DNA of 64,000 bases from Marinobacter sp. LQ44 (lineage in GTDB: Bacteria > Pseudomonadota > Gammaproteobacteria > Pseudomonadales > Oleiphilaceae). Positions 1 to 64,000 of the stretch are shown here, piece after piece. Position 1 is the stretch's first letter; each line of letters begins with the position of its first letter. Where the stretch lies: positions 2,852,001 through 2,916,000 of the forward strand of contig NZ_CP014754.1 of the NCBI RefSeq assembly GCF_001447155.2. The letters are read 5' to 3'. The translations under genes were made by a program, and so were the position numbers. A model generated the notes under the pieces. That model made no database searches, had not been told where the DNA came from, and saw nothing but the letters and a program-made list of their open reading frames with translations.

Positions 1-633
1 GCTTAAGGTTAGGACTCATTGCGCCGTCAATATTGATGGCGAAGTTGTCCGCACCGTCAAAGCCGTCATCAGCAGATTCCGCGGTGTTTTCGTTAGACGA
101 ATCACCCCGTCCCCACAAAAGCTGATAATTCCACATGTGGGACAGTGGGCCCTGGGCCATCACACCCGTTGCCGTTTCATTCCACAAGTGCTTGTCAACG
201 GATACCGGTTGCAAGCCCATCTTGATTCGGTGGTCGCTGTTGGAAGGTGCAGCGAAGTCAACGTATGCCCAGCGGGTCTCTACGTTGACGCCGTCGCCTG
301 AGAAGTCGCCACCTGAGCCCTCGCCGTAGCGAATGCCACCAATTTCCGTGGCGTAAACACCCTTGACTTCATCGTTATCCGTTGCCGCTTCAAACCAGAA
401 ACGATACTTAAGTTCGCCGAAATTTTCGGTTTCACCGTCGTCTTTCAGTGTGTTTTCTTTACCCGTCAGGCCGGACCCATTAAACCAGTCGCGCTGATTG
501 CTGTAGGCCTGGAACCGGTTATTCATGTCACCGTGAAAACAAATTTTGCTGCCTGGACTGATACGCTATAACCCATTGCGGCGTTCGCGATAAGAATCGC
601 CGAGCACAGCCTTGCTTTGCTGAAGTTGGACAC
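1..633 (-). pseudogene. Outer-membrane porin-like gene, frameshifted, 3' end outside window
   Basis: On the minus strand a GTG start at 633, preceded by a GGGGGA ribosome site, opens a signal peptide (VSNFSKARLCSAILIANAAM, then an Ala-rich cleavage region). That frame stops after about 36 codons. The mature protein continues in another frame from about 538 (HGDMNNRFQAYSNQRDWF) without a stop to the window edge. A single missing base in the run near 537-545 explains the break. The body is rich in alternating aromatic and charged residues (ETRWAYVDF, HLWNETATGVMAQGPLSHMW), like alginate-export or homotrimeric porin-type barrels. It is either a real pseudogene or a sequencing or assembly indel. 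The barrel call is firm, the family name is not. Confidence 0.6.
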
Positions 634-804
634 TTTTATTCCCCCGATAATTCACGTGCACAGAGCCGTCAACGTGTCAGGCTGTGTGGCCTCATGATTG
701 CCAAACTGGACTTTTCGCTTGAACGAGAGTTGTTTAAGCACTCTCTTTGGCGGAAAGGTCTGAATCTATGACCAAATAGTCAATACCGAAAAAATCTTTA
801 CCGT

Positions 805-855
805 GAAAACCTTCGGCGCCCCAACCCTAAAATGTTCAGAGTCAAAGCGCCGAAG
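805..855 (-). terminator. Hairpin downstream of the DcaP-like porin gene
   Basis: A 9-bp perfect stem, CTTCGGCGC at 811-819 with GCGCCGAAG at 847-855, has a loop of about 27 nt and is followed on the minus strand by GTTTTC. It starts 30 bp after the stop of the porin gene at 885. The large loop and short T run make it a modest terminator candidate. Confidence 0.45.
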
Positions 856-884
856 ACTAGTCTTTCGGCTGTCGTTACGACAGT

Positions 885-2063
885 TTAAAAGTTGTACTGA
901 GCGGCAAACAGCAACCGGCTCGCATCCCCATCGTCACCATCAACCTCGTCAACCGCGAAGTAGCTGTATTCAATACCCATGGTCACTGCTTTCACAGGAG
1001 ACCACTGGTAGTTAATCATCGCCATGGTGTTGGTTTCCTGTTTGTTACCAATACCGGCTGAACCGGGAAGATCGCGCAGCGCGTCATCCCAATCTACCTC
1101 CACCATGCCGACGCCCGTGTTTATTGAGCGGCCACCGCCAAGGTCAAAGGACGCGCCAGCTGAGGCACTGTACCCGCTGATCAACTCAATGCTGCCTGAG
1201 CTATCGACATAGCCGTACTCTACGGCATAATTTTCACCGGACCGGTACAGGTAGATGTCGCCACCGTTTACGTAGTTGAAAACGCCATACAGTGTCACTG
1301 TGTCCGTGGCTGCGAAGGTGAGCGCGCCAAAAGCGCCGTAAGCGATTTCACTATCGTCCTGTGTGCCAGTATCGTAATCAATTTGGCGCAAAAATGCGGC
1401 AGTTGAGTAAGAAACGGCACCAGCGCTATCCTCCAGGCGTGCGGTTACAATTGGCAGACTCGTTTTCTGCTCAATGGATGGATCGGTAGCGATGAGGCTT
1501 GCGAAATTAAAGGGCTGTTCGAGGGAGACGGACAATGGACCGCTGGTATAACGCAACTGAGCTGTCCGGAACTGGCTACCTGCGTTGCCTGGCATGCCGT
1601 CAAACTCGAGTGTCGGGATGAAGCCGACAAAGCTGTTATAGTTTGACCAGTTTTGGCCCGCCATCACACCCTCGTACTCGCCATACGCGTGACGAAGCCG
1701 GAGGTTGCCGTACCGAAAGCCGCCCTCAACGACTATCTTGACTCCCTGGGGAAGCGTCGCTTTCACGCCGAGCCTGCTTTGCGTCGCGTCAGCGCCGAAA
1801 TAGCCAGTGGCCTCGTTGATTTCGTCTGCTCCAGTATTAATCTTGCTGAAGTCGCCCGCCCGAGTTGGTTCCGCAATGTCCTCGTCAATGTCGTAGCTGG
1901 CGTTAAGACGGGCGTAACCGTACAATTCTATTTCGTAGCCCTTCAGATCGCTCATATGGTCGGCATCGCCCATAAGCTTCATGGCACTAGCTGGACTCGC
2001 CATGCCCAAAACCAGCAGGGAGGTTGCTGCCTGGATGGAAGTTCTCAGTGTTGATCTTTTCAT
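885..2063 (-). CDS. DcaP-like trimeric outer-membrane porin
   Basis: Encodes a 392-residue outer-membrane barrel, probably a channel for small, often negatively charged compounds as known for the DcaP family. The start is the ATG at 2063, preceded by GGAGA; upstream in-frame codons lack a ribosome site. A signal peptide ends near SPASA. The mature protein begins with a short stretch followed by YGYARLNASYDID, then DATQSRLGVKA, FRYGNLRLRHAYGEYEG and VMAQNW-like GQNWSN motifs typical of the family, and ends in a C-terminal aromatic (FAAQYNF). It resembles the porin at 62532-63680 in motif order but is clearly diverged. No operon partner is visible; a hairpin follows the gene. The substrate cannot be told from sequence. 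Confidence 0.8.
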   Translation of the reverse strand: MKRSTLRTSIQAATSLLVLGMASPASAMKLMGDADHMSDLKGYEIELYGYARLNASYDIDEDIAEPTRAGDFSKINTGADEINEATGYFGADATQSRLGVKATLPQGVKIVVEGGFRYGNLRLRHAYGEYEGVMAGQNWSNYNSFVGFIPTLEFDGMPGNAGSQFRTAQLRYTSGPLSVSLEQPFNFASLIATDPSIEQKTSLPIVTARLEDSAGAVSYSTAAFLRQIDYDTGTQDDSEIAYGAFGALTFAATDTVTLYGVFNYVNGGDIYLYRSGENYAVEYGYVDSSGSIELISGYSASAGASFDLGGGRSINTGVGMVEVDWDDALRDLPGSAGIGNKQETNTMAMINYQWSPVKAVTMGIEYSYFAVDEVDGDDGDASRLLFAAQYNF

Positions 2064-2189
2064 TTGTTGTCTCCGAGTTCTATTACTATTGGACCCGACG
2101 ATGAGGTTAGTTAGCAATCGGTAACAATTCAAATGAATTTGCATTTTATTTAGACGAAGGTCTATGAGTTTTTTTCGTTGTGATACAGA

Positions 2190-2400
2190 TATCTGCGGTT
2201 ACCTGAGCAGCCAGTATCGCTGTAGTGGCTGTAGAAACCGATGGCTTCGACGTTGAGCGCGCCATAGCGCAAACGGGCACCCAGTTCGTAGTTCACGTTG
2301 ATTTCCGGGTCTAGGTCGGTGTCAATGGCACCCACTCCGGGCAGCAGCTCCGTGTTAGGGCAGCAGTTCCGTGGTGCCAGGCTGGTGCGCACCTTGGTGA
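2190..2400 (-). pseudogene. TonB-dependent receptor fragment
   Basis: About 40 residues on the minus strand (DLDPEINVNYELGARLRYGA, then LNVEAIGFYSHYSD) match the pattern of the barrel of FecA-type TonB-dependent receptors, where a DPE...NYELG..RYG...E..GF..DYS segment is conserved. No plug domain, TonB box or C-terminal strand is present, and the sequence upstream is a transcription terminator. This is a leftover of a deleted receptor gene, not a functional CDS. Confidence 0.55.
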
Positions 2401-2408
2401 GAAAACCA

Positions 2409-2436
2409 TAAAAAAAGGGCAGAAAAATCTGCCCTA
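2409..2436 (-). terminator. Rho-independent terminator of the OprO/P-like gene
   Basis: Perfect 8-bp stem AGGGCAGA (2416-2423) and TCTGCCCT (2428-2435) with a 4-nt loop. On the minus strand it is followed by seven T residues. It lies about 130 bp after the stop of the porin gene at 2568, so it most likely ends that transcript. Confidence 0.85.
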
Positions 2437-2567
2437 AAAACCTGAGTAACTCATTTACTCGCAAACAAGTCTAGCAGGGTAGTCTGAATCCAGCTTGAAT
2501 TTTCAGATTATTTTTTACAACGATTCTCACTTACTGGCGTCAAGTTAAACATGCGCTCGATCAAGGA

Positions 2568-3653
2568 TTAGAATGCGTACTGGAACCTTGCGCGAACTTC
2601 ATCTCCGCTAGCGCCATTGGCTTCTTCGCCATCCATGTAGCTCATTCCAAGTCGAACATTCTTGTTGGCGTAATAGTTAACGCCCAGTGTTGTTTGCTTA
2701 CCGTCGGTCGTGGTCAGCCCCACATCATTGTATTTTCCGTCACCATCCTCAAAGCGGGCAATAACTTCCCAGGCTCCTTTGGGCGATGACGGTTCCACTC
2801 GCTTGAACGCCCCAGCCTTGTAAGGACGGCTTTCGCCGGTGACAACCCAACCAAGCTGTACGTAATAACCATCAACATCCACCTGGCCTTCCTCGGAATC
2901 GAAATATTCGGCCTGGGCATGGAAGGGCCCGAAAGCGCCGGCGAGCTCCAGATTAAACGTATCGACCTCATCGGCCTGAGTGTCGGCATCACGCGTGGTA
3001 TAACCCGCACCAAGATGAACAACCATATTGTTCGTTTGAATCGGTGCAACCGTGCCCCGTGCGGTTACTGCCGTGTTATTGAAGTCGTCGCTGCCATCGC
3101 CGTCTGCCTCGAAATAGCCGATACCGTAGGTCCAGTTGTCGCCTTTGCCACTGAGCTGGATGCCGCCGTTGCGACCGGGGGTATAACGCTCGGTCATGGC
3201 GGATCGCTCAAGGGCCGAGATGTCTTTTGAACTCGTTAATTGTTCCAGGCCGAATGGCTCTTTCTGCTTACCAATAGTCACGGTTGCAGCTGAGCCAAAT
3301 CCCAGGTAGCGAATGTACAGGTCCTCAGCGTCCCCGCCGTCGGCGCCATCACTCTCAGCCACGTTGAACTGGGCTTTGTACGCCCAGTCGCCAAAGTGGC
3401 CCTTGGCGTAGAGGCGTGCCCGGCGCACGTCGAAATCGGTAGTGTCAACACCGTTGGCGTCAGACTGCGTGGCGTCGTAATCCCATTGAAGGCGCCCGCC
3501 GAGCTGAAAAGACGCAGAGTTATCCGACACTTTCACTTTGATACCGCTGTCGGTATCGATCACAAGGTCTTTGCCGCTGGTCGTAACAGTTCCGGCCTGT
3601 GCGGCGGAAGCTGCAGAAATCGCCAAAGCCAAGCCCAAATATTTCCTGCTCAT
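2568..3653 (-). CDS. Phosphate-selective porin O/P family protein
   Basis: A 361-residue outer-membrane porin of the OprO/OprP (Porin_O_P) type, an anion channel family that includes phosphate and polyphosphate pores. The signal peptide MSRKYLGLALAISAASAAQA is clear. The mature part has the family start GLRLQ-like SFQLGGRLQWDYDA, then DFDVRRARLYAKGHFGDW and YKAQFNVAE, TIGKQKEPFGLEQLTSSKD, RNGGIQLSG and a final phenylalanine (RARFQYAF). Length fits the shorter members of the family. It is monocistronic with its own terminator. The name gives the fold and anion preference of relatives; actual substrate is unknown. No Pho box was recognised upstream. Confidence 0.85.
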   Translation of the reverse strand: MSRKYLGLALAISAASAAQAGTVTTSGKDLVIDTDSGIKVKVSDNSASFQLGGRLQWDYDATQSDANGVDTTDFDVRRARLYAKGHFGDWAYKAQFNVAESDGADGGDAEDLYIRYLGFGSAATVTIGKQKEPFGLEQLTSSKDISALERSAMTERYTPGRNGGIQLSGKGDNWTYGIGYFEADGDGSDDFNNTAVTARGTVAPIQTNNMVVHLGAGYTTRDADTQADEVDTFNLELAGAFGPFHAQAEYFDSEEGQVDVDGYYVQLGWVVTGESRPYKAGAFKRVEPSSPKGAWEVIARFEDGDGKYNDVGLTTTDGKQTTLGVNYYANKNVRLGMSYMDGEEANGASGDEVRARFQYAF

Positions 3654-3981
3654 AGTGGTTTTTTCCTTTCAGTTTGCTTGTGGGTATTGAAGAATCAATG
3701 GAAAGTCTATTTGGTAAAGATTGCAGTTTGTTTACAAATGATGCATCGAAACAGGGCATCGGTTCGGGCCTGTGACAGGTTTTGGCGCGCTGCGTGTTGC
3801 GGCCCTATTCTTGGTCAAGCTAAGAGTTCGCCGCTTAAGTCCCAGGACTCTGACAAATAACAATGGATGACGCTTCGAATTCAAGTTCGTTTCAACCTTT
3901 TCACTTACTATCTCCACCTACCTTGTCATGGGCGTCTCGCCCCCATGAATTGTGGCTAACAACCCCTTCGGGAGAAAGTCG
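3654..3981. promoter_or_regulatory. Divergent intergenic region with leader hairpin upstream of czcC
   Basis: This gap separates the minus-strand porin from the plus-strand metal efflux operon. A perfect 6-bp stem CATGGG (3927-3932) and CCCATG (3942-3947) sits just before the czcC ribosome site. The second czcC copy has a matching leader at about 13797-13811 (GGGC and GCCC arms) in otherwise diverged sequence. Conservation of the hairpin position in both copies suggests a leader role, but no known metal-regulator box was identified. Confidence 0.4.
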
Positions 3982-5202
3982 ATGAAGGCAAGCAAGCACT
4001 CGCCCAGGGCGTTGCTGTGTTCAGTACTATTGTCTATTCCTCTGTTCGGTCAAGCGGAGACTGTGAATTGGACAAATTGGCTCACTGGCCAGATAAGCAA
4101 GCATCCGGATGTCATGGCGGCGACAGAGCAGGCGGCAGCCCGGGATGCGGATGCTGAGGCAAGCGAACAACCGCTGTATAACCCGGAGCTGTCTGTTGGA
4201 GCAGACAGAACGGGCAGTGAAAACAACTTTGAGGCAGGGCTATCACAAACGATCGATTGGTCTGATCAACAGGGTGCGCTAAAGGACAAGGCAAAGCTGA
4301 TCAGGCTTTCCGCTGAAGCTGATTTGAACGAGGCGGTTTTGGCACAAACGTCCGAGTCGCTGTTTGCGCTTGTCGAGTGGCGCGCGGCGACGCGTGCCGA
4401 AGAAATTGCGGAATCCCAGCAACACCGTCTGGATGCCTTGCTGGAGCAGGTTGAGCAACGCCAGCAGGCGGGCGACCTGGGGAGTACCGATGCAGAGCTG
4501 CTTTTTTTAAGCCTTTCTCAGCAGCTCAGTGAACTCGCCCAGGCAAAGGCTGCGGTTGATCAGGCGCAAGCCCGGGTCAGAGAGCTTCTGCCGGATTGGC
4601 GGCCTCAGGATGGGGGGATCCCCGGGCACATTTGGCCGGCTCTTGCTTCCAGGGTCGATAACGACAATTTGCTGGATCATCCGTCAATTGCTGCTGCCCG
4701 CGCGAGGTGGCAGGTGTTGCGGAGCGAAGCCGAGGTGGTCAGTCGCAGAGCGGCGGCATCTCCCACGGTCGGGCTGAGCGGAGGGCGTGATGGCGGTGAG
4801 AACCTGGTTGGCCTGACGTTCTCGATCCCTCTGAATGTCCGTAATAACTACCGTGCCGAAATCCAAGCTGCCAACCGACGATCATTAGAGGCCGAAGCTC
4901 GGTTTCAGGCACTTTATCGGAAGCAGCAGTATGATCTGGCGGGCGCCCGAGCTGCCTGGAAGCGATACGACACCCAACTTCGTCGATGGACAGAACTCTC
5001 CCAGGGGCGTGTACAGCGAAGTGCTGATTTGCTTGAGAAGCAGTGGCAGGTCGGCGACCTCTCCACCTCCGAGTATCTCCAGGCGCTGGGCCAGCGCGCG
5101 GAGAGCCTGAAAACCGGTATTGAACTGGAAAAGCTGGCCCAGTTGGGTCTGATTGAGCTCTTGAGCCAGTCTGGCGAACTGATCACCCTCTTCCAATACT
5201 AG
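3982..5202 (+). CDS. czcC: CzcC-like outer-membrane efflux protein (TolC family)
   Basis: Outer-membrane channel of a heavy-metal RND efflux pump; it forms the exit duct for the CzcB and CzcA partners encoded next. The ATG at 3982 is chosen because GGGAGA stands 6 nt upstream; an in-frame GTG at 3952 has no site. The signal peptide ends at GQAETVNW. Two OEP repeats follow with long alpha-helical, Ala/Glu/Gln-rich segments (EEIAESQQHRLDALLEQVEQ, EARFQALYRKQQYDLAGARA). Length of 406 residues is normal for CzcC. A second, broken copy lies at 13846-16660 and is nearly identical over long stretches, pointing to a duplication. The metal specificity (Co, Zn, Cd or Cu/Ag) is not decided by this protein. 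Confidence 0.85.
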   Translation: MKASKHSPRALLCSVLLSIPLFGQAETVNWTNWLTGQISKHPDVMAATEQAAARDADAEASEQPLYNPELSVGADRTGSENNFEAGLSQTIDWSDQQGALKDKAKLIRLSAEADLNEAVLAQTSESLFALVEWRAATRAEEIAESQQHRLDALLEQVEQRQQAGDLGSTDAELLFLSLSQQLSELAQAKAAVDQAQARVRELLPDWRPQDGGIPGHIWPALASRVDNDNLLDHPSIAAARARWQVLRSEAEVVSRRAAASPTVGLSGGRDGGENLVGLTFSIPLNVRNNYRAEIQAANRRSLEAEARFQALYRKQQYDLAGARAAWKRYDTQLRRWTELSQGRVQRSADLLEKQWQVGDLSTSEYLQALGQRAESLKTGIELEKLAQLGLIELLSQSGELITLFQY

Positions 5203-5223
5203 TCTGGAAACTGGATATTCATT

Positions 5224-6489
5224 ATGAAAAAAACTCTGATTTCTGTATTCGCATTGACGTTGCTTACAGCCCCACTTTCTTTTGTACAGGCAGAGGAAGA
5301 TGCTCATCAGGAAGTCGGTCATGATCATGCTGCCAGTGGCGACGATCATCAGGAAGTCACCGGTGAGGAGGGCGAGCATAAGGAAGATCATGGTGAAGAA
5401 GGTGAGCATGAGGAGGAAGGTGATCATGAAGAGGAAGGGGGGCACGGCCACGAAGACGAGAACGGTGGCCATGAAGAAGCGGCCACCGCAAGCATCAATG
5501 CCAAACAGAAAGAGCTCGCCGGCATTGAAGTAGCAACCCTCGAAAGCAAGCACGTTGACTATGAAATCTACGCTCCCGGTGAGCTGCTGACCAACGGCTA
5601 TACCAGCTATCACGTGTCCCCCCGGGTTGCCTCAGTGGTGCTGCGGCGTCACGTGGAACTGGGTGAGCACGTAACCAAGGGCCAGCCGCTGGTAACCCTG
5701 TTCAGTGAGACGGTGGCACAGGCGCAGGCGGATTACAGGAAAGCTTTTCCTGAATGGAAGCGAATCAGCGGGCTGGGTCGTTCCGTGGTTGGCGATCAGC
5801 GGTTCAATACAGCGAAAGCCAACATTGAAGCAGCAAGGGCGACTCTGCTTGCTTACGGGCTGAACGATGATGACATTGGTGCGTTGAAGGCCAGCGGGGT
5901 GGATAGTCTCGGTGAATACATGCTCAGGGCTCGCGTGGATGGTGCAGTACTGACCGATGAGTTTGAGCAAGGACAAAGAGTTGAGGCTGGCCAGCCGCTG
6001 GTGACTCTTGCTGATGAGAGTGAGCTTTGGGTAGAAGCCCATCTGCCAGCAAGCTCCGACATTGTTCTAGAGAAGGGCGCGGAAGCCGAAGTCAGGGCAG
6101 CGGGTCGTGTGGGCGTGGCAACGGTGTCCCAGGAAGCCCACACCATTGATCCTGTGACCCGCACGCGGATTGTCAGGCTGGAGCTGGACAATCCTGAAGA
6201 TCGTTTTCATCCAGGAATGTTCGCAGATGTGTATTTTCGTTTTAAGACCAGCGAGCCGGTGCTTGCCGTGCCGGAGACTGCATTAATGCGTGGCGCGGAC
6301 GGCGACTGGACGGTCTATGTGGAAGAGGCCGAAGGCGAGTATGAACCCGTGGAAGTGGAACTGGGCCGCTCAATTGGCGGGCTCCGTGAGGTTTCCGGCC
6401 TGGCTGCGGGCCAACGAGTCGTTTTGCGGGGCGCATTTTTTGTGGCCTCTGAGATTGCCAAAGGCGGCTTTGATCCGCACAACCACTGA
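5224..6489 (+). CDS. czcB: CzcB-like periplasmic adaptor with His/Glu-rich N-terminus
   Basis: Membrane-fusion protein linking the inner-membrane pump CzcA with CzcC. It starts 21 bp after czcC. A signal peptide (ending FVQAEE) is followed by about 65 residues that are almost entirely His, Glu, Asp and Gly (residues about 24-88), a likely metal-binding tail. Then come the barrel-sandwich/lipoyl motifs (YEIYAPGELLTNGY, VSPRVASVVLRRHVELGEHV, KGQPLVTLFS), a short helical hairpin (AQAQADYRKAFPEW) and the beta-barrel region (DPVTRTRIVRLELDNP, FHPGMFADVYF). The C-terminus keeps HNH. All domains of the CzcB family are present, so it should be functional. The acidic tail is longer than in many relatives. 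Confidence 0.9.
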   Translation: MKKTLISVFALTLLTAPLSFVQAEEDAHQEVGHDHAASGDDHQEVTGEEGEHKEDHGEEGEHEEEGDHEEEGGHGHEDENGGHEEAATASINAKQKELAGIEVATLESKHVDYEIYAPGELLTNGYTSYHVSPRVASVVLRRHVELGEHVTKGQPLVTLFSETVAQAQADYRKAFPEWKRISGLGRSVVGDQRFNTAKANIEAARATLLAYGLNDDDIGALKASGVDSLGEYMLRARVDGAVLTDEFEQGQRVEAGQPLVTLADESELWVEAHLPASSDIVLEKGAEAEVRAAGRVGVATVSQEAHTIDPVTRTRIVRLELDNPEDRFHPGMFADVYFRFKTSEPVLAVPETALMRGADGDWTVYVEEAEGEYEPVEVELGRSIGGLREVSGLAAGQRVVLRGAFFVASEIAKGGFDPHNH

Positions 6490-6503
6490 TTCCGGGAGCC
6501 ATT

Positions 6504-9500
6504 ATGTTCAACCGAGTTGTCGACTGGGCGGTTCAGAACCGCCTGTTGGTTCTTATTGCGCTTGCAGTGCTTATCGCCACGGCCGCGTTTCAGATACCAA
6601 AACTGAATCTTGATGCTTTCCCCGACGTTACAAACGTCCAGGTCGCTGTTAATACAGAGGCGCCCGGACTTGCGGCTGAGGAAGTCGAGCAGCTGATCAC
6701 CTATCCCATTGAAGCGGTGATGTATGCGTTGCCGGATGTTGAGGAGGTTCGGTCCATCTCCAAAACCGGGTTGTCCGGTGTCACCGTGGTCTTTAAAGAG
6801 GGCACGGATATCTATTTCGCGCGCCAGTTGGTGTTCGAACGGTTACAGGCCGCGCGGGAGCTGATTCCGGATGGTGTCGGTGTGCCTGAAATGGGCCCGA
6901 ATACGTCCGGTCTCGGCCAGGTCTACCAGTACCTGCTGATAGCGGACCCGGATTCGGGGTACGACGCAATGGAACTACGCAGCCTGCACGACTGGCTGGT
7001 CAAGCTGTTGCTGATACCGGCTGAAGGGGTTACGGAGATCCTGTCGTTTGGCGGAGAGGTCCGCCAATACCAGGTGAACCTGAATCCGGCTCGAATGCTG
7101 TCCTATGACCTATCACAGAACGACGTCATGGAAGCCCTGGAGAACAACAACTCCAATGTCGGTGGTTGGTACATGGGCCGCGGGCAGGAGCAACTGGTTA
7201 TCCGTGGTATGGGCTGGTTGGGCAGTGGCGAGGAGGGCCTGGAGCAGATCCGACAAGTACCCGTGAAAACCAGTGATGGCATTACGGTGACCGTGAGCGA
7301 CGTCGCTCAGGTGACGCTGGGCACTGAGATTCGTCAGGGTGCGGTGACCATGACCCGGAAGGGTGAAGACGGTCAGGTTGAACAACTGGGTGAAGTGGTT
7401 TCCGGCATTGTACTCAAACGAATGGGAGCCAACACAAAAGCCACCATCGACGGCATCGAGGCCCGCGTTGATCGCATAAACCAGGCGCTTCCGAGTGGGG
7501 TTCGTTTTGAGCCCTATTACAACCAGGCGGATCTGGTGACCAAGGCCGTAGAGACGGTGACCAATGCGCTTATGTTGGCTTTTGTGTTTATTGCGATTGT
7601 GCTTGCCCTGTTCCTGATGAATCTGCGGGCAACTACGCTGGTGCTGCTTTCAATACCGATTTCCATCGGTATTGCGCTGATGATCATGGCCTGGTTCGGT
7701 CTCTCGGCCAACCTGATGTCTCTGGGCGGTATTGCTGTGGCAATCGGCATGCTGGTGGATGGCTCTGTTGTTATGGTTGAGAACATGTTCAAGCATCTGA
7801 CCCATCCTGATGCTGAGCATGACGCCCATCGGGATGAGTTGGCTGGAGATGACCCCGATCCATTGAACGCGTCACACGATGATCATGGCATTGCCCTTCG
7901 TCTCCAGGAAGCCGGCCGGGAAGTGGCGCGGCCGATTTTTTTCGCGACGGCGATTATCCTGGTCGTTTTCATGCCTCTGTTCAGCTTCGAAGGTGTGGAA
8001 GCCAAGCTGTTCCAGCCAATGGCAATCAGCATCATGCTGGCTATCGTGTCGGCGGTGATCGTCGCTCTGGTGGTTGTACCCGCGCTGGCGTCATACATGT
8101 TCCGTAAGGGTATCCGGGAGCGGGAAAGCTTCATTCTAAAACCCCTGGAAAAGCTCTATCGCATGGGGCTTGCCTGGTCACTGAAGCATAGCCGCGTGGT
8201 TGTTGGCGCGGCGGCGGTTCTTGTTGTACTGGCGGCGCTGATTGTTCCACGACTGGGCACGGAGTTCGTGCCTGAACTGGAAGAGGGCACGATTAACCTC
8301 CGGGTGACCCTGGCCCCTTCATCAAGCCTCGATACGGCGCTTGAAGTGGCGCCGAAACTGGAGGCCATGCTGATGGAGTTTCCAGAGGTGACCTACGCCC
8401 TGTCCCGGGCGGGCCGACCGGAAATAGGCGGCGATCCGGAGCCCGTCAACAACATCGAAATCTACATTGGCCTCAAGCCAACAGCCGAGTGGACCAGCGC
8501 CAGTAATCGCTATGAATTGCAGGCCCTGTTTGAGGCGAAGCTCGAACAGCACCCGGGGCTACTGTTTAACTTTTCTCAGCCTATTGCAACTCGGGTTGAC
8601 GAATTGTTGTCTGGTGTCCGCGCGCAGTTGGCCATCAAACTCTTTGGCCCGGATCTCAAGGTGCTGGCCGAGAAAGGCCAACAGATCGAAGCGGCGGTCC
8701 GAACTGTTCAGGGGACCCGGGACGTGGCCATGGAGCAGATTGCCGGTGAAGCGCAGTTGGTGGTTCAGCCAGACCGTCAGGCACTTTCCCGGTACGGACT
8801 CGCCGTGTCTGATGTGATGAGTGTCGTCCGGGACGGACTGGGTGGTGCCGCCGCGGGCCAGATCATCAACGGAAATGAGCGGTACGATATCTATGTGCGC
8901 CTGGCCAAACGTTTCCGGGAAGACCGGGATGCCATTGCTGATCTCAGGTTGCAGGCGCCTTCCGGAGCCTGGGTGAGACTCGGTGATGTGGCCGATGTGT
9001 CTATTGAGTCCGGCCCGCCCCAGGTGCGCCGCGACGACGTTCAGCGCCGTGTGGTCATTCAGTCCAATGTGCAGGGTCGTGACATGGGCAGTGTGGTTGT
9101 CGATATTCAGGATACCATCGCGTCAGAAGTGAACCTTCCCCCCGGCTATTCGGTGGATATTGGTGGTCAGTTCGAAAACCAGCAGCGAGCTCAGAAACGA
9201 TTGACCATTGTGGTACCTGTATCTCTGGGGCTAATTGCGCTGTTGCTCTACTTCGCTTTCAGTTCGGTTGGTCAAGCGCTGTTGATTCTGGTCAACGTGC
9301 CGCTTGCCGTAATTGGTGGTGTCTTTTCGCTCTGGGTCTCCGGCCAGTATCTTTCAGTGCCCAGTTCCGTTGGATTTATCACACTGTTTGGTGTGGCGGT
9401 GCTTAACGGGGTCGTTATGGTCGAAAGCATCAATCAGCGAATACAGGATGGGTTGAACGTGGATACCGCGGTGTTTGAAGGTGCCGTCTCCCGTTTACGT

Positions 9501-9701
9501 CCTGTCTTGATGACAGCAATAACCTCGGCGCTCGGCTTGATACCGATGCTGTTGTCGACGGGCGTGGGAGCGGAAATCCAGAAGCCACTGGCCAGCGTGA
9601 TTGTTGGTGGTCTCGTGACTGCAACTTTCCTGACACTCTTTGTTTTGCCGGTTCTGTTCGGTCGCTTTTCAAGAGCCAAGGTGGGTGATATCCAACGGTA
9701 A
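6504..9701 (+). CDS. czcA: CzcA-family heavy-metal efflux RND pump
   Basis: Inner-membrane proton/metal antiporter of 1065 residues, full length for the HME-RND family. It begins 14 bp after czcB. Seen in order: N-terminal transmembrane helix (RLLVLIALAVLIATAAF), the start of the first porter domain (LDAFPDVTNVQVAVNTEAPG), TM2-6 around residues 350-540 with the family segment GGIAVAIGMLVDGSVVMVEN (proton-relay Asp and Glu), a His/Asp-rich cytoplasmic insert (HPDAEHDAHRDELAGDDPD), the second porter domain, and the last TM bundle (FGVAVLNGVVMVES). It works with CzcB and CzcC. The two-component genes just downstream on the other strand probably control it. Metal specificity cannot be assigned firmly. 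Confidence 0.93.
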   Translation: MFNRVVDWAVQNRLLVLIALAVLIATAAFQIPKLNLDAFPDVTNVQVAVNTEAPGLAAEEVEQLITYPIEAVMYALPDVEEVRSISKTGLSGVTVVFKEGTDIYFARQLVFERLQAARELIPDGVGVPEMGPNTSGLGQVYQYLLIADPDSGYDAMELRSLHDWLVKLLLIPAEGVTEILSFGGEVRQYQVNLNPARMLSYDLSQNDVMEALENNNSNVGGWYMGRGQEQLVIRGMGWLGSGEEGLEQIRQVPVKTSDGITVTVSDVAQVTLGTEIRQGAVTMTRKGEDGQVEQLGEVVSGIVLKRMGANTKATIDGIEARVDRINQALPSGVRFEPYYNQADLVTKAVETVTNALMLAFVFIAIVLALFLMNLRATTLVLLSIPISIGIALMIMAWFGLSANLMSLGGIAVAIGMLVDGSVVMVENMFKHLTHPDAEHDAHRDELAGDDPDPLNASHDDHGIALRLQEAGREVARPIFFATAIILVVFMPLFSFEGVEAKLFQPMAISIMLAIVSAVIVALVVVPALASYMFRKGIRERESFILKPLEKLYRMGLAWSLKHSRVVVGAAAVLVVLAALIVPRLGTEFVPELEEGTINLRVTLAPSSSLDTALEVAPKLEAMLMEFPEVTYALSRAGRPEIGGDPEPVNNIEIYIGLKPTAEWTSASNRYELQALFEAKLEQHPGLLFNFSQPIATRVDELLSGVRAQLAIKLFGPDLKVLAEKGQQIEAAVRTVQGTRDVAMEQIAGEAQLVVQPDRQALSRYGLAVSDVMSVVRDGLGGAAAGQIINGNERYDIYVRLAKRFREDRDAIADLRLQAPSGAWVRLGDVADVSIESGPPQVRRDDVQRRVVIQSNVQGRDMGSVVVDIQDTIASEVNLPPGYSVDIGGQFENQQRAQKRLTIVVPVSLGLIALLLYFAFSSVGQALLILVNVPLAVIGGVFSLWVSGQYLSVPSSVGFITLFGVAVLNGVVMVESINQRIQDGLNVDTAVFEGAVSRLRPVLMTAITSALGLIPMLLSTGVGAEIQKPLASVIVGGLVTATFLTLFVLPVLFGRFSRAKVGDIQR

Positions 9702-9754
9702 AAAATGGGGGGAAGCCGTGCTGCGTCATCAACTGTGGCCTTTCCGGAGGTTTT

Positions 9755-11077
9755 CTAATCCGGAAGTGGCAGTAGAACTACAATGCTGGCTCCCCCGTTT
9801 TCTGAGATTCCCATGTCCATCTGTCCGAGGTTGTCTTCGACAATCTCAGACACGATGGACAATCCGAGCCCAAAACCCGCGACCGTTTCATCCAGCCTGG
9901 CACCCCTGTTCATGACAGTGGCTGCCGCCTCGGGAGAAATTCCGGGGCCATCGTCCGCTACTTCTATGGAGAGCCCTGATGACGTGCGGACGATTGTAAC
10001 GTCGACGGTTGTCTGGCACCACTTCCCGCCATTTTCGAGTAAATTGCCAAGCAGCTCTGAAAGATCCTGCCGTTCCATTGGCCAGTTGAAGTTTTCAGGT
10101 AAGGTGGTGTGGATGCGAAAAACCTTATCGGGAAATATTCTTTCCATAACGGTGATGACACTTGCCGTGATTTTAACCGGCATGCACGTCCGTCCCATCT
10201 GTCTGCCTGATATGTCTGCTTTGCTCATCCGGTAGTTCAGGGATTTGTTAAGCTCCCGCAAGTTAGAGGCCATGAATACAATATCCCCCCGGGACGGAGG
10301 CAAGGCATCGATATCCGACAGAATGGCAAGATTGGCAGAAATGGAGGTTTTGACCAGGTGAGAGAGGTCGGAGTTCAGGCGGCGGTGGCGGTCCAGCCGC
10401 CGGTTTGACAGCTCGAGCAAATCATTGAGCTGCCGGATCAGCGGACGAAACTCTTCCGGCACGTGAGGGTTCAGGCGACTTTGTTTCCCGGATTGGAGCC
10501 GTCTCAGATCCTCTTTTATCTTACTGATGGGCTTTAACGTCAGATGTGTGGTGGTTCCAATCAGAGCCAGCAGTATCGCCAGCAGAACGGCCGAGGCGCC
10601 GAGCAAAGTCAGGTGGGCCTTCAGCGGTCGTTCAGAGAGCGCCCCCTCGGTTTCAAGAACGGTGATTGAGGCCAGCTTTTCAGTAGCGGTGAACGTACGT
10701 CTAAGCCCAAAAAGCGTGTTCGCGCCCTGCGCTATGTGAATAAAACCCTCGGGCTTCTCCACAGCGCCCTGCGTTTGGCTCAGGTCAAAGTTATTGCTCG
10801 CCAGGACGCTTCCGCTTGCCGTTTCGATGACGATGGCATGCCCCAGAAGCATTTCAAACTGATGGATCATGTTCCTGATGTCGTCAGTTGTCGGGGCCTC
10901 GGCTTCAATGATTGCCTGAAAGTTTTCCAGCTCTTTACTCAGGTGTTGCTTCCTGGACTCGTCCGATAGTTGTTTTATCACGTAGGCATGTGAAAAAAAT
11001 ATCAAGGTGAAATATACGAGGCTGAAAACAGCCCCATACTGAATGGCTGTTCTTCGGATACTCTTTGGAGCTGGCAT
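9755..11077 (-). CDS. Membrane sensor histidine kinase, PhoQ-like catalytic core
   Basis: Sensor of the two-component pair beside the czc operon. The ATG at 11077 is taken as start, since the longer frame from 11143 would overlap the regulator gene by 41 bp. Two membrane helices (about residues 12-32 and 160-185) enclose a periplasmic sensor. The phospho-acceptor box reads SDLSHLVKTS, close to the PhoQ type rather than the usual SHELRTPL. The N box is degenerate (NLLENGGKWC), as in PhoQ; G boxes ADDGPGIS and GFGLGLSIV are normal. It converges on the end of czcA, with a 53-bp gap. A role in metal sensing is inferred from position only. Confidence 0.85.
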   Translation of the reverse strand: MPAPKSIRRTAIQYGAVFSLVYFTLIFFSHAYVIKQLSDESRKQHLSKELENFQAIIEAEAPTTDDIRNMIHQFEMLLGHAIVIETASGSVLASNNFDLSQTQGAVEKPEGFIHIAQGANTLFGLRRTFTATEKLASITVLETEGALSERPLKAHLTLLGASAVLLAILLALIGTTTHLTLKPISKIKEDLRRLQSGKQSRLNPHVPEEFRPLIRQLNDLLELSNRRLDRHRRLNSDLSHLVKTSISANLAILSDIDALPPSRGDIVFMASNLRELNKSLNYRMSKADISGRQMGRTCMPVKITASVITVMERIFPDKVFRIHTTLPENFNWPMERQDLSELLGNLLENGGKWCQTTVDVTIVRTSSGLSIEVADDGPGISPEAAATVMNRGARLDETVAGFGLGLSIVSEIVEDNLGQMDMGISENGGASIVVLLPLPD

Positions 11078-11102
11078 ATGTTGACCTGGTTCGTTCGGGC
11101 GT

Positions 11103-11774
11103 TCAGCCAGTGGGATCTTTTTCGAAAAAGTAGCCCTGGCCACGCAAAGTCTTGATTTTATTTCCCCCTATTATTTTTCTGAGCCTGGCTATATAGACCT
11201 GAACAACATTTCTGGTGGGGCATCTTTCTATGTTGTAGAGGGTTTCAACCAGGTCGTCCTGGGAAAACACCCGGTCCGGTGAACGGAGGAAACACTGCAA
11301 AAGGCGGAATTCCGTAGCTGTCAGTCTGAACTCTTTCTGGTCGGGCGTGGTAAGCGTTCGGTAGGTGGCGTTGAGATGAAATCCGTCGACGCTGATCTGG
11401 TCTGTCGTTCTGCCGTCCTTTCTGCGGATAATCGCACTGAGCCGGGCTTTCAGTTCATCAAACTCAAACGGTTTGGGAAGGTAATCGTCGGCACCCGCGT
11501 TCAACCCTTCTACTCTCTCAGTCCAGTTGGAGCGTGCGGTCAGAATAAGGATGGCCTCTTTTTTCCCGTTTTTTCTCCATCTTTGCATTAAAGACAGTCC
11601 ATTTTCATCGGGCAGTCCGATATCGAGAATAACGGCCTGGTAGGAGCTTGTTTCAATCAACGAGTCCGCTTCTTTGCCGGTTTTGGCGATATCGACTGTG
11701 TAGTGCGCCTGCGCAAGCCAGTCCGATATTCTTTTGGCAAGTACCGCATTGTCCTCAACAATCAGAATTTTCAT
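11103..11774 (-). CDS. OmpR/PhoB-type response regulator
   Basis: A 223-residue DNA-binding response regulator upstream of its kinase gene, 25 bp apart. The start is ATG at 11774 (MKILIVEDNAVLAKR); a longer in-frame extension would read into the IS3 element. The receiver domain shows acidic pocket ED, phospho-Asp in VILDIGLPD, Thr in ILILTAR and Lys in YLPKPF. The C-terminal winged helix has LTATEFRLLQCFLRSP and VQVYIARLRKIIGG, ending in the RGQGYFF wing. Its promoter region is only about 129 bp long before the IS3 end at 11903, so native regulation may be altered. It probably controls the metal efflux operon, by analogy with CzcR/CopR systems. Confidence 0.9.
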   Translation of the reverse strand: MKILIVEDNAVLAKRISDWLAQAHYTVDIAKTGKEADSLIETSSYQAVILDIGLPDENGLSLMQRWRKNGKKEAILILTARSNWTERVEGLNAGADDYLPKPFEFDELKARLSAIIRRKDGRTTDQISVDGFHLNATYRTLTTPDQKEFRLTATEFRLLQCFLRSPDRVFSQDDLVETLYNIERCPTRNVVQVYIARLRKIIGGNKIKTLRGQGYFFEKDPTG

Positions 11775-11926
11775 TTGTAAGCGCCGTTTTTCGAGGTGGG
11801 AAAGTTTCGCCAGTCTGCCATGGATTGTAACAGTAACGAAGGAATCAGGATCTGAAAAGCCGGTTATTAGCGTTGTCCAGGTTGGCTCTTGCGAGCGATG
11901 CCTGTCAAGCTTGTTGGAACCTGGAA

Positions 11927-12991
11927 TCAGGCGGCTTCTAATCGCTGATCGCGTTGAACCAGCGGGTCTTCCCGGTCCGGGTTCAGCCAGACCGTCCGGC
12001 GCGGTGTCCAGTTCCGAGTGGCACCGCTCCACCGACCGGGATGTTGTCGTTTCGCCTCGGCATAGATGGCGTCTCGCCTGGCTAGCACTTCGTCATCCTG
12101 GCCAGCATGCCGCTCACCCGGGGTAACGAACCGTATCGCGCTGTGGCGGTGCTCGTGGTTGTACCAGTGAACGAAGCCGGGCACCCACTGCTGCGCCGCT
12201 GTCAGGTTCTCGTAGCCATCCACCGGGTAGTCAGGCCGGTACTTGCAGGTCCGGAACAGCGACTCCGAGAAGGCGTTGTCATTGGAAACTCGGGGGCGGC
12301 TGTACGACGGGGTGATGTTCAGCCGCTGCAGCGTCGCCTGGAGCGTCGAGCCCTTCATGGCGGAGCCGTTATCAGCGTGTAATACCAGCGGCTGGCTGAT
12401 ACATCCCTCGCGCAGCACGGCCCGCTGGATGACCTCGCTGCTGTTGGCCATGGACTCCTGATCAAAGACCTCGGCATCGACGATCTTGCGGCTGTAGATG
12501 TCGACGATCATGTAGAGGTAGTAGAACTGCCCACGCACCGGGGTCGGAAGGTATGTCACGTCCCAGCTCCAACAAGCATTTGGGCGCGTTACGCGGTGTC
12601 TCTGTGGATCACCCTTGGGACGTGGGGCACGAGCCCGGCCACGATGGTGCTGCTCGCCATGCTCCCGGAGGATGCGGTAGTAGCTGGACTCTGACGCCAC
12701 ATAGAGGCCTTCCTCGTCCAGCAGCCGCGGCACGATCTGCCCCGGCGGCAGGCTGGCAAACTCAGGACGATGGCAGATCTCCAGCACCTGCTGACACTCC
12801 TCAGGCGACAGCGCGTGGCGCGGGACAGGCCGCACGGCCTCAGGCCGGCGGTCCTGATCGCCCCGTACCCAGCGACGGTAGGTGTTGGTACCAATGCCGA
12901 GCTCTGCACAGGCAGCCTGCAGGCGGGCCCCTGCGGCGCGGGCTTCATCGATCAGCTCTACGGCGTCCTGGCGATCTGAAGTGCTGATCAT
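11927..12991 (-). CDS. IS3-family transposase OrfB (DDE integrase core)
   Basis: Catalytic subunit of the IS3 transposase, 354 residues. It starts with ATG at 12991, overlapping the OrfA stop (ATGA), so it is made by coupling or frameshift from OrfA. The DDE triad can be placed: first Asp in WSWDVTYLPT, second Asp in LVLHADNGSAMKG, and Glu in NDNAFSESLFRTCKYRP with the downstream K/R. HTH_21 region precedes (GLYVASESSYYRILREHGEQ). The C-terminal NRWEHRHSAIRF-like YNHEHRHSAIRFVTPGERH is standard. The gene looks intact. Confidence 0.92.
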   Translation of the reverse strand: MISTSDRQDAVELIDEARAAGARLQAACAELGIGTNTYRRWVRGDQDRRPEAVRPVPRHALSPEECQQVLEICHRPEFASLPPGQIVPRLLDEEGLYVASESSYYRILREHGEQHHRGRARAPRPKGDPQRHRVTRPNACWSWDVTYLPTPVRGQFYYLYMIVDIYSRKIVDAEVFDQESMANSSEVIQRAVLREGCISQPLVLHADNGSAMKGSTLQATLQRLNITPSYSRPRVSNDNAFSESLFRTCKYRPDYPVDGYENLTAAQQWVPGFVHWYNHEHRHSAIRFVTPGERHAGQDDEVLARRDAIYAEAKRQHPGRWSGATRNWTPRRTVWLNPDREDPLVQRDQRLEAA

Positions 12992-13479
12992 TCGTCCTCG
13001 TCCCCCCAGATCGCTCGGGCCTTTTTTCTCAACGCCAGCAGCGCAGCGGTTTCCGCGAGAGCAGCCTCCTTGCGGCGGAGCTCACGTTTGAGCTCCTTGT
13101 TCTCCTGGCGCTCCGCCTTGCGGGCTTCGCTGACCTGCTTCGACGCGGCATCGCTCCGGTCATTGGCACCCTCGCAGCTCGCCCGCCAGCGCTGAATCTG
13201 CTCGGGGTAGAGGCCCCGCTGCCGGCAGTACTCGGCACGCTCGGCTTCACTGAGGGCCGCCGTTTCCAGTACGGCGTGGAACTTGTCCTGCGAGCTCCAG
13301 CCCTCAGGATCATCACTCTGGTCAGGCAGGAGGCGGCCTGCTTGCCGAGCCTTCTTGCGCCAGGTGTACAGCGTTGCCGCGGAGATGCCTTCTTCCTGGG
13401 CCACCTCCGCCACCGTGCGGTTATGCGGCGGGAGCAGCTTCTTGAGGATGGCTTCCCGGCGCTCGTCGGAGTACTTCAT
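12988..13479 (-). CDS. IS3-family transposase OrfA (helix-turn-helix)
   Basis: DNA-binding subunit of the IS3 element. The ATG at 13479 (MKYSDERREAILKKLLPP) is preferred; an upstream in-frame GTG at 13500 is possible. The helix-turn-helix reads TVAEVAQEEGISAATLYTWR (residues about 20-40). The C-terminal half is a charged coiled coil (ASKQVSEARKAERQENKELK, then RELRRKEAALAETAALLALR), as in other IS3 OrfA proteins, where it serves in multimerisation. Confidence 0.9.
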   Translation of the reverse strand: MKYSDERREAILKKLLPPHNRTVAEVAQEEGISAATLYTWRKKARQAGRLLPDQSDDPEGWSSQDKFHAVLETAALSEAERAEYCRQRGLYPEQIQRWRASCEGANDRSDAASKQVSEARKAERQENKELKRELRRKEAALAETAALLALRKKARAIWGDEDE

Positions 13480-13545
13480 CGGAACCTCGTCACGCCCCAC
13501 ATCGTTCAGAGTCTAACAGCCGTTGACACTCCAACTAGCTTGACA

Positions 13546-13700
13546 GTGTGGGAGGTGTCGCCAGGCTGAAAACGGTAAACAACCTCTCCCTGATTACTCG
13601 GTCTGAGGGTGATGCCGTGAGCCATCCTGGCGCCCCGGTTGACCTGCTGGCCAGTCGGGCGATGAACCGGTTCAAAACATGGCAGGTCAAAAGCTTCTGT
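13546..13700 (-). pseudogene. Possible cupredoxin-like gene remnant cut by the IS3 element
   Basis: Next to the IS3 end the minus strand reads HRPTGQQVNRGARMAHGITL, then RPSNQGEVVYRFQPGDTSH, before running into the inverted repeat. The pattern H-G-x-x-L-x-P-x-x-x-G-E-V-x-x-x-F-x-x-G recalls the middle strands of small copper-binding cupredoxins often found beside metal-efflux operons. No Cys/His/Met ligand loop is left. This is a weak similarity judged by eye; chance remains possible. Confidence 0.25.
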
Positions 13701-13915
13701 CGCGCAGGCCCTAGGCGATTTTTCTAAAATAAGCTGCAAATTCAAACTCATTTCAAAGTTTACACTTAACATTTCGATCACTTCCTACCTCGCCACGGGC
13801 TTCTTACGCCCATAATTTTTGGCTACTAATCGCTTCGGGAGAACGATGATGAAGGCAAGCAAGCACTCGCCTCGGGCGTTGCTGTGTTCAGTACTATTGT
13901 CCATTCCTCTGTTAG

Positions 13916-15484
13916 CCCGGATTTCTCATAGCTACCCAGCCAGCCTTGCAGGTTGGGCGGTTTACCGCCATGACAGCTCAGGCGCGGCCATTATTGGCCA
14001 ATTTGTGATCATTTTCTGTTGCCTGGACACACTTCCCCCTTTCCCCCATTGCGTCGGGCCGGGGGAGCCCGGGCATCTACCCCGGAACCAGGCGGCGTAC
14101 CAGATCTGTGAGTTCATCTTTATAGGGATAGCTGTCGCTCATCAGCACCCGGATTCGGCGGGTATTGCGGATGATGACCGCGCCAACCTTGATCAGCTTC
14201 AGCCGCAGATTGCTGGCGCTCATCCGTTCGAAGGGTGTCTTCTTCAGGTGCGCTCGTAATCGCTCGAACAAGGTGTAAGCGAAGCCGGATAAGATCAGCC
14301 GCCATTGATTGGTCCACCACTGAACGCTCGACGTTCGATCCGCGAACAGATACAGCTGCTGATCCTTGATCCGGTTTTCCATGTCGCCTCGGGCGCAGTA
14401 CTGTTCGTAATAGAGCTTAAAACCGTCGTCATAGCGGGAGCTGATCACGAAGCGAGGGTTGGAACCCAGCTCGCCTTCTTCCAGGCGAGCCACCACCCAG
14501 CGAGGGAACTTCCAGGAATGCGCCTGATACCGGAACCGATAAGTGGCGGAGACTTTTTCACCGACTTTCTGGTGCGTGTCCCGGACCAGTTGTGACGGCG
14601 CTTCCACGTCCTTGAGCAACCGGCTGTTTTTGCTGATGCCGACCAGGTAATCCACGTTATTCCGGTCGCACCAGCTCAGCAATCGGGGACGGTAGAAGCC
14701 GCTGTCACCCCGGAACATGATGCGGGTATCAGGCCAGTACTGCCGAATGAACTTCACCAGCAGGGCCAGAATGGCCCAGCTGTGGCGGCTGTCACTGCGG
14801 TTACTGGTGCGCAGGTAGCTCACCAGCAGGTGGCGACCACAGAACACGTACAGCGGAAAGTAACAGTGGTGGTCGTAATAGGCGTTGAAGAACTTGCCGG
14901 GCTGGTCGCCATGAACCGGGATATCAGTGCCATCAAAATCCAGCACGATTTCCTTCGGCGGTGTCTCATGCTGTTCGATAAAGTGATGCCAAAGTAGTTC
15001 GTGGGCTTTAACGACCGATTGCCTGTCCACCTGCTGCTCCATTCGGCACAGCGTGGACTTGCCGGCTAAATCGCTCTCTCGGCCAACAGCGGTTTGCAGA
15101 GCTTGGTCAAAACGCAGTGCCTCGTGATCGTTCAGGTCTTCATATCCGGCGGCTACGCCGAAGACCCGTTGTCGAGTCATGGTTTCCAGCTTGTGACGAA
15201 CCAAGACCGGATTCCGTGAATCGTTAAGCACCGAGGCCAGGCGCTGAGTCAGACGGTGTTGCTTGTCGATTTCCCGAAGCAGGAGCAACCCGGCATCGGA
15301 GGTGATATGACCACCGGAGAAATCGGCTTCAATTTTACGGCGAACGAGTGGCGAGAAGGTCAGCTTTTCGGGTACCATTTTGGATAGCGGCGGTTAGTGT
15401 TGGTTTTTTGTGTAGGAGCTTGAAATCATAACACTTTCAGCCGCTTCTTCCTTCCTTATGCTACCTTCTCATGAGAAATCCGGG
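13916..15484 (-). mobile_element. IS1380-family insertion sequence with TTAG target duplication
   Basis: A 1569-bp element with perfect 14-bp terminal inverted repeats CCCGGATTTCTCAT (13916-13929 and, inverted, 15471-15484). It is flanked by a 4-bp direct repeat TTAG at 13912-13915 and 15485-15488, the duplication length expected for IS1380. It sits in the second czcC copy. A lone copy of one end is found again at 23394-23412. Confidence 0.93.
14077..15378 (-). CDS. IS1380-family transposase
   Basis: Single DDE transposase of 433 residues, full length for the IS1380 family. The N-terminus (EADFSGGHITSDAGLLLLRE) and the block EIVLDFDGTDIPVHGDQPGK with a catalytic Asp are diagnostic. A second Asp lies in IMFRGDSGFYRPRLLSWCD, and the conserved Glu in the C-terminal YCARGDMENRIKDQQLYLFA. 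The frame is intact and the element has clean ends, so it should be active. Confidence 0.93.
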   Translation of the reverse strand: MVPEKLTFSPLVRRKIEADFSGGHITSDAGLLLLREIDKQHRLTQRLASVLNDSRNPVLVRHKLETMTRQRVFGVAAGYEDLNDHEALRFDQALQTAVGRESDLAGKSTLCRMEQQVDRQSVVKAHELLWHHFIEQHETPPKEIVLDFDGTDIPVHGDQPGKFFNAYYDHHCYFPLYVFCGRHLLVSYLRTSNRSDSRHSWAILALLVKFIRQYWPDTRIMFRGDSGFYRPRLLSWCDRNNVDYLVGISKNSRLLKDVEAPSQLVRDTHQKVGEKVSATYRFRYQAHSWKFPRWVVARLEEGELGSNPRFVISSRYDDGFKLYYEQYCARGDMENRIKDQQLYLFADRTSSVQWWTNQWRLILSGFAYTLFERLRAHLKKTPFERMSASNLRLKLIKVGAVIIRNTRRIRVLMSDSYPYKDELTDLVRRLVPG

Positions 15485-16738
15485 TTAGGTCAAGCGGAGA
15501 CTGTTAATTGGGCGAGTTGGCTCACTGGCCAGATAAGCAAGCACCCGGAGGTACTGGCAGCGACAGAGCAGGCGGCAGCGCGGAAAGAGGACGCTGAGGC
15601 AAGTGAACAACCGCTGTATAACCCGGAGCTGTCTGTGGGAGCAGACAGAACGGGCAGTGAAAACAACTTTGAGGCAGGGCTGTCACAAACGATCGATTGG
15701 TCTGATCAGCAGGGTGCATTAAAGGAGAAGGCAAAGCTGATCAGGCTGTCTGCGCAAGCTGGCTTGAGCGAAGCAGTTCTGACACAAACGTCTGAATCAT
15801 TGTTTGCGCTTGTCGAGTGGCGCGCTACTACGCTGTTTGAGGAAATTGCTGAATCCCAACAGCAGCGCCTGGATGCCTTGCTGGACCAGGTTGAACAGCG
15901 CCAGCAGGCAGGTGATCTGGGGCGTGCCGACGCAGAGCTTCTGTTTTTAAATCTATCCCGTCAGTTGAGCGAAGTCGCCCAGGCAAAGGCCGCAGTTGAT
16001 CGGGCAGAAACTCAGGTTAGAGAACGTCTGCCGGACTGGAGGCCTCAGGATGGGGGAATCCCCGAGTATATCTGGTCAGCGCTGGAGTCCCAGATTGGTG
16101 AGGCTGATCTGTTGGCACACCCGTCAATTGCAGCCGCTCGAGCCAAGTGGCAGGTGTTGAAAAGTGAGGCAGAGGTTGCCAGACGCAAAGCGACAGCATC
16201 GCCGACAGTAGGGCTGAGCGGAGGGCGTGACGGCGGCGAGAACGTGGTTGGCCTCACATTCTCGATCCCTCTGAACGTCCGTAATAACTACAGCGCTGAA
16301 ATCCGGGCTGCGAATCGACGGGCTCTGGAGGCCGAAGCGCGGTTTCAGGCGCTCTACCGGAAACAACAATACGACCTGGCGGGCGCTCGCGCTTCCTGGA
16401 AGCGATACGACAAGCAACTCCGTCGATGGAAAGAACTGTCCCAGGGGCGTGTACAGCGAAGTGCCGATTTGCTTGAGAAGCAGTGGCAGGTCGGCGACCT
16501 CTCCACCTCTGAGTATCTCCAGGCGCTGGGCCAGCGCGCGGAGAGCCTGAAAACCGGTATTGAACTGGAAAAGCTGGCGCAGCTGGGCCTGATTGAGCTC
16601 TTGAGCCAGTCTGGCGAACTGATCACCCCCTTCCAAAGCTGCGTATTCCGGCGAACGTGAACGCCCATTCTGGCTGAACGTGAACACCCTTTTTCTTAAC
16701 GCATCACCCACCGAGGTTTGTACCCCGGGTGTTCACGT

Positions 16739-17479
16739 TCAGTCAATTTCCTGAAGTCGTTTTCTCATCGACTCTCCCTTCAGAGCCCAGCGATGGGCGT
16801 TGTGCATGAGCCGATCCAGGATGGCGTCAGCCAGGGTGTTGTCACCGATGGCGGCGTACCATTGATCGGTGGGCAGTTGGCTGATGATCATGGTCGAGTG
16901 CGTGCCGTGCCGGTCATCCATGATCTCCATCAGGTCGTTCCGGTGTGCCGGTTTCAGGGCTTCCAGGCCCCAGTCGTCCAGTATCAGAAGCTTTACTTTG
17001 GCCAACTGGCCGAGGGTTTTCTGGTAGGTGCCGTCGGCCTTGGCCTGAGTCAGTTCCAGTAGTAATCGGGAGATTCGGTAGTACCGGGCGCTGAAGCCGT
17101 TCAGACAGGCCTGGTGCCCCACTGCACAGCCCAGGTAAGTCTTGCCGCTGCCGCAGGGGCCGGTAATCAGCAGGTTCTGTCCCCGTTCCAGCCAGTCTGT
17201 CTGGGCCAACTGGGCGACCTGTGCTTTCTTGAGGTTGCGCGAGTGCTGGTAGTCAATATCCTGGACTGAGGCCCGGAGCTTTAAACGGGCCTGGCGAACC
17301 AGGCGGTCCTGTTTCCGGTGCTCCCGGCTCTGGAACTCCCGGTCGAGTAACAACTCCAGGCGTTCGGTGAACGACAGCTCGTCATAGGTGCCTGGCTGGT
17401 TTTGTTGATGCTCCAGGGCGGCAGCCATGCCGCCGAGCTTCAGGTCTCTCAGTCGTGTCAGGGTCTGTAGGGTGCTCAT
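16739..17479 (-). CDS. istB: IS21 helper ATPase IstB
   Basis: AAA+ ATPase that helps the IstA transposase select target DNA, 246 residues. An N-terminal helical domain (LTRLRDLKLGGMAAALEHQQ) precedes the Walker A motif GPCGSGKTYLG (about residue 107-117) and Walker B LLILDDWGLEAL; sensor-like ISQLPTDQWYA and the C-terminal LMHNAHRWALKGESMR follow. All motifs are intact. It starts 10 bp after the istA stop, the normal istAB order. Since istA is disrupted, the pair cannot work by itself here. Confidence 0.93.
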   Translation of the reverse strand: MSTLQTLTRLRDLKLGGMAAALEHQQNQPGTYDELSFTERLELLLDREFQSREHRKQDRLVRQARLKLRASVQDIDYQHSRNLKKAQVAQLAQTDWLERGQNLLITGPCGSGKTYLGCAVGHQACLNGFSARYYRISRLLLELTQAKADGTYQKTLGQLAKVKLLILDDWGLEALKPAHRNDLMEIMDDRHGTHSTMIISQLPTDQWYAAIGDNTLADAILDRLMHNAHRWALKGESMRKRLQEID

Positions 17480-18394
17480 AGTGGTGTCCTAGTGGAAGCT
17501 CTTCGGGCCACGGATGTTCTCGTGATGCTGAGGCAGTTCGGTGTTCAGGGGCAGTTGTTCCGGCAGCTTGTCGCGGTTGCTCCGGAGGATGGCCTTGACG
17601 TGTTTCAGTCGGTCCAGGCCCTCGCGGTTGGCAATGCGACTTGCCGTGTTCAGGCGCTCGCTGGGGTACTCCTTGCTCAGGTTGAGCAACCCAAGACAGA
17701 CCCGGTAGGCCTGTTCCGGATGTTCCCGCTCATCCAGCCGGCTACTGACCCAGATCAGGGTGTCTGGCCCGATGTCACGGGCCCAGTTCTTGAGACGCCC
17801 TGGTGTCCACTGTTGTTGTTTTCGGTGGCGTGTGGGCATGTGCCCTGACTCGGTGGTGATGCCGTACTGATGACTGCGTGGGTGGCTGGCGATCTGGCGC
17901 TGCCGGAAGTAGATCTGTACCAGTCGCTCACTGGCGTGGATGTCTACCTGCTCTCCCACATACTGGTGTGGCACTGAGTAGTGGTGCTGCTGGAACTCGA
18001 TGTGGTAGTCGATGTTGACCCGGCAACGCCGGATCTCGATGTACTCATAGGGGTGTTTGGGTAATGCCCTCAGGGCCGGCTGATCGAGCATCTTGAAGGC
18101 CTCCTGCCGGTTGCCCGGCAGCCGCCGGAACAGTCGGCTGTTCAGGTCTTCCAGCAGGGACCGGATGCACTGATTCAGGTCGGCCAGGGTGAAGAAGGTG
18201 TAGTGGCGCAACCGGGCCAGGATCCAGCGCTCAACGATCTGTACACCCACTTCCGCTTTGGATTTATCCTTGGGTTTGTAGGGCCGTGCGGGCAGCACCG
18301 CGACCTGGTAGTGCGCCGCCAGTTGCTGGTAGCTGGGGTTCAAGTCCGGATCGTACCGACAGGCTTTGCTGACACCGCTGCGCAGATTATCCGG

Positions 18395-18455
18395 ATTATG
18401 TTCCCTATCCCATTATGTTTCGTTCACTTTGGAAGACCTTGAAACCATAGGGAGG
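18395..18455 (+). repeat. RIT left terminal inverted repeat
   Basis: 61 bp from ATTATGTTCCCTATCCC to CCATAGGGAGG. It pairs with 21824-21884 in inverted orientation, differing at three positions only. It lies between the element edge and the stop of the third recombinase gene. Confidence 0.9.
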
Positions 18456-18481
18456 CCCCCTTGCACTGGGGCACATAACGA

Positions 18482-19498
18482 TCACAGGGATTCCAGCCAT
18501 TGCAGCAGCTCGGAATTGGATCGCCATACTGGCTTTCGGTGGGACTCCGCCGGAGAATCCCAAATAGGCTCACAGGTGCGGAGCGCGTCCACTTTCATTC
18601 GGAGGGTGATCTCGGCGTATCGGTTGGTGGTCTCCAAACTGACGTGTCCAAGCCAGGCGCGGATGACGTTGACCTCGACACCTGCTTCAAGCAAATGCAC
18701 GGCCGTCGTGTGGCGTAAGACATGGGGTGAGATGTGCCGCACTGTGCCATCTGCGCTTTTCTTCACCACCTTGACGGTATGACGCCGCACGATCTTGTAG
18801 ATACCAAATCTGGTCAGCGGCGCACTGTTGCGGGCTAGGAAGACAGCGTCATTGGAGTGGCGTCGTTGCCGATTTTGCTCCAGTAAGTCCTGCATCAGAC
18901 CCGCCGTTCGCGTCCACAAAGGACAGGTACGCCATTTGTCACCTTTACCATGCAGCCGTACTCGGGGCTCAGAACCGAGTTCCAGGTGCGTTGCGCGCAG
19001 ATCCGCTACCTCCTGTACGCGTGCTCCGGTGTTATAAAGGAAGCGAAGCAAGGCTTGGTCGCGCAGAGCCTGAGGGTGGTCGGTGGGCAAGGCAGCGAAC
19101 AGAGCATTAATCTCGTCGCGTTCGAGATACAGAGTCTCGCCCGGTTGCCAGCGTTTGACGGGAATGGAAGCAATTTGCTGTGCTTCCCCGAGCACGCAGG
19201 GCTCACGGCCGGCAAGATACTCGAAGAAGGTATGCAGCGCCGCCAGGCGCTGGTTTCGGGTTCTAACCCCATTACCACGTTCCTGTTCAAGGTGTTGCAA
19301 AAAATGGCGCACTCGCTCGCCAGTGAGATCAGCCAGTTCCAAGCGGGTGATCCGGCAATGCTTATCCTTTGCAGCGAATTGCAAGAACAGGCGCAGGCTC
19401 TCCTTATAACTTCGGATACTGGCCGGGCGCAGCCCCCGTTGGCATTTAAGGTGATCCTCTACGAAGGCAAAGACGAGACGCCCCAATTGATCCGTCAT
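18482..19498 (-). CDS. RIT tyrosine recombinase C
   Basis: Third recombinase of the trio, 338 residues. It begins with ATG at 19498, overlapping the stop of the second gene (ATGA). The N-terminal SAM-like core-binding domain (FVEDHLKCQRGLRPASIRSY) precedes the catalytic domain. Arg I lies in YNTGARVQEVADLR, the Lys-bearing hairpin in RLHGKGDKWRTCPL, the H-x-x-R box in SPHVLRHTTAVHLL, and the His and nucleophile Tyr in GHVSLETTNRYAEIT. All catalytic residues are present. In known RIT elements the three proteins act together, though the split of labour is unclear. Confidence 0.9.
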   Translation of the reverse strand: MTDQLGRLVFAFVEDHLKCQRGLRPASIRSYKESLRLFLQFAAKDKHCRITRLELADLTGERVRHFLQHLEQERGNGVRTRNQRLAALHTFFEYLAGREPCVLGEAQQIASIPVKRWQPGETLYLERDEINALFAALPTDHPQALRDQALLRFLYNTGARVQEVADLRATHLELGSEPRVRLHGKGDKWRTCPLWTRTAGLMQDLLEQNRQRRHSNDAVFLARNSAPLTRFGIYKIVRRHTVKVVKKSADGTVRHISPHVLRHTTAVHLLEAGVEVNVIRAWLGHVSLETTNRYAEITLRMKVDALRTCEPIWDSPAESHRKPVWRSNSELLQWLESL

Positions 19499-20484
19499 GA
19501 TAGCTCCTCCTCTCTGCGGGGATCGGCGAATCGCTCGAACCGTTGGCTCGCCTCCCGGAGCAGTGCTTCGGTGATGGTCAGATACCAGGCAGTCGATGCC
19601 GGGTCGGCATGGCCCATGAAGGTTGATAGATGAAAGAGCCGTTGATTGGGATCCACGCCGGTGCGATACCAGCGGAGCAGAGTTGCGACCGCGAAGGAAT
19701 GGCGCAGGCAGTGCAGATGAGGTTGGCGTACGCCAGGTGGCACGTACGGATCCATCTTCAGTATCAAGTGGTGAAATGTCTGACTGACCGTCTCAATACG
19801 CATTGGCTTGCGCTCTGGGAAAAAGCTGAAAGAAAATACCGGATCATCCGGCTGCCATGGCCCATACCGATCAACGCCAAACTGTAGATAGACAGCGATC
19901 TGTTGCGCCATGCGCGGGCCAAAGGGGACCAAACGCGTCTTGCCAAACTTGCTCTTGTCGATCACCAGAAGGCTGCGCTGGCAATCGACGTCGCGATACC
20001 GAAGATGCACAATCTCGCCGACACGCAGGCCCAAACCGTACATCAGCGAGAAGATTGTTCGGTAGACCATGCCACGACAGGGTGCCCGGGAATTGTCCGG
20101 AAGCTGTGACGCCAACGTCAGGATGTCTTCCACCTGAGCCGGTTCGAACAGGAAGGGTTTAAGCTGGGAAGTCACCGGCTGAGGGTGAGCACGAACCGGA
20201 GAATGCGCTAGCCGCTCCTGGGCCACCTGCCAGGCAAAAAAGCAGCGGAGCACCCCCAAGAGGTGGTTATAGCTGCGTGGGCGAGTGCGTGGCCGCGAAG
20301 CGAGAAAGGCCTCAATCAACGCCGGTTGCACTAACGCCGCATCACTCACCCGTTCCTCGACCAAAAAGCGATCGAATAATTGCAAGGCGAGCTCTTCAGT
20401 ATCAAATTTTCGGCCCAGCGCGCGCTTGTAACTCAAGTAAGCCGAAAAATCCTTGCCCAGTACGCTGTGGAAGGAGGCGGTCAT
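19495..20484 (-). CDS. RIT tyrosine recombinase B
   Basis: Second recombinase of the trio, 329 residues from ATG 20484 (MTASFHSVLGKDFSAYLSYK), overlapping the stop of the first gene by 4 bp; a longer upstream frame is ignored. Catalytic boxes: YGLGLRVGEIVHLRY (Arg I), VIDKSKFGKTRLVPF (Lys), HLHCLRHSFAVATLL (H-x-x-R) and GHADPASTAWYLTIT (His and Tyr). It is complete and likely functional. Confidence 0.9.
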   Translation of the reverse strand: MTASFHSVLGKDFSAYLSYKRALGRKFDTEELALQLFDRFLVEERVSDAALVQPALIEAFLASRPRTRPRSYNHLLGVLRCFFAWQVAQERLAHSPVRAHPQPVTSQLKPFLFEPAQVEDILTLASQLPDNSRAPCRGMVYRTIFSLMYGLGLRVGEIVHLRYRDVDCQRSLLVIDKSKFGKTRLVPFGPRMAQQIAVYLQFGVDRYGPWQPDDPVFSFSFFPERKPMRIETVSQTFHHLILKMDPYVPPGVRQPHLHCLRHSFAVATLLRWYRTGVDPNQRLFHLSTFMGHADPASTAWYLTITEALLREASQRFERFADPRREEELS

Positions 20485-21743
20485 GGCAGCACCTCCTCGT
20501 GGCCCAGCGCCACCATGCGCAGGGTTTCCACGTCCACCTTGGTATAGATGCGGGTGGAACTTGGCGATGCATGACCAACGTAATCGCCGATGACCTTGAA
20601 GTTGAACTCGGCATCGACCAATCGCTGTACGCAAGTGTGGCGCAAGGTGTGCGAACCTGGGCGACGGACATTAATACCCGCTTTGCGCAGGTAGTGCGTC
20701 GCGCGGCTGGACACAGTAACCGCCGTCACAGGTCGGACGGGCGCCAGAACCCGGAAAAACAGCCTTCGCTCCTCGACGTGTGGGCGTGCATTTTTTAAGT
20801 AGTCGAGAATAGCTTCGCCTACCACTGAAGAGAGAGGGTACGCAGTGGTGTGTCCCGCCTTGCGCTGCGGCACCAACAGGCGTTCTCTCTTCCAGTCAAT
20901 ATTCTCCAGTGTCAATCCGGCCACCTCATGGCCGCGCAGTCCATACGTGACGAGCAAAAGTAGAATGGCATAGTCGCGCTTGCCCAGAGCACTGCGCCGA
21001 TCAACAACATCTAGCATGCGCCGGACGTCGTCCCAGGAGATCGAACGCGGGAGATCGGCCAGCTGATACCGACGCGGGGACTCTACGGTAGCGCCGAGAT
21101 CGCGATTGATCAGCTGCTCGCGGTACAGGTAGCGCAGGAAGACTCGCAAGGAGCTGCACAGCCCCGTCATAGAATGCGGGCTCAATCGGCGACCGCTCTC
21201 CACCACAAATGCACTGAGTATGGCTGGAGTGAGCTCGGACAAATGCAGCAGGTTGATTCGCGCCAGGTAGGCTTCCAGGTTATGCAGATAATGGCCATAG
21301 TGCCGGAGAGACAGCTCGCGCAGGCCCCGTTCTTCACGCAGATAAACAAAGAACCCCGGTGCCTGAACCAGGAAGGGATCTTGACTGGTCCGTCTCCGAC
21401 CTGTTCCGCGGAAATCGGGCAACATCAGGGACAGCAATTGCTCGATCGGTGTACGAGCATCATTAGCCACCCATCGCTTTGCCTGGTATGCGTTCTTGGC
21501 GTGAACCTTTACCCAGTGCTTTACATAAGGCTCGACATGAGTCGGAAGCTCGCTCCACTGCGTGGCACCATGATCGCGAGCAAACTCGCCAAACTGCCTC
21601 AGGAGTGGGACTCGCCGCAAGATTACCCTGGGCCTGTATCCGTGCCCGGCTAACCACGCAACGTACTGCTCAATCGGTTCCGCGATCCAGGAAGCGCGGA
21701 TCGCATCGATGGTATCGGGCTTAACGAAGTAATGTTCTAACAT
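20481..21743 (-). CDS. RIT tyrosine recombinase A
   Basis: First recombinase of the trio, 420 residues. The ATG at 21743 follows AGGAGA at ideal distance, so the longer frame from 21794 is rejected. Catalytic boxes: TYGLRGHEVAGLTL (Arg I), VPQRKAGHTTAYPL (Lys region), GSHTLRHTCVQRLV (H-x-x-R) and GHASPSSTRIYTKVD (His and Tyr). The promoter must lie within or beside the right terminal repeat at 21824-21884, which is rich in TTATGT motifs. Confidence 0.9.
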   Translation of the reverse strand: MLEHYFVKPDTIDAIRASWIAEPIEQYVAWLAGHGYRPRVILRRVPLLRQFGEFARDHGATQWSELPTHVEPYVKHWVKVHAKNAYQAKRWVANDARTPIEQLLSLMLPDFRGTGRRRTSQDPFLVQAPGFFVYLREERGLRELSLRHYGHYLHNLEAYLARINLLHLSELTPAILSAFVVESGRRLSPHSMTGLCSSLRVFLRYLYREQLINRDLGATVESPRRYQLADLPRSISWDDVRRMLDVVDRRSALGKRDYAILLLLVTYGLRGHEVAGLTLENIDWKRERLLVPQRKAGHTTAYPLSSVVGEAILDYLKNARPHVEERRLFFRVLAPVRPVTAVTVSSRATHYLRKAGINVRRPGSHTLRHTCVQRLVDAEFNFKVIGDYVGHASPSSTRIYTKVDVETLRMVALGHEEVLP

Positions 21744-21823
21744 GACAATCTCCTTTCTGGATGTAGGAAAGGAAATCATGCGCCCAAACGGCATCTGTCG
21801 TTATGTGTCCTTTTACACGGGAT

Positions 21824-21884
21824 CCTCCCTATGGATTCAAGGTCTTCCAAAGTGAACGGAACATAATGGGATAGGGAACATAAG
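21824..21884 (-). repeat. RIT right terminal inverted repeat
   Basis: Inverted partner of 18395-18455, identical at 58 of 61 positions. It is directly followed by a perfect 12-bp palindrome and the ATCCGG target copy. Confidence 0.9.
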
Positions 21885-21914
21885 CCGGATTATGTGTCCC
21901 GGCACATAATCCGG
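21885..21914. other. Palindrome at the RIT right end, possible recombinase core site
   Basis: Two perfect 12-bp arms, CCGGATTATGTG (21885-21896) and CACATAATCCGG (21903-21914), surround the 6-bp spacer TCCCGG. The size and layout are those of a tyrosine-recombinase core site. The outer 6 bp of the right arm are the ATCCGG target copy. A related TTATGTG motif recurs near both element ends (about 18471 and 21801). Confidence 0.5.
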
Positions 21915-22731
21915 AACCACCAGTTCCGGCACTCCGCCCAGGAACTCGAAGGTCCGGATGTGGGAGCCGACCCAGTCCGGCAATGTCTGGCTCCAGGTGG
22001 CTTCGGCATAGGTGTAATTGGATGCACCCATCACCGCGACAAAGACTTGTGCCTCGTGGATCTCTCCGGTGGTGCGGTCAATGACGGGCACGGTCTGGCC
22101 GGCATAGTCCACGAATAGCTTCTCACCGGCCCGATGGTCCTGGCGCATCACCAGGTCCAGCTTGCCCCGCCAGGCCCGGTAGTGCTCGCAGAACCAGCTG
22201 TACTGATAACCGTCCGGGTTGGCTTGCCGGTACTCCTGCCAGAGCAGGAACAGGGTGACGTTCTTGCCCGTGAGTTCGTCACGGATGTGTTGCCAGTCGG
22301 GTATACCTCTGGCCTGTGCTGGCAGGTCCGGTGGCGGCGGGAACAGCAACCGCTCCAGGTGGGCCTCATCCAGATCCGCTGGCAACGGCCAGCTCAGACC
22401 GGCCTCAACCGTGCGGCGCAGGTAGTCGCTTACGGTGGGGCGGCTAACGCCACAGGACGCCGCAATCTGGCGGTTGCTCAGCCCTCGCTCCCACTTGAGG
22501 CGAAGGACTTCTTTGATTTTACGCATGGATAACCTCTTCGCTGGCATCTGGCCCATCTCCGGATGAAAAGGGTCAGAGTACCGTTAAGTTATCCCGCGCC
22601 GGACGATTTTGATGGAGCTTCAGGCAGTCTGCTGGGGTGGCAGCTTTGCCGTGGAATTAGTGGCAGCTTTCGCGTGGAATGGGTGGCAGACTTCGTCTGG
22701 AATCAGTGGCAACCTTGGTCTGGAATACGCA

Positions 22732-22839
22732 GTAAAGGCGCTCACCCAGCGGCCGTTGACTACCTGACAACCGCGATCCGAGGCAAATCGAACCTTGGTG
22801 GTTGAACTGGCAACCAAAGCCTCTGCACGGCTGTTACGG
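22732..22839 (-). pseudogene. 3'-side fragment of a split nuclease-like gene
   Basis: Minus-strand codons from 22838 down read SRAEALVASSTTKVRFASDR, then GCQVVNGRWVSAFT, and run into the IS21 end at 22731. This is the direct continuation of the fragment at 40261-40589: joined over the shared 6 bp they give GWDDANGDCRN followed by SRAEALVASS in one open frame. The pattern GW.D..GDC...R.E.L and DRGC.V..G.W is that of small secreted HNH nuclease-like proteins. The C-terminal part with the catalytic His box is missing. Confidence 0.8.
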
Positions 22840-22848
22840 TTATCACTG
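22834..22848 (+). repeat. Left end of the 17.4-kb element: direct repeat plus terminal inverted repeat
   Basis: TTACGG (target copy, 22834-22839) followed by TTATCACTG. A further TTGTTGAC motif lies 8 bp inside, and again at about 23009. Confidence 0.85.
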
Positions 22849-23145
22849 AACTTTTTTGTTGACTGGAAGTGAGTGAGTGACTGGACACCCTTGTATGCTT
22901 GAGTTGGAGCCGTGATTGATTTAGAAATCCAGGTGTCAACGATGACAGTTCTAGAACGTTTCCCCGCAGAAACAATTAGCGTCTCCAAAACATTCCTCCA
23001 AAACATTTTTGTTGACTGATCGACTCATCAATTTAACCTATTCTCGGTATCCAAGGGCTCTGCCCTCTCGCCGCAAGCGGCGATTCACCCGAGGTATTTA
23101 AGGACCAGCGATGTTCTGGTATTCCGACCATAGATTGGCCGCTTT

Positions 23146-23162
23146 GGCCAAACTATGGAGTC
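23146..23162 (+). repeat. Direct repeat bracketing the cargo, left copy
   Basis: GGCCAAACTATGGAGTC. The right copy at 31545-31561 differs in one base (GGCCAAACTATGGTGTC) and has the same orientation. A GACCGCTTT-type sequence lies beside each copy. Confidence 0.5.
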
Positions 23163-23180
23163 ATAGGTGAGCAGAATTGG

Positions 23181-23208
23181 CCGCTTTCTGATAAAAGCGG
23201 TCCTTTTT
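23181..23208 (+). terminator. Terminator-like hairpin in the left arm
   Basis: CCGCTTT and AAAGCGG arms around a short loop, followed by TCCTTTTTC. No plus-strand gene ends directly before it, so it may insulate the cargo from outside transcription. Confidence 0.5.
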
Positions 23209-23393
23209 CAAATAGGGGTTTACCCGGTCCGCTATTCGGAAACAAGGCACGCTGAGGTCGCAAAGCGGACATTTAGAATAGGCGGACAGCGACCGGCACA
23301 GCCAAGCTAATGGCCCACAACTGGAAGCCGGATGCACCTGACAAACTGTAATGCCCGGGCGCTTGCTCGCTGAAAAGAGCGGCGCGTTTTATC

Positions 23394-23412
23394 CTCTCAT
23401 GAGAAATCCGGG
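23394..23412 (+). repeat. Solitary IS1380 end
   Basis: CTCATGAGAAATCCGGG here equals the right end of the IS1380 element at 13916-15484 over 17 bp, but no transposase or opposite end is nearby. It is a scar of a former copy, 18 bp from the end of the sigma-54 activator gene. Confidence 0.75.
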
Positions 23413-23429
23413 CTACTCCATGAATTACC

Positions 23430-25313
23430 TCAGAGACCAAAATGTTTTATTTTTCGATAGAGAGTGGCTCGTGTTATCCCTAATTCTCGAGCTGCGGCAC
23501 TGACGTTGTGATTGTGTTTCTCAAGCACACATCGCACCGCCTCGCGCTCTGCAGCGGCGAGTGTGCCGCCCTCGCCAAGGTCCACCTCCGCAGTGTCATT
23601 TTGGACCTTGATGTCTTCGGGCAAGTGTTCAACATCGATAATTCCCTGAGTAGACAGCGCCTGACCAAGATTCAGTGCCTGCTGGAGCTCTCTGATATTA
23701 CCTCTCCACGAATGGTGCCTTAAGAGATTACGAGCCTCGGATGTCAGAATCGACGGGGAATCTTCCTGTGAAATTGATGCCAGCAAGTGATCAATCAAAG
23801 CGTCGAGGTCTTCACGCTCCCGCAGAGCAGGGAGCTGCACCCTGAGGCCATTGATCCGGTAATAAAGATCGCTCCGAAAGTCTCCGCTTTCCATAAGCTC
23901 ATCAAGGTTCCGATGTGTCGCACAGACCAGAGAAAACGAGACGGGCCGAGGCTTCTCTTCTCCAAGTCTTGTGACAGTGCGTTCCTGCAAAACACGTAGC
24001 AAACGTGCTTGAAATTCCAATGGCATATCGCCTATTTCATCCAGGAAGAGCGTACCGCCGTTCGCCTCCTCAAACTTCCCCCTGGCGCCACCACGTCTGG
24101 CACCGGTAAATGCACCGTCTGCGTAGCCAAACAACTCTGATTCGATCAACCCGGCAGGAATAGCCGAGCAGTTCACGGCAACAAACGCGCCTTTTGAAGA
24201 GGGCCCATTGGCATGTAACGACCGTGCTAAAACCTCTTTGCCCGTTCCGGTTTCCCCAGTCACCAGAACCGGAACTCCAAACTGAAAAGCCCGATGCGCC
24301 TTGTCGAAAAGTGGTTTTGTAGGCTCGCCCACGTAAAAAGACTGAACGATGTCCGGCCGTCTTTGCTGTGGCATCGAGTTGACGCTCAAAGGCCCTTTGC
24401 GAAGACTTTCAACTTTAAGAAAAAGCCTTGCCCCATTGTGACATTCAACCTCAAGAGGGCTTTGTTGTGATCCCTCAATCTCGGCAGCGCGGCATGAGAA
24501 TAAGTCTTTGAAACAGACATGACTCTGCATCTTCTCGAGAGAATCGATATCCAGCATCTGCCTGGCCGAGGGGTTTGCACCTAAAACTTCACCATCCTCG
24601 CCGAAATGTATCAAACCACGCATAGGTGACTGCGTAAGCTCCGGGCGATAGTGAAGCGCGAGGACTAAGGCGCCACGCAAATCGTCGACCATTCGATTCT
24701 CAACAGACCGAGTTGCGAGCGCAACTGCCTCAAGAATCCCGACCGGTCGGCCATCATAAGGTTTCGAAGCATTCAAAGCCCCGACCAGCGTCCCTGCAGG
24801 GTCAAAAATGGGCACTGCCACGCAGGATAGATCGCGGAGAGAATGCAAGAAATGCTCACTTCCACACACAAGCGACGGCCTGCCTTCTATCAAAGCGCAA
24901 CCGGGGGCATTGGTTCCAGCTATATCCTCTGAAAGGTCCATACCAGGATTCAAAGCGGCTCCCAGCAATTCGTAGCAGGGACTGTCATTGCCGAAATATT
25001 TAATGCTGTGGCCTTCTCTTTCCACACACGCCAAAACCCAACCTGCAGAACTGATTGCACGAAACAACCGATGCATTTCAGGCTCCGCAAATGTCATGAG
25101 ACGCTGATGTTGATTGCGGATATGAGAAATCTGGTCGAATTGCGCGGCCTCAAGTAAGAGCTGATCAGAGGGGGACACGCCATGTTTTCTGCATCTTAGC
25201 CAAGAGCGCAAAACCTCATCCCGCACCCACTGGGATGGTACAACACGCCCTTCGTCAAACAACTCACGGGCTTGCTGGACCTGAGTGTTCAGATCAACGA
25301 TCTTTTTATGCAT
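23430..25313 (-). CDS. Sigma-54-dependent activator, AcoR-like
   Basis: Enhancer-binding transcription activator of 627 residues, starting at ATG 25313 ([20 protein letters not shown]). The N-terminal sensor half (GAF-like, [20 protein letters not shown] at residues about 30-50) matches AcoR-type regulators of alcohol and acetoin use. The central AAA+ domain has Walker [27 protein letters not shown] with the sigma-54 loop GAFTGA, and Walker [11 protein letters not shown]. The C-terminal Fis helix-turn-helix is [20 protein letters not shown]. It is divergent from the outer-membrane/alcohol dehydrogenase operon, whose promoter has a sigma-54 box, so it very likely controls that operon in response to substrate. 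Confidence 0.92.
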
Positions 25314-25362
25314 AAGGACACCCACCACTCTGTATTTTTTTTATTCAACCATCCAATTTTAG

Positions 25363-25379
25363 TGTATCGAAACGATCCA
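25363..25379. promoter_or_regulatory. Candidate activator binding site (UAS)
   Basis: TGTATCGAAACGATCCA contains the perfect palindrome ATCG-AAA-CGAT. It lies about 84 bp upstream of the sigma-54 -24 element, a usual distance for an enhancer. It is the best candidate site for the AcoR-like protein; a second site was not found with certainty. Confidence 0.4.
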
Positions 25380-25462
25380 TTTTTTTCCAAAAACTAAAAC
25401 ATAGATGCTATAAAGCCGCATAAGTAATTGTTTCATAATAATTTCCTAAGGATCAATCGATC

Positions 25463-25478
25463 TGGCATATTGATTGCT
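25463..25478 (+). promoter_or_regulatory. Sigma-54 promoter (-24/-12)
   Basis: TGGCATATTGATTGCT fits the TGGCAC-N5-TTGCW consensus, with the invariant GG at 25464-25465 and GC at 25476-25477 at correct spacing. It lies 45 bp before the start of the outer-membrane channel gene and opposite the sigma-54 activator gene. Confidence 0.8.
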
Positions 25479-25522
25479 TAACTTCGAGTGCAATACCAAC
25501 AAAACTAATAAGAGGCTGCATC

Positions 25523-26446
25523 ATGTCATCTGTATCAAACTATAAGCACAAAAGTTTACTCCGTTCCAGAATTGGGAATTTCTGCGTCGCTTCTGCTGGC
25601 CTGGCCACTATGTTGCTGGCTTCTGGTAATGCAGTAGCTATTGACGTTGATGCCGGGGATTACACAGCATTGCCCGCCGGCACCAATCTTGGAATGGTCT
25701 ACTATCAATACGCCACTGCCGATTCCCTCTACTCGGATGGAGACAAGGCCCCCATTAACGCTGGATTGGACTCACAGGTAGGAATCCTGCGTGGGGTGCA
25801 TTTCACTGAAATTGGCGGTTATACAGTAGACCCTCAATTCCTCCTTCCATTCGGCAAGGTAGAGGGAAAAGACGATACCTCTGCCCTCGGTGACACCAGT
25901 GGCATTGGCGACCTGATACTTGCCGCAACCGTTTGGCTTGTAAACAAGCCCGAAAGTAACACCTACTTCGGCATTACTCCGTTTCTGTATGTTCCTGTAG
26001 GGAGTTACGATCGGAATGACACATTAAACCTCGGCGAAAACCGATGGAAATATGCATTGCAGGCGGGTTACATCACCGGTCTTACCTCTAAAATCTCGTT
26101 AGACCTGATTGGTGATGTCACTTTTTTCGGCAAGAATGACGAACTTGGTGCCTCCAAAGCCACTCTGGAACAGGATCCCTTGTACCAGTTCCAAGGCTTC
26201 CTACGTTATAACGTAACACCTCAATGGGATCTTCGCACCGGCATTTCTCATACCCTCGGCGGTGAGACACAAGTAAACGATATAAACCAGGACAATGACC
26301 TTGCAACTACCAAGATGACTATCGGTACGGCATGGTTTGCGAATCCGGGACTGCAACTAATCGCAAATTATGGAAGAGATTTGTCCGTAGAAAATGGATT
26401 TAAAGAACAGCACCGACTCAACTTTCGTATTCTAAAAGCGTTTTAA
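25523..26446 (+). CDS. Outer-membrane channel, phenol MetA-pathway degradation family
   Basis: A 307-residue outer-membrane protein of the family found beside catabolic operons for phenol and other hydrophobic compounds (Phenol_MetA_deg type), thought to help substrate entry. The signal peptide ends near SGNAVAID. Beta-barrel patterns follow: LPAGTNLGMVYYQYATADSL, VDPQFLLPFGKV, GIGDLILAATVWLVNKPES, YFGITPFLYVPVGSYD, and a final LNFRILKAF. It is the first gene after the sigma-54 promoter, 39 bp before the alcohol dehydrogenase. It probably lets the alcohol substrate reach the periplasmic enzyme. Confidence 0.82.
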   Translation: MSSVSNYKHKSLLRSRIGNFCVASAGLATMLLASGNAVAIDVDAGDYTALPAGTNLGMVYYQYATADSLYSDGDKAPINAGLDSQVGILRGVHFTEIGGYTVDPQFLLPFGKVEGKDDTSALGDTSGIGDLILAATVWLVNKPESNTYFGITPFLYVPVGSYDRNDTLNLGENRWKYALQAGYITGLTSKISLDLIGDVTFFGKNDELGASKATLEQDPLYQFQGFLRYNVTPQWDLRTGISHTLGGETQVNDINQDNDLATTKMTIGTAWFANPGLQLIANYGRDLSVENGFKEQHRLNFRILKAF

Positions 26447-26485
26447 AATCCCATAAAACAGTAATAACAACGAAAGGATATAAAA

Positions 26486-28597
26486 ATGAAACTGACTAAT
26501 AATCACTACAGAAAACGTCTATCAAAAAAACTAACAAGTAGTGCATTAGTTCCATTTTTCGTAATCGGAGCCAGCACTGTTATTGCGGCTGATCAGGTAA
26601 ATCAAAGCTATATCATTGAAAACGCCAAAACCGGCAAGGACTGGCCAACCCATGGTTTTGATTATGCGGAGACGCGCTTTAGCCCTCTCGCCCAAATTTC
26701 GGCCGATAATGTCGAAAACCTCGGGCTTGCATGGTCCTACAACCTCGAGTCTACCCGAGGAGTCGAGGCCACTCCGCTTGTCGTGGATGGCGTGATGTAC
26801 GTCACTGCTTCCTGGAGCATTGTACATGCACTCGATGCAAAGACCGGCAAAAAACTATGGACCTACGACCCTGAAGTACCCGGGGAGGCGGGCTCAAGGG
26901 GTTGTTGTGATGTTGTAAACCGCGGTGTGGCAGTGCACTACGGAAATGTCTATGTTGCATCCTACGATGGTCGATTGATCGCTATTGATGCAAAAACCGG
27001 CGAAAAAGTCTGGGAAACGAATACTCTGCCCGACAACGACATGAGCTATACGATTACCGGCGCACCTCGAGTTGTTAACGGCAACGTGATCATAGGCAAT
27101 GGTGGGGCCGAATTTGGAGTCAGGGGCTACATCACAGCTTACGACGCGAAAACCGGCGCACAGAAATGGCGTTGGTATACCGTGCCGGGAAATCCGAACG
27201 AACCGTTTGAAAACGAAGCCATGGCTCGCGCCGCGAAAACCTGGGACCCAAGTGGAAAATACTGGGAGGCCGGTGGCGGTGGCACCGTATGGGACTCCAT
27301 CGTTTTTGATCCGGACCTGAATCTCTTATATATCGGCACAGGTAACGGCTCTCCATGGTCACACAAGAAGCGGAGCCCGGAAGGTGGAGATAACCTCTAT
27401 CTCTCCTCAATTGTTGCTCTCAATGCCGACACTGGTGAGTACGTGTGGCACTACCAAGCCACGCCCGGGGATAACTGGGACTATACTTCAACGCAGGACA
27501 TGATTCTCAGCGAGCTCATGATTGATGGGGAGCGTCGCAAAGTAATCATGCAAGCTCCCAAAAACGGCTTCTTTTTTGTTCTCGACCGGACAAATGGTGA
27601 ATTCATATCGGCCGATAATTACGTCGATGTTAATTGGGCCACGGGATACGATAGCAATGGTCGCCCAATAGAAGTTCCTGAAGCACGATCCATGGACGAA
27701 CCCTTCGATATCATCCCTGGGCCTTTTGGTGGACATAATTGGCACTCAATGTCTTTTAACCACCAAACCGGCCTGGCTTACTTCCCGTCTCAGCACATCC
27801 CGATCACAATGGTCGAGGACCCCTCCTGGGAAAGCATAGAAAGCAATGAGCCGGGACAACCCATGAGTGGCATAGGTTGGAACACCGCCTTCCAATTTAA
27901 CGTAGCGCCACCATCAAGCAAGCCGTTCGGGCGACTTACAGCCTGGGATCCCGTTACACAGCAGGAAGCCTGGCGTTACGAACACGTCTCTCCCTGGAAC
28001 GGCGGAACCCTGACAACGGCCGGCGATCTGGTATTCCAGGGAACCGCAGACGCTCGCTTTATGGCATTCAACGCTCGGACGGGTGACCCCCTCTGGGAAT
28101 CCCCAATGGGTACCGGCGTCATTGCAGCGCCCATAACCTATGAAGTGGACGGCACTCAGTATGTCTCTATTGCGGCAGGCTGGGGCGGTGTTTTTGGAAA
28201 ATCCCAGAGGGCCTCCGACCTCAAGACCGCCGGCACTGTCTATACATTTGTCCTGAACGGTGATGCCGAGATGCCTGAGTTCACCCAGTATCAGCTGAAC
28301 TCTCTGGTTTCGGGCGTTGAATACAATCCCGACTTCATTGGAGAAGGCACGGCTCTTTACGTCAGTAATTGCGTGTTCTGTCATGGCGTTCCCGGCGTAG
28401 ACAAGGGCGGTAATATTCCAAACCTGGGTTATTCAAAGAAATCAGTCATTGAAAACCTGGACGCCTTCCTGTTTCACGGTCCATTCGTTTCCAGTGGCAT
28501 GCCCGATTTTACCGAAACGCTGAGTAAGACAGATGTCGAGAAAATCAAAGCGTTTATTCAGGGTACTGCAGACGCTATCCGTCCAAAAAGTCAGTGA
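26486..28597 (+). CDS. PQQ- and haem c-dependent alcohol dehydrogenase (quinohaemoprotein)
   Basis: Periplasmic type II quinohaemoprotein oxidising primary alcohols to aldehydes and passing electrons through its own cytochrome c domain. The signal peptide ends near TVIAA. The eight-bladed PQQ propeller shows the start motif DWPTHGFDYAETRFSPL, repeated tryptophan docking motifs (DAKTGKKLWTYD), the vicinal disulfide Cys pair in SRGCCDVVNRGV, and the active-site Asp region GDNWDYTSTQDMILSE. The C-terminal haem domain has CVFCH (about residue 628) and the Met ligand in SSGMPDF. Length of 703 is normal. PQQ synthesis genes are not in the window. The true substrate (short alkanol, terpenoid or other alcohol) is unknown. 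Confidence 0.93.
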   Translation: MKLTNNHYRKRLSKKLTSSALVPFFVIGASTVIAADQVNQSYIIENAKTGKDWPTHGFDYAETRFSPLAQISADNVENLGLAWSYNLESTRGVEATPLVVDGVMYVTASWSIVHALDAKTGKKLWTYDPEVPGEAGSRGCCDVVNRGVAVHYGNVYVASYDGRLIAIDAKTGEKVWETNTLPDNDMSYTITGAPRVVNGNVIIGNGGAEFGVRGYITAYDAKTGAQKWRWYTVPGNPNEPFENEAMARAAKTWDPSGKYWEAGGGGTVWDSIVFDPDLNLLYIGTGNGSPWSHKKRSPEGGDNLYLSSIVALNADTGEYVWHYQATPGDNWDYTSTQDMILSELMIDGERRKVIMQAPKNGFFFVLDRTNGEFISADNYVDVNWATGYDSNGRPIEVPEARSMDEPFDIIPGPFGGHNWHSMSFNHQTGLAYFPSQHIPITMVEDPSWESIESNEPGQPMSGIGWNTAFQFNVAPPSSKPFGRLTAWDPVTQQEAWRYEHVSPWNGGTLTTAGDLVFQGTADARFMAFNARTGDPLWESPMGTGVIAAPITYEVDGTQYVSIAAGWGGVFGKSQRASDLKTAGTVYTFVLNGDAEMPEFTQYQLNSLVSGVEYNPDFIGEGTALYVSNCVFCHGVPGVDKGGNIPNLGYSKKSVIENLDAFLFHGPFVSSGMPDFTETLSKTDVEKIKAFIQGTADAIRPKSQ

Positions 28598-28611
28598 TTT
28601 GGGGGAAACTA

Positions 28612-30126
28612 ATGAATACGTTCACAAAACATCCACATGGTTTAGAGAATAAAACCCAGGCGTTCCTGGCACGTCAAAATCACCGTATGCTGATAGGCGG
28701 CCAATGGGTTGATGCTCTGGAAAACAAACGCATAGAGGTAGAAAACCCGGCTGAAGAAACGGTTATAGGAAGCATACCCCTTGCACATCCTGATGACGTT
28801 AACAAAGCGGTTAGCTGCGCAAAAAGTGCGTTCAATAGTGATGACTGGGGCCGAATGAGACCCTCCGCCCGTCAGAACCTGCTTCTCAAACTTGCAGATC
28901 TGATCGAGCGAGATGCCAGAATCATTGCTGAGCTGGACGCGATCGACAACGGCAAGTCTGTTGCTGTTGCCGAAGCTGTTGACGTAAGCCTGGGACTGGA
29001 ATTCTTTCGCTACATGGCCGGATGGGCAACAAAAATTGAGGGCTCGACTCTTGACGTGTCCATGCCCTTTGCCCCGGCTGACTCTGACTTTTCTGCTTAT
29101 ACCCGACGCGAACCCGTCGGTGTTGTTGCCGCGATCATACCGTGGAACTTTCCATTTCTGATGGCCTGCTGGAAACTGGCTCCGGCACTTGCAGCGGGCT
29201 GCACGGTTGTGTTGAAGCCTGCGGAACAAACATCGCTCTCTGCCCTCTATCTGGGCGAGCTGATCGAAGAGGCAAACTTTCCTGACGGGGTTGTCAACAT
29301 CATTACTGGCGAGGGCCAGAGCACCGGGTCAGCACTGATAACTCATCCTGACATCAACAAGATTAGTTTTACCGGATCCACTGAGGTAGGTCAGATCATA
29401 GGCCGTGCTGCGATGGATAATATGGCGCGAGTTACCTTGGAGCTGGGGGGCAAGTCTCCAATGATTGTTCTGGCTGACTGTGATGCGGAAAAGGCTGCGC
29501 AAGGAGCAGCGGCAGCAATCTTTTTCAACCATGGACAAACCTGCAGTGCCGGCTCCCGACTTTACGTTCACCGGAGCATTTCTGACAAGGTCCTGGATCG
29601 GCTCGCCGAGTTAGCAGAGGCCATCCCGCTGGGGCCTGGCCTGGATCCAGATGCTCAAATGGGGCCACTCGTGTCCCGGGTTCAGCTAGACCGGGTTTGT
29701 CACTACATTGAGACGGGGCGGCAGGAAGGTGCACGCCTGGTTACCGGCGGCGAACGTGCTGACCGCAAAGGTTATTACGTCAAGCCCACCATATTTGCGA
29801 CCGAAGACGACTCTCTGGTCATAGCCAAGGACGAGATCTTTGGTCCCGTTCTGGTGGTCATCCCGTTTGATGATATCGAGGACGTCGTAGCCCGGGCCAA
29901 CGATAGTCGATATGGGCTGGCAGCGAGCATCTGGTCAAACGATCTCTCTGAGGTGCAACGCTTAATCCCGAAATTAAAAGCAGGCACTGTCTGGGTAAAC
30001 GGGCACAACATGCTTGACGCCAACATCCCATTCGGGGGCTATAAACTCTCCGGGGTTGGACGTGATATGGGTAAGCAGTCACTCGATTCATATCTTGAAA
30101 CAAAGTCGGTTGTCATTGCCCTTTAG
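28612..30126 (+). CDS. NAD(P)-dependent aldehyde dehydrogenase
   Basis: Oxidises the aldehyde made by the preceding enzyme to the acid. The ATG at 28612 has GGGGGA upstream, so it is preferred over the GTG at 28594 that overlaps the dehydrogenase stop. Family motifs are complete: the PWNFPFLMACWKLAPALAAG substrate/cofactor region, the GST-type fold segment KISFTGSTEVGQ, general base Glu in VTLELGGKSP, and catalytic Cys in FFNHGQTCSAGSR. Its 504 residues are typical of the class I/II type (AldA/betaine-aldehyde relatives). A strong terminator follows 7 bp after the stop, ending the three-gene operon. Confidence 0.92.
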   Translation: MNTFTKHPHGLENKTQAFLARQNHRMLIGGQWVDALENKRIEVENPAEETVIGSIPLAHPDDVNKAVSCAKSAFNSDDWGRMRPSARQNLLLKLADLIERDARIIAELDAIDNGKSVAVAEAVDVSLGLEFFRYMAGWATKIEGSTLDVSMPFAPADSDFSAYTRREPVGVVAAIIPWNFPFLMACWKLAPALAAGCTVVLKPAEQTSLSALYLGELIEEANFPDGVVNIITGEGQSTGSALITHPDINKISFTGSTEVGQIIGRAAMDNMARVTLELGGKSPMIVLADCDAEKAAQGAAAAIFFNHGQTCSAGSRLYVHRSISDKVLDRLAELAEAIPLGPGLDPDAQMGPLVSRVQLDRVCHYIETGRQEGARLVTGGERADRKGYYVKPTIFATEDDSLVIAKDEIFGPVLVVIPFDDIEDVVARANDSRYGLAASIWSNDLSEVQRLIPKLKAGTVWVNGHNMLDANIPFGGYKLSGVGRDMGKQSLDSYLETKSVVIAL

Positions 30127-30133
30127 GAAGAAT

Positions 30134-30171
30134 GCTAAACCCCGGCCCTGAGAAGCCGGGGTTTAGCTTTG
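30134..30171 (+). terminator. Rho-independent terminator after the aldehyde dehydrogenase
   Basis: Perfect 13-bp stem GCTAAACCCCGGC (30134-30146) and GCCGGGGTTTAGC (30155-30167) with an 8-nt loop, followed by TTTGATT. It closes the alcohol oxidation operon. Confidence 0.88.
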
Positions 30172-30380
30172 ATTGGTCGACCATTCAACTTCCGAGAGTC
30201 GAATACCACCTTCCTCACAGGTGAGCCACAAAGCTTCATCGATATGGGGATCAACAGAATGACGCAGGTCTGCTGTATGGCTCCTTGCGCGATGCCGCTC
30301 GAGATAGTCAGGTATCCATGCGGCGAGGAGTGCGAGCAGCACACCAGTAAATGTATGTACAGTTTGGCGAGGAATAACAA

Positions 30381-31157
30381 ATGCTAGAAGAAGCCAATAA
30401 CCTCAGAAGCTTGTCAAAGAGCCAAACCACGCTGCACTCCCTCCCGGTTCCTGACATTGGCCAGGAAGAAGTCGGCAAAACGTCATTATTCAAGGCTATG
30501 ATTGCTGATTGTCAGCCGCTTTTTCGCGATGCCTTAAGGAGCATTATTCAGAGAAATCATGATTGCAAACATGTCTTCGAGGCATTCAGCTTGGAAGACG
30601 CCATGGAAATCGTGAGTGAGCATGGCAGCCTTGATCTCATCTTCTTCGATCTCGACATGCCTGATATGAGAGGGCTTGGTGGGCTTGGTCGTTTAAATGA
30701 GATCGCGCCTTCGCTCCCCACCATAGTCATGTCGGCTAGAGTAAACAGATATGTCACGTCTCAGGCGATCGGTCAGGGGGCCATGGGGGTCATAGCAAAA
30801 ACTGCATCAAGAGATGAAATTGTCGACGCTATTCGACAGGTTTTGGATGGCAAGATTTGCGTTTGTGCAGGCTCTGACGAATTCGAAAATGGTAACGGCC
30901 GTGGTGCTGTCATGGCCGGCTCAGAAGCAGAGGTTGATCCGAGCCAGTTTCAATCTTTAACGAAGCGACAGCTGATAGTTTTAGAGAGAATGACACGCGG
31001 AGAGTCTAACAAACAGATCGCGTACAACTTGCACTTGGCGGAAACCACTGTTAAGGCTCATGTTTCGGCTGTCCTACGTAAACTGAATGTTCAAAATCGC
31101 GCGCAGGCTATCCTTGCAGCGAGTTGCCTCGACCTAGTTTCTCAAATGCGTAAATAG
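30381..31157 (+). CDS. NarL/LuxR-type response regulator, AgmR/ErbR-like by context
   Basis: A 258-residue regulator with an N-terminal extension of about 35 residues, a receiver domain (MIADCQPLFRDALRSII, phospho-Asp in LIFFDLDMPDMRG, TIVMSARV) and a C-terminal LuxR helix-turn-helix (LTKRQLIVLERMTRGESNKQ, then IAYNLHLAETTVKAHVSAVL). Regulators of this type (AgmR/ErbR/ExaE) control PQQ alcohol dehydrogenases in Pseudomonas, which fits the position behind the terminator of the alcohol operon. No sensor kinase is encoded nearby, so the partner must lie elsewhere or phosphorylation is not used. The extension before the receiver is unusual; an internal start could shorten it. Confidence 0.85.
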   Translation: MLEEANNLRSLSKSQTTLHSLPVPDIGQEEVGKTSLFKAMIADCQPLFRDALRSIIQRNHDCKHVFEAFSLEDAMEIVSEHGSLDLIFFDLDMPDMRGLGGLGRLNEIAPSLPTIVMSARVNRYVTSQAIGQGAMGVIAKTASRDEIVDAIRQVLDGKICVCAGSDEFENGNGRGAVMAGSEAEVDPSQFQSLTKRQLIVLERMTRGESNKQIAYNLHLAETTVKAHVSAVLRKLNVQNRAQAILAASCLDLVSQMRK

Positions 31158-31640
31158 CCAGTTGTTTCGATTCAGCGCAGACCTAAAACGAAGCCAGAGT
31201 CGAAAACTGACTGAAAACTCAAATCAGCCGGTGGGTGACGATGTAAGCATCCCTGTTTTAATTGCGCCGCGAATTAGAGTTCTCCACACGATTGTGTTTT
31301 GCCAAAAACTCCAATGTCAGAGGGACTTTCGGTGACTCCGGAGGGGGGGGGGGGAGGCAATCAGATCATGAAGCGCCGAAGAAAAGGGCCGTTTTGGGTC
31401 AAATTCGGTCGTTTCTGAATGTTCGCTTTTGTTTAGGAGAGGATCTTTTACTCTGGCTTGATTCTGTGGTGAAACGGTCAGTCGCGGCACCGTAAAAAAG
31501 GACCGCTTTGAGAACAGAGCGACCAACTTAACGTGACAGTGGGCGGCCAAACTATGGTGTCGCTATCAGTTCCGCTATGATCGGATTGCGGTACAGGGAG
31601 AGGTCCCGATGGCCGCGACCGGCGATGAGGGGGCGTGCCG
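31158..31640. other. Non-coding gap between cargo and mobility module
   Basis: No supported gene. It holds a run of 13 G residues interrupted by nothing but a final A (about 31341-31353), a GACCGCTTT stretch, and the right copy of the GGCCAAACTATGG repeat at 31545-31561. Confidence 0.6.
31545..31561 (+). repeat. Direct repeat bracketing the cargo, right copy
   Basis: GGCCAAACTATGGTGTC, one base different from 23146-23162. It lies 80 bp beyond the stop of the helicase gene. Confidence 0.5.
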
Positions 31641-33821
31641 TCAATGGCTAACCCCCGAATCCCTCTTCCCTTCGAGCAACAAATCTTTCAAGTAGCTCGC
31701 TCGCCTGTTGGCATTACTCACTGACTTCGCCATTGAAGCAAAATCGCTGCTGTTCCCCACGATATGAACCTCGGCTTCTGCACGAGTCACCGCTGTATAG
31801 AGCCAAGCTCGATCTGAGATCCGCCCCTTCTGGATTGCGACTACGATTCTTGGGAACTGGCTACCTTGGGCCTTGTGCAGCGTAATGGCATAGCCCAGTT
31901 CCATACAATCGAAGATTTCCTCCGTGATCGGAATTTGCTCACCTGTATCCAGCGTCACCACGCCATAGGTGTCCTGATCGTCCTGATAGCCACGTTCTGT
32001 CGAGGTCAAGACGCCCAACGAGCCGTTCTGAATACCGAGGTTGTAATTATTTTTGGTGAACAGGATAGGGTCACCCAATCGGAGATCCAGGTAGAAATCC
32101 TCGCCATAGAGGGTAAATTGCAGACGCTCACCATCTGGGTTAATCAGCCGCTGACACTCCTGATTCAGCTCTCTGACTAAAGCCTTGGTTGCCCCGACGA
32201 TTTGAGTGGGCTGAGGAGAATCTGCATAGAGCGCCTTGCACCGATCAACAATCTGTTCTGAACTCGCCTCATGGAACGTAATCGCTCCACAAGACAACGA
32301 GCGAGGGACCTCGCCACGATTGATGGTGGCTGAGTATTCAGGTATTCCTGTCGCACCTTCCTGACGCTTCACAATACGAAGTGCCTGAGTCGCCACCGCA
32401 CCTGACTCAACGATGTCCGACAACACTTTGCCGCAACCGATTGGCGGGAGCTGATTGGGGTCGCCAGTGAGAATGATCCGAACTGATGGATCAAGATGCG
32501 TAATGAGTCGGTACATGGTCGGAAGGTCAATCATGCTCGCCTCATCGATGACGAGGACATGCTTTGGGCGATCCAGCGTGGGCTCTATCGGCTCCTCTCG
32601 AAGCAACCGGGCAATGGTCATGGTGAAGAAGCCAATGCTCTCGTGCAGCCGCATTGCCGCTCTGCCAGACAAGGCAACCGCATGAACTTCATATCCCAGT
32701 GAGTTGTACGCCCTGAGAACTGTCCTCAGCACCGTCGTTTTGCCCGTTCCGGCACCACCGATAATGCAGGACACAGAGTTGGTCAGACTGGATTCAACGG
32801 CCTGCACCTGTTGTTCCGTGAGGTCATAAGGCAGATCCAGAACCGCATCGGTTAAGGCTTTGAATACCTCCTCATCTGAGTCAGTCATGCTGGCCATGGA
32901 TTTCAGGCGTTTGGCAACGACCGACTCCATCATGATTTGAGCGGTAGGATGGTAGGTGCCGTTATCGGGTCGGAGGATAAATTGGCCGCTCTGATGCCCG
33001 TTTTCGAAAGCGGCCGTTGTCAGTTCGGCGTCCTGTAAAAGCTCGTTAACCAAAGGCTTGAGGGCTTTGTGGGTGGCGTAAGTATGCCCCTTTTCAACCT
33101 GTTTGCGGATTGCCGTCTCCAGTGCCCCGGCAAGGCGCTGGGGCGCAGATTTCGCAAAGCCTAATCGCTCTGAGATGGTATCAATGTCCGTAAACGCCAT
33201 CCCAAATCCAAGAAGTGCATAGGGATTGCTCTTGAGGACATCGACAGTGCGTTCATCGTGGTATTTCAGAATGCGTTGCTGGATACGCAACGGGATTCCG
33301 AGCGAGGCCAGCCAATTAGCGTGTGCGAGGTTTCGGTATTTGGCGTAGCCGTTGTATAGGGCGTCTACCGATACATCACTCAGAATGCCCTTCAGAAGCT
33401 CCCTGTGATCCGCTGTGTCGTATCGCAGCATCTGGTGTAGTTGGCTGCCGAAGGCGTCCCAGAGCGCCCGTGCTTTCGCCTCACCAATGCCGGTGAAATC
33501 TCTGTCTGACGCAATAAAGCGGATCAGTGCCTCACCGGATTCTGGCAACGTGCATTCCATTTCAACCGGCGCGTTATAGACATGCTGCTGTAGTTCAAAG
33601 TCGCCTGCCTGAACCGCCTCCAATACCCGCTCACCACGCACGCGCCATTGCTGGCCTACAGATGGTTTGATGGGCAGAGACTGGTTTTCGCACCGGATGG
33701 AGATGATGTATTTCCCGCTGTTGATGCGGTAGCTGTTGGCTTTCAGCGGGACACCAGAAAAGATCGTGTATTTTGCGCCTTCATGCTGACAACTGGTTAC
33801 GCGGAAATAGTCTTCATTCAT
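31641..33821 (-). CDS. RecD2-like superfamily 1B helicase
   Basis: A 726-residue ATP-dependent DNA helicase of the RecD/RecD2 class, last gene of the mobility operon. An N-terminal helix-hairpin-helix region (GIGEAKARALWDAFGSQLHQ) leads to the motor: Walker A in IIGGAGTGKTTVLRTVL (about residue 357), Walker B in HVLVIDEASMIDLP, motif III LTGDPNQLPPIGCGKVL, and the C-terminal UvrD-like YAITLHKAQGSQFPRIVV. Its ATG overlaps the stop of the 144-residue gene (ATGA). RecBC partners are absent. Being coupled to three recombinases, it may process DNA ends or the excised circle; that role is inference. Confidence 0.88.
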   Translation of the reverse strand: MNEDYFRVTSCQHEGAKYTIFSGVPLKANSYRINSGKYIISIRCENQSLPIKPSVGQQWRVRGERVLEAVQAGDFELQQHVYNAPVEMECTLPESGEALIRFIASDRDFTGIGEAKARALWDAFGSQLHQMLRYDTADHRELLKGILSDVSVDALYNGYAKYRNLAHANWLASLGIPLRIQQRILKYHDERTVDVLKSNPYALLGFGMAFTDIDTISERLGFAKSAPQRLAGALETAIRKQVEKGHTYATHKALKPLVNELLQDAELTTAAFENGHQSGQFILRPDNGTYHPTAQIMMESVVAKRLKSMASMTDSDEEVFKALTDAVLDLPYDLTEQQVQAVESSLTNSVSCIIGGAGTGKTTVLRTVLRAYNSLGYEVHAVALSGRAAMRLHESIGFFTMTIARLLREEPIEPTLDRPKHVLVIDEASMIDLPTMYRLITHLDPSVRIILTGDPNQLPPIGCGKVLSDIVESGAVATQALRIVKRQEGATGIPEYSATINRGEVPRSLSCGAITFHEASSEQIVDRCKALYADSPQPTQIVGATKALVRELNQECQRLINPDGERLQFTLYGEDFYLDLRLGDPILFTKNNYNLGIQNGSLGVLTSTERGYQDDQDTYGVVTLDTGEQIPITEEIFDCMELGYAITLHKAQGSQFPRIVVAIQKGRISDRAWLYTAVTRAEAEVHIVGNSSDFASMAKSVSNANRRASYLKDLLLEGKRDSGVSH

Positions 33822-34252
33822 GGGGCGACACCAAATTCCGTCAGCACCTCAGATAACTCGCCATAGCGCTTGAGTTTGGCTTCCAGCGTTGCTACGCGGG
33901 CTTTCAGCTCAATGTTTTCCTGCTCCAGAACGGAGACTCGTTTTGACTGCAGTGACCGCTGATTGGCGCTGGCATCGTAAGGCTTTGGCGCAGACCGTTG
34001 TTGCTGTGCGGATTCTAGCAGTGGCGGTAATACGCCTCTTTCACGGAGGTCCGTTTCGAGATGCTCCAAGGCCGTTTTTATCGCCGGATTCTGGCGCAAG
34101 GCGCTCTTTCCGATACCGATAGCGTTGGCAACTTCGCCACGGTTTAGCTGGCCGCGAGAGACGATCTGCTTGAAATCATCATCGGTTTGCGTAACGGCCC
34201 AACGCTGAAAGGCAACAAGGTTTTCCCGCGCTTTCTGCTGTCCGTTTGCCAT
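33818..34252 (-). CDS. Small HTH/coiled-coil protein, VPA1267-like
   Basis: A 144-residue protein starting at ATG 34252 (MANGQQKARENLVAFQRWAV) with GGTGGGAG upstream; the TTG at 34258 is less likely. The middle carries a helix-turn-helix-like stretch (QLNRGEVANAIGIGKSALRQ) and the end a leucine-rich coiled coil (VSVLEQENIELKARVATLEA). From memory it resembles VPA1267-type proteins seen near gamma-mobile-trio genes; this needs a search. The stop overlaps the helicase start. A DNA-binding accessory role in recombination is likely but unproven. Confidence 0.7.
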   Translation of the reverse strand: MANGQQKARENLVAFQRWAVTQTDDDFKQIVSRGQLNRGEVANAIGIGKSALRQNPAIKTALEHLETDLRERGVLPPLLESAQQQRSAPKPYDASANQRSLQSKRVSVLEQENIELKARVATLEAKLKRYGELSEVLTEFGVAP

Positions 34253-34254
34253 GG

Positions 34255-34878
34255 TCAACTCCCACCTTTCGTCTGGGCAACCAGTCGTCTTAACTGATCT
34301 CTCTCTTCCGCCAGTTGCGCAAGCTCTTTAATAAGCTCACGGTTAGATTCGGACAAACCGGCATTCCGTCTGCGGCATGCGCTCAACTCAGACTCCAGAG
34401 CTTCGTTTTTCTCTTTCAGGTTGCGTTGCGTCGAAAGCAAATCTCGCTCAATAGCCGCTTCCAGAAATTCCTTCATTTTCAGGTTTTCCATTTCGTGGAG
34501 CTGCCTTTGCAGCACCAAATTCTCTGTCTCTGTCTCTGACTTTGTTTTATGACGTCCACGACGCGCCTTAAGCTTTAAAGCCTCATAACGATTGATTAAT
34601 TTTTCATTTTCTCGCTCGATAAAATCAATGAGTTCCGGTCTTCGCGAAGACCTAATATTGCTCTTATCGATGTTCAATGAGAGAGCGATTCTCGAAGCGA
34701 TTACTGTGCGCTCTCGCAAACTCAATTCATCGCCCTGGTCAATCAAGCCCTCAAGTTCTTTGACTTCTTCCACCACTTTTGAGTAGAGCGCTTTAGTTAG
34801 ACTGTTTCCTTCTGCTACCCATGAAGGTGCATCGTTAACTAACGGGGATACGAAGTTCTCCAAATCAAAAGTGCTCAT
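34255..34878 (-). CDS. Coiled-coil protein of unknown function
   Basis: A 207-residue hypothetical protein. The C-terminal half (residues about 95-200) is a long, highly charged coiled coil (EALKLKARRGRHKTKSETET, then leucine-rich repeats to LAEERDQLRRLVAQ). The N-terminal half has a possible helix-turn-helix (RTVIASRIALSLNIDKSNI) and SSRRPELIDFIERENEKL. It resembles accessory subunits such as TnpC of Tn554 only in size and coiled-coil content, which is not proof of homology. The ATG shares one base with the stop of the preceding gene. Confidence 0.65.
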   Translation of the reverse strand: MSTFDLENFVSPLVNDAPSWVAEGNSLTKALYSKVVEEVKELEGLIDQGDELSLRERTVIASRIALSLNIDKSNIRSSRRPELIDFIERENEKLINRYEALKLKARRGRHKTKSETETENLVLQRQLHEMENLKMKEFLEAAIERDLLSTQRNLKEKNEALESELSACRRRNAGLSESNRELIKELAQLAEERDQLRRLVAQTKGGS

Positions 34879-35045
34879 TATATCTCTCCTAATTCACGGA
34901 GAATCCGCTCTGCATTTTTGATAGCTTTTTTGCTCGCATCGACAGCCTTGCTCCGGATTTTGAGAGGATGTTTTTGAATGAAATTTTGATGGGCGACACC
35001 CAACCTTTTAATAGCTTCGGCATGGGGTTGAAGTACCAGGTTCAT
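34878..35045 (-). CDS. Small basic protein, 55 residues, in the mobility operon
   Basis: Starts at ATG 35045, overlapping the recombinase stop by 4 bp (ATGA). The sequence is Lys- and Ala-rich and probably helical (RSKAVDASKKAIKNAERILR). No known domain is recognised. The tight coupling on both sides supports it as a real gene. Confidence 0.6.
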   Translation of the reverse strand: MNLVLQPHAEAIKRLGVAHQNFIQKHPLKIRSKAVDASKKAIKNAERILRELGEI

Positions 35046-36868
35046 CGGACAGCCTGAACAAACAGAAAAACCCAAAATCGGTGTGGATCGGGAAGATTAG
35101 TTCTTGGGTCCCTACAAAGAGCTTGACTTTTTCTCTTCGAACTGAACATGCAATAGCCATATTCATGAGCATTGATGATGTCAAAATCCCTGGCAATTTC
35201 ATCGACTGCTTCCTCAAACTCGCCTACTGGAAGGAATACATGACTATCGCCAATAATTTCAGTGACCCGCTTCCTTATGTAGAGTGCGACGCCGCCAACG
35301 AATTCGTATTGGTCTTCAGACGTCGCAATTCTGGCAACCAGCTCATTAATGTAATCTCGCTCTAGCTGGTTCATTACGCTTGGGGTGAGTTTGCCGTCAG
35401 TGTACTTCTTTGTATAGCCACTGCCTTCACCGTGTAGAAAGTGTTGCCGAATAGCCTCCAGAACGTTTCCATCAAATCGTCGTAAGGCGAACGCAGCAAA
35501 ACTGTGTCTGAACTGATGGGGACTGATTGAAGAATTTTTCGTTGTAACAGCATCTCCGTGTTTATCAATAAAACGGGCGTAAAACCTTTTTACATAGGAC
35601 GAAACTGTATCCTTTTTTGGGTGGAAGTACTCTCCTTCTTCACCCCTGTCCACCATGTTTTGACATAAATTCCGGCTAAATAAACCAACATTGTCTGTCC
35701 GTTTGTCCGAGTAGCTCAGCGCCTCAAGCACATCGGCTGCTTCTGCGACCAAGCCGTGCATGACTCTAATCTCGCTTCCTCCAGCGTGGGTTTTATCTAC
35801 TTGGCTTTTGAAAATCCACTCACCACTGTTTCTCTTCTCGTAATCGCTTACCTTTATTGTGCAAAGCTCAGAAACACGAATGCCCGTAAGACAGAGAAAT
35901 ATAACCGCGCAAGCCTCATATACCTCTGCACAATAATTAACGAACTCGCCGTGTGAGTTCCAAAATAGCGCAGACAGTTCTCGCCCAATTACTTCCGTGA
36001 ATAAAGCATCAAGTCTCAGAATTTTTTCTCTGGCATTCCTTCTATGACCATGATTTCTAAACTCCGGAAAGATTCTACCTTGTTTCATGTATTTATTCAG
36101 ACTGACCCGATTGCCTGATTCCCTTCCATAGACTAAATCATGCCGAATTTGATCAGGCGATCTCTGCACTTTACAGAGGGCGACTGCCGCCCGCGTCTGG
36201 TCAGATCGAAGCACCGCAATTGCTTCTGCTAGAAGAAGCATCGCAACTTCAGTAGCAACCTCACCGAAACTCCCTCCCTTAAAATATGCATCTATGTGGA
36301 CGCCATGCTTTTTAAGAAGGTCGCCAAACATAGCATTCGCCGAATTTCTCCGGTTATGAAAGCAGATCGCGAAACCATCAGAAATTGCACCCTCTGAAAA
36401 AGCGTGATTACTAACATTTATAACAGTGAACAAACCATTTGTGCTTCCACGAGAAGCCAAACCGTCTGGTTTATCCTGCGCAGTCAAAAACAATTCCCCA
36501 AGAAGATTAGCCCGAAACATCTCTGTGATCAGCTCCCTGTCCCATCGATGAAACTCAAGCGTTATATTACGTTGACTAGAAAATAATAGAATTTTTCGGA
36601 GATCAACGACAAAGCCCTTTATCGTACTTTTACGGGCGACAAGCTTTCCGTCCTCCGATACGTAACCACCCGAATAGAAAACAACCATTTCCTTTGCCCA
36701 CAGTTTCTTTACATACGAGCCTTCATAAGATGCCCAATTTAACACCAAGATATCGGATGACGTTTCATCAGTGATATACCATTTCTCATCGCCCAGACGA
36801 TTGAAACGCGGCGTTTCGAGATCTTTCTGTTCTTGCGAACCTGATGCTTTTGAAGAGACGGTGCTCAT
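35042..36868 (-). CDS. Large tyrosine recombinase (608 residues)
   Basis: Third recombinase of the element. The catalytic domain lies in the C-terminal half: Arg I in CLTGIRVSELCTIKV (about residue 335), Lys in SQVDKTHAGGSEIR, H-x-x-R in SPHQFRHSFAAFAL, and the Tyr region RQHFLHGEGSGYTKKYTDG. The N-terminal 300 residues are unlike the usual core-binding domain. Such long integrases occur in Tn554 (TnpB) and in gamma-mobile-trio elements. The ATG overlaps the stop of the preceding gene (ATGA). Codon use is AT-richer than in the cargo. Confidence 0.82.
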   Translation of the reverse strand: MSTVSSKASGSQEQKDLETPRFNRLGDEKWYITDETSSDILVLNWASYEGSYVKKLWAKEMVVFYSGGYVSEDGKLVARKSTIKGFVVDLRKILLFSSQRNITLEFHRWDRELITEMFRANLLGELFLTAQDKPDGLASRGSTNGLFTVINVSNHAFSEGAISDGFAICFHNRRNSANAMFGDLLKKHGVHIDAYFKGGSFGEVATEVAMLLLAEAIAVLRSDQTRAAVALCKVQRSPDQIRHDLVYGRESGNRVSLNKYMKQGRIFPEFRNHGHRRNAREKILRLDALFTEVIGRELSALFWNSHGEFVNYCAEVYEACAVIFLCLTGIRVSELCTIKVSDYEKRNSGEWIFKSQVDKTHAGGSEIRVMHGLVAEAADVLEALSYSDKRTDNVGLFSRNLCQNMVDRGEEGEYFHPKKDTVSSYVKRFYARFIDKHGDAVTTKNSSISPHQFRHSFAAFALRRFDGNVLEAIRQHFLHGEGSGYTKKYTDGKLTPSVMNQLERDYINELVARIATSEDQYEFVGGVALYIRKRVTEIIGDSHVFLPVGEFEEAVDEIARDFDIINAHEYGYCMFSSKRKSQALCRDPRTNLPDPHRFWVFLFVQAVR

Positions 36869-39027
36869 GAGTGTGCCTCGAACAATTCTGGAAACTCAAA
36901 ATTCAGCCTTGCTTGAAGTTCTGAACCTGCCTTTTTAAGATGTGCCGGAAACTGGTCGAGAATTTCCAAAAGGTAGATTTTCTTTGTCATAAGGCTCTGG
37001 AAAGTTTTCGTATTTTTTTCAAAAACCGAACTCAGGACTGAATCAAGCTTCTTCACATATGCCTGTATGAGAGCGCTGGTTACCTCACTTTTAATAATAA
37101 CAGTCTTGTCAGAAAAGGTTAGCTCTCCAAACAAGCCAAATTCTAGATCATCGATCATCTTCTGAGAAATTTCTTCCAAGCTTGCAGCGGGCGCCTTTAA
37201 ACCCAGTAGTGACGATGCTTTTTCCAGATCGACAACTTCAGTGTTCTCAAGCATAAATGACAACTTTGACGCATCCTCCATCATTTTCTCGCCAACCTGC
37301 CTGGGAAAATGGGATTGCTTTATAATATGTTCAGGTTCTCTTGACCGAGCAAGATATACTTCTCGTTTTGTTTTCTGAGTATGTTTTGTAAGTGCAGCGG
37401 CAACCTCAGGGTCGTCTAGTTCCGCGTCGTCAAAGGTCGACTGATCAAGTAAAACACGGCTTCGCCCAATATTATCGACGCTTAAAGTTGTTTTGATGAC
37501 ATTTTTTATCCGCTTTTTTACAGTGCCGTAGTTTCGGCGATAATCTTCTTGTTTAATCCGTTCCTTTACAGCCTCATGGTTTGATAAAACATTCTCCATT
37601 AACCACAAGAATGGTTTTTCATCACCCAGTAAATCCATTTCACATTGGTTTCGAGGGATTGAGTCCGCGACGCAAAGATCACCAAATAAATACTCATAAG
37701 AAGTTAACGGACCGAGCGCAAATCTCCAGAATTGCCCACAATGCGGATTGAAGAGATTTCTTTCTGCGTCGGCGATATAAGATTCGCTTTGTTGCGTTAA
37801 CTCAACAAAGTATTTAATTGCCTGATAAATGTAGGACTGCCGCTTATACTCTGGCGATGTAAACGGAATAGTCTTATTTGACCGAAATTTATAATGACTG
37901 TAGACCAATGTCCTTTCCGATATGGAAAAGTCATCAACCCTCATAGATTGCAAGGCAGCGGTCTGGACTCGGTCCGACGCTAGAATATAAGCAAGGGAAA
38001 GGTTCTCGACATACGTCGGTAAGACCAGATCGCGTATTGTGAAGCTATAGTTCGTTGAGAAACCACCGTGGGAATTTCCGAACTCATTACCGAATGATTT
38101 ACTGTGTTTTTTGATCAAATTAAAACTAAAGCCAGTGTCGAATTTGATACAGTCGTTTAAGAGCTCTCTCATGCGTTGAACAGAAGGCGATCTATAGTTT
38201 CGATTCTTCAAACCTGCAGGTATTATTGACCGAAACGCTCTGTTCACGAGCATTGAATTTTTGCTCTGGGCTGCCGTCTTGAGCATCTCTCCATAGATTT
38301 TTCGTGCTGAAAGTTCCTGTGAGGAGTTTAAGGTTCTTTGTCTCGAACTCAACGAACTGTTCAATATGATGGGATAAGAGGAAAAGCATAGGTCATCGAA
38401 TATATGGCGTAGCTCCCCAACAACGTTTTCGTTATCCAATAATTCGTTTCGCTCTTGCGCAGTTCGATTTATTATCCAGCTACAGACTATTCGTAAAGAG
38501 TGGAGGAGCTCAAGATTAGAGTATGGACAATGCGGGAAAATCTCGCTCATTGACAATTTTGGCCTTTTAGGCGAAGGTTTTTTCAGAGCGCGATTGGTTG
38601 GAATCAATCTTTGAGCTATTCCTATATCGCCTTGATTCGATGATTGTGATAAGAAATATTTAAGGGCTTTTGAGACAATATTTACTTCGCTACGAATCGA
38701 ATTCGTAGTCGCCGTTTTTTTGTTTTTTAGGTAATTGAAGTAGTTCGGGTATAAAAGTGTTTTTGCGCTTAGAGCAACAGGATAATCTAGGGTTCCTAAA
38801 TAATCAAAAAAATTCCTAATCTTCAAAAACTCGTTTCTTCTTGTCGAAGGCCGTAAATTTGCAAATTTCGCAGAACACAAATATTTGAGGCACGCTCTGA
38901 TAACAATGTAGCCGATCAGCTCCGATTTTATTTCAAAAGTTCTATTAATTCCATCTACATTGGTTGAGTACAGGCCTCTGGATATCTCAACTATAATGCT
39001 TGAGGTACTTTCAGTGAGGTTTAACAA
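36865..39027 (-). CDS. Very divergent tyrosine recombinase-like protein (720 residues)
   Basis: Second large protein of the module. The start is a TTG at 39027, 14 bp after the first recombinase stop; no better in-frame start was seen. An integrase-like Arg I block (LASDRVQTAALQSMRVDDF) and a late block ALTKHTQKTKREVYLARS resemble the His and Tyr boxes, but a clear H-x-x-R box between them is missing. It may be a structural partner or a recombinase with a changed active site. The N-terminus has a core-binding-like segment (RPSTRRNEFLKIRNFFDYLG). Low-GC codon use suggests a foreign origin of the module. Confidence 0.7.
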   Translation of the reverse strand: MLNLTESTSSIIVEISRGLYSTNVDGINRTFEIKSELIGYIVIRACLKYLCSAKFANLRPSTRRNEFLKIRNFFDYLGTLDYPVALSAKTLLYPNYFNYLKNKKTATTNSIRSEVNIVSKALKYFLSQSSNQGDIGIAQRLIPTNRALKKPSPKRPKLSMSEIFPHCPYSNLELLHSLRIVCSWIINRTAQERNELLDNENVVGELRHIFDDLCFSSYPIILNSSLSSRQRTLNSSQELSARKIYGEMLKTAAQSKNSMLVNRAFRSIIPAGLKNRNYRSPSVQRMRELLNDCIKFDTGFSFNLIKKHSKSFGNEFGNSHGGFSTNYSFTIRDLVLPTYVENLSLAYILASDRVQTAALQSMRVDDFSISERTLVYSHYKFRSNKTIPFTSPEYKRQSYIYQAIKYFVELTQQSESYIADAERNLFNPHCGQFWRFALGPLTSYEYLFGDLCVADSIPRNQCEMDLLGDEKPFLWLMENVLSNHEAVKERIKQEDYRRNYGTVKKRIKNVIKTTLSVDNIGRSRVLLDQSTFDDAELDDPEVAAALTKHTQKTKREVYLARSREPEHIIKQSHFPRQVGEKMMEDASKLSFMLENTEVVDLEKASSLLGLKAPAASLEEISQKMIDDLEFGLFGELTFSDKTVIIKSEVTSALIQAYVKKLDSVLSSVFEKNTKTFQSLMTKKIYLLEILDQFPAHLKKAGSELQARLNFEFPELFEAHS

Positions 39028-39041
39028 GTTTGGCCCGCCCG

Positions 39042-40175
39042 CTATTTATATTGATTATTAAAAGGTGGTAACTTTCTATCGTTTCCCGCAAGTTTCTTTA
39101 ATATATTATTTCTTTGATTCATAACTGCGTCAAAAAAGACATATATGAACGTGGTTTGCTTGTCGGTGTGACCCATATATTCGGGAACGATTACCCAAGG
39201 GTCGAAGCCATTTTCGTAACTCCAACTCACTAAATTCGTGGCGTAGCATTTTCGGAGTGTATGGAATCTACTTCTGCCCCAGGCAATGTCTGACCTTCCT
39301 TCAGTGCTGAGGATTTTGCTTCGGCAAAACGCGAATACATCGCTAGGTAATTGGTCTGAGCTTCCGAGCCATGATCCATTTTTTTTGCAAATTAAGGGGC
39401 CAGGCGGAAGCTTCCCCCTCTCTCCATTTATAAACTTTGATATAGATGACACTAACCGTGGCGGACAGGGAACTGTTCTCAACTTTTCGCCCTTTCCTAT
39501 AATTTCGATTTCGATTGCGGCGTTGAGTGTTGACCTCGCATTTAATTTGGCTTCCAGGACAGTTGTATCGAGATTTCTCGGATCGATAATTTCTCGCGCT
39601 CTCAATCCCGCATAATAACCAAGCATTAGAACTAGTTCTGCCCTTTGCCTGGTAAAGGTTGATTTTGAAATTAATTGAGACGCTGGTAGTACAGTATTTT
39701 GAAAATCGTCCTCGGAAATGTGTGTCTCCCGTAATTTTGCGATCGAATCTGCTGAGAGCGTTGATGTTTTAAAATCAAAATTTGACAGGTTGATTTCAAA
39801 GTTTGGAATATTTTCTATCAGCCCGATGGATCTTGAAAACCGGTAGAACCGGTTAAGTGCTGCAGTGTGATTTTCGACTGATTTTCGTTTTAATCCTTTC
39901 TCTTGAATGAGGTAACTATGGACATAAGCAGAGATATCTCGATCAGTAAGAGCGTTCCATTGGTCCACTCCTTTCCAATCCTCCAATGCTGTGAAAAAAG
40001 TCCTTAATCGGTCTTTGTAGCTTCTAACTGTGTTCTCTGATGCGCCGCGCATAGATTCACTTAAGGCGAAAAGTGTGGGAGCCAACAGAGGTTTTTTTCG
40101 ATGCCAAAAAAAATAGCTGGAGATGTGTAAGGAGGGCGTTAGTTCAATGCCAGTAACTTTTTGAACAGTTATCAT
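39042..40175 (-). CDS. Tyrosine recombinase (integrase) at the element end
   Basis: First gene of the mobility operon, 377 residues from ATG 40175; the frame is open further upstream, but only with a TTG inside the terminal region. The SAM-like domain (GASENTVRSYKDRLRTFFTA) precedes a full catalytic set: Arg I in YYAGLRAREIIDP, Lys in IIGKGEKLRTVPC, H-x-x-R in RFHTLRKCYATNLV, and His/Tyr in YMGHTDKQTTFIYVFFD. It lies only 77 bp from the element edge, the usual place for the integrase that cuts that end. It is comparable in size to Tn554 TnpA. Confidence 0.88.
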   Translation of the reverse strand: MITVQKVTGIELTPSLHISSYFFWHRKKPLLAPTLFALSESMRGASENTVRSYKDRLRTFFTALEDWKGVDQWNALTDRDISAYVHSYLIQEKGLKRKSVENHTAALNRFYRFSRSIGLIENIPNFEINLSNFDFKTSTLSADSIAKLRETHISEDDFQNTVLPASQLISKSTFTRQRAELVLMLGYYAGLRAREIIDPRNLDTTVLEAKLNARSTLNAAIEIEIIGKGEKLRTVPCPPRLVSSISKFINGERGKLPPGPLICKKNGSWLGSSDQLPSDVFAFCRSKILSTEGRSDIAWGRSRFHTLRKCYATNLVSWSYENGFDPWVIVPEYMGHTDKQTTFIYVFFDAVMNQRNNILKKLAGNDRKLPPFNNQYK

Positions 40176-40251
40176 AATTATCACATAGTGCTTTTTGATG
40201 ACAATACAAAAGAGCTGGCTTGCTGTCAACAAATAATCTCATGCTCGCGCA
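40176..40251 (-). promoter_or_regulatory. Promoter/arm region of the mobility operon at the element's right end
   Basis: A 76-bp gap between the integrase start and the terminal repeat. It holds an inverted TTATTTGTTGAC motif, matching motifs at the other end, and a TTGTATTG...stretch suited to a promoter, plus a TGTGATAATTATGATAAC imperfect palindrome overlapping the integrase start. Binding of the recombinases here could both build the synaptic complex and repress transcription. Confidence 0.35.
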
Positions 40252-40266
40252 CAGTGATAATTACGG
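40252..40266 (-). repeat. Right end of the 17.4-kb element: terminal inverted repeat plus direct repeat
   Basis: CAGTGATAA (inverted copy of the left TTATCACTG) followed by TTACGG, the second target copy. Confidence 0.85.
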
Positions 40267-40589
40267 CAATCACCATTCGCATCGTCCCAGCCATGGCCGA
40301 AAGCCGGCCGCCGATAGTCGCCCTGAGCGCCTGAGGGCTCACCTACGGGCTTTTTTGCCTCACCCCTCGCCTGAATCGATATTCCTCTCAGCAGCCGCCC
40401 TTTCGCGCCCAGACACGCCTCAACGGTATCGAACGGCGTGAAGTTCTGAGTGCGGTCATACCAACTGCTTTCCGGTGGATGACACAAACCGCTTGTCGAT
40501 TGTTTTACGATGCCGGCGGTGACTGCTCCGCTGATAGCCAACAAGGCGGCAATGACTGTAAGGTGAAAACAAACAACAACGTGTTTCAT
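40261..40589 (-). pseudogene. 5' part of a split secreted nuclease-like gene
   Basis: From ATG 40589 (MKHVVVCFHLTVIAALLAIS) the minus strand encodes a signal peptide or anchor, then LCHPPESSWYDRTQNFTPFD, YRRPAFGHGWDDANGDCRN, and meets the element edge. The other part is at 22732-22839. Proteins of this shape (CHPPES..Y.RT.NF..., then GW.D.DGDC..R.E.L) are small secreted HNH nuclease-like proteins common in Pseudomonas and relatives. The family name rests on recall; the continuity of the two fragments is directly visible. Confidence 0.75.
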
Positions 40590-40793
40590 AGATCCGTTGA
40601 GCTCAGGTACGTGATAGGTTGTGAAATACATTAAAGCACCAGATTCTGAACGCTTTCGCAATCCATGGCCATCTGCATTCTACGGCCAACCAACGCTTCA
40701 ACGGTGTCGGCACCATGATCGAAGTGAGAATTCTCCCAAAGCGTCGTAAGATGAGGATGAACCACGACACTCGCGCAATTAAGAGGGCCAGTT

Positions 40794-40922
40794 ATGAATC
40801 TTTTGGCAGGCTTGTTGGGATACTCCGCGTTCGTGCTCACGACACTTGCCATCGGCGGTCTGGGTTACCTTTACGCTGATGACTTGGAACGCTGGGCAAA
40901 ACGGCAACTGGAGAATGAGTGA
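40794..40922 (+). CDS. Small membrane protein, 42 residues
   Basis: ATG 40794 with GAGGG upstream opens MNLLAGLLGYSAFVLTTLAI, a single membrane helix, followed by a charged tail (DDLERWAKRQLENE). Its stop overlaps the next ATG (TGATG), so the two genes are translationally coupled. No family is recognised. Confidence 0.55.
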   Translation: MNLLAGLLGYSAFVLTTLAIGGLGYLYADDLERWAKRQLENE

Positions 40923-41560
40923 TGCCCGCCGAAAACCGCGTGCTGGATCTCAGTTCCGATGAGGTTGCTTTGATGGGGCGGCTGGGCATCGCCGAAGCGC
41001 GTATCCGTGAGATCCTCGCCGCGGAGGTAGATTCCACTTCAGAACCTAAGTCGGAGGCCCCGAGCCCCCATCCAAGCGGCCTTTCAGCCACGGAACGGGA
41101 GATCCTCCGACGCGGGGGCGCTCGCGGCCTGGACGAACCGCCGGCCGTCCATCGTCGGCGTCAAAGGGAGAATCTCGAAGCCCTCATCCAAGCGTGTCGG
41201 GCGCTCATACAGACCGCTCACGATACCGCGACTGTGGCCTCGCGGCTTCGTCTGTCACAAGCATCCGTGGTGAACCAGGCTCACCAGGCTCCTCCCCAGC
41301 TGTCTGCGTTCGAGCTGAGCTCCGGGGCTCTGCACTTTCCAGCCTGGCAATTCACCGAGACGGGCACCATTCCGCACTTGTCGGATCTTCTGACGGTCGC
41401 GGGTGCAACACTCCCTCAGCTCGTGTTGACTCGATTTATGGTCACGCCCCACTTGGATCTGGACGTCGGCAACGGACGGTTGAGCCCCAGAGACTGGCTG
41501 GTTCGCGGTCTCAATCCTGAGCCCGTTCTGGAGGCCGTACGAGCGATCGTAGACGAGTGA
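40922..41560 (+). CDS. Putative DNA-binding protein, 212 residues
   Basis: Coupled to the small membrane protein gene. The middle suggests a helix-turn-helix (TAHDTATVASRLRLSQASVV). The C-terminal part (LHFPAWQFTETGTIPHLSDL, then SPRDWLVRGLNPEPVLEAVR) resembles the MbcA/ParS/Xre-type toxin-binding domain, where a final P-x-x-W/L...G-x-x-x-x-V motif is usual. No RES-type toxin gene follows, so a toxin-antitoxin role is not supported. High-GC codon use differs from the AT-rich mobility module next door. Confidence 0.5.
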   Translation: MPAENRVLDLSSDEVALMGRLGIAEARIREILAAEVDSTSEPKSEAPSPHPSGLSATEREILRRGGARGLDEPPAVHRRRQRENLEALIQACRALIQTAHDTATVASRLRLSQASVVNQAHQAPPQLSAFELSSGALHFPAWQFTETGTIPHLSDLLTVAGATLPQLVLTRFMVTPHLDLDVGNGRLSPRDWLVRGLNPEPVLEAVRAIVDE

Positions 41561-41702
41561 GGCTTCACCATAACTTCATATTATGCGTAGCGTAGATGAC
41601 CTAGATATAGGTGGCTGAAAGGATTGCCATTAAACAAAAGCGAACATTCATGGCGCCTGTAATCCTCGGCTCTGTCTGCCTAGTTGAGCGCTTGGTCATT
41701 CT

Positions 41703-41925
41703 TCAAGAACCTAGCAAACGGTCAAATGGACTAACTGTTCCAGCTCGTCGATCGCCAATAACGTGGGTGTAGATTTCAGTCGTGCGAATATCGCTGTGGC
41801 CGCGGATCTCCTGAACCGTTCGGATATCACTTCGGGATCTCAGTACCAAAAGCGTGGCGAAAAGTATGCGCCGTCACCCGATTGGTAATTCCGCTCGTTT
41901 GCACAGCCTGCCTTAATTGCCTCGC
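41703..41925 (-). pseudogene. Integron-integrase-like remnant (C-terminal part)
   Basis: The minus strand reads [27 protein letters not shown], then after a frame change [24 protein letters not shown] and a stop at 41703. This is the H-x-x-R to Tyr end of an IntI/Xer-type recombinase; the QLRQAV...GI spacing is typical of integron integrases. A short deletion and frameshift lie near 41840, and the N-terminal two thirds are gone. No attC sites or cassettes were recognised next to it. Confidence 0.7.
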
Positions 41926-42011
41926 GTGTGTAGAATGATGAGAGTGATGTCAGCAAACATAGGCAGCGATGAGGTGAACGCATCTTGTTGGGGGCGTGAA
42001 TAGATAATGCC

Positions 42012-42690
42012 TGACCTGCCCCCAGTCTTTAATCCAACTGCTTCCTAGTAATGTCCGTTACTGCTGAATCAGTTTTGCCAAGTCGGAGAGCGGAGGCAAA
42101 CTCCAGGGGTGTCTGATACCCCAGGGATGAATGCGGACGCTGCTCACTGTAGTCCAAGCGCCAATTGCTGATCTTCTCCCGGGCGTGTGCGAGATCTCGG
42201 AACCAGTGTTCATTCAGACACTCATCCCGGAATTTTCCGTTAAAGCTCTCGACGTAACCATTCTGCATCGGCTTTCCGGGCTGAATCAGCTTCAGTTCAA
42301 CGCCATGACGGTAGGCCCATTGATCGAGTGCTTTGCCAGTGAATTTCGGCCCTTGGTCGGTTCTAACGGCTTTCGGGTAGCCTCGGAAGGCCGCAATGCC
42401 ATCCAGGGTACGGGCTACCTGTTCACCCGAGATGCCCATGGCCACGGGAATGTCGAGGCATTCCTTGGTGAAGTCATCCACGATAGTCAGGCATTTGATC
42501 CTGCGCCCGTTGGCCAAGGAATCCATCACGAAGTCCATGGACCACGTATGATTCGGTGCATCGGGCAACACCAGGGGCTGTCGTTCCACCATCACACCTT
42601 TACGGCGCTTGCGTTTGCGGACGGCCAGGCCTGCCTCCCGGTAAAGCCGATAAACCTTCTTGTGATTCACCTCAGCAGCAACGCCAATCA
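42012..42690 (-). mobile_element. IS3-family fragment (3' half of orfB)
   Basis: The terminal TGACCTGCCCCCAG at 42012 is an IS3-type end. The minus strand encodes the transposase from [20 protein letters not shown] to the C-terminus: [10 protein letters not shown] (first Asp), [12 protein letters not shown] (second Asp), [20 protein letters not shown] (Glu), and [13 protein letters not shown]. OrfA and the start of orfB are missing. It differs from the IS3 at 11903-13545. Confidence 0.8.
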
Positions 42691-43290
42691 GGGCGGAATT
42701 CATGGGAGATCGATCGGGACTGATCACCAGCAGAGCGCAGATGGCCAGAATTGCGCAATTAAAGAAGATGGAGTAGCCCACACCAAGAAAGTACATCAGC
42801 ACCGAAGACGTCAGCAGGCAGCCAACAACATTGCCGATTGTGCTCAAGGCTGTAGCACTACCGGCGGCTTCGCTTTTTCTCGTATTCTGGTCTGCCGCGT
42901 TAAGTAGCAATGGCACGGTCTGGCCAAGAAAGAATATTAGCCGTGCCATGATAGTCGGACAGAAGGCTAGCAGGTGGGTTAGAGCATTGCTGAGTACCGG
43001 GATTACCGCAGTGAGGTCCGTCACCGTCAGAACATACCAGCTGAAGAACGGGTAGGAGAGACCAATACCGAATAATCCTGTGGCGAAAACGAGGTTGATC
43101 AGCAGGGCACTGGAAAATTTCTCGGATGATCTCTTCCCAGCCTGATAATAGCCAAGTCCAGGGCCGCCAAAAAGCAAGTTATGAAAATTGAGGTGTAAGG
43201 CACTGATCTGCCGATAAACGCGATGGTTTGACGGTTAGTGACCATCTGAATACCTGCACTGGCCAAGCCAGGGACCGCCCCTTCCGGTCG
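42690..43290 (-). pseudogene. Broken membrane protein (spermidine-synthase-like N-terminal domain) fused to the IS3 fragment
   Basis: The frame from 43177 begins with hydrophobic segments ([60 protein letters not shown]) that resemble the membrane part of fused spermidine synthase-like proteins. An upstream piece ([20 protein letters not shown], about 43230) continues in another frame, so a frameshift lies near 43165. The 3' half is replaced by the IS3 transposase, giving a chimeric 382-codon frame (42029-43177) that is unlikely to be a real gene. Confidence 0.6.
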
Positions 43291-43627
43291 TTTCATATGT
43301 TCCAGAAACGCCTACCAAAAAATGACGCTATCTAGCAATTGGGATTGTCAAAGCTGATAAGGCCTGGAATTCCCGCGCCCTCTGCTAGTTTTGTCTTGCC
43401 GTAGCAGAGTTACTGCACCCCCGGATGTCCTGGGAACGCCCACGAGCTGGCTAATCGACCGTTGTTGATAACAGGCCTCTTAGAAAACTAAGTATCTAGA
43501 AAATTGATCATTGGCCCTACCCCCGCTTTTGAGGGGGGTGAAGCCAAAACGATTGAGATACGGTTAGAAATATCCAACAAACCCGAGCTGCCAACGATAG
43601 CTCTCCCTTAGTTAGAAAGGCGATTTT
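43290..43627. other. Intergenic region with C-run/G-run hairpin
   Basis: No gene seen. It holds the hairpin ACCCCC-GCTTTTGA-GGGGGGT (43519-43539), one of a repeated family in this cluster, and the leader of the acyl-CoA dehydrogenase gene. Confidence 0.6.
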
Positions 43628-44773
43628 ATGACCATGCAGATGACAGAAGAACAAAGAATGGCCACGGACGGCTTGAGGAAGGTTCTCGACGCTGAGATTG
43701 AGCCAAAATTGAGAGCCCACGGTGAAAAGTTTATTCCCAAAGAGATGATGAAGGGCTTCATCAAAACGTTGACAGAATATGGTCTGATCAGAGCGCCGTT
43801 CCCAGAACAGTGGGGGGGCTTAGAGATGGATTGGGTCACACATTTGCGCTTGTGGGAGGAGGTTGGTGTCAGTGCAATCGATCTGGCGCTACCAATCCTT
43901 ATCAATGTTTCCGGCGCAGACATGTTAATCAGAAATGCTTCTGATTCCGTGAAGGAAAAATATGTCCCTGGACTGCTCTCTGGTGAAGTTTTCATAAGCA
44001 TGGGGATATCTGAGCCTGACGTCGGTTCGGACGTTGCTGCTGCAAAGACGCGTGCAGTCCGTGATGGGGATTATTGGGTCATTAATGGAGAGAAAACGTG
44101 GATTTCCAATGGAGAGCATATGGATATCTTCGTATGCACCTGTAAGACCGGCGAAGGCGAATTGACACACATCCTTATCGAGGCAGATACACCGGGCCTC
44201 GAAGTGCGTGGCATTCCTAAAATGGCGTTGAACGGACAATCAACCTCTCAAATTTTCCTCGCGGATGTACGCGTACCCGTCGAGAACACTGTCGGGGAGA
44301 TCGGGCAGGGATTAAAGAACACGCTAGTAACCTTTGAGCGTGCCCGGTGTCACATGGCCGCGTGGGGCTATTCGATTGCAAGACGGGCGATGGAAGAGTC
44401 AATTAAATACAGTCAAACCCGATCTCAACATGGGAAATTGATTGCAGGTCATCAGCTGATTGCAGAGAAAATTGCCAACATGGCTACGCAGATTGATGCC
44501 GCTCGATTACTTACGCTCAGGGCAGCAGAAATGATTGATCAAGGTTTGCGGTGTGACAAAGAGTGTGCGATGGCAAAGTGGTTTAGCACAGAAATCGCGG
44601 TAAAGGCCTGTCGAGATGCGGTTCAGATCCACGGCGGTAATGGTGTTACTAAAGAGTTCATCGTAGAGCGACTAGCGAGGGAGGCAATAATTGGCCCTAT
44701 TCCAGATGGAACGACTGAAATCCAAAAGCTGTTAATCGCCCGATCACTAACTGGTGTACCGGCCTTCAGTTAA
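43628..44773 (+). CDS. Acyl-CoA dehydrogenase
   Basis: FAD enzyme for the first step of beta-oxidation (acyl-CoA to 2-enoyl-CoA), cytoplasmic, 381 residues, normal length. Start ATG 43628 (MTMQMTEEQRMATDGLRKVL). Seen: the FAD/substrate block VFISMGISEPDVGSDVAAAK, WVINGEKTWISNGEHMD, the C-terminal helix bundle with QIHGGNGVTKEFIVERLARE and PDGTTEIQKLLIARSL. It leads a three-gene run with enoyl-CoA hydratase and hydroxyacyl-CoA dehydrogenase, giving three consecutive steps. The substrate chain cannot be read from sequence; the cluster suggests a branched acyl group. Confidence 0.92.
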   Translation: MTMQMTEEQRMATDGLRKVLDAEIEPKLRAHGEKFIPKEMMKGFIKTLTEYGLIRAPFPEQWGGLEMDWVTHLRLWEEVGVSAIDLALPILINVSGADMLIRNASDSVKEKYVPGLLSGEVFISMGISEPDVGSDVAAAKTRAVRDGDYWVINGEKTWISNGEHMDIFVCTCKTGEGELTHILIEADTPGLEVRGIPKMALNGQSTSQIFLADVRVPVENTVGEIGQGLKNTLVTFERARCHMAAWGYSIARRAMEESIKYSQTRSQHGKLIAGHQLIAEKIANMATQIDAARLLTLRAAEMIDQGLRCDKECAMAKWFSTEIAVKACRDAVQIHGGNGVTKEFIVERLAREAIIGPIPDGTTEIQKLLIARSLTGVPAFS

Positions 44774-44811
44774 AAAGCCACCAAAACAAGATGACTTGGC
44801 GAGGTAATCAA

Positions 44812-45600
44812 ATGACGAACAGTGCCTTACTTTATGAGCAATCTGGACCCGTTGGGTGGATTAATCTAAACCGCCCGAATGAAATGAATGCGATCAATCT
44901 GCAGATGCTGGATGAGTTTGAAGAGATTTTGCCCAGGATCGCTAATGATGATGCCGTAAAAGTCATTGTTTTGACTGGAAAGGGGAGAGCCTTTTGCGCC
45001 GGAGCAGATCTGAAAGAGATCCTTAATTCTGCTCGCTTACAACCCGGAGAAGCGGATTTTATCGATCGATTAACTGAGCGCGTTTTGAATGTACTTCGTG
45101 ACTTCCCTAAGCCGGTAATCGCGGCCTTGAACGGCATCACGATGGCTGGAGGCCTTGAAACCGCCATGTGTGCGGACATCGTGGTTGCGGCTGATTGCGC
45201 AAGAATCGGAGACGCGCACGCCAACTACGGCGTATACCCTGGAGCTGGCGGCGCAGCAGTTTTACCAAGAATCATTCCTCTTAACGTAGCGAAATTTCTG
45301 CTTTTCACCGGTAGCACGCTTTCTGCAGAAGAAATGAAAATTTACGGATTTGTGAATCAAGTGGTGGATCTTAATTCCCTGCGAGCTGAAACACAAAGGA
45401 TTGCAGAGTTAATCGCAGAGAAAAGCCCAATTGCGCTTCAACGTATGAAAACTGTGGCGAATGAAACAGGCAGCAAGGCTCTTCACGCTGCGTTGGAGCA
45501 TGAACAGGTACTCTTCCGACGCCACATGCGTTCATATGACGCTATGGAAGGCCTTAATGCATTTAGTGAAAAGCGAAGGCCTCAATTCAAAGGTTACTAA
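44812..45600 (+). CDS. Enoyl-CoA hydratase/isomerase family protein
   Basis: Crotonase-fold enzyme, 262 residues, hydrating the enoyl-CoA. The ATG 44812 (MTNSALLYEQSGPVGWINLN) has GAGG upstream; the frame from 44791 is longer but lacks a site. Oxyanion-hole segments are KGRAFCAGADLKEI and LNGITMAGGLETAMCADIVV. Downstream the usual PGAGGAAVLPRIIP occurs. A Glu in GGLE sits near the place of one catalytic Glu of crotonase; the second is not obvious, so isomerase or related chemistry is possible. Spaced 38 bp after the dehydrogenase. Confidence 0.9.
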   Translation: MTNSALLYEQSGPVGWINLNRPNEMNAINLQMLDEFEEILPRIANDDAVKVIVLTGKGRAFCAGADLKEILNSARLQPGEADFIDRLTERVLNVLRDFPKPVIAALNGITMAGGLETAMCADIVVAADCARIGDAHANYGVYPGAGGAAVLPRIIPLNVAKFLLFTGSTLSAEEMKIYGFVNQVVDLNSLRAETQRIAELIAEKSPIALQRMKTVANETGSKALHAALEHEQVLFRRHMRSYDAMEGLNAFSEKRRPQFKGY

Positions 45601-45639
45601 TTCACATTTAGGTCTCAAATATTCAAACAGGAGTAGATC

Positions 45640-46416
45640 ATGAATTTGGAAAATAAAGTAGTTGTGATTAGCGGAGGTGCATCGGGTCTAGGGCTAGCAA
45701 CTGCGCGCTATCTTGTGAAAAAGAAAAAGGCAAAGGTCGCTTTACTAGATATGAACCGAGAAGCCGGACTGAGTGCTGTAGAAGAGCTCGGTGATGAAAA
45801 CGCGATTTTTATAGCCACTGATGTCACCGAAGAGAACGATGTGGATGCCGCGATTAGCGCAACGATCCAAAAATTTGGCGCAATCCATGTGGACATAAAT
45901 GCGGCGGGGATTGTAGCCCCAAAAAAGATTCTCGATAAAAATGGAATTGCGGGCTCGATCAATAATTTTAGAAATGTAATAAACGTCAATCTAGTGGGCC
46001 TATATACAGTAATGGCTAAGTGTGCAGAAAAGATGGCACTGAATGAACCGGATCAAAATGGTGAACGGGGCGTCATTATTAACGTTTCATCGGGCGCTGC
46101 TTGGGAGGGACAGCTTGGACAGTGCGCTTATGGCGCTTCCAAGTCCGGGGTTAACGGAATCAATATTCCAGCAGCACGTGAACTAGGTTCAATCGGTGTT
46201 CGAGTCAATTCAATTGCCCCAGGATTATTCGCAACTCCGATGGTAGATGCGCTGGATTCAAAGGTGAAAAATGCCTTGATCGAAATGTGCGAAGCACCCA
46301 AACGGATGGGTAATGTTGATGAGTTTGCTTCAGCCTGCGTATTTCTAGTTGAAAACGGATATATGAATGGTCGCTATATCCGTCTTGATGCTGCAACAGT
46401 TATGCAGGCGAAATAG
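45640..46416 (+). CDS. Short-chain dehydrogenase, 3-hydroxyacyl-CoA dehydrogenase type 2-like
   Basis: NAD-dependent oxidation of 3-hydroxyacyl-CoA, 258 residues. The Rossmann start is VVVISGGASGLGLATARYLV with GxxxGxG; DVTEENDV fits the adenine site; the NAAG stretch is in INAAGIV. Catalytic Ser lies in INVSSGAAWEG and Tyr-x-x-x-Lys in CAYGASKSGV. The sequence is closest in style to HSD10-type enzymes, known to act on branched short-chain and steroid substrates. It ends the operon; a terminator hairpin follows. Confidence 0.88.
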   Translation: MNLENKVVVISGGASGLGLATARYLVKKKKAKVALLDMNREAGLSAVEELGDENAIFIATDVTEENDVDAAISATIQKFGAIHVDINAAGIVAPKKILDKNGIAGSINNFRNVINVNLVGLYTVMAKCAEKMALNEPDQNGERGVIINVSSGAAWEGQLGQCAYGASKSGVNGINIPAARELGSIGVRVNSIAPGLFATPMVDALDSKVKNALIEMCEAPKRMGNVDEFASACVFLVENGYMNGRYIRLDAATVMQAK

Positions 46417-46438
46417 CGGTAAAAGGATGTGTCCCTTT

Positions 46439-46466
46439 AGCCCTCCAAAATGGGGGGCTCTTTTTA
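46439..46466 (+). terminator. Terminator/C-run hairpin after the hydroxyacyl-CoA dehydrogenase
   Basis: AGCCCTCC-AAAAT-GGGGGGCT followed by CTTTTT. It works as a Rho-independent terminator and belongs to the family of C-run/G-run hairpins of this cluster. Confidence 0.8.
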
Positions 46467-46508
46467 AATTAATTAAATAAAATTTAACAGTTCGTTGAGG
46501 GATAAATT

Positions 46509-47570
46509 GTGCATACCACCAATAGAAGCGTTGCTCAGGGAAACATAATAAATATAGCTCCTCCTAAATTTGGAGAGCTGGTTTCTATCAGTGCTGGTCT
46601 GCTCTGGACAAGGCTTACAATTCCCTCAAAGCTTGACCATATAAATATCTATCTGATTAAAGATAAAGGCGGTTGGTTTGCCATTGATAGTGGCCCAAGT
46701 TCGGATGCTAATCGGGAAATTTGGGAAGAAATAGTACAAAAACTACCTGAGCCAAAAAAGCTCACTGGATTGTTGGTTACACACTGTCATCCTGACCATA
46801 TTGGCCTCTCCGGCTGGATTCAGCAACATTTCCAAGTACCAGTCTATGCCTCCGAGAATGAAATTTCCAAAGCCAGGCGTGACGAGTTTAGCAGGTTATC
46901 CAGTGACCATGAAAAGGATGACTTTTTCTATAGAACTTTGGGGGTTTCGAATACAGAAATACCTGAGTTAAAGAAATACGCAAGAGTAATGGATAACCTT
47001 TATGGTCCTCTCCCAGAGAAAGTAAAAATAATTGAAAAAGGCGAATCTATAATTATAGGCGAAAATGATTGGGATATTTGGTCCGGATCTGGTCATTCCG
47101 TTGAGCATATATGTCTTAAAAACGACAAGCTAGGAATATTTATCTCTGGGGACCAAGTGCTTCCAGGCATAACGCCTCATGTAGGTACGAATATAATAAG
47201 CTTAAATGACAATCCTATAAAAAATTGGCTCGAAAGCTTAACCGATCTAAAGTCATGGGTTAACCCAGATTATTTAGTTTTACCAGCGCATGAAAGGATA
47301 TTTTTCAATGCAATAGCTAGGGTTGACGTGATTTTAGAGCATCATCACAACCTGTTAAGAAAGTTAATTCGAAAGCTTGATCAATGGCTGACTACAGATG
47401 AATTGATATCTTTTGTAGGTTGGGGCGCGGTGAAAGGCTTCGGTCGCTGCCTCGCACTCGAGGAAACATTTGCACACTTAATTTTTCTGGTCAATTCGGG
47501 AGAAGTAAAGGTTCAGAAAAATGAGTCTTCTGACGCTATAGAGTTTCGCTCAACGTTAGTTGAAAAATAG
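46509..47570 (+). CDS. MBL-fold metallo-hydrolase
   Basis: A 353-residue metallo-beta-lactamase-fold hydrolase, starting with GTG at 46509 (GAGGGA upstream). Zinc motif T-H-C-H-P-D-H is in LLVTHCHPDHIGLSG; further ligands are His in WSGSGHSVEHICL, Asp in ISGDQVLPG and His in LVLPAHERI. The C-terminal region after about residue 270 is helical, as in LACTB2/RNase-Z-like relatives. Placed before the acyl-CoA ligase, it might be a thioesterase or esterase of the pathway; this is a guess from position. Confidence 0.85.
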   Translation: MHTTNRSVAQGNIINIAPPKFGELVSISAGLLWTRLTIPSKLDHINIYLIKDKGGWFAIDSGPSSDANREIWEEIVQKLPEPKKLTGLLVTHCHPDHIGLSGWIQQHFQVPVYASENEISKARRDEFSRLSSDHEKDDFFYRTLGVSNTEIPELKKYARVMDNLYGPLPEKVKIIEKGESIIIGENDWDIWSGSGHSVEHICLKNDKLGIFISGDQVLPGITPHVGTNIISLNDNPIKNWLESLTDLKSWVNPDYLVLPAHERIFFNAIARVDVILEHHHNLLRKLIRKLDQWLTTDELISFVGWGAVKGFGRCLALEETFAHLIFLVNSGEVKVQKNESSDAIEFRSTLVEK

Positions 47571-47650
47571 TTATTTTGCTGTTTTCAATTAAACAAGGGC
47601 CTGAGACCATAGCTTATATAAAAATAAGTCCTAACAAGTGAGGAATTTTC

Positions 47651-49213
47651 ATGAAAATTAATTTTAGTAATCACATGGAAAATTTGGCAAATCGATATGG
47701 TGAATGTGAAGCTATTGTAAATATTGAGCGTAATAGGCGATACACCTTCGCAGAGTTTCATGCACTGACTAATAGAATTGTAAACATGATGACGTCGTTA
47801 GGGCTAGGTGCTGGTGATAGGTTCGTTAATATTTTGGATAACGACAATCTTTCGTTACTTCACGCTCCTACTATTTTTAAAGGTTGTGTGACCGGAGCTT
47901 TTACAAACTTCAGAGATTCCTTGGAAGAACATACTTGGCAAGTTGAAGCGTCTGGTGCCAAGGTGGCGTTTATTGAAAATGAGCTCCTCGACTCTCATTA
48001 CAAGATGTTACGAGGTAGAGATGTTACTGTGATTGTAATGGATGAGCCTAAAGAAAGTCTTGATGGTGTTTTCTATTTCTGGGATTTGGTTAACCAGGCT
48101 TCGGATCATAACCCAGATATAGTTGTTGATGACAGAGAACATTGCGCAATAATTCGCTTTACAGGAGGTACCACAGGTAAGGGTAAGCCGGCAATGTACA
48201 GCATTGATAACTGGCTTAGCTGCCGTGATACAGCATTTGCCTTGCAAGATAAGGAGGCATGGATCAGAAATCCCAGATGCATTCATATTGCACCAATAAG
48301 TCACGGGAGTGGTATGTTATTTTTGCCAACGTTGTATTCTGGTGGTTGCACCATTACACAAAATGAAGCGGACTTGAAACTATACTGCAAAAATATTGAA
48401 AAAGAAAAAGCGACGCTCACGTTTCTTGTTCCGACGATACTTTACCGTATGCTTGAGATCGATACAGATTTGAGTTCCCTGAAGTTTGTGATCTATGGCG
48501 CCGCGCCTATGAGTCCCGGAAAGCTTAAACAGTTGCAAGCAAAACTTGGGAATATTTTTGTTCAGTGTTATGGCTCTACCGAACATTTTGGTTTTGCATC
48601 GAACATGGGGACGAGTCAGCATTTGATTAATAAAGAAGAAGATGAGGTTAGGCTTAGTTCAGCTGGGCAGCCGACCCCTGGCGTTGAGTGCATAATCGTG
48701 AACGAAAAAGGTGAGAAGGTCCACAAGGGAGAAACCGGTGAGGTTTGGCTACGTTCCCGAAGTATCTGTCTCGGATATTTGAATGCTCCGGAGCAAACCG
48801 CCAATGAGTTTAAGGACGGATTTTGGAAGTCGGGCGACCTTGGTTATATGGATGATGAAGGGTTTATTTACTTGGTTGACCGAAAAAAAGATATGATTAT
48901 TTCAGGTGGCTTTAACATTTATGCTAATGAAGTCGAAGCGGCACTTAATAGCCATCCTTCAGTTTTAATGTCGGCAGTTGTTGGTATCCCGCATGAAGAA
49001 TGGGGCGAGGCGGTTCATGCTGAGGTTACTTTACGCGAAGGTTTTGATGTAGGTGAAGATGAATTAGTTGCGCATGTTAAAGGTCTGATTGGTGGGTACA
49101 AAGCACCAAAATCTCTAATGATTGTCGACCAGCTTCCTACTAGTGTGGTTGGTAAGGTCTTACGTAGGAAAGTGCGTGAAAAATACTGGAAAGGTGAACG
49201 GAAAATTTCGTAA
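47651..49213 (+). CDS. AMP-dependent acyl-CoA ligase
   Basis: ATP-dependent activation of a carboxylic acid to its CoA thioester, 520 residues. P-loop-like motif IIRFTGGTTGKGKPAMY, the aromatic/acyl pocket HIAPISHGSG, ATP motif QCYGSTEHFG, hinge GFIYLVDRKKDMIISGGFNI, and catalytic Lys in TSVVGKVLRRKVRE are all present. It is of the medium/long-chain fatty acid or cyclohexane-carboxylate type; the exact acid is not predictable. It would feed the beta-oxidation enzymes around it. The gene is AT-rich compared with 60-62 kb. Confidence 0.92.
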   Translation: MKINFSNHMENLANRYGECEAIVNIERNRRYTFAEFHALTNRIVNMMTSLGLGAGDRFVNILDNDNLSLLHAPTIFKGCVTGAFTNFRDSLEEHTWQVEASGAKVAFIENELLDSHYKMLRGRDVTVIVMDEPKESLDGVFYFWDLVNQASDHNPDIVVDDREHCAIIRFTGGTTGKGKPAMYSIDNWLSCRDTAFALQDKEAWIRNPRCIHIAPISHGSGMLFLPTLYSGGCTITQNEADLKLYCKNIEKEKATLTFLVPTILYRMLEIDTDLSSLKFVIYGAAPMSPGKLKQLQAKLGNIFVQCYGSTEHFGFASNMGTSQHLINKEEDEVRLSSAGQPTPGVECIIVNEKGEKVHKGETGEVWLRSRSICLGYLNAPEQTANEFKDGFWKSGDLGYMDDEGFIYLVDRKKDMIISGGFNIYANEVEAALNSHPSVLMSAVVGIPHEEWGEAVHAEVTLREGFDVGEDELVAHVKGLIGGYKAPKSLMIVDQLPTSVVGKVLRRKVREKYWKGERKIS

Positions 49214-49295
49214 TAGCAAGGTAAAAAAGTCATAAATCATAGTGACAATAAATGTCAAATTTGTGATTTAAAAGTTCTAATCTCGGAGAAATATA

Positions 49296-50534
49296 ATGGA
49301 AGATATTTTTGTCGCCGGCGTTGGTATGACAAAATTTGGTCGTCATTTTGATCATAGTTATAAGGAACTGGCGAGAGAGGCTATCGAGCAGGCGCTTACT
49401 GATGCTGGAGCTAGCAAGGCTGATGTAAAGCAAGCATTTTTCGCCTCTTGCGTTATCGGTTTAATGCATGATCAACATATGATTCCTGGTCACGTTGCTT
49501 TGCGGTCGATGGGATTTGAGGGCATTCCTATCTTTAACCTTGAGGGGGCTTGCGCATCTGCTAGCACAGCCCTTCATTTGGCCGAGAACGCTATTAGGAG
49601 CGGGTCTTGTGACATCGCAATTGCTGTGGGCGTAGAGAAAATGAACAGCCCTGATAAGGCAAAAATGTTTTCGGCGTTTGACTCTGCTTGGGATGTTGAA
49701 ACCGTGAGTGATAACCGGGACATCCTCTTAAAGATGGGGGAGGGAGTCGAATGCCCGGAGGGCTCTCAGTCCCCTAGACCATATTCCATGTTTATGGATG
49801 TGTATGCAGCGTTCTCCCGTTTCCATATGAAAACATTCGGAACGACCCAAAGACAAATCGCTGCCGTATCCGCAAAAAACCATCGACACTCTGTTCATAA
49901 TCCTCTCTCGCAGTATCAGGTTGCGTATACTATCGAGGAGGTTTTGGCTGCGCCGCCTATAACCTACCCACTTACATTGCCGATGTGCGCTCCGATTTCG
50001 GATGGCGCGGCGGCTGCGGTTTTGTGTAGCGCCGAGGGGCTAAAGAGGCTTAAGGGGGAAAGCTCAAGAGCCATTAGGCTGCTTGCCAGTATTGTGCGAT
50101 CTAGCTCAGATAGAAGTTTCGATGATTTTGAAAATCACCTAACTGCTTTAGCTGCTAAAGATGCTTATGAAAAGGCTGGCGTTGCTCCAAGCGATGTTGA
50201 CGTTGCCGAGGTTCACGATGCGACTGCGATGGGGGAAATAATACAGGCCGAGAATCTCCAGCTAGCGCCATACGGTGGGGCTGGGTGGGCTGCTGAAGCT
50301 GGCGAGTTCACTGTAGGAGGCCGAATTCCCATCAATCCATCGGGCGGTCTGGAATCCAAAGGGCACCCGATTGGCGCAACCGGAATCGGGCAAGTTTATG
50401 AGCTAGTGACGCAATTGAGAGGCGAGGCTGGAAAAAGGCAAGTCGAAGATGCTCAAATCGCCATTCAAGAAAATGGCGGCGGCATTTACGGAGTTGAGGA
50501 AGCTACAGCTGTAGTAAATATTTTTTCTAAATAG
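49296..50534 (+). CDS. SCP-x-like thiolase
   Basis: Thiolase-fold protein of 412 residues of the lipid-transfer/SCP-x type rather than the FadA type. The nucleophile Cys is in FNLEGACASASTALHLA, the His block in VAEVHDATAMGEI, and the second block in NPSGGLESKGHPIGATG. The family is known to cleave branched 3-oxoacyl-CoAs (isoprenoid and steroid side chains). This supports a branched substrate for the cluster. It follows the ligase and would finish the cycle. Confidence 0.9.
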   Translation: MEDIFVAGVGMTKFGRHFDHSYKELAREAIEQALTDAGASKADVKQAFFASCVIGLMHDQHMIPGHVALRSMGFEGIPIFNLEGACASASTALHLAENAIRSGSCDIAIAVGVEKMNSPDKAKMFSAFDSAWDVETVSDNRDILLKMGEGVECPEGSQSPRPYSMFMDVYAAFSRFHMKTFGTTQRQIAAVSAKNHRHSVHNPLSQYQVAYTIEEVLAAPPITYPLTLPMCAPISDGAAAAVLCSAEGLKRLKGESSRAIRLLASIVRSSSDRSFDDFENHLTALAAKDAYEKAGVAPSDVDVAEVHDATAMGEIIQAENLQLAPYGGAGWAAEAGEFTVGGRIPINPSGGLESKGHPIGATGIGQVYELVTQLRGEAGKRQVEDAQIAIQENGGGIYGVEEATAVVNIFSK

Positions 50535-50550
50535 TACAAACTTAGCATGG

Positions 50551-50587
50551 GCCATGTCGGGGCGCATATAAAATGTCCCGCCATGGC
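50551..50587 (+). other. Hairpin after the thiolase gene
   Basis: GCCATG and CATGGC outer arms with CGGG and CCCG inner arms around an AT-rich loop. No T run follows, so it may be a terminator of low quality or an mRNA end structure. Confidence 0.4.
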
Positions 50588-50749
50588 AACTCAAGCTTGT
50601 CAACCTGTTGGCTCAATGGATCAATTGGATTATTTGAGCCTGAAGCTTTTGTGTTGTCGTTCCCCAACTCTACAGGATGATTTAGTGCGCCGTCTGATTA
50701 ATATGAGCTAGGATAGAAATTTTTCTGTCAGTAAGAGAGGTATTCGATT

Positions 50750-51817
50750 GTGCCCATGCCGATAGCTCCATTCAATCTGACCCTATACGGTCAATTGAAA
50801 CTCAATGGCGGGTGTCGAGCCAGCACTTTGATCAAACGCCTAGTTCATCGTGTCAGTCTTCATTTCTTAGGGAATGCATGCGAGACGGTCCCAAGGATAT
50901 CAAGCTTGCTTCAGGTTAACACTCAGATGGTATTCAAGTGGCGCAAGCGCTACAGTGTGCATGATTTTAAAGGGTTTTATGATTCCCCGCGCCTGAGCCA
51001 GCACCGAAAACTGAACCGTGGAGACGTCAAAATTTATGAGCACACGGTTCACCAGGTTCCGATACAAGCCTTGCACTGGAGTATCAGCCTCACGCGAACA
51101 TGCCGGGGGGGCGTGTTGGCAAGTGCATCAGCTGAAGAATGCGTTAAATTTGAAGCCGCAACGGCTCATTACGTTAAAATCACGAATAATCCGTATTTTC
51201 TCGAGAACGTTTGTGGCATTGTCGGCCTCTATCTGAATCTGCCGGACAATGCGCTGGTCCTCTCTGTTGATGAAAAGACCCAAATTCAGACGTTCGATCG
51301 AACACACCCAAATCTACAGCTCAAGCCAGGCCAAGTTGAGCGTCATACTTACGATTACGAGCAACATAGCACGACAAGCCTTTACGCGGACCTCAACATT
51401 TTGACGGACGAAGTGATTGGCCGTGTCACCCAGCGTCATCACGCCTTGGAATTTTTAGATGTTTTAAGACAGATCGATTGGGAAGCCCCGCAGGATCTGC
51501 AGCTATATGTCATCCTAGATAGCAACTCTTCTCACAACACCTCGGAGGTCAAAGCCTGGCTCGCCAAGAATCCTCGGTTCAAGGTGCATTTCACCCCAAC
51601 CAGCGCGTCGTGGTTGAATGAGGTTGATAAGTGGTTTGGTCAACTGGATCGGCGCGAACTTTATCGAGGAAATTTAACCAGCGTTGGTGAATCGAAGCCA
51701 GGGATTAAGAAGTGTATCAAGGTTCACAACGAAAAACTGGCCAATCCCTTCCGGTGGAATAAAAGTACTGCACACGATTGTATCATTGGCATGGGCAAGT
51801 TTGCGCTTAATCGATAA
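50750..51817 (+). pseudogene. IS630-family transposase, degenerate
   Basis: The frame is open for 355 codons and has all three catalytic acids: ALVLSVDEKTQIQ, LQLYVILDSNSSHNT and SWLNEVDKWFGQLD. But the part between about 51085 and 51190 reads like an IS630 protein only in another frame (HAGGACWQVHQLKNALNLKP at 51087-51146), so two compensating indels have scrambled part of the DNA-binding region. It is probably inactive. No clear TA-flanked inverted repeats were fixed. Confidence 0.75.
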
Positions 51818-51859
51818 TAAGCGTGTAAATTTAATAGGCGCTATATTTGGTGGGCTGGA

Positions 51860-54658
51860 ATGAGGCAAAAACAAGATCTAAGAGGCATGCGACATCATCT
51901 GAGTTCGAATTGGCGCCTGCCGTTGATTCCGACCAAACTTTCGCCGCCAAGGAGGTCTCAGCCTCTCTTTTCCCGAAAACGGCTGGAGAGTCTTGCCCCG
52001 GCAATCATGAAGCATGCTTTGACACTAGTCCAGGCGCCTGCAGGGTATGGAAAGACTACACTCGTTGGCCAATGGGCGGACAAGTATCGAGGTGAAGATA
52101 AGCTTGTAGCTTGGTTAAGTCTCTCAGAAGAAGACAACTCAGAAAGGCGATTCTTATCATATCTCATTGCCTCACTGTCAATAACGAAGTCGAATTTCTG
52201 CAATGAATCTATTTTAGCGATTAACTCTGAACTATCTTCATCGATTGAAGTTGTTGAATCGATTTTGCTCGCCGAGTTAGAGGCCTCTCGTGAGGAAATC
52301 CTACTTACATTTGACGACTACCACTGCATTACTAATCCTGAAATTCACTCGCTAATGTTGCGTCTGATAAAGAATCGACCCGAAAATCTCCATATTATCA
52401 TTGCAACCAGATCCGAAATTCCCATACGTCTATCTAAGCTGAAGTTGGAAAACCAATTGTTAATCTTGGGTGTCTCTGATCTTCGAATGGATTTTAGTGA
52501 GCTTGAGATTTTTCTAAACGAAGTTGTTGAGTTGGATCTACCTAAGAACGTCGCGAGATTGCTTTACGAAGTTAGCGAGGGATGGGTTGCCGGCGTGCAA
52601 ATGGCGGCTTTGTCACCAAGGCTTCGCAAAGAACCAAAACAATTCCTTAATGAATTTGCAAGCGGATCGAAGGATCTTAAAAACTACCTCCATGAGGTAT
52701 TAGTGGAACTATTACCTTCAGATTGTGAGGAAGCCCTTGTACGCTGCTCAATTTTAGAGCGCTTCAACGTATCGCTATGTCAGGTGGTTGGTGGGGTAAG
52801 CGATGGGAATGCCTTTTTAGAGAAATTGTCTCGGTTGAATTTGTTTATATTTTCGCTTGATGACAATAATGAGTGGTTCCGGCTTCATCGGTTATTTTCT
52901 GATTTTCTTCGAGAACGTTTGGGTCAGTTAGGTAAAAAGGAGGTGTTAGCCCTTCATCGTCTTGCTTGCAACTGGTTCGTCGCTCATGAGTTGTGGTCTG
53001 AAGCAGTGAGTCACGCTTTAGCCATTGGTAATTCAGATCTTGCTAAAACGTTCATCGAACGCTGTGCATCGGAAATGCTAGAAAAAAGCCGAACGGCCAC
53101 ACTGGTCAATTGGGGAAAGCAAATACCAGAGCATGAGTTGAGCAAGAATATTGACATACGCTTGGCAATCGTCCGGGCTCAGATGCTAATGATGGAGCTT
53201 CCTCCCATTCATGGCTTGCTTCATGAGTTAGAGTCTGATTTGCAGAAAAGTGATGATGTTGATTTGATGGAAAGAAGAGAGGATTTGCAAAAACAAATAC
53301 AGACAACGTCATCGCTACTTGCACTACTTGAGGACCGATTGGAAGACGCTAGGCGCTCTGCGGAGCCATTGATGGAAGCGCCTAGCGAGCTCAATAGATT
53401 TGAGTACGAAGTGGTCTTCAATGTCCTAGGCTATATTTATCTCCATCAAATGCGCTTTGATGAGATAGTTGAGGTACAGCGGCAAGCAGCTCGATTGACC
53501 AATAAGCTTCACTTCGGTGAGGGATACCGAAAAAGTTTTGAAGGCTTGGCCTGGTTCTGGCGTGGACGCTTAGATAGAGCTGAAGCATTGCTAGGAGAGT
53601 CTTTAGCGATTTCTGAGAAAATCGCCGGTCGGCGTTCGATGGCTTCTGTGACAGCCATCGCGAGCTTGGCCGAGCTTTGCTATGAGCGTAACAAAATAGA
53701 GGAGGCGGAGGAATTATTGGCATCTGCAATGACGGGCTCTTTGGACGCCTGCCTATTGATAACAGCACAAACCATTTATTCGCTTCTTGCTCGAATAAGT
53801 AAGCTGCGCGGAGAAAAAGCAGAATCTTGGATATTACTGGATAAGCTCGAAAAGGTTGCCATGAAACGAGGGTGGGTCCGACTGGAGGGCCACTGCTATG
53901 CAGAGCGTATTCAGTCTGATATATGGGAGGGTGATGGAATATCAGCAACTAGAGAGCTAGGGCGTTTTGAACAGTATCTTGAGACCGTGAATCCGGATGT
54001 TATTGCTAAAGAACTCCTACATGATGATTGGCTAATATCGAAGGCACGAATTGAACTCCTTAATCAACCATCCAAGGGTTTTATAAAGGAGTTGCATGAG
54101 CGTATTACTGTTCTAGACCGTCAGGGTGCGCTTTATCGTAGTGCTAAATTCAGAATGCTGGCTGCGCTTGGAGAGTGGAAAATTGGCCAAACCAAGGCGG
54201 CTAAGAAAAGCTTAATTCCAGCACTCGCACTAGGTCAAGCGCAAGGCATGTTTAGAACCTTTGCAGATGAACTTCAAGGTGGGCAGTGTCTTCTAAAAAA
54301 TATTGCTTCAAGTTTAGACGCACACGAAATGCGGTTGATGCCTTATATTGAAGGCTTAGTAAACAATATGGAACCTGTACCAAAATTGTTAGGCAATTTT
54401 GAAAAAGACCTTGAATCTGACTCGTTACCATCTGACATTTCTGATCTCGAACTCTTGAGTGCATCAGAGGTTACTGAAAGGGAGCGTGAGATTCTGGAAC
54501 TAATTGGGGATGGTCTATTTAATAAGGAAGTTGCGAACCTATTAGGAATATCCGAGGGTACTGTCAAATGGCACCTAAAAAACCTATACAGTAAATTGGG
54601 CGTTTCCAGCCGAACTCAAGCCTTAAAAAGGGCGCATAGTCTAAAACTGATAAATTAA
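51860..54658 (+). CDS. MalT-like LuxR-family ATP-dependent regulator
   Basis: Large (932-residue) transcription activator. N-terminal NTPase: Walker A in QAPAGYGKTTLVGQW (about residue 58) and Walker B-like ILLTFDDYHCI. A long helical TPR-like sensor region follows, and the C-terminal LuxR helix-turn-helix is VTEREREILELIGDGLFNKE with EGTVKWHLKNLYSKLGVSSR. Such proteins (MalT, AlkS, AcoK) bind a small inducer and ATP. It lies in the middle of the catabolic cluster and is the only regulator there, so it likely activates it. A hairpin terminator ends the gene. Confidence 0.9.
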   Translation: MRQKQDLRGMRHHLSSNWRLPLIPTKLSPPRRSQPLFSRKRLESLAPAIMKHALTLVQAPAGYGKTTLVGQWADKYRGEDKLVAWLSLSEEDNSERRFLSYLIASLSITKSNFCNESILAINSELSSSIEVVESILLAELEASREEILLTFDDYHCITNPEIHSLMLRLIKNRPENLHIIIATRSEIPIRLSKLKLENQLLILGVSDLRMDFSELEIFLNEVVELDLPKNVARLLYEVSEGWVAGVQMAALSPRLRKEPKQFLNEFASGSKDLKNYLHEVLVELLPSDCEEALVRCSILERFNVSLCQVVGGVSDGNAFLEKLSRLNLFIFSLDDNNEWFRLHRLFSDFLRERLGQLGKKEVLALHRLACNWFVAHELWSEAVSHALAIGNSDLAKTFIERCASEMLEKSRTATLVNWGKQIPEHELSKNIDIRLAIVRAQMLMMELPPIHGLLHELESDLQKSDDVDLMERREDLQKQIQTTSSLLALLEDRLEDARRSAEPLMEAPSELNRFEYEVVFNVLGYIYLHQMRFDEIVEVQRQAARLTNKLHFGEGYRKSFEGLAWFWRGRLDRAEALLGESLAISEKIAGRRSMASVTAIASLAELCYERNKIEEAEELLASAMTGSLDACLLITAQTIYSLLARISKLRGEKAESWILLDKLEKVAMKRGWVRLEGHCYAERIQSDIWEGDGISATRELGRFEQYLETVNPDVIAKELLHDDWLISKARIELLNQPSKGFIKELHERITVLDRQGALYRSAKFRMLAALGEWKIGQTKAAKKSLIPALALGQAQGMFRTFADELQGGQCLLKNIASSLDAHEMRLMPYIEGLVNNMEPVPKLLGNFEKDLESDSLPSDISDLELLSASEVTEREREILELIGDGLFNKEVANLLGISEGTVKWHLKNLYSKLGVSSRTQALKRAHSLKLIN

Positions 54659-54659
54659 C

Positions 54660-54700
54660 CTTCCGTCCCTGTCCCGCCCTTTCGAGGGGGGGAAGGTTGT
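54660..54700 (+). terminator. Terminator/C-run hairpin after the MalT-like regulator
   Basis: Inner stem CCCGCCC-TTTCGA-GGGGGGG (54673-54692), with outer arms CCTTCC and GGAAGG, then GTTGTTTATTTTT. It is also a member of the recurring hairpin family. Confidence 0.75.
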
Positions 54701-54797
54701 TTATTTTTGGTTAGTATTTTGGGTCGCGAGAGTAAAGTAATACTGCTGAATTAAATGCCATTTCGATCGAAAACATCTCGGAATATTAGGAGTTTTT

Positions 54798-55931
54798 ATG
54801 GGGCCTCTTGAGGGAGTCAAAGTTGTAGAGTTTGCAGGGATTGGTCCAGCACCGATAGTGGGTATGCTGTTAGCTGACTTGGGAGCCCAAGTTGTGCTAA
54901 TTGAACGCAAAGTGATGAATTCAAACGCTGCAACAGTTGATCCCACTTTGATGGGAAAGGCTGCATTTTTTAAACGAGGTAAGAAGTCAATCACACTAAA
55001 CCTCAGCAAATGTAGTGATGTTGAGGCTGCTTTGAGTTTAGTTGCAAAGGCTGATGTGCTCGTGGAGGGTTTCCGCCCTGGCGTTATGGAGAGATTGGGG
55101 ATTGGACCAGAGGTATGCCTCGAAAAAAATCCAAAACTAATCTACGGTCGGATGACTGGATGGGGACAGACGGGACCGCTGGCGCCTTCGGCCGGTCATG
55201 ACCTGAACTTTTCTGCCATCACAGGAGCTCTTGTTTACGGCGGTTTGCCAGGGGATATTCCGTTCCCGACGCCAACTTTGCAGGGTGATGTGGGGGGAGG
55301 GAGCATGTCTTTGGCGCTCGGTATCCTATCTGCACTGTTTCATGTCAATAAAACTGGCCAAGGTCAAGTGATTGATGCGGCTATTTCTGATGGTGTAATT
55401 TATAACATGATGCTTCTGGCCAGTTTGAGGGAACAAGGAGTCATTAGTGATGGCGACCGTAATGACTTTTTCAGTGGTGCGGCTCCGTGGTGCAGCACTT
55501 ATCGGTGTGCCGATGATCGCTTTGTTACCGTTCAAGCATTAGAGCCTAATTTTTACCAAAAGCTAATTTCTATTTGTGGTTTTAGCGATGATCCAGACTT
55601 TGTAGACCAATACGATAAGAGTTGCTGGCAGATAGCGAAGAAGAAGATGTCAGCGTTTTTTGGCTCCCGAACGCAGGCTGAATGTTGTTCGCTTTTGGAG
55701 GGAACAGACGCTTGTTTCGCTCCGATTTTGAATCTTTCTGAGACTGCAAATCATCCTCATAATCAGGCGCGTGAAAGCTTCATTCGTATCGACGGAGTGC
55801 TGCAGCCTGCACCCGCACCTAAGTTTAGTCTCACTAAGCAGGTGGTTGGTAGTATACCTGATTTGGGTGAGCACAATGACAATATTTTGGGACCGCTAGG
55901 TTTGTATAACAAATCCAATCTCTCTGATTGA
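54798..55931 (+). CDS. Alpha-methylacyl-CoA racemase-like CoA-transferase III family enzyme
   Basis: CaiB/BaiF-fold enzyme of 377 residues. The N-terminus MGPLEGVKVVEFAGIGPAPI and GMLLADLGAQVVLIER fit alpha-methylacyl-CoA racemases better than CoA transferases. The catalytic His/Asp block is APSAGHDLNFSAITGALVYG, and the family block VLVEGFRPGVMERLGIGPE is intact. Racemisation of (R)- to (S)-2-methylacyl-CoA is required for oxidation of methyl-branched chains, so the enzyme points to a branched or isoprenoid substrate. It has its own leader and is followed by IS remnants. Confidence 0.85.
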   Translation: MGPLEGVKVVEFAGIGPAPIVGMLLADLGAQVVLIERKVMNSNAATVDPTLMGKAAFFKRGKKSITLNLSKCSDVEAALSLVAKADVLVEGFRPGVMERLGIGPEVCLEKNPKLIYGRMTGWGQTGPLAPSAGHDLNFSAITGALVYGGLPGDIPFPTPTLQGDVGGGSMSLALGILSALFHVNKTGQGQVIDAAISDGVIYNMMLLASLREQGVISDGDRNDFFSGAAPWCSTYRCADDRFVTVQALEPNFYQKLISICGFSDDPDFVDQYDKSCWQIAKKKMSAFFGSRTQAECCSLLEGTDACFAPILNLSETANHPHNQARESFIRIDGVLQPAPAPKFSLTKQVVGSIPDLGEHNDNILGPLGLYNKSNLSD

Positions 55932-55979
55932 TATCAGAATCTTAGAGGCGAAAGGTCAGAGTGATTGGGTGTTCCAAAA

Positions 55980-56543
55980 CATAACGGCAAGCGGCCGCTG
56001 ATCACACCTGGTCAGGTATAGCCGACTTCCAGTTGTGGGGCAATAACTCTTCGATGGCGCTGTTCCTCTGCGTCGGCAGGCGGCTCAGTACATCCTCCAG
56101 ATAAGGGTATACGCATCATGCCCGTTCAGCTCGGCTGACTGGATCAGGGTCATTACTGGAGGCCCCGCCAGGGGCTCGGTGGCCAGCCAGATCTCGTCGA
56201 TTCGGATCATCCCAATAGATCCCGCAGCAAAGTTGCACATTGATGGGCCTGCTCCGCAGGCTACTCCACCATGACCGCACCGCCAGTGTGGGGAATTTCG
56301 ATGTGGATGGTGCTATAGACCCTCAGCGCACCTCGCTTATCTAACGCTGGACCATATTAGCATTGAGGCCATTATCCAGAGAAATTCTGGAAACTGATGC
56401 ATCGGGCTCCAGGCATTGGGCAACAATCTCAGCTTTGAATTCCCGGGAGAAGCGGCGACGGCGTTGATAGGGTTTGGTTACGCTTAATTGGTTATCCTGA
56501 CGGCAGCAGCACCTGACTCAAGATGAGGTTACCGGACAGTTAC
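55980..56543 (-). mobile_element. IS66-family remnant
   Basis: The minus strand preserves part of TnpA (QRRRRFSREFKAEIVAQCLE, then IHIEIPHTGGAVMVE and QAHQCATLLRDLLG in shifting frames), the first codons of TnpB (MIRIDEIWLATEPLAGPP), and after a large internal deletion the end of TnpC (LIQSAELNGHDAYTL, VLSRLPTQRNSAIEELLPHN). An IS66-type end GTAACTGTCCGGTAA reads inward from 56543. It cannot transpose. Confidence 0.8.
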
Positions 56544-56899
56544 ATATAACGAGCATTCACCACGGATGAAGATGAGCGGTTTCCAGTTTTTTCCTTAATC
56601 GGTATTGGCGATACTGAGATCTGAACTTATGTCCCCAGAAGTATAGGCTTCTTTCATTTATTAGCTAGTGCCAAATGGACGTGTCGCTACCGCTTTTACC
56701 TATTTAAGCTTTGTTGAAGGATCACCATCGATTTAAATCGGCGGAGGATTATTCGTCCGTTCTCTAATTTGTTAGTTAGCGGCCATTTAAAGAAACCCAC
56801 TACTAGCCATTAATTTTGATCCACCTCGGAGTGGCTGTAGCCCCCAGGCCACAGAGCCAGCTACTTTCCTTGCTGGATTAGCAGTTCCTCGACGAACGG
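56544..56899. other. Intergenic DNA between IS remnants
   Basis: No gene or clear element recognised in this stretch; AT-rich, probably decayed mobile DNA. Confidence 0.5.
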
Positions 56900-57177
56900 A
56901 AAACCTGGTGTTCATCAGCTCGTCGGGTGTGGGCAGGTCAACCCAGCAGGCCCGCTACAACCTGCTCCAGCTGATCGATAGCCTTTACGAATACCGGTCG
57001 ATCATCCTGACCACCACCAAGAACCTCATCAGTTGGGGCGAGTTCTTCCACGACGACAACGTGGAGGTGCCGATCATCGACAGGACGATACACCACTCAC
57101 ACTTCTTGTGTTGGGAGGCGAAACTATCGACTGAGGCAGAAAGCTACAAGATTCACGATGAAGAGTGGGCAAAGTAG
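56900..57177 (+). pseudogene. IstB-like ATPase remnant (IS21 family)
   Basis: Reads LVFISSSGVGRSTQQ (a damaged Walker A) joined directly to ARYNLLQLIDSLYEYRSIIL, TTTKNLISWGEFFHDDNVEV and ESYKIHDEEWAK, the C-terminal part of an IstB protein. The middle of the ATPase, including Walker B, is deleted, and the codons before the Walker A are in another frame. It is unrelated in sequence to the IstB at 16739-17479. Confidence 0.75.
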
Positions 57178-57203
57178 ATGGCCATTGGAAAATCTTTACG
57201 CGG

Positions 57204-57222
57204 CCCCTTCTTTTGGGGGGGG
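57204..57222 (+). repeat. C-run/G-run hairpin before livG
   Basis: CCCC-TTCTTTT-GGGGGGGG, a member of the recurrent hairpin family, 62 bp upstream of the ABC transporter start. Confidence 0.5.
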
Positions 57223-57283
57223 TGTCATGTGATTTATGAAGATACTTTGGACAAAGTTCAAAAACAAAAATGGTAGGCAAGAA

Positions 57284-58090
57284 ATGAGTAATCCATATGT
57301 ATTGGAAACCCGAGGCCTCGTAAAGAAGTTTAGGGGATTTCAGGCCGTTGATCATGTCGATCTACAAATTCGGCAGGGCGATATTCATGCCTTAATTGGC
57401 CCTAACGGTGCTGGGAAAACAACAGTCTTCAACCTATTAACCAAGTTTCTTACTCCCACTGGGGGGAGCATTCTTTATAAGGGCGAAAATATCACTGCCC
57501 TAAATTCGGCCGCTATCGCACGCAAGGGTATTGTCCGATCCTTTCAAATCTCTGCTGTTTTCCCTTACATGACCGCACTCGAAAACGTCCGCGTGGCTCT
57601 GCAGGCGAGCGATGGTTATTCCTTTAATTTTTGGAGATCAGGCAGTTCTTTGCAGCATTTGAATAAACGTTGTATGGAACTGCTTGAGTCGGTCGGTCTT
57701 GCCGAGTTTGCCCATACCACTGCTATTGAGCTGTCTTATGGTCGTAAGCGTGGGCTTGAGTTGGCTACAACGCTTGCGATGGATCCCCAAGTGTTGTTGT
57801 TAGATGAGCCGACTCAAGGTATGGGCTCGGAAGATGTCGATCGTGTGGTGGATTTGGTGCGTGAAGCTGCCAAGGGTCGCACCGTGCTGATGGTGGAGCA
57901 CAACCTCAGTGTCGTAAGCAAGCTTTGCGACCGAGTTACGGTACTAGCCCAAGGCGCCGTTCTGACTGAGGGGGATTACCTGGCCGTATCCGAGGACCGG
58001 CGAGTTCGTGAGGTTTATATGGGGCATGATGGTAGTGGCGAGCGGAGTGCGTCACCTCTCAAAGCCTCCAATTATGGGGCAGTCTCATGA
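57284..58090 (+). CDS. livG: Branched-chain-type ABC transporter ATPase (LivG-like)
   Basis: One of two ATPases of a HAAT-family importer. The ATG at 57284 (MSNPYVLETRGLVKKFRGFQ) follows AGGCAAGAA; the longer frame from 57236 is rejected. Walker A is IGPNGAGKTTVFNLL, the signature is the LivG variant ELSYGRKRGLELATTLA, and Walker B is VLLLDEPTQGM. Its stop overlaps the start of the livF-like gene by 4 bp. The importer probably takes up the carboxylic acid used by the neighbouring pathway rather than an amino acid; this is inferred from context. Confidence 0.92.
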   Translation: MSNPYVLETRGLVKKFRGFQAVDHVDLQIRQGDIHALIGPNGAGKTTVFNLLTKFLTPTGGSILYKGENITALNSAAIARKGIVRSFQISAVFPYMTALENVRVALQASDGYSFNFWRSGSSLQHLNKRCMELLESVGLAEFAHTTAIELSYGRKRGLELATTLAMDPQVLLLDEPTQGMGSEDVDRVVDLVREAAKGRTVLMVEHNLSVVSKLCDRVTVLAQGAVLTEGDYLAVSEDRRVREVYMGHDGSGERSASPLKASNYGAVS

Positions 58091-58809
58091 GCCAGAGTCA
58101 GGGGACCAAATACGAGCAACTCCGAATTTCCGGTCTGAATGCCTTTTATGGTGAATCCCATATTCTCCATGGTGTCGATTTAGTGGTGCATCGTGGTGAG
58201 TTGGTCACTTTGCTAGGCCGAAATGGATCGGGTCGGAGTACAACACTTAAAGCGATCATGAATATGGTGGGGCGCCGCACCGGTTCGATCATGATTAATG
58301 GAGAAGAAACTACAAAGTGTGCTCCTCATAGTATAGCCCGACTGGGTGTGGGCTATTGTCCTGAACATCGAGGTATTTTTTCGTCCCTCAGCGTTCAGGA
58401 GAACCTGACTCTACCGCCGTTGGTTCATAGCGGTGGCATGAGTCTGGACGAAATTTACACCATGTTCCCTAACCTTTATGCGCGCCGATTCAGTCAGGGT
58501 ACCAAGCTCTCCGGTGGAGAACAGCAGATGCTGGCCATGGCTCGTATATTGCGCACCGGCGCCAATATGCTCCTGCTTGACGAAATTACAGAGGGTCTGG
58601 CGCCTGTCATCGTGGAAACGTTGGGTGAGGTGTTGGTGGCCTTGAAGAAAAAGGGCCTGACAATCGTTCTAGCTGAGCAGAACTTTCACTTTGCAGCGTC
58701 CCTCGCAGATCGCCATTACGTTTTGGAGTACGGCCAGATTGTGGAAGAGATTAACTCACACGAGCTGAGTTCTAAAAGGACATTGCTGGATCATTATCTC
58801 TGTGTATAG
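58087..58809 (+). CDS. livF: Branched-chain-type ABC transporter ATPase (LivF-like)
   Basis: Second ATPase, 240 residues, coupled to the LivG gene by an ATGA overlap. The P-loop reads LLGRNGSGRSTTLKAI, that is, Arg replaces the usual Lys of Walker A; such a change is seen in some LivF-like proteins. The signature KLSGGEQQMLAMARI and Walker B MLLLDEITEGLAP are standard, as is the switch region LAEQNFHFA. It is otherwise complete. Confidence 0.92.
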   Translation: MSQSQGTKYEQLRISGLNAFYGESHILHGVDLVVHRGELVTLLGRNGSGRSTTLKAIMNMVGRRTGSIMINGEETTKCAPHSIARLGVGYCPEHRGIFSSLSVQENLTLPPLVHSGGMSLDEIYTMFPNLYARRFSQGTKLSGGEQQMLAMARILRTGANMLLLDEITEGLAPVIVETLGEVLVALKKKGLTIVLAEQNFHFAASLADRHYVLEYGQIVEEINSHELSSKRTLLDHYLCV

Positions 58810-58909
58810 CGAAAGCCAACAATAGGAAAAGAAGTTTGGAATATTGACGTGCAGTAACTCACTAGTTTTGAACCACAATACAATGAGCGACCTAGTTGGA
58901 GATATAAAA

Positions 58910-60127
58910 ATGATAAATATGAAAAAGTCTTTCTTGGCGATGATTTTGTCCGCAGTGATCGTTAGCGATGCGCAAGCAGAAATTTCTGACGATATTGTGA
59001 AAATTGGCTATCTCGCTGATATGTCCGGTACCTACCGAGATTTGGTTGGGCCAAATGGCCTTGCTGCACTGGAGATGGCGGTGGATGATTTCGGCGGCAA
59101 GGTTGGCATGGCTGATATCCAAATCGTTAGCGCTGATGATCGTAATAGCCCCGACGTGGCTTCAAGCACAGTGCGCCGGTGGTTAGAGAATGAAGACGTG
59201 GATATGGTAGCGGGATTTGTAGCCTCTTCTGTATCTCTAGCGGCCATTGAAGTTATAAAAGAGAATAATAAGTTAGGCATCGTGTCGGGCTCAATCGCAT
59301 CAAGTATCACGAATGAGCATTGCTCTCCGAACCATATTCATTATGTATACGATACATATCCGTTAGCTGTTGGAACTGCCCGTGCTGTCGTAGAGGAAGG
59401 AGGAGAGTCATGGTTCATTTTGACTGTCGACTATAGTGGAGGCCATGAACTTGAAGCGGCGGTTTCAAGTGTTGTCGAGGCGAGTGGAGGTGAAGTTATA
59501 AAGACCCTTCGCCATCCGTTTCCTACACCAGATTTTTCTTCATTCATCCTTCAAGCCCAGGCCTCAGGAGCAGATGTGGTCGCTCTAGCCAACACCGGAG
59601 CTGACGCGATTAACGCTATCAATACCGCTGGCGAATTTGGCTTGACTCAATCCGGCCAGAAACTCGCAGCATTGCTGCTCTTTCTTACAGAAGTGCACTC
59701 GCTTGGAGTTGAGACTGCTCAGGGGATCCAACTCACAACAGGTTGGTATTGGGATATGAATCCGGAAGCTCGCGCTTGGGCAGACCGATTCTTTGAAAAA
59801 ACAGGTGTGCGTCCGACAATGGTCCATGCCGGTATCTACTCCAGCACAATACATTATCTTAATGCTGTCGAAGCTACGGGCTCCGACGACTCACAGATCG
59901 TTCGCACTCAGATGATTAATACCCCCATCAACGACATGTTCGCAACTAACGGAAGGATTCGTCAGGACGGTCGTATGGTCTATGATATGTATTTGGCTCA
60001 GGTTAAGACCCCGGAGGAATCCCAAGGGGAATGGGATCTATATAAGATTGTCCGCACAATCCCTGCCGAGGAAGCGTTCCGTCCCCTTTCAAATAGTGTT
60101 TGTCCTCTAGTCACCGACAACAGGTAA
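58910..60127 (+). CDS. ABC transporter substrate-binding protein (LivK-like)
   Basis: Periplasmic receptor of the importer. The ATG 58910 (MINMKKSFLAMILSAVIVSD) has GGAG at good distance; upstream in-frame ATGs lack one. The signal peptide ends at AQAEI. The Peripla_BP_6 fold begins with VKIGYLADMSGTYRDLVGPN and has ADDRNSPDVASSTVRRWLEN, VALANTGADAINAINTAGEF and MVHAGIYSSTIHYLNAV. Length of 405 is typical. The ligand is unknown; related proteins bind aromatic or branched acids. Confidence 0.88.
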   Translation: MINMKKSFLAMILSAVIVSDAQAEISDDIVKIGYLADMSGTYRDLVGPNGLAALEMAVDDFGGKVGMADIQIVSADDRNSPDVASSTVRRWLENEDVDMVAGFVASSVSLAAIEVIKENNKLGIVSGSIASSITNEHCSPNHIHYVYDTYPLAVGTARAVVEEGGESWFILTVDYSGGHELEAAVSSVVEASGGEVIKTLRHPFPTPDFSSFILQAQASGADVVALANTGADAINAINTAGEFGLTQSGQKLAALLLFLTEVHSLGVETAQGIQLTTGWYWDMNPEARAWADRFFEKTGVRPTMVHAGIYSSTIHYLNAVEATGSDDSQIVRTQMINTPINDMFATNGRIRQDGRMVYDMYLAQVKTPEESQGEWDLYKIVRTIPAEEAFRPLSNSVCPLVTDNR

Positions 60128-60138
60128 TTTTTCGACAT

Positions 60139-60170
60139 GGGCTCTTGAATATTGAGTTTGAAGAGCCCTT
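60139..60170 (+). terminator. Hairpin between the binding-protein gene and livH
   Basis: GGGCTCTT (60139-60146) and AAGAGCCC (60161-60168) with a 14-nt loop and only two T after it. It may reduce read-through or set the ratio of binding protein to permease. Confidence 0.45.
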
Positions 60171-60231
60171 GCCGGTCGGTTCGAATAACTTTTGACTATA
60201 CATTTTTATTAGCTGATTTGGAGTCCGTTGC

Positions 60232-61119
60232 ATGTCAATGGTGTTCGGCGTTCCTCTTGCTGTGCTGTCCGGCCAGCTCGTGATCGGGATTATTAACGGT
60301 GCCTTTTACGCCCTGTTAAGCCTCGGCCTTGCGGTTATCTTCGGTCTGTTGAAAATCATCAACTTCGCCCATGGCGCAATGTATATGCTCGGTGCCCTGG
60401 TCACCGTGGTTCTGTTTGACCTGCTGAGCGTCAATTACTGGGTAGCTCTGTTTGTGGCCCCAGTCCTGGTTGGCGCTTTCGGCTTGTTGATTGAATACTT
60501 CCTGCTCCGGCGCATTGCTGGTCAGGATCACATCTACAGCCTGCTGCTCACCTTCGGGGCGGCCCTGATCATCCAGGGCGTCCTCACCAACATCTACGGA
60601 GTGTCCGGGTTGCGCTATTCCATGCCGGATATGTTCAAAGGGGGCATCAACTTGGGTTTCATGTTCCTGCCGTACTACCGGGCCTGGGTGATCGTGGTGG
60701 CCCTGCTGGTGTGTTTCGGCACCTGGTTCATCATCGAGAAAACCAAGCTGGGTTCCTACTTGAGGGCGGGCACAGAAGACTCGCAGCTGATGCAGGGCTT
60801 CGGCATTAACGTACCCTTGCTGGTGAGCCTGACCTACGGATTCGGCGTCATGCTGGCGGCATTCGCCGGTGTGCTGGCGGCACCCATTTATTCGATAACT
60901 CCGGTGATGGGGTCCAACATTCTCATCGTGGTCTTTGCGGTGGTGGTGATCGGGGGCATGGGCTCCATTGGCGGGGCCATTATCACGGGCATCCTGATGG
61001 GCGTGATCGAAGGCCTCACCAAAACCTTTTACCCGCCGGCGTCCTCGGCCGTTATCTTCCTGGTGATGGTGGTGGTGCTGATGATCCGACCCACTGGCCT
61101 GTTCGGTAAGGAGGCATAA
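60232..61119 (+). CDS. livH: Branched-chain-type ABC permease (LivH-like)
   Basis: Inner-membrane permease of 295 residues with about eight helices. Family marks are GIINGAFYALLSLGLAVIFG, LLKIINFAHGAMYMLGA and the cytoplasmic EAA-like loop FAVVVIGGMGSIGGAIITG. The gene is visibly more GC-rich than the ATPase and binding-protein genes, suggesting a different origin. It is followed after 2 bp by livM. Confidence 0.93.
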   Translation: MSMVFGVPLAVLSGQLVIGIINGAFYALLSLGLAVIFGLLKIINFAHGAMYMLGALVTVVLFDLLSVNYWVALFVAPVLVGAFGLLIEYFLLRRIAGQDHIYSLLLTFGAALIIQGVLTNIYGVSGLRYSMPDMFKGGINLGFMFLPYYRAWVIVVALLVCFGTWFIIEKTKLGSYLRAGTEDSQLMQGFGINVPLLVSLTYGFGVMLAAFAGVLAAPIYSITPVMGSNILIVVFAVVVIGGMGSIGGAIITGILMGVIEGLTKTFYPPASSAVIFLVMVVVLMIRPTGLFGKEA

Positions 61120-61121
61120 TC

Positions 61122-62117
61122 ATGAACCAGCCTGTTAATCCTGCCGATATCCACAAAGCCATTGTCGAGCAGCAAAAGATCCAGGACCGCAAGAAATTGA
61201 TGGTGAACGGCGTTCTGCTGCTGTTGCTGCTGGCCGCGCCCTTCGTGATGTACCCGGTCTTCCTGATGAAGATCCTGTGTTTTGCCTTGTTTGCGGTGGC
61301 CTTTAACCTGCTGTTCGGGTTTACCGGTTTGCTGTCCTTCGGCCATGCCGCCTTCCTGGCCACCGGAGGCTACACCACGGGCTACCTGCTCAGTAATTTC
61401 TCCGGCCTGACCACGGAGATGGGGATTATTGCCGGTACCGCCATGGCCACCCTGTTGGGGCTGGCCTTTGCGTTACTGTCGATCCGCCGGCAAGGCATAT
61501 ACTTTGCCATGGTGACCCTGGCGTTGGCACAGCTGGTGTTTTTCTTCTTTGTGCAGTCGGAATTCACCGGCGGCGAAGACGGCATGCACGGCATCCCCCG
61601 GGGCGAGCTGTTTGGTCTGATTAACCTCGAAGACAACCTCAACATGTACTACTTCGTGCTGGTGGTGTTTATCGCCTGTTACCTGCTGGTGCAGCGCATT
61701 GTCGGCAGTCCGTACGGGCAGATCCTGAAAGCCATCAAGCAGAACGAACCTCGGGCGGTCTCGCTGGGTTACAACGTGGATCGCTACAAGATCCTGGCCT
61801 TTGTGATCTCCGCCGCGCTGGCGGGTCTGGCCGGCTCCATGAAATCCGTGGTGTTCCAGCTGGCGTCACTGAACGATGCCCATTGGCATATGTCGGGCGA
61901 AGTTATTCTGATGACACTGGTTGGAGGTATGGGCACGCTGCTCGGACCGGTGGTGGGCGCCACCTTTGTGGTGAACATAGAGTATCTGTTGTCGCAGGGC
62001 CCGCTACGTGACTGGGTAGACCCCATCCTGGGTGGCACCTTTGTGCTAACCGTTCTGGCGTTCCGCAGCGGTATTGTGGGTGAAATCCAAAAATTCATAA
62101 AAAAGAACTTGGGGTGA
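61122..62117 (+). CDS. livM: Branched-chain-type ABC permease (LivM-like)
   Basis: Second permease of 331 residues with an N-terminal cytoplasmic stretch (about 25 residues) and about nine helices. Family marks are LLFGFTGLLSFGHAAFLATG, SIRRQGIYFAMVTLALAQLV and ILMTLVGGMGTLLGPVVGAT. It pairs with LivH to form the membrane pore. GC-rich like livH. The following gap of 414 bp separates it from the porin. Confidence 0.93.
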   Translation: MNQPVNPADIHKAIVEQQKIQDRKKLMVNGVLLLLLLAAPFVMYPVFLMKILCFALFAVAFNLLFGFTGLLSFGHAAFLATGGYTTGYLLSNFSGLTTEMGIIAGTAMATLLGLAFALLSIRRQGIYFAMVTLALAQLVFFFFVQSEFTGGEDGMHGIPRGELFGLINLEDNLNMYYFVLVVFIACYLLVQRIVGSPYGQILKAIKQNEPRAVSLGYNVDRYKILAFVISAALAGLAGSMKSVVFQLASLNDAHWHMSGEVILMTLVGGMGTLLGPVVGATFVVNIEYLLSQGPLRDWVDPILGGTFVLTVLAFRSGIVGEIQKFIKKNLG

Positions 62118-62531
62118 TTTAAACAGGATGTGGCTGGTTTTATTTTGGCGAATTGAGCTACTAGTCATTCTAAATAACGAAATTTATAGCTTACTGCAAA
62201 AATCCATAAAGACAGTATTTCTATAAGTAAAAGCTACGTGACTAAAAGACATTATCTCAGTTCTACTGATATTCTGAAGTTGAAATTAAATTCGTGGGTA
62301 TTCGATTTATTCCGGCAGTGGGCATTAATTTTTGGTGCCCTGAAAAATTAGTGTACGGATCTAGATTTTCTAAATGTTAGACATATACGTTGAAACCGAA
62401 TATATGCATCAAGCCGCCCCCCCCCCTTTGAGAGGGGAGCCCATCAGAGGGGTGCATTACGATTGCTTGAGCATCACAAATTAAGTTTGAGATGCAAGTA
62501 GGTTTCAATAATTTCAAAAAGGAAATAATTA
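62118..62531. other. Intergenic region before the DcaP-like porin
   Basis: AT-rich with no gene seen. It carries a member of the C-run/G-run hairpin family at 62413-62440 (GCCGCCCC... TTTGAGAGGGGAGC). A promoter for the porin is expected here but was not fixed. Confidence 0.55.
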
Positions 62532-63680
62532 ATGCACTATAACAAAACCAATATCTATAAACTAAGCGCCCTTGCAGCAATTACTATGTTTTCTACATGT
62601 TCGGTATCTGCCTTTGAACTAGATGTGGCTGATATGAAGGCTAGCATTTATGGATATGCGAAGCTCGACATGATTTATGACGTTGACGGGTATATTGGAC
62701 CTACTGTTACCCACCGTCTAATTTCCCTCGACAGTCAGGAGGGAGCGGAGGGGCATGCTAATCTTCACGCCTTTGAAAGTCGATTAGGGTTTAAGACTTC
62801 CACTCCCGTCGCCGGAAGCACGCTCAACACAACTATCGAGGGCGATTTTTACGGAGGTGGAGGCGGTCAGTTCCGACTGCGACATGCATATGGTGAATGG
62901 AATGGAGTTCTTGCAGGGCAAACATGGACGAATTTTGGAGGTTTCCTGGGTTTTACGCCGGTTGTTGATTTCACTGCTCAGTTTGGACAGGGGAACATTA
63001 CACGCCAAGCACAGTTGCGATATACGAGCGGTGGATTATCCATAGCATTGGAGGACCCCGGAAACATCGGAAGCAATGTTGATATGACTAATAGCCCCAG
63101 TACTGATGATGAGTTAAAGAATGGATATCCCGATTTAACTCTTCGGTATGGAGATCGTTATGGCGCTATTAGTTATGGCGTCTCCACGGTTTTAAGAGAG
63201 ATCGCATATTACAATTCGGCTAGTAATAGCGATGAAAGTATTCTGGGCTGGGGAGTAAATTTTGAGGCTGCTTCAAAGGTGACGGATAGATTTACCCTTA
63301 GGGGCGCATTTACTCATGGTGATGGGTTGGGGGGCTATCTTTACGGGTCACCTAGTGGTTCCGGATTTATTGACGCTAGCGGCTCTGTAGAGGGAATTAA
63401 GGGTGTTGGCGGCACTGTTGGAATGACGATTTCGGTTGGTACCGGAAACGTGAATGTTGCCTATGGAATTGCAACGGTGGACTTGGATGATGCAGTTGGC
63501 CAGGGTGCAATGTCTTCGCTAGCGACCGACAGAGCGGAAAGCATCTACCTAAATTATATTTGGTCACCTGCTAAGCGTATCAACTATGGCGTTGAGGCCG
63601 GTTATCACAGTCGTAGAACACAAAGTGGCGAGGAGGGTGATGCAGTTCGTCTACAAGGAATGGTGAAGTATGTTTTCTGA
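62532..63680 (+). CDS. DcaP-like outer-membrane porin
   Basis: A 382-residue barrel of the same family as 885-2063, likely the outer-membrane entry for the compound taken up by the adjacent ABC importer. The signal peptide ends at SVSAFEL. Motifs: MKASIYGYAKLDMIYDVDGY, HAFESRLGFKTSTPV, FRLRHAYGEWNGVLAGQTW, FGGFLGFTPVVDF and a final MVKYVF. A GGAAATAA ribosome site precedes the ATG. A terminator follows. Confidence 0.85.
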   Translation: MHYNKTNIYKLSALAAITMFSTCSVSAFELDVADMKASIYGYAKLDMIYDVDGYIGPTVTHRLISLDSQEGAEGHANLHAFESRLGFKTSTPVAGSTLNTTIEGDFYGGGGGQFRLRHAYGEWNGVLAGQTWTNFGGFLGFTPVVDFTAQFGQGNITRQAQLRYTSGGLSIALEDPGNIGSNVDMTNSPSTDDELKNGYPDLTLRYGDRYGAISYGVSTVLREIAYYNSASNSDESILGWGVNFEAASKVTDRFTLRGAFTHGDGLGGYLYGSPSGSGFIDASGSVEGIKGVGGTVGMTISVGTGNVNVAYGIATVDLDDAVGQGAMSSLATDRAESIYLNYIWSPAKRINYGVEAGYHSRRTQSGEEGDAVRLQGMVKYVF

Positions 63681-63744
63681 CGTGCCGTATATGAAAATGT
63701 TTGGATAGAATAAAGTCTTATCCCGAATATAAAGAGGCATTTTG

Positions 63745-63776
63745 CCCTCGTTGGTATCTTGCCAACGGGGGATTTT
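63745..63776 (+). terminator. Rho-independent terminator after the porin
   Basis: 10-bp stem CCCTCGTTGG (63745-63754) and CCAACGGGGG (63762-63771) followed by ATTTTACTT. It ends the porin transcript and probably the catabolic cluster. Confidence 0.82.
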
Positions 63777-64000
63777 ACTTGGTGGAGTGTAGAGTTTAGC
63801 AAATCTATTAGAAAGTCAAAGTATTCATTTTAATATTTTAATAATATATTGTGCTAGTGTTTGTGATAATAATAAATAAGTAAAAGTGTAAATTCACGAT
63901 AAGAATAAAATTCTCTCAATAACAATTAAGTTTGAAATTGGCAAGATCGAATATATTGACTTAATTAAATTTACCTTGCAAAACGTGCCCGCCCCCCCTT
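63777..64000. other. AT-rich end of the window
   Basis: No gene seen. The window ends within another C-run (GCCCGCCCCCCCTT from about 63987), possibly the left arm of a further hairpin of the recurring family. Confidence 0.5.

Follow-up and report, generated by a model that had tools for sequence, protein, structure and literature searches.

The described systems closest to the locus reported here are the strand-biased circularizing integrative elements (SEs), compared here through SE-6283, SE-6945 and SE-Pda04Ya311 on pAQU1. SEs were catalogued by their Tfp and Srap proteins. PMC9345347 describes SE-6283 relatives that carry bcp and are inserted in bcp, and PMC10214605 treats SE-type copying without leaving an empty site as a question that is still open. 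The latter paper gives the RIT archetype as three recombinases of 315-410 aa, all with the catalytic Tyr, flanked by 34-bp ends. Other systems considered are the GMT islands (Mahata et al. 2024, as cited in PMC12039261), the GInts (ginABCD islands, Tn6571 family) and Tn554.

Here we analyse a stretch of 64,000 nucleotides from Marinobacter sp. LQ44 (contig NZ_CP014754.1), hereafter the window, whose numbering is used throughout. We consider it probable that the window holds a 17.4-kb SE-like integrative element that belongs to a clade distinct in sequence and has inserted site-specifically in a nuclease gene of the GmrSD_C type.

Ends and boundaries

The element spans 22840-40260 (17.4 kb), coordinates that are exact in the window sequence. 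On the plus strand, the left end reads GGCTG TTACGG followed by TTATCACTG (22829-22848), and the right end reads CAGTGATAA followed by TTACGG CAATC (40252-40271). The terminal inverted repeat is perfect over exactly 9 bp and, by eye, the similarity does not go further. The features at the two ends are as follows.

22834..22839: TTACGG repeat on the intA-distal side (attR); donor fingerprint in the SE model
22840..22848: left terminal inverted repeat TTATCACTG, motif C' side
22856..22863, plus strand: TTGTTGAC motif near the left end
23009..23016, plus strand: second copy of TTGTTGAC on the left side
40225..40232, minus strand: TTGTTGAC motif near the right end, possibly the intA -35 or an arm site
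40252..40260: right terminal inverted repeat CAGTGATAA, motif C side
40261..40266: TTACGG repeat on the intA-proximal side (attL); host-derived 6 bp in the SE model, from the sequence and 11 intact loci

Among random pairs from the window, inverted ends of 9 bp were reached in 4 of 20,000 when 3 bp of slack was allowed each way, and the outer 6-mers were identical in 74 of 200,000. Because the ends were set by the split gene described below, the inverted ends and direct repeats together are far from chance. The attachment sites are TTACGGCAATCAC (attL) and TTACGGTTATCAC (attR), and the joined form, CAGTGATAA-TTACGG-TTATCACTG, places a 6-bp spacer between the inverted ends, as in SEs. The ends also show a 13-bp direct repeat with 2 mismatches. 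A similar GTTGAC was seen by eye upstream of intA in five related loci (L029, L031, L033, L036 and L037). One copy of the element was found in the genome. An earlier note on this DNA had proposed 9-bp inverted ends with outer TTACGG repeats, which the sequence bears out at both ends, and a discrete element with a known target and tyrosine-recombinase-type ends around a 6-bp spacer, which these data support.

Insertion into a nuclease gene

Joining 22601-22839 to 40267-40600, which removes the element and one TTACGG, yields a single open minus-strand frame that reads ...GWDDANGDCRN SRAEALVASS..., so the in-frame join over the 6 bp claimed earlier holds. Uninterrupted homologues of the nuclease gene, which the earlier note had suggested as a check, align across the join in all 11 same-genus loci examined. 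These come from a search of 61 genomes of the genus with the right flank, which gave DNA matches in 15 genomes, the own one included, at 18 places; 12 of the places came with a locus, one of which is the genome's own, and the 11 foreign loci (L013-L023) were examined. The printed junction segment is ungapped in all of them and the whole alignment in 9 of the 11, and one open frame runs across the site in 6 of 8 translated loci (L015 and L019 have none with the motif used). The best intact locus, L013, aligns without a gap for 442 bp across the join at 81%. The 6-mer at the site differs among the intact relatives (TCCCGG, TTTTGG, TCCTGG, TCTTGA, TCCTGA and others).

The two parts of the target gene in the window are listed here.

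40267..40661, minus strand: N-terminal part of the target nuclease gene (84% to L013 from 40264 to 40939)
22732..22839, minus strand: middle part of the target nuclease gene (77% to L013; 3' part missing)

By its domain match, the target is a GmrSD_C-type nuclease gene: the intact homologue in L016 has a GmrSD_C domain (HNH-like; E 4.8e-13, residues 141-225). The insertion point lies upstream of this domain, and the element thus splits the gene between its N-terminal and catalytic parts. The gene bears a second injury, its homology stopping at about 22730 beside presumably IS21-like sequence, and a search for the 3' part elsewhere in the window did not find it.

On the left side of the window lie three overlapping tandem tyrosine recombinases of 338, 379 and 437 aa (18482-21794, minus strand), a RIT-like trio. 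It sits between two pieces of what we take to be an IS21-like transposase gene (17489-18343, Mu-transpos_C_2; 21837-22556, HTH_23), as if inserted into that gene. Right of the element, the ORF at 42029-43177 joins what we take to be a membrane-protein-like N terminus to a presumably IS3-type transposase end; this combination in one ORF suggests that an insertion fused two frames.

A four-gene recombination core

From the right end inward, the gene order is IntA, a 720-aa protein, IntB, a 207-aa protein, a VPA1267-family protein and a RecD2-like helicase.

39042..40232, minus strand: IntA, tyrosine recombinase, 396 aa (PF00589, E 1.1e-8)
36865..39027, minus strand: Tfp-like protein of 720 aa, with a suggested degenerate fold of the tyrosine-recombinase type
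35042..36868, minus strand: IntB, large tyrosine recombinase, 608 aa, frameshifted near its C terminus (PF00589, E 6.7e-9)
34255..34878, minus strand: Srap-like small protein, 207 aa, coiled coil by eye, similarly placed in 13 of the 15 related loci
33818..34258, minus strand: VPA1267-family protein, 146 aa, GMT accessory (NF040697, E 4.3e-57)
31641..33821, minus strand: RecD2-like SF1 helicase, 726 aa, GMT accessory (TIGR01448, E 3e-110, below its cut-off)

By profile comparison, IntA and IntB are homologous to their SE counterparts (hhalign E 3.5e-18 over 315 columns and E 4e-17 over 485 columns, respectively); other profile comparisons with IntB as the query gave E values of at least 0.024. 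The catalytic R-K-H-R-H-Y set of IntA and all six catalytic residues of IntB are complete in 13 of 13 aligned family members each, the window proteins included. IntB is 608 aa long with its last part in a different frame, compared with 663 aa in the near-identical P0002; given this frameshift, either this copy of the element may have lost its activity or the assembly may contain an error at intB.

The Tfp-like protein has an incomplete catalytic set: it keeps K380, H549 and Y558 and has no HxxR, and a possible box-I Arg was seen by eye in 10 of 13 family members. A degenerate tyrosine-recombinase fold is suggested for this protein, the fold match of its structural model being within the chance range for helical models; plain Foldseek with the same model returned nothing at E 0.001. 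Its similarity to SE Tfp is weak (hhalign E 0.017 over 56 columns), as is that of the 207-aa protein to the SE Srap profile (E 0.012 over 43 columns), and BLASTP of the element's proteins against those of pAQU1 gave no meaningful similarity bearing on Tfp or Srap homology. Judged by its proteins, the core is a sequence-distinct clade. Of the three recombinases counted earlier, two stand with all six catalytic residues and the 720-aa one lacks the full set; the count of three small proteins fell to two (207 and 146 aa), and the supposed third may be the out-of-frame 3' end of intB.

Relatives of the core and their insertion sites

The four core proteins had no match among 72,556 plasmids. Among 5.8 billion proteins, in a search that detects only relatives with shared short exact words, the 720-aa protein fell in one near-identical cluster of 6 contigs. 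Near-identical core proteins occur in other contigs, P0001 (99%) and P0002, and the IntB cluster comprises 11 contigs. Among 7,997 scored candidates, 11 relatives of IntB outside its own cluster were found, at 28-35% identity; alignment of these led to 24 loci in genome assemblies, 15 of which were counted as true relatives. They include Colwellia, two Marinomonas, Pseudoalteromonas, Shewanella, Marinicella and five Pseudomonas species, and the remaining four are two further gammaproteobacteria and two metagenome bins labelled proteobacterium and Verrucomicrobia. The order IntA-Tfp-IntB-small protein, with the tfp and srap slots assigned by position, is found in 13 of the 15 loci; the other two end at contig ends.

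Three Pseudomonas relatives (L031, L033 and L036) are inserted in what we take to be the nuclease gene endA, after the codons for PSIGEV, and L033 additionally carries a longer, diverged endA-like ORF (13906-14886). In L037 the relative lies within a presumably asparaginase-like gene, and in L028, L038 and L041 the insertions follow gene ends, indicating that nucleases are not the sole target.

A helicase pair found in GMT islands

The RecD-like helicase proposed earlier is supported by its match to TIGR01448, below the cut-off of that model. It and the VPA1267-family protein share 77% and 79% identity, respectively, with their counterparts in a GMT island on a Providencia IncC plasmid; against the pair in two Marinomonas elements with the core described here, identity is 55-61%. 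In a tree of 14 helicases, the window helicase groups with that of the Providencia GMT island (96/100), and the helicases of the window core's own family form one clade in 0 of 200 bootstrap trees; the placement of the long rows L028, L030, L039 and L075 is unsure, and the window-Providencia grouping is not among these. The pair follows the core in 7 of the 15 related loci, a count that includes a weak VPA1267 match in L030 (1e-4) and a helicase cut by the contig end in L042.

The pair also follows a third kind of four-gene core on a Photobacterium toruni plasmid (L074 796-9131, from NZ_CP101696), with proteins of 441, 548, 773 and 139 aa. Profile matches of this core to the SE, GMT and window families are faint (the best being first protein to GmtY, 9e-6; third protein to IntB, 4e-4 over 27 columns; small protein to the 207-aa family, 9e-4), so this core may be distantly akin to them. 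The 11 SE loci tested gave no match to the helicase and a single cross-match to VPA1267, by one Srap, at 3e-4. A Srap protein (L084 14046-14456) and the window VPA1267 protein (33818-34258) have weak mutual similarity (E 2e-4 to 3e-4), which may reflect remote kinship or just that both are coiled coils.

An alcohol-oxidation cassette with its own edges

The left part of the element is occupied by a discrete unit, to which protein families would assign alcohol oxidation.

23256..31435: alcohol-oxidation cassette, 8.2 kb
23430..25328, minus strand: sigma-54-dependent activator, presumably AcoR-like (PF00158, E 1e-62)
25523..26446, plus strand: Phenol_MetA_deg family protein (PF13557, E 1.4e-39)
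26486..28597, plus strand: PQQ-dependent alcohol dehydrogenase with cytochrome c domain (PF01011, E 1.3e-86; PF13442, E 1.8e-11)
28594..30126, plus strand: aldehyde dehydrogenase (PF00171, E 1.6e-176)
30381..31157, plus strand: LuxR/NarL-type response regulator (PF00072, PF00196; best NCBIfam ErdR, below cut-off)

By BLAST, the cassette begins at 23194 or 23256 and ends at 31433-31449, identity stopping at GTTTA (31435). It recurs in three other genomes of the genus, G036 (99.85%), G441 (92%) and G010 (90%), with edges that agree within about 16 bp, except in G010, where it starts about 60 bp further left; its flanks are mutually unrelated among the three. The earlier note had seen a complete alcohol-oxidation cassette as part of the element: its regulator and dehydrogenase genes are present, but the cassette is not special to this element, having the same edges in these three genomes. 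Four more of the 61 genomes have most of the coding part at 72-77%, and in the one of these looked at, G022, the edges are absent. In G441 a four-gene set with SE-level scores (E 2e-33, 7e-15, 3e-32 and 6e-20) precedes the cassette by about 83 bp, and no SE-like core was found near the cassette in the 42 and 44 kb read of G036 and G010. In the G036 cassette (L083 11077-12608), the aldehyde dehydrogenase is split into two ORFs of 339 and 155 aa.

The cassette edges are inverted versions of one sequence, TCTRAATGTYCGCTTTK, which, with up to 3 mismatches allowed, occurs 10 times in the own genome, both edges included, compared with once in the reversed control. The inverted edges and the repeat sites in the genome point to a cassette that is itself mobile or a repeat-bounded unit. 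Two further copies of TCTRAATGTYCGCTTTK, in the same relative orientation and about 25 kb apart, lie just right of the element at genome positions 2893635 (window 41635) and 2918668, and the edge sequence also occurs near the intact nuclease gene of G031 (L014 2323-2356).

Proposed mechanism and alternatives

By analogy with SEs as described in PMC10214605 and PMC9345347, we infer movement of the element with strand bias. With the Tfp-like and Srap-like proteins assisting, IntA and IntB would pair both ends and exchange strands over the 6-bp spacer, giving a circle that carries the 6 bp of one flank; as in SEs, this circle would recombine with a host site whose half-site resembles the element end. 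Here that half-site is CAATCAC and the element end TTATCAC, and their likeness would account for the insertion site. For the RecD-like helicase, its family lets us guess at a role in replicating or processing the joined intermediate. SE copying can leave the flanking 6-mers different. Here they are identical, so no mark of copying is visible at the site, and the 6-mers speak neither for copying nor against it.

The same kind of element might instead move by ordinary cut-out and paste-in excision that restores the empty site, as in ICEs and IMEs. Identical 6-bp repeats on both sides are what conservative integration with a matching overlap would produce, and some GInts appear to give empty sites (PMC5385486). 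We nevertheless regard this as unlikely, because the core order and the IntA and IntB profiles are of the SE type, for which PMC10214605 and PMC9345347 report empty sites as absent or rare, and because relatives with an intact site differ in its 6-mer, from TCCCGG, TTTTGG and TCCTGG to TCTTGA and others.

That the element is itself a GInt would account for the three recombinase-like proteins with a small protein, and the 13-bp direct repeat with its 2 mismatches resembles the 10-17 bp imperfect repeats of GInts. In GInts, compared here by description, GinA and GinB are complete, the protein without the first Arg is the third (GinC) and GinD is small, whereas the incomplete one is second in this element, and IntA and IntB have clear SE counterparts; this assignment is very unlikely. 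Least probable of all would be to read the element as a GMT island with a trio too diverged to be recognised. The attraction of this reading is the 79% and 77% identity of the VPA1267-family protein and the helicase to those of a GMT island, yet the NCBIfam GmtY, GmtZ and GmtX models, which match the Providencia genes strongly, do not match the 720-, 608- and 207-aa proteins at a limit of E 10. IntA had no GMT model match at E 1e-3, profile comparison gave nothing beyond IntA-GmtY at E 6e-5, and the trio has one gene fewer than the window core. An SE-like integrative element of its own clade remains the probable reading.

A possible modular platform

As a tentative extension, SE-like elements, GMT islands and the L074 type could be one modular platform in which core, helicase pair and cassettes are swapped independently. 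If this were true, the joined intermediate would owe its missing copying step to the VPA1267-RecD-helicase pair. The Tfp-like protein, retaining Tyr, His and Lys with an incomplete Arg set, would then be a third active partner and not a mere scaffold. A clade of SE architecture with a helicase and partner protein in 7 of 15 related loci would offer a direct handle on copying. The common cassette indicates that catabolic genes can move from one element type to another, and the helicase tree indicates as much for accessory genes; given this exchange, a description by modules may suit such elements better than one by fixed families.

Comparison with known systems

The earlier note knew of no described element with the full set of genes. 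Its parts have precedents: the four-gene core is the SE architecture published in PMC10214605 and PMC9345347, and the VPA1267-helicase pair belongs to GMT islands annotated in public plasmids. No described element with the whole combination was found in literature searches that were not aimed at exactly that combination.

A RIT was ruled out for the element, its recombinases being 396, 720 and 608 aa long and the ends 9 bp. Tn554, compared by description, differs in having no Tfp counterpart. GInts of the Tn6571 family share three recombinase-like proteins with a small protein, imperfect direct repeats and, as proposed for them, 6-nt staggered cuts; by description, they differ in the place of the incomplete recombinase, third (GinC) in GInts and second here. 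With GMT islands, which for the comparison of pair order include L072 by similarity, the element shares a VPA1267-family protein and a RecD-like helicase in the same order, beside the small gene that ends the recombination operon. This pair is the usual company in the GMT islands seen, not a defining gene, and the GmtY, GmtZ and GmtX models have no match in the window element.

Unlike SEs, the window element has Tfp-like and Srap-like sequences that are barely recognisable as SE, ends that are 9 bp and perfect compared with 13-19 bp and imperfect in the described SEs, and a VPA1267-helicase pair that was not found in 11 SE loci, one weak Srap cross-match aside. Like SEs, it has the core order intA-tfp-intB-srap at one end, first and third proteins that are catalytically complete with an incomplete second, a 6-bp spacer between inverted ends, a single copy in the genome, and relatives mostly in gammaproteobacteria. 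Taken together, the sequence comparisons make it look like a distant relative of the described multi-recombinase elements, in a divergent SE-like clade.
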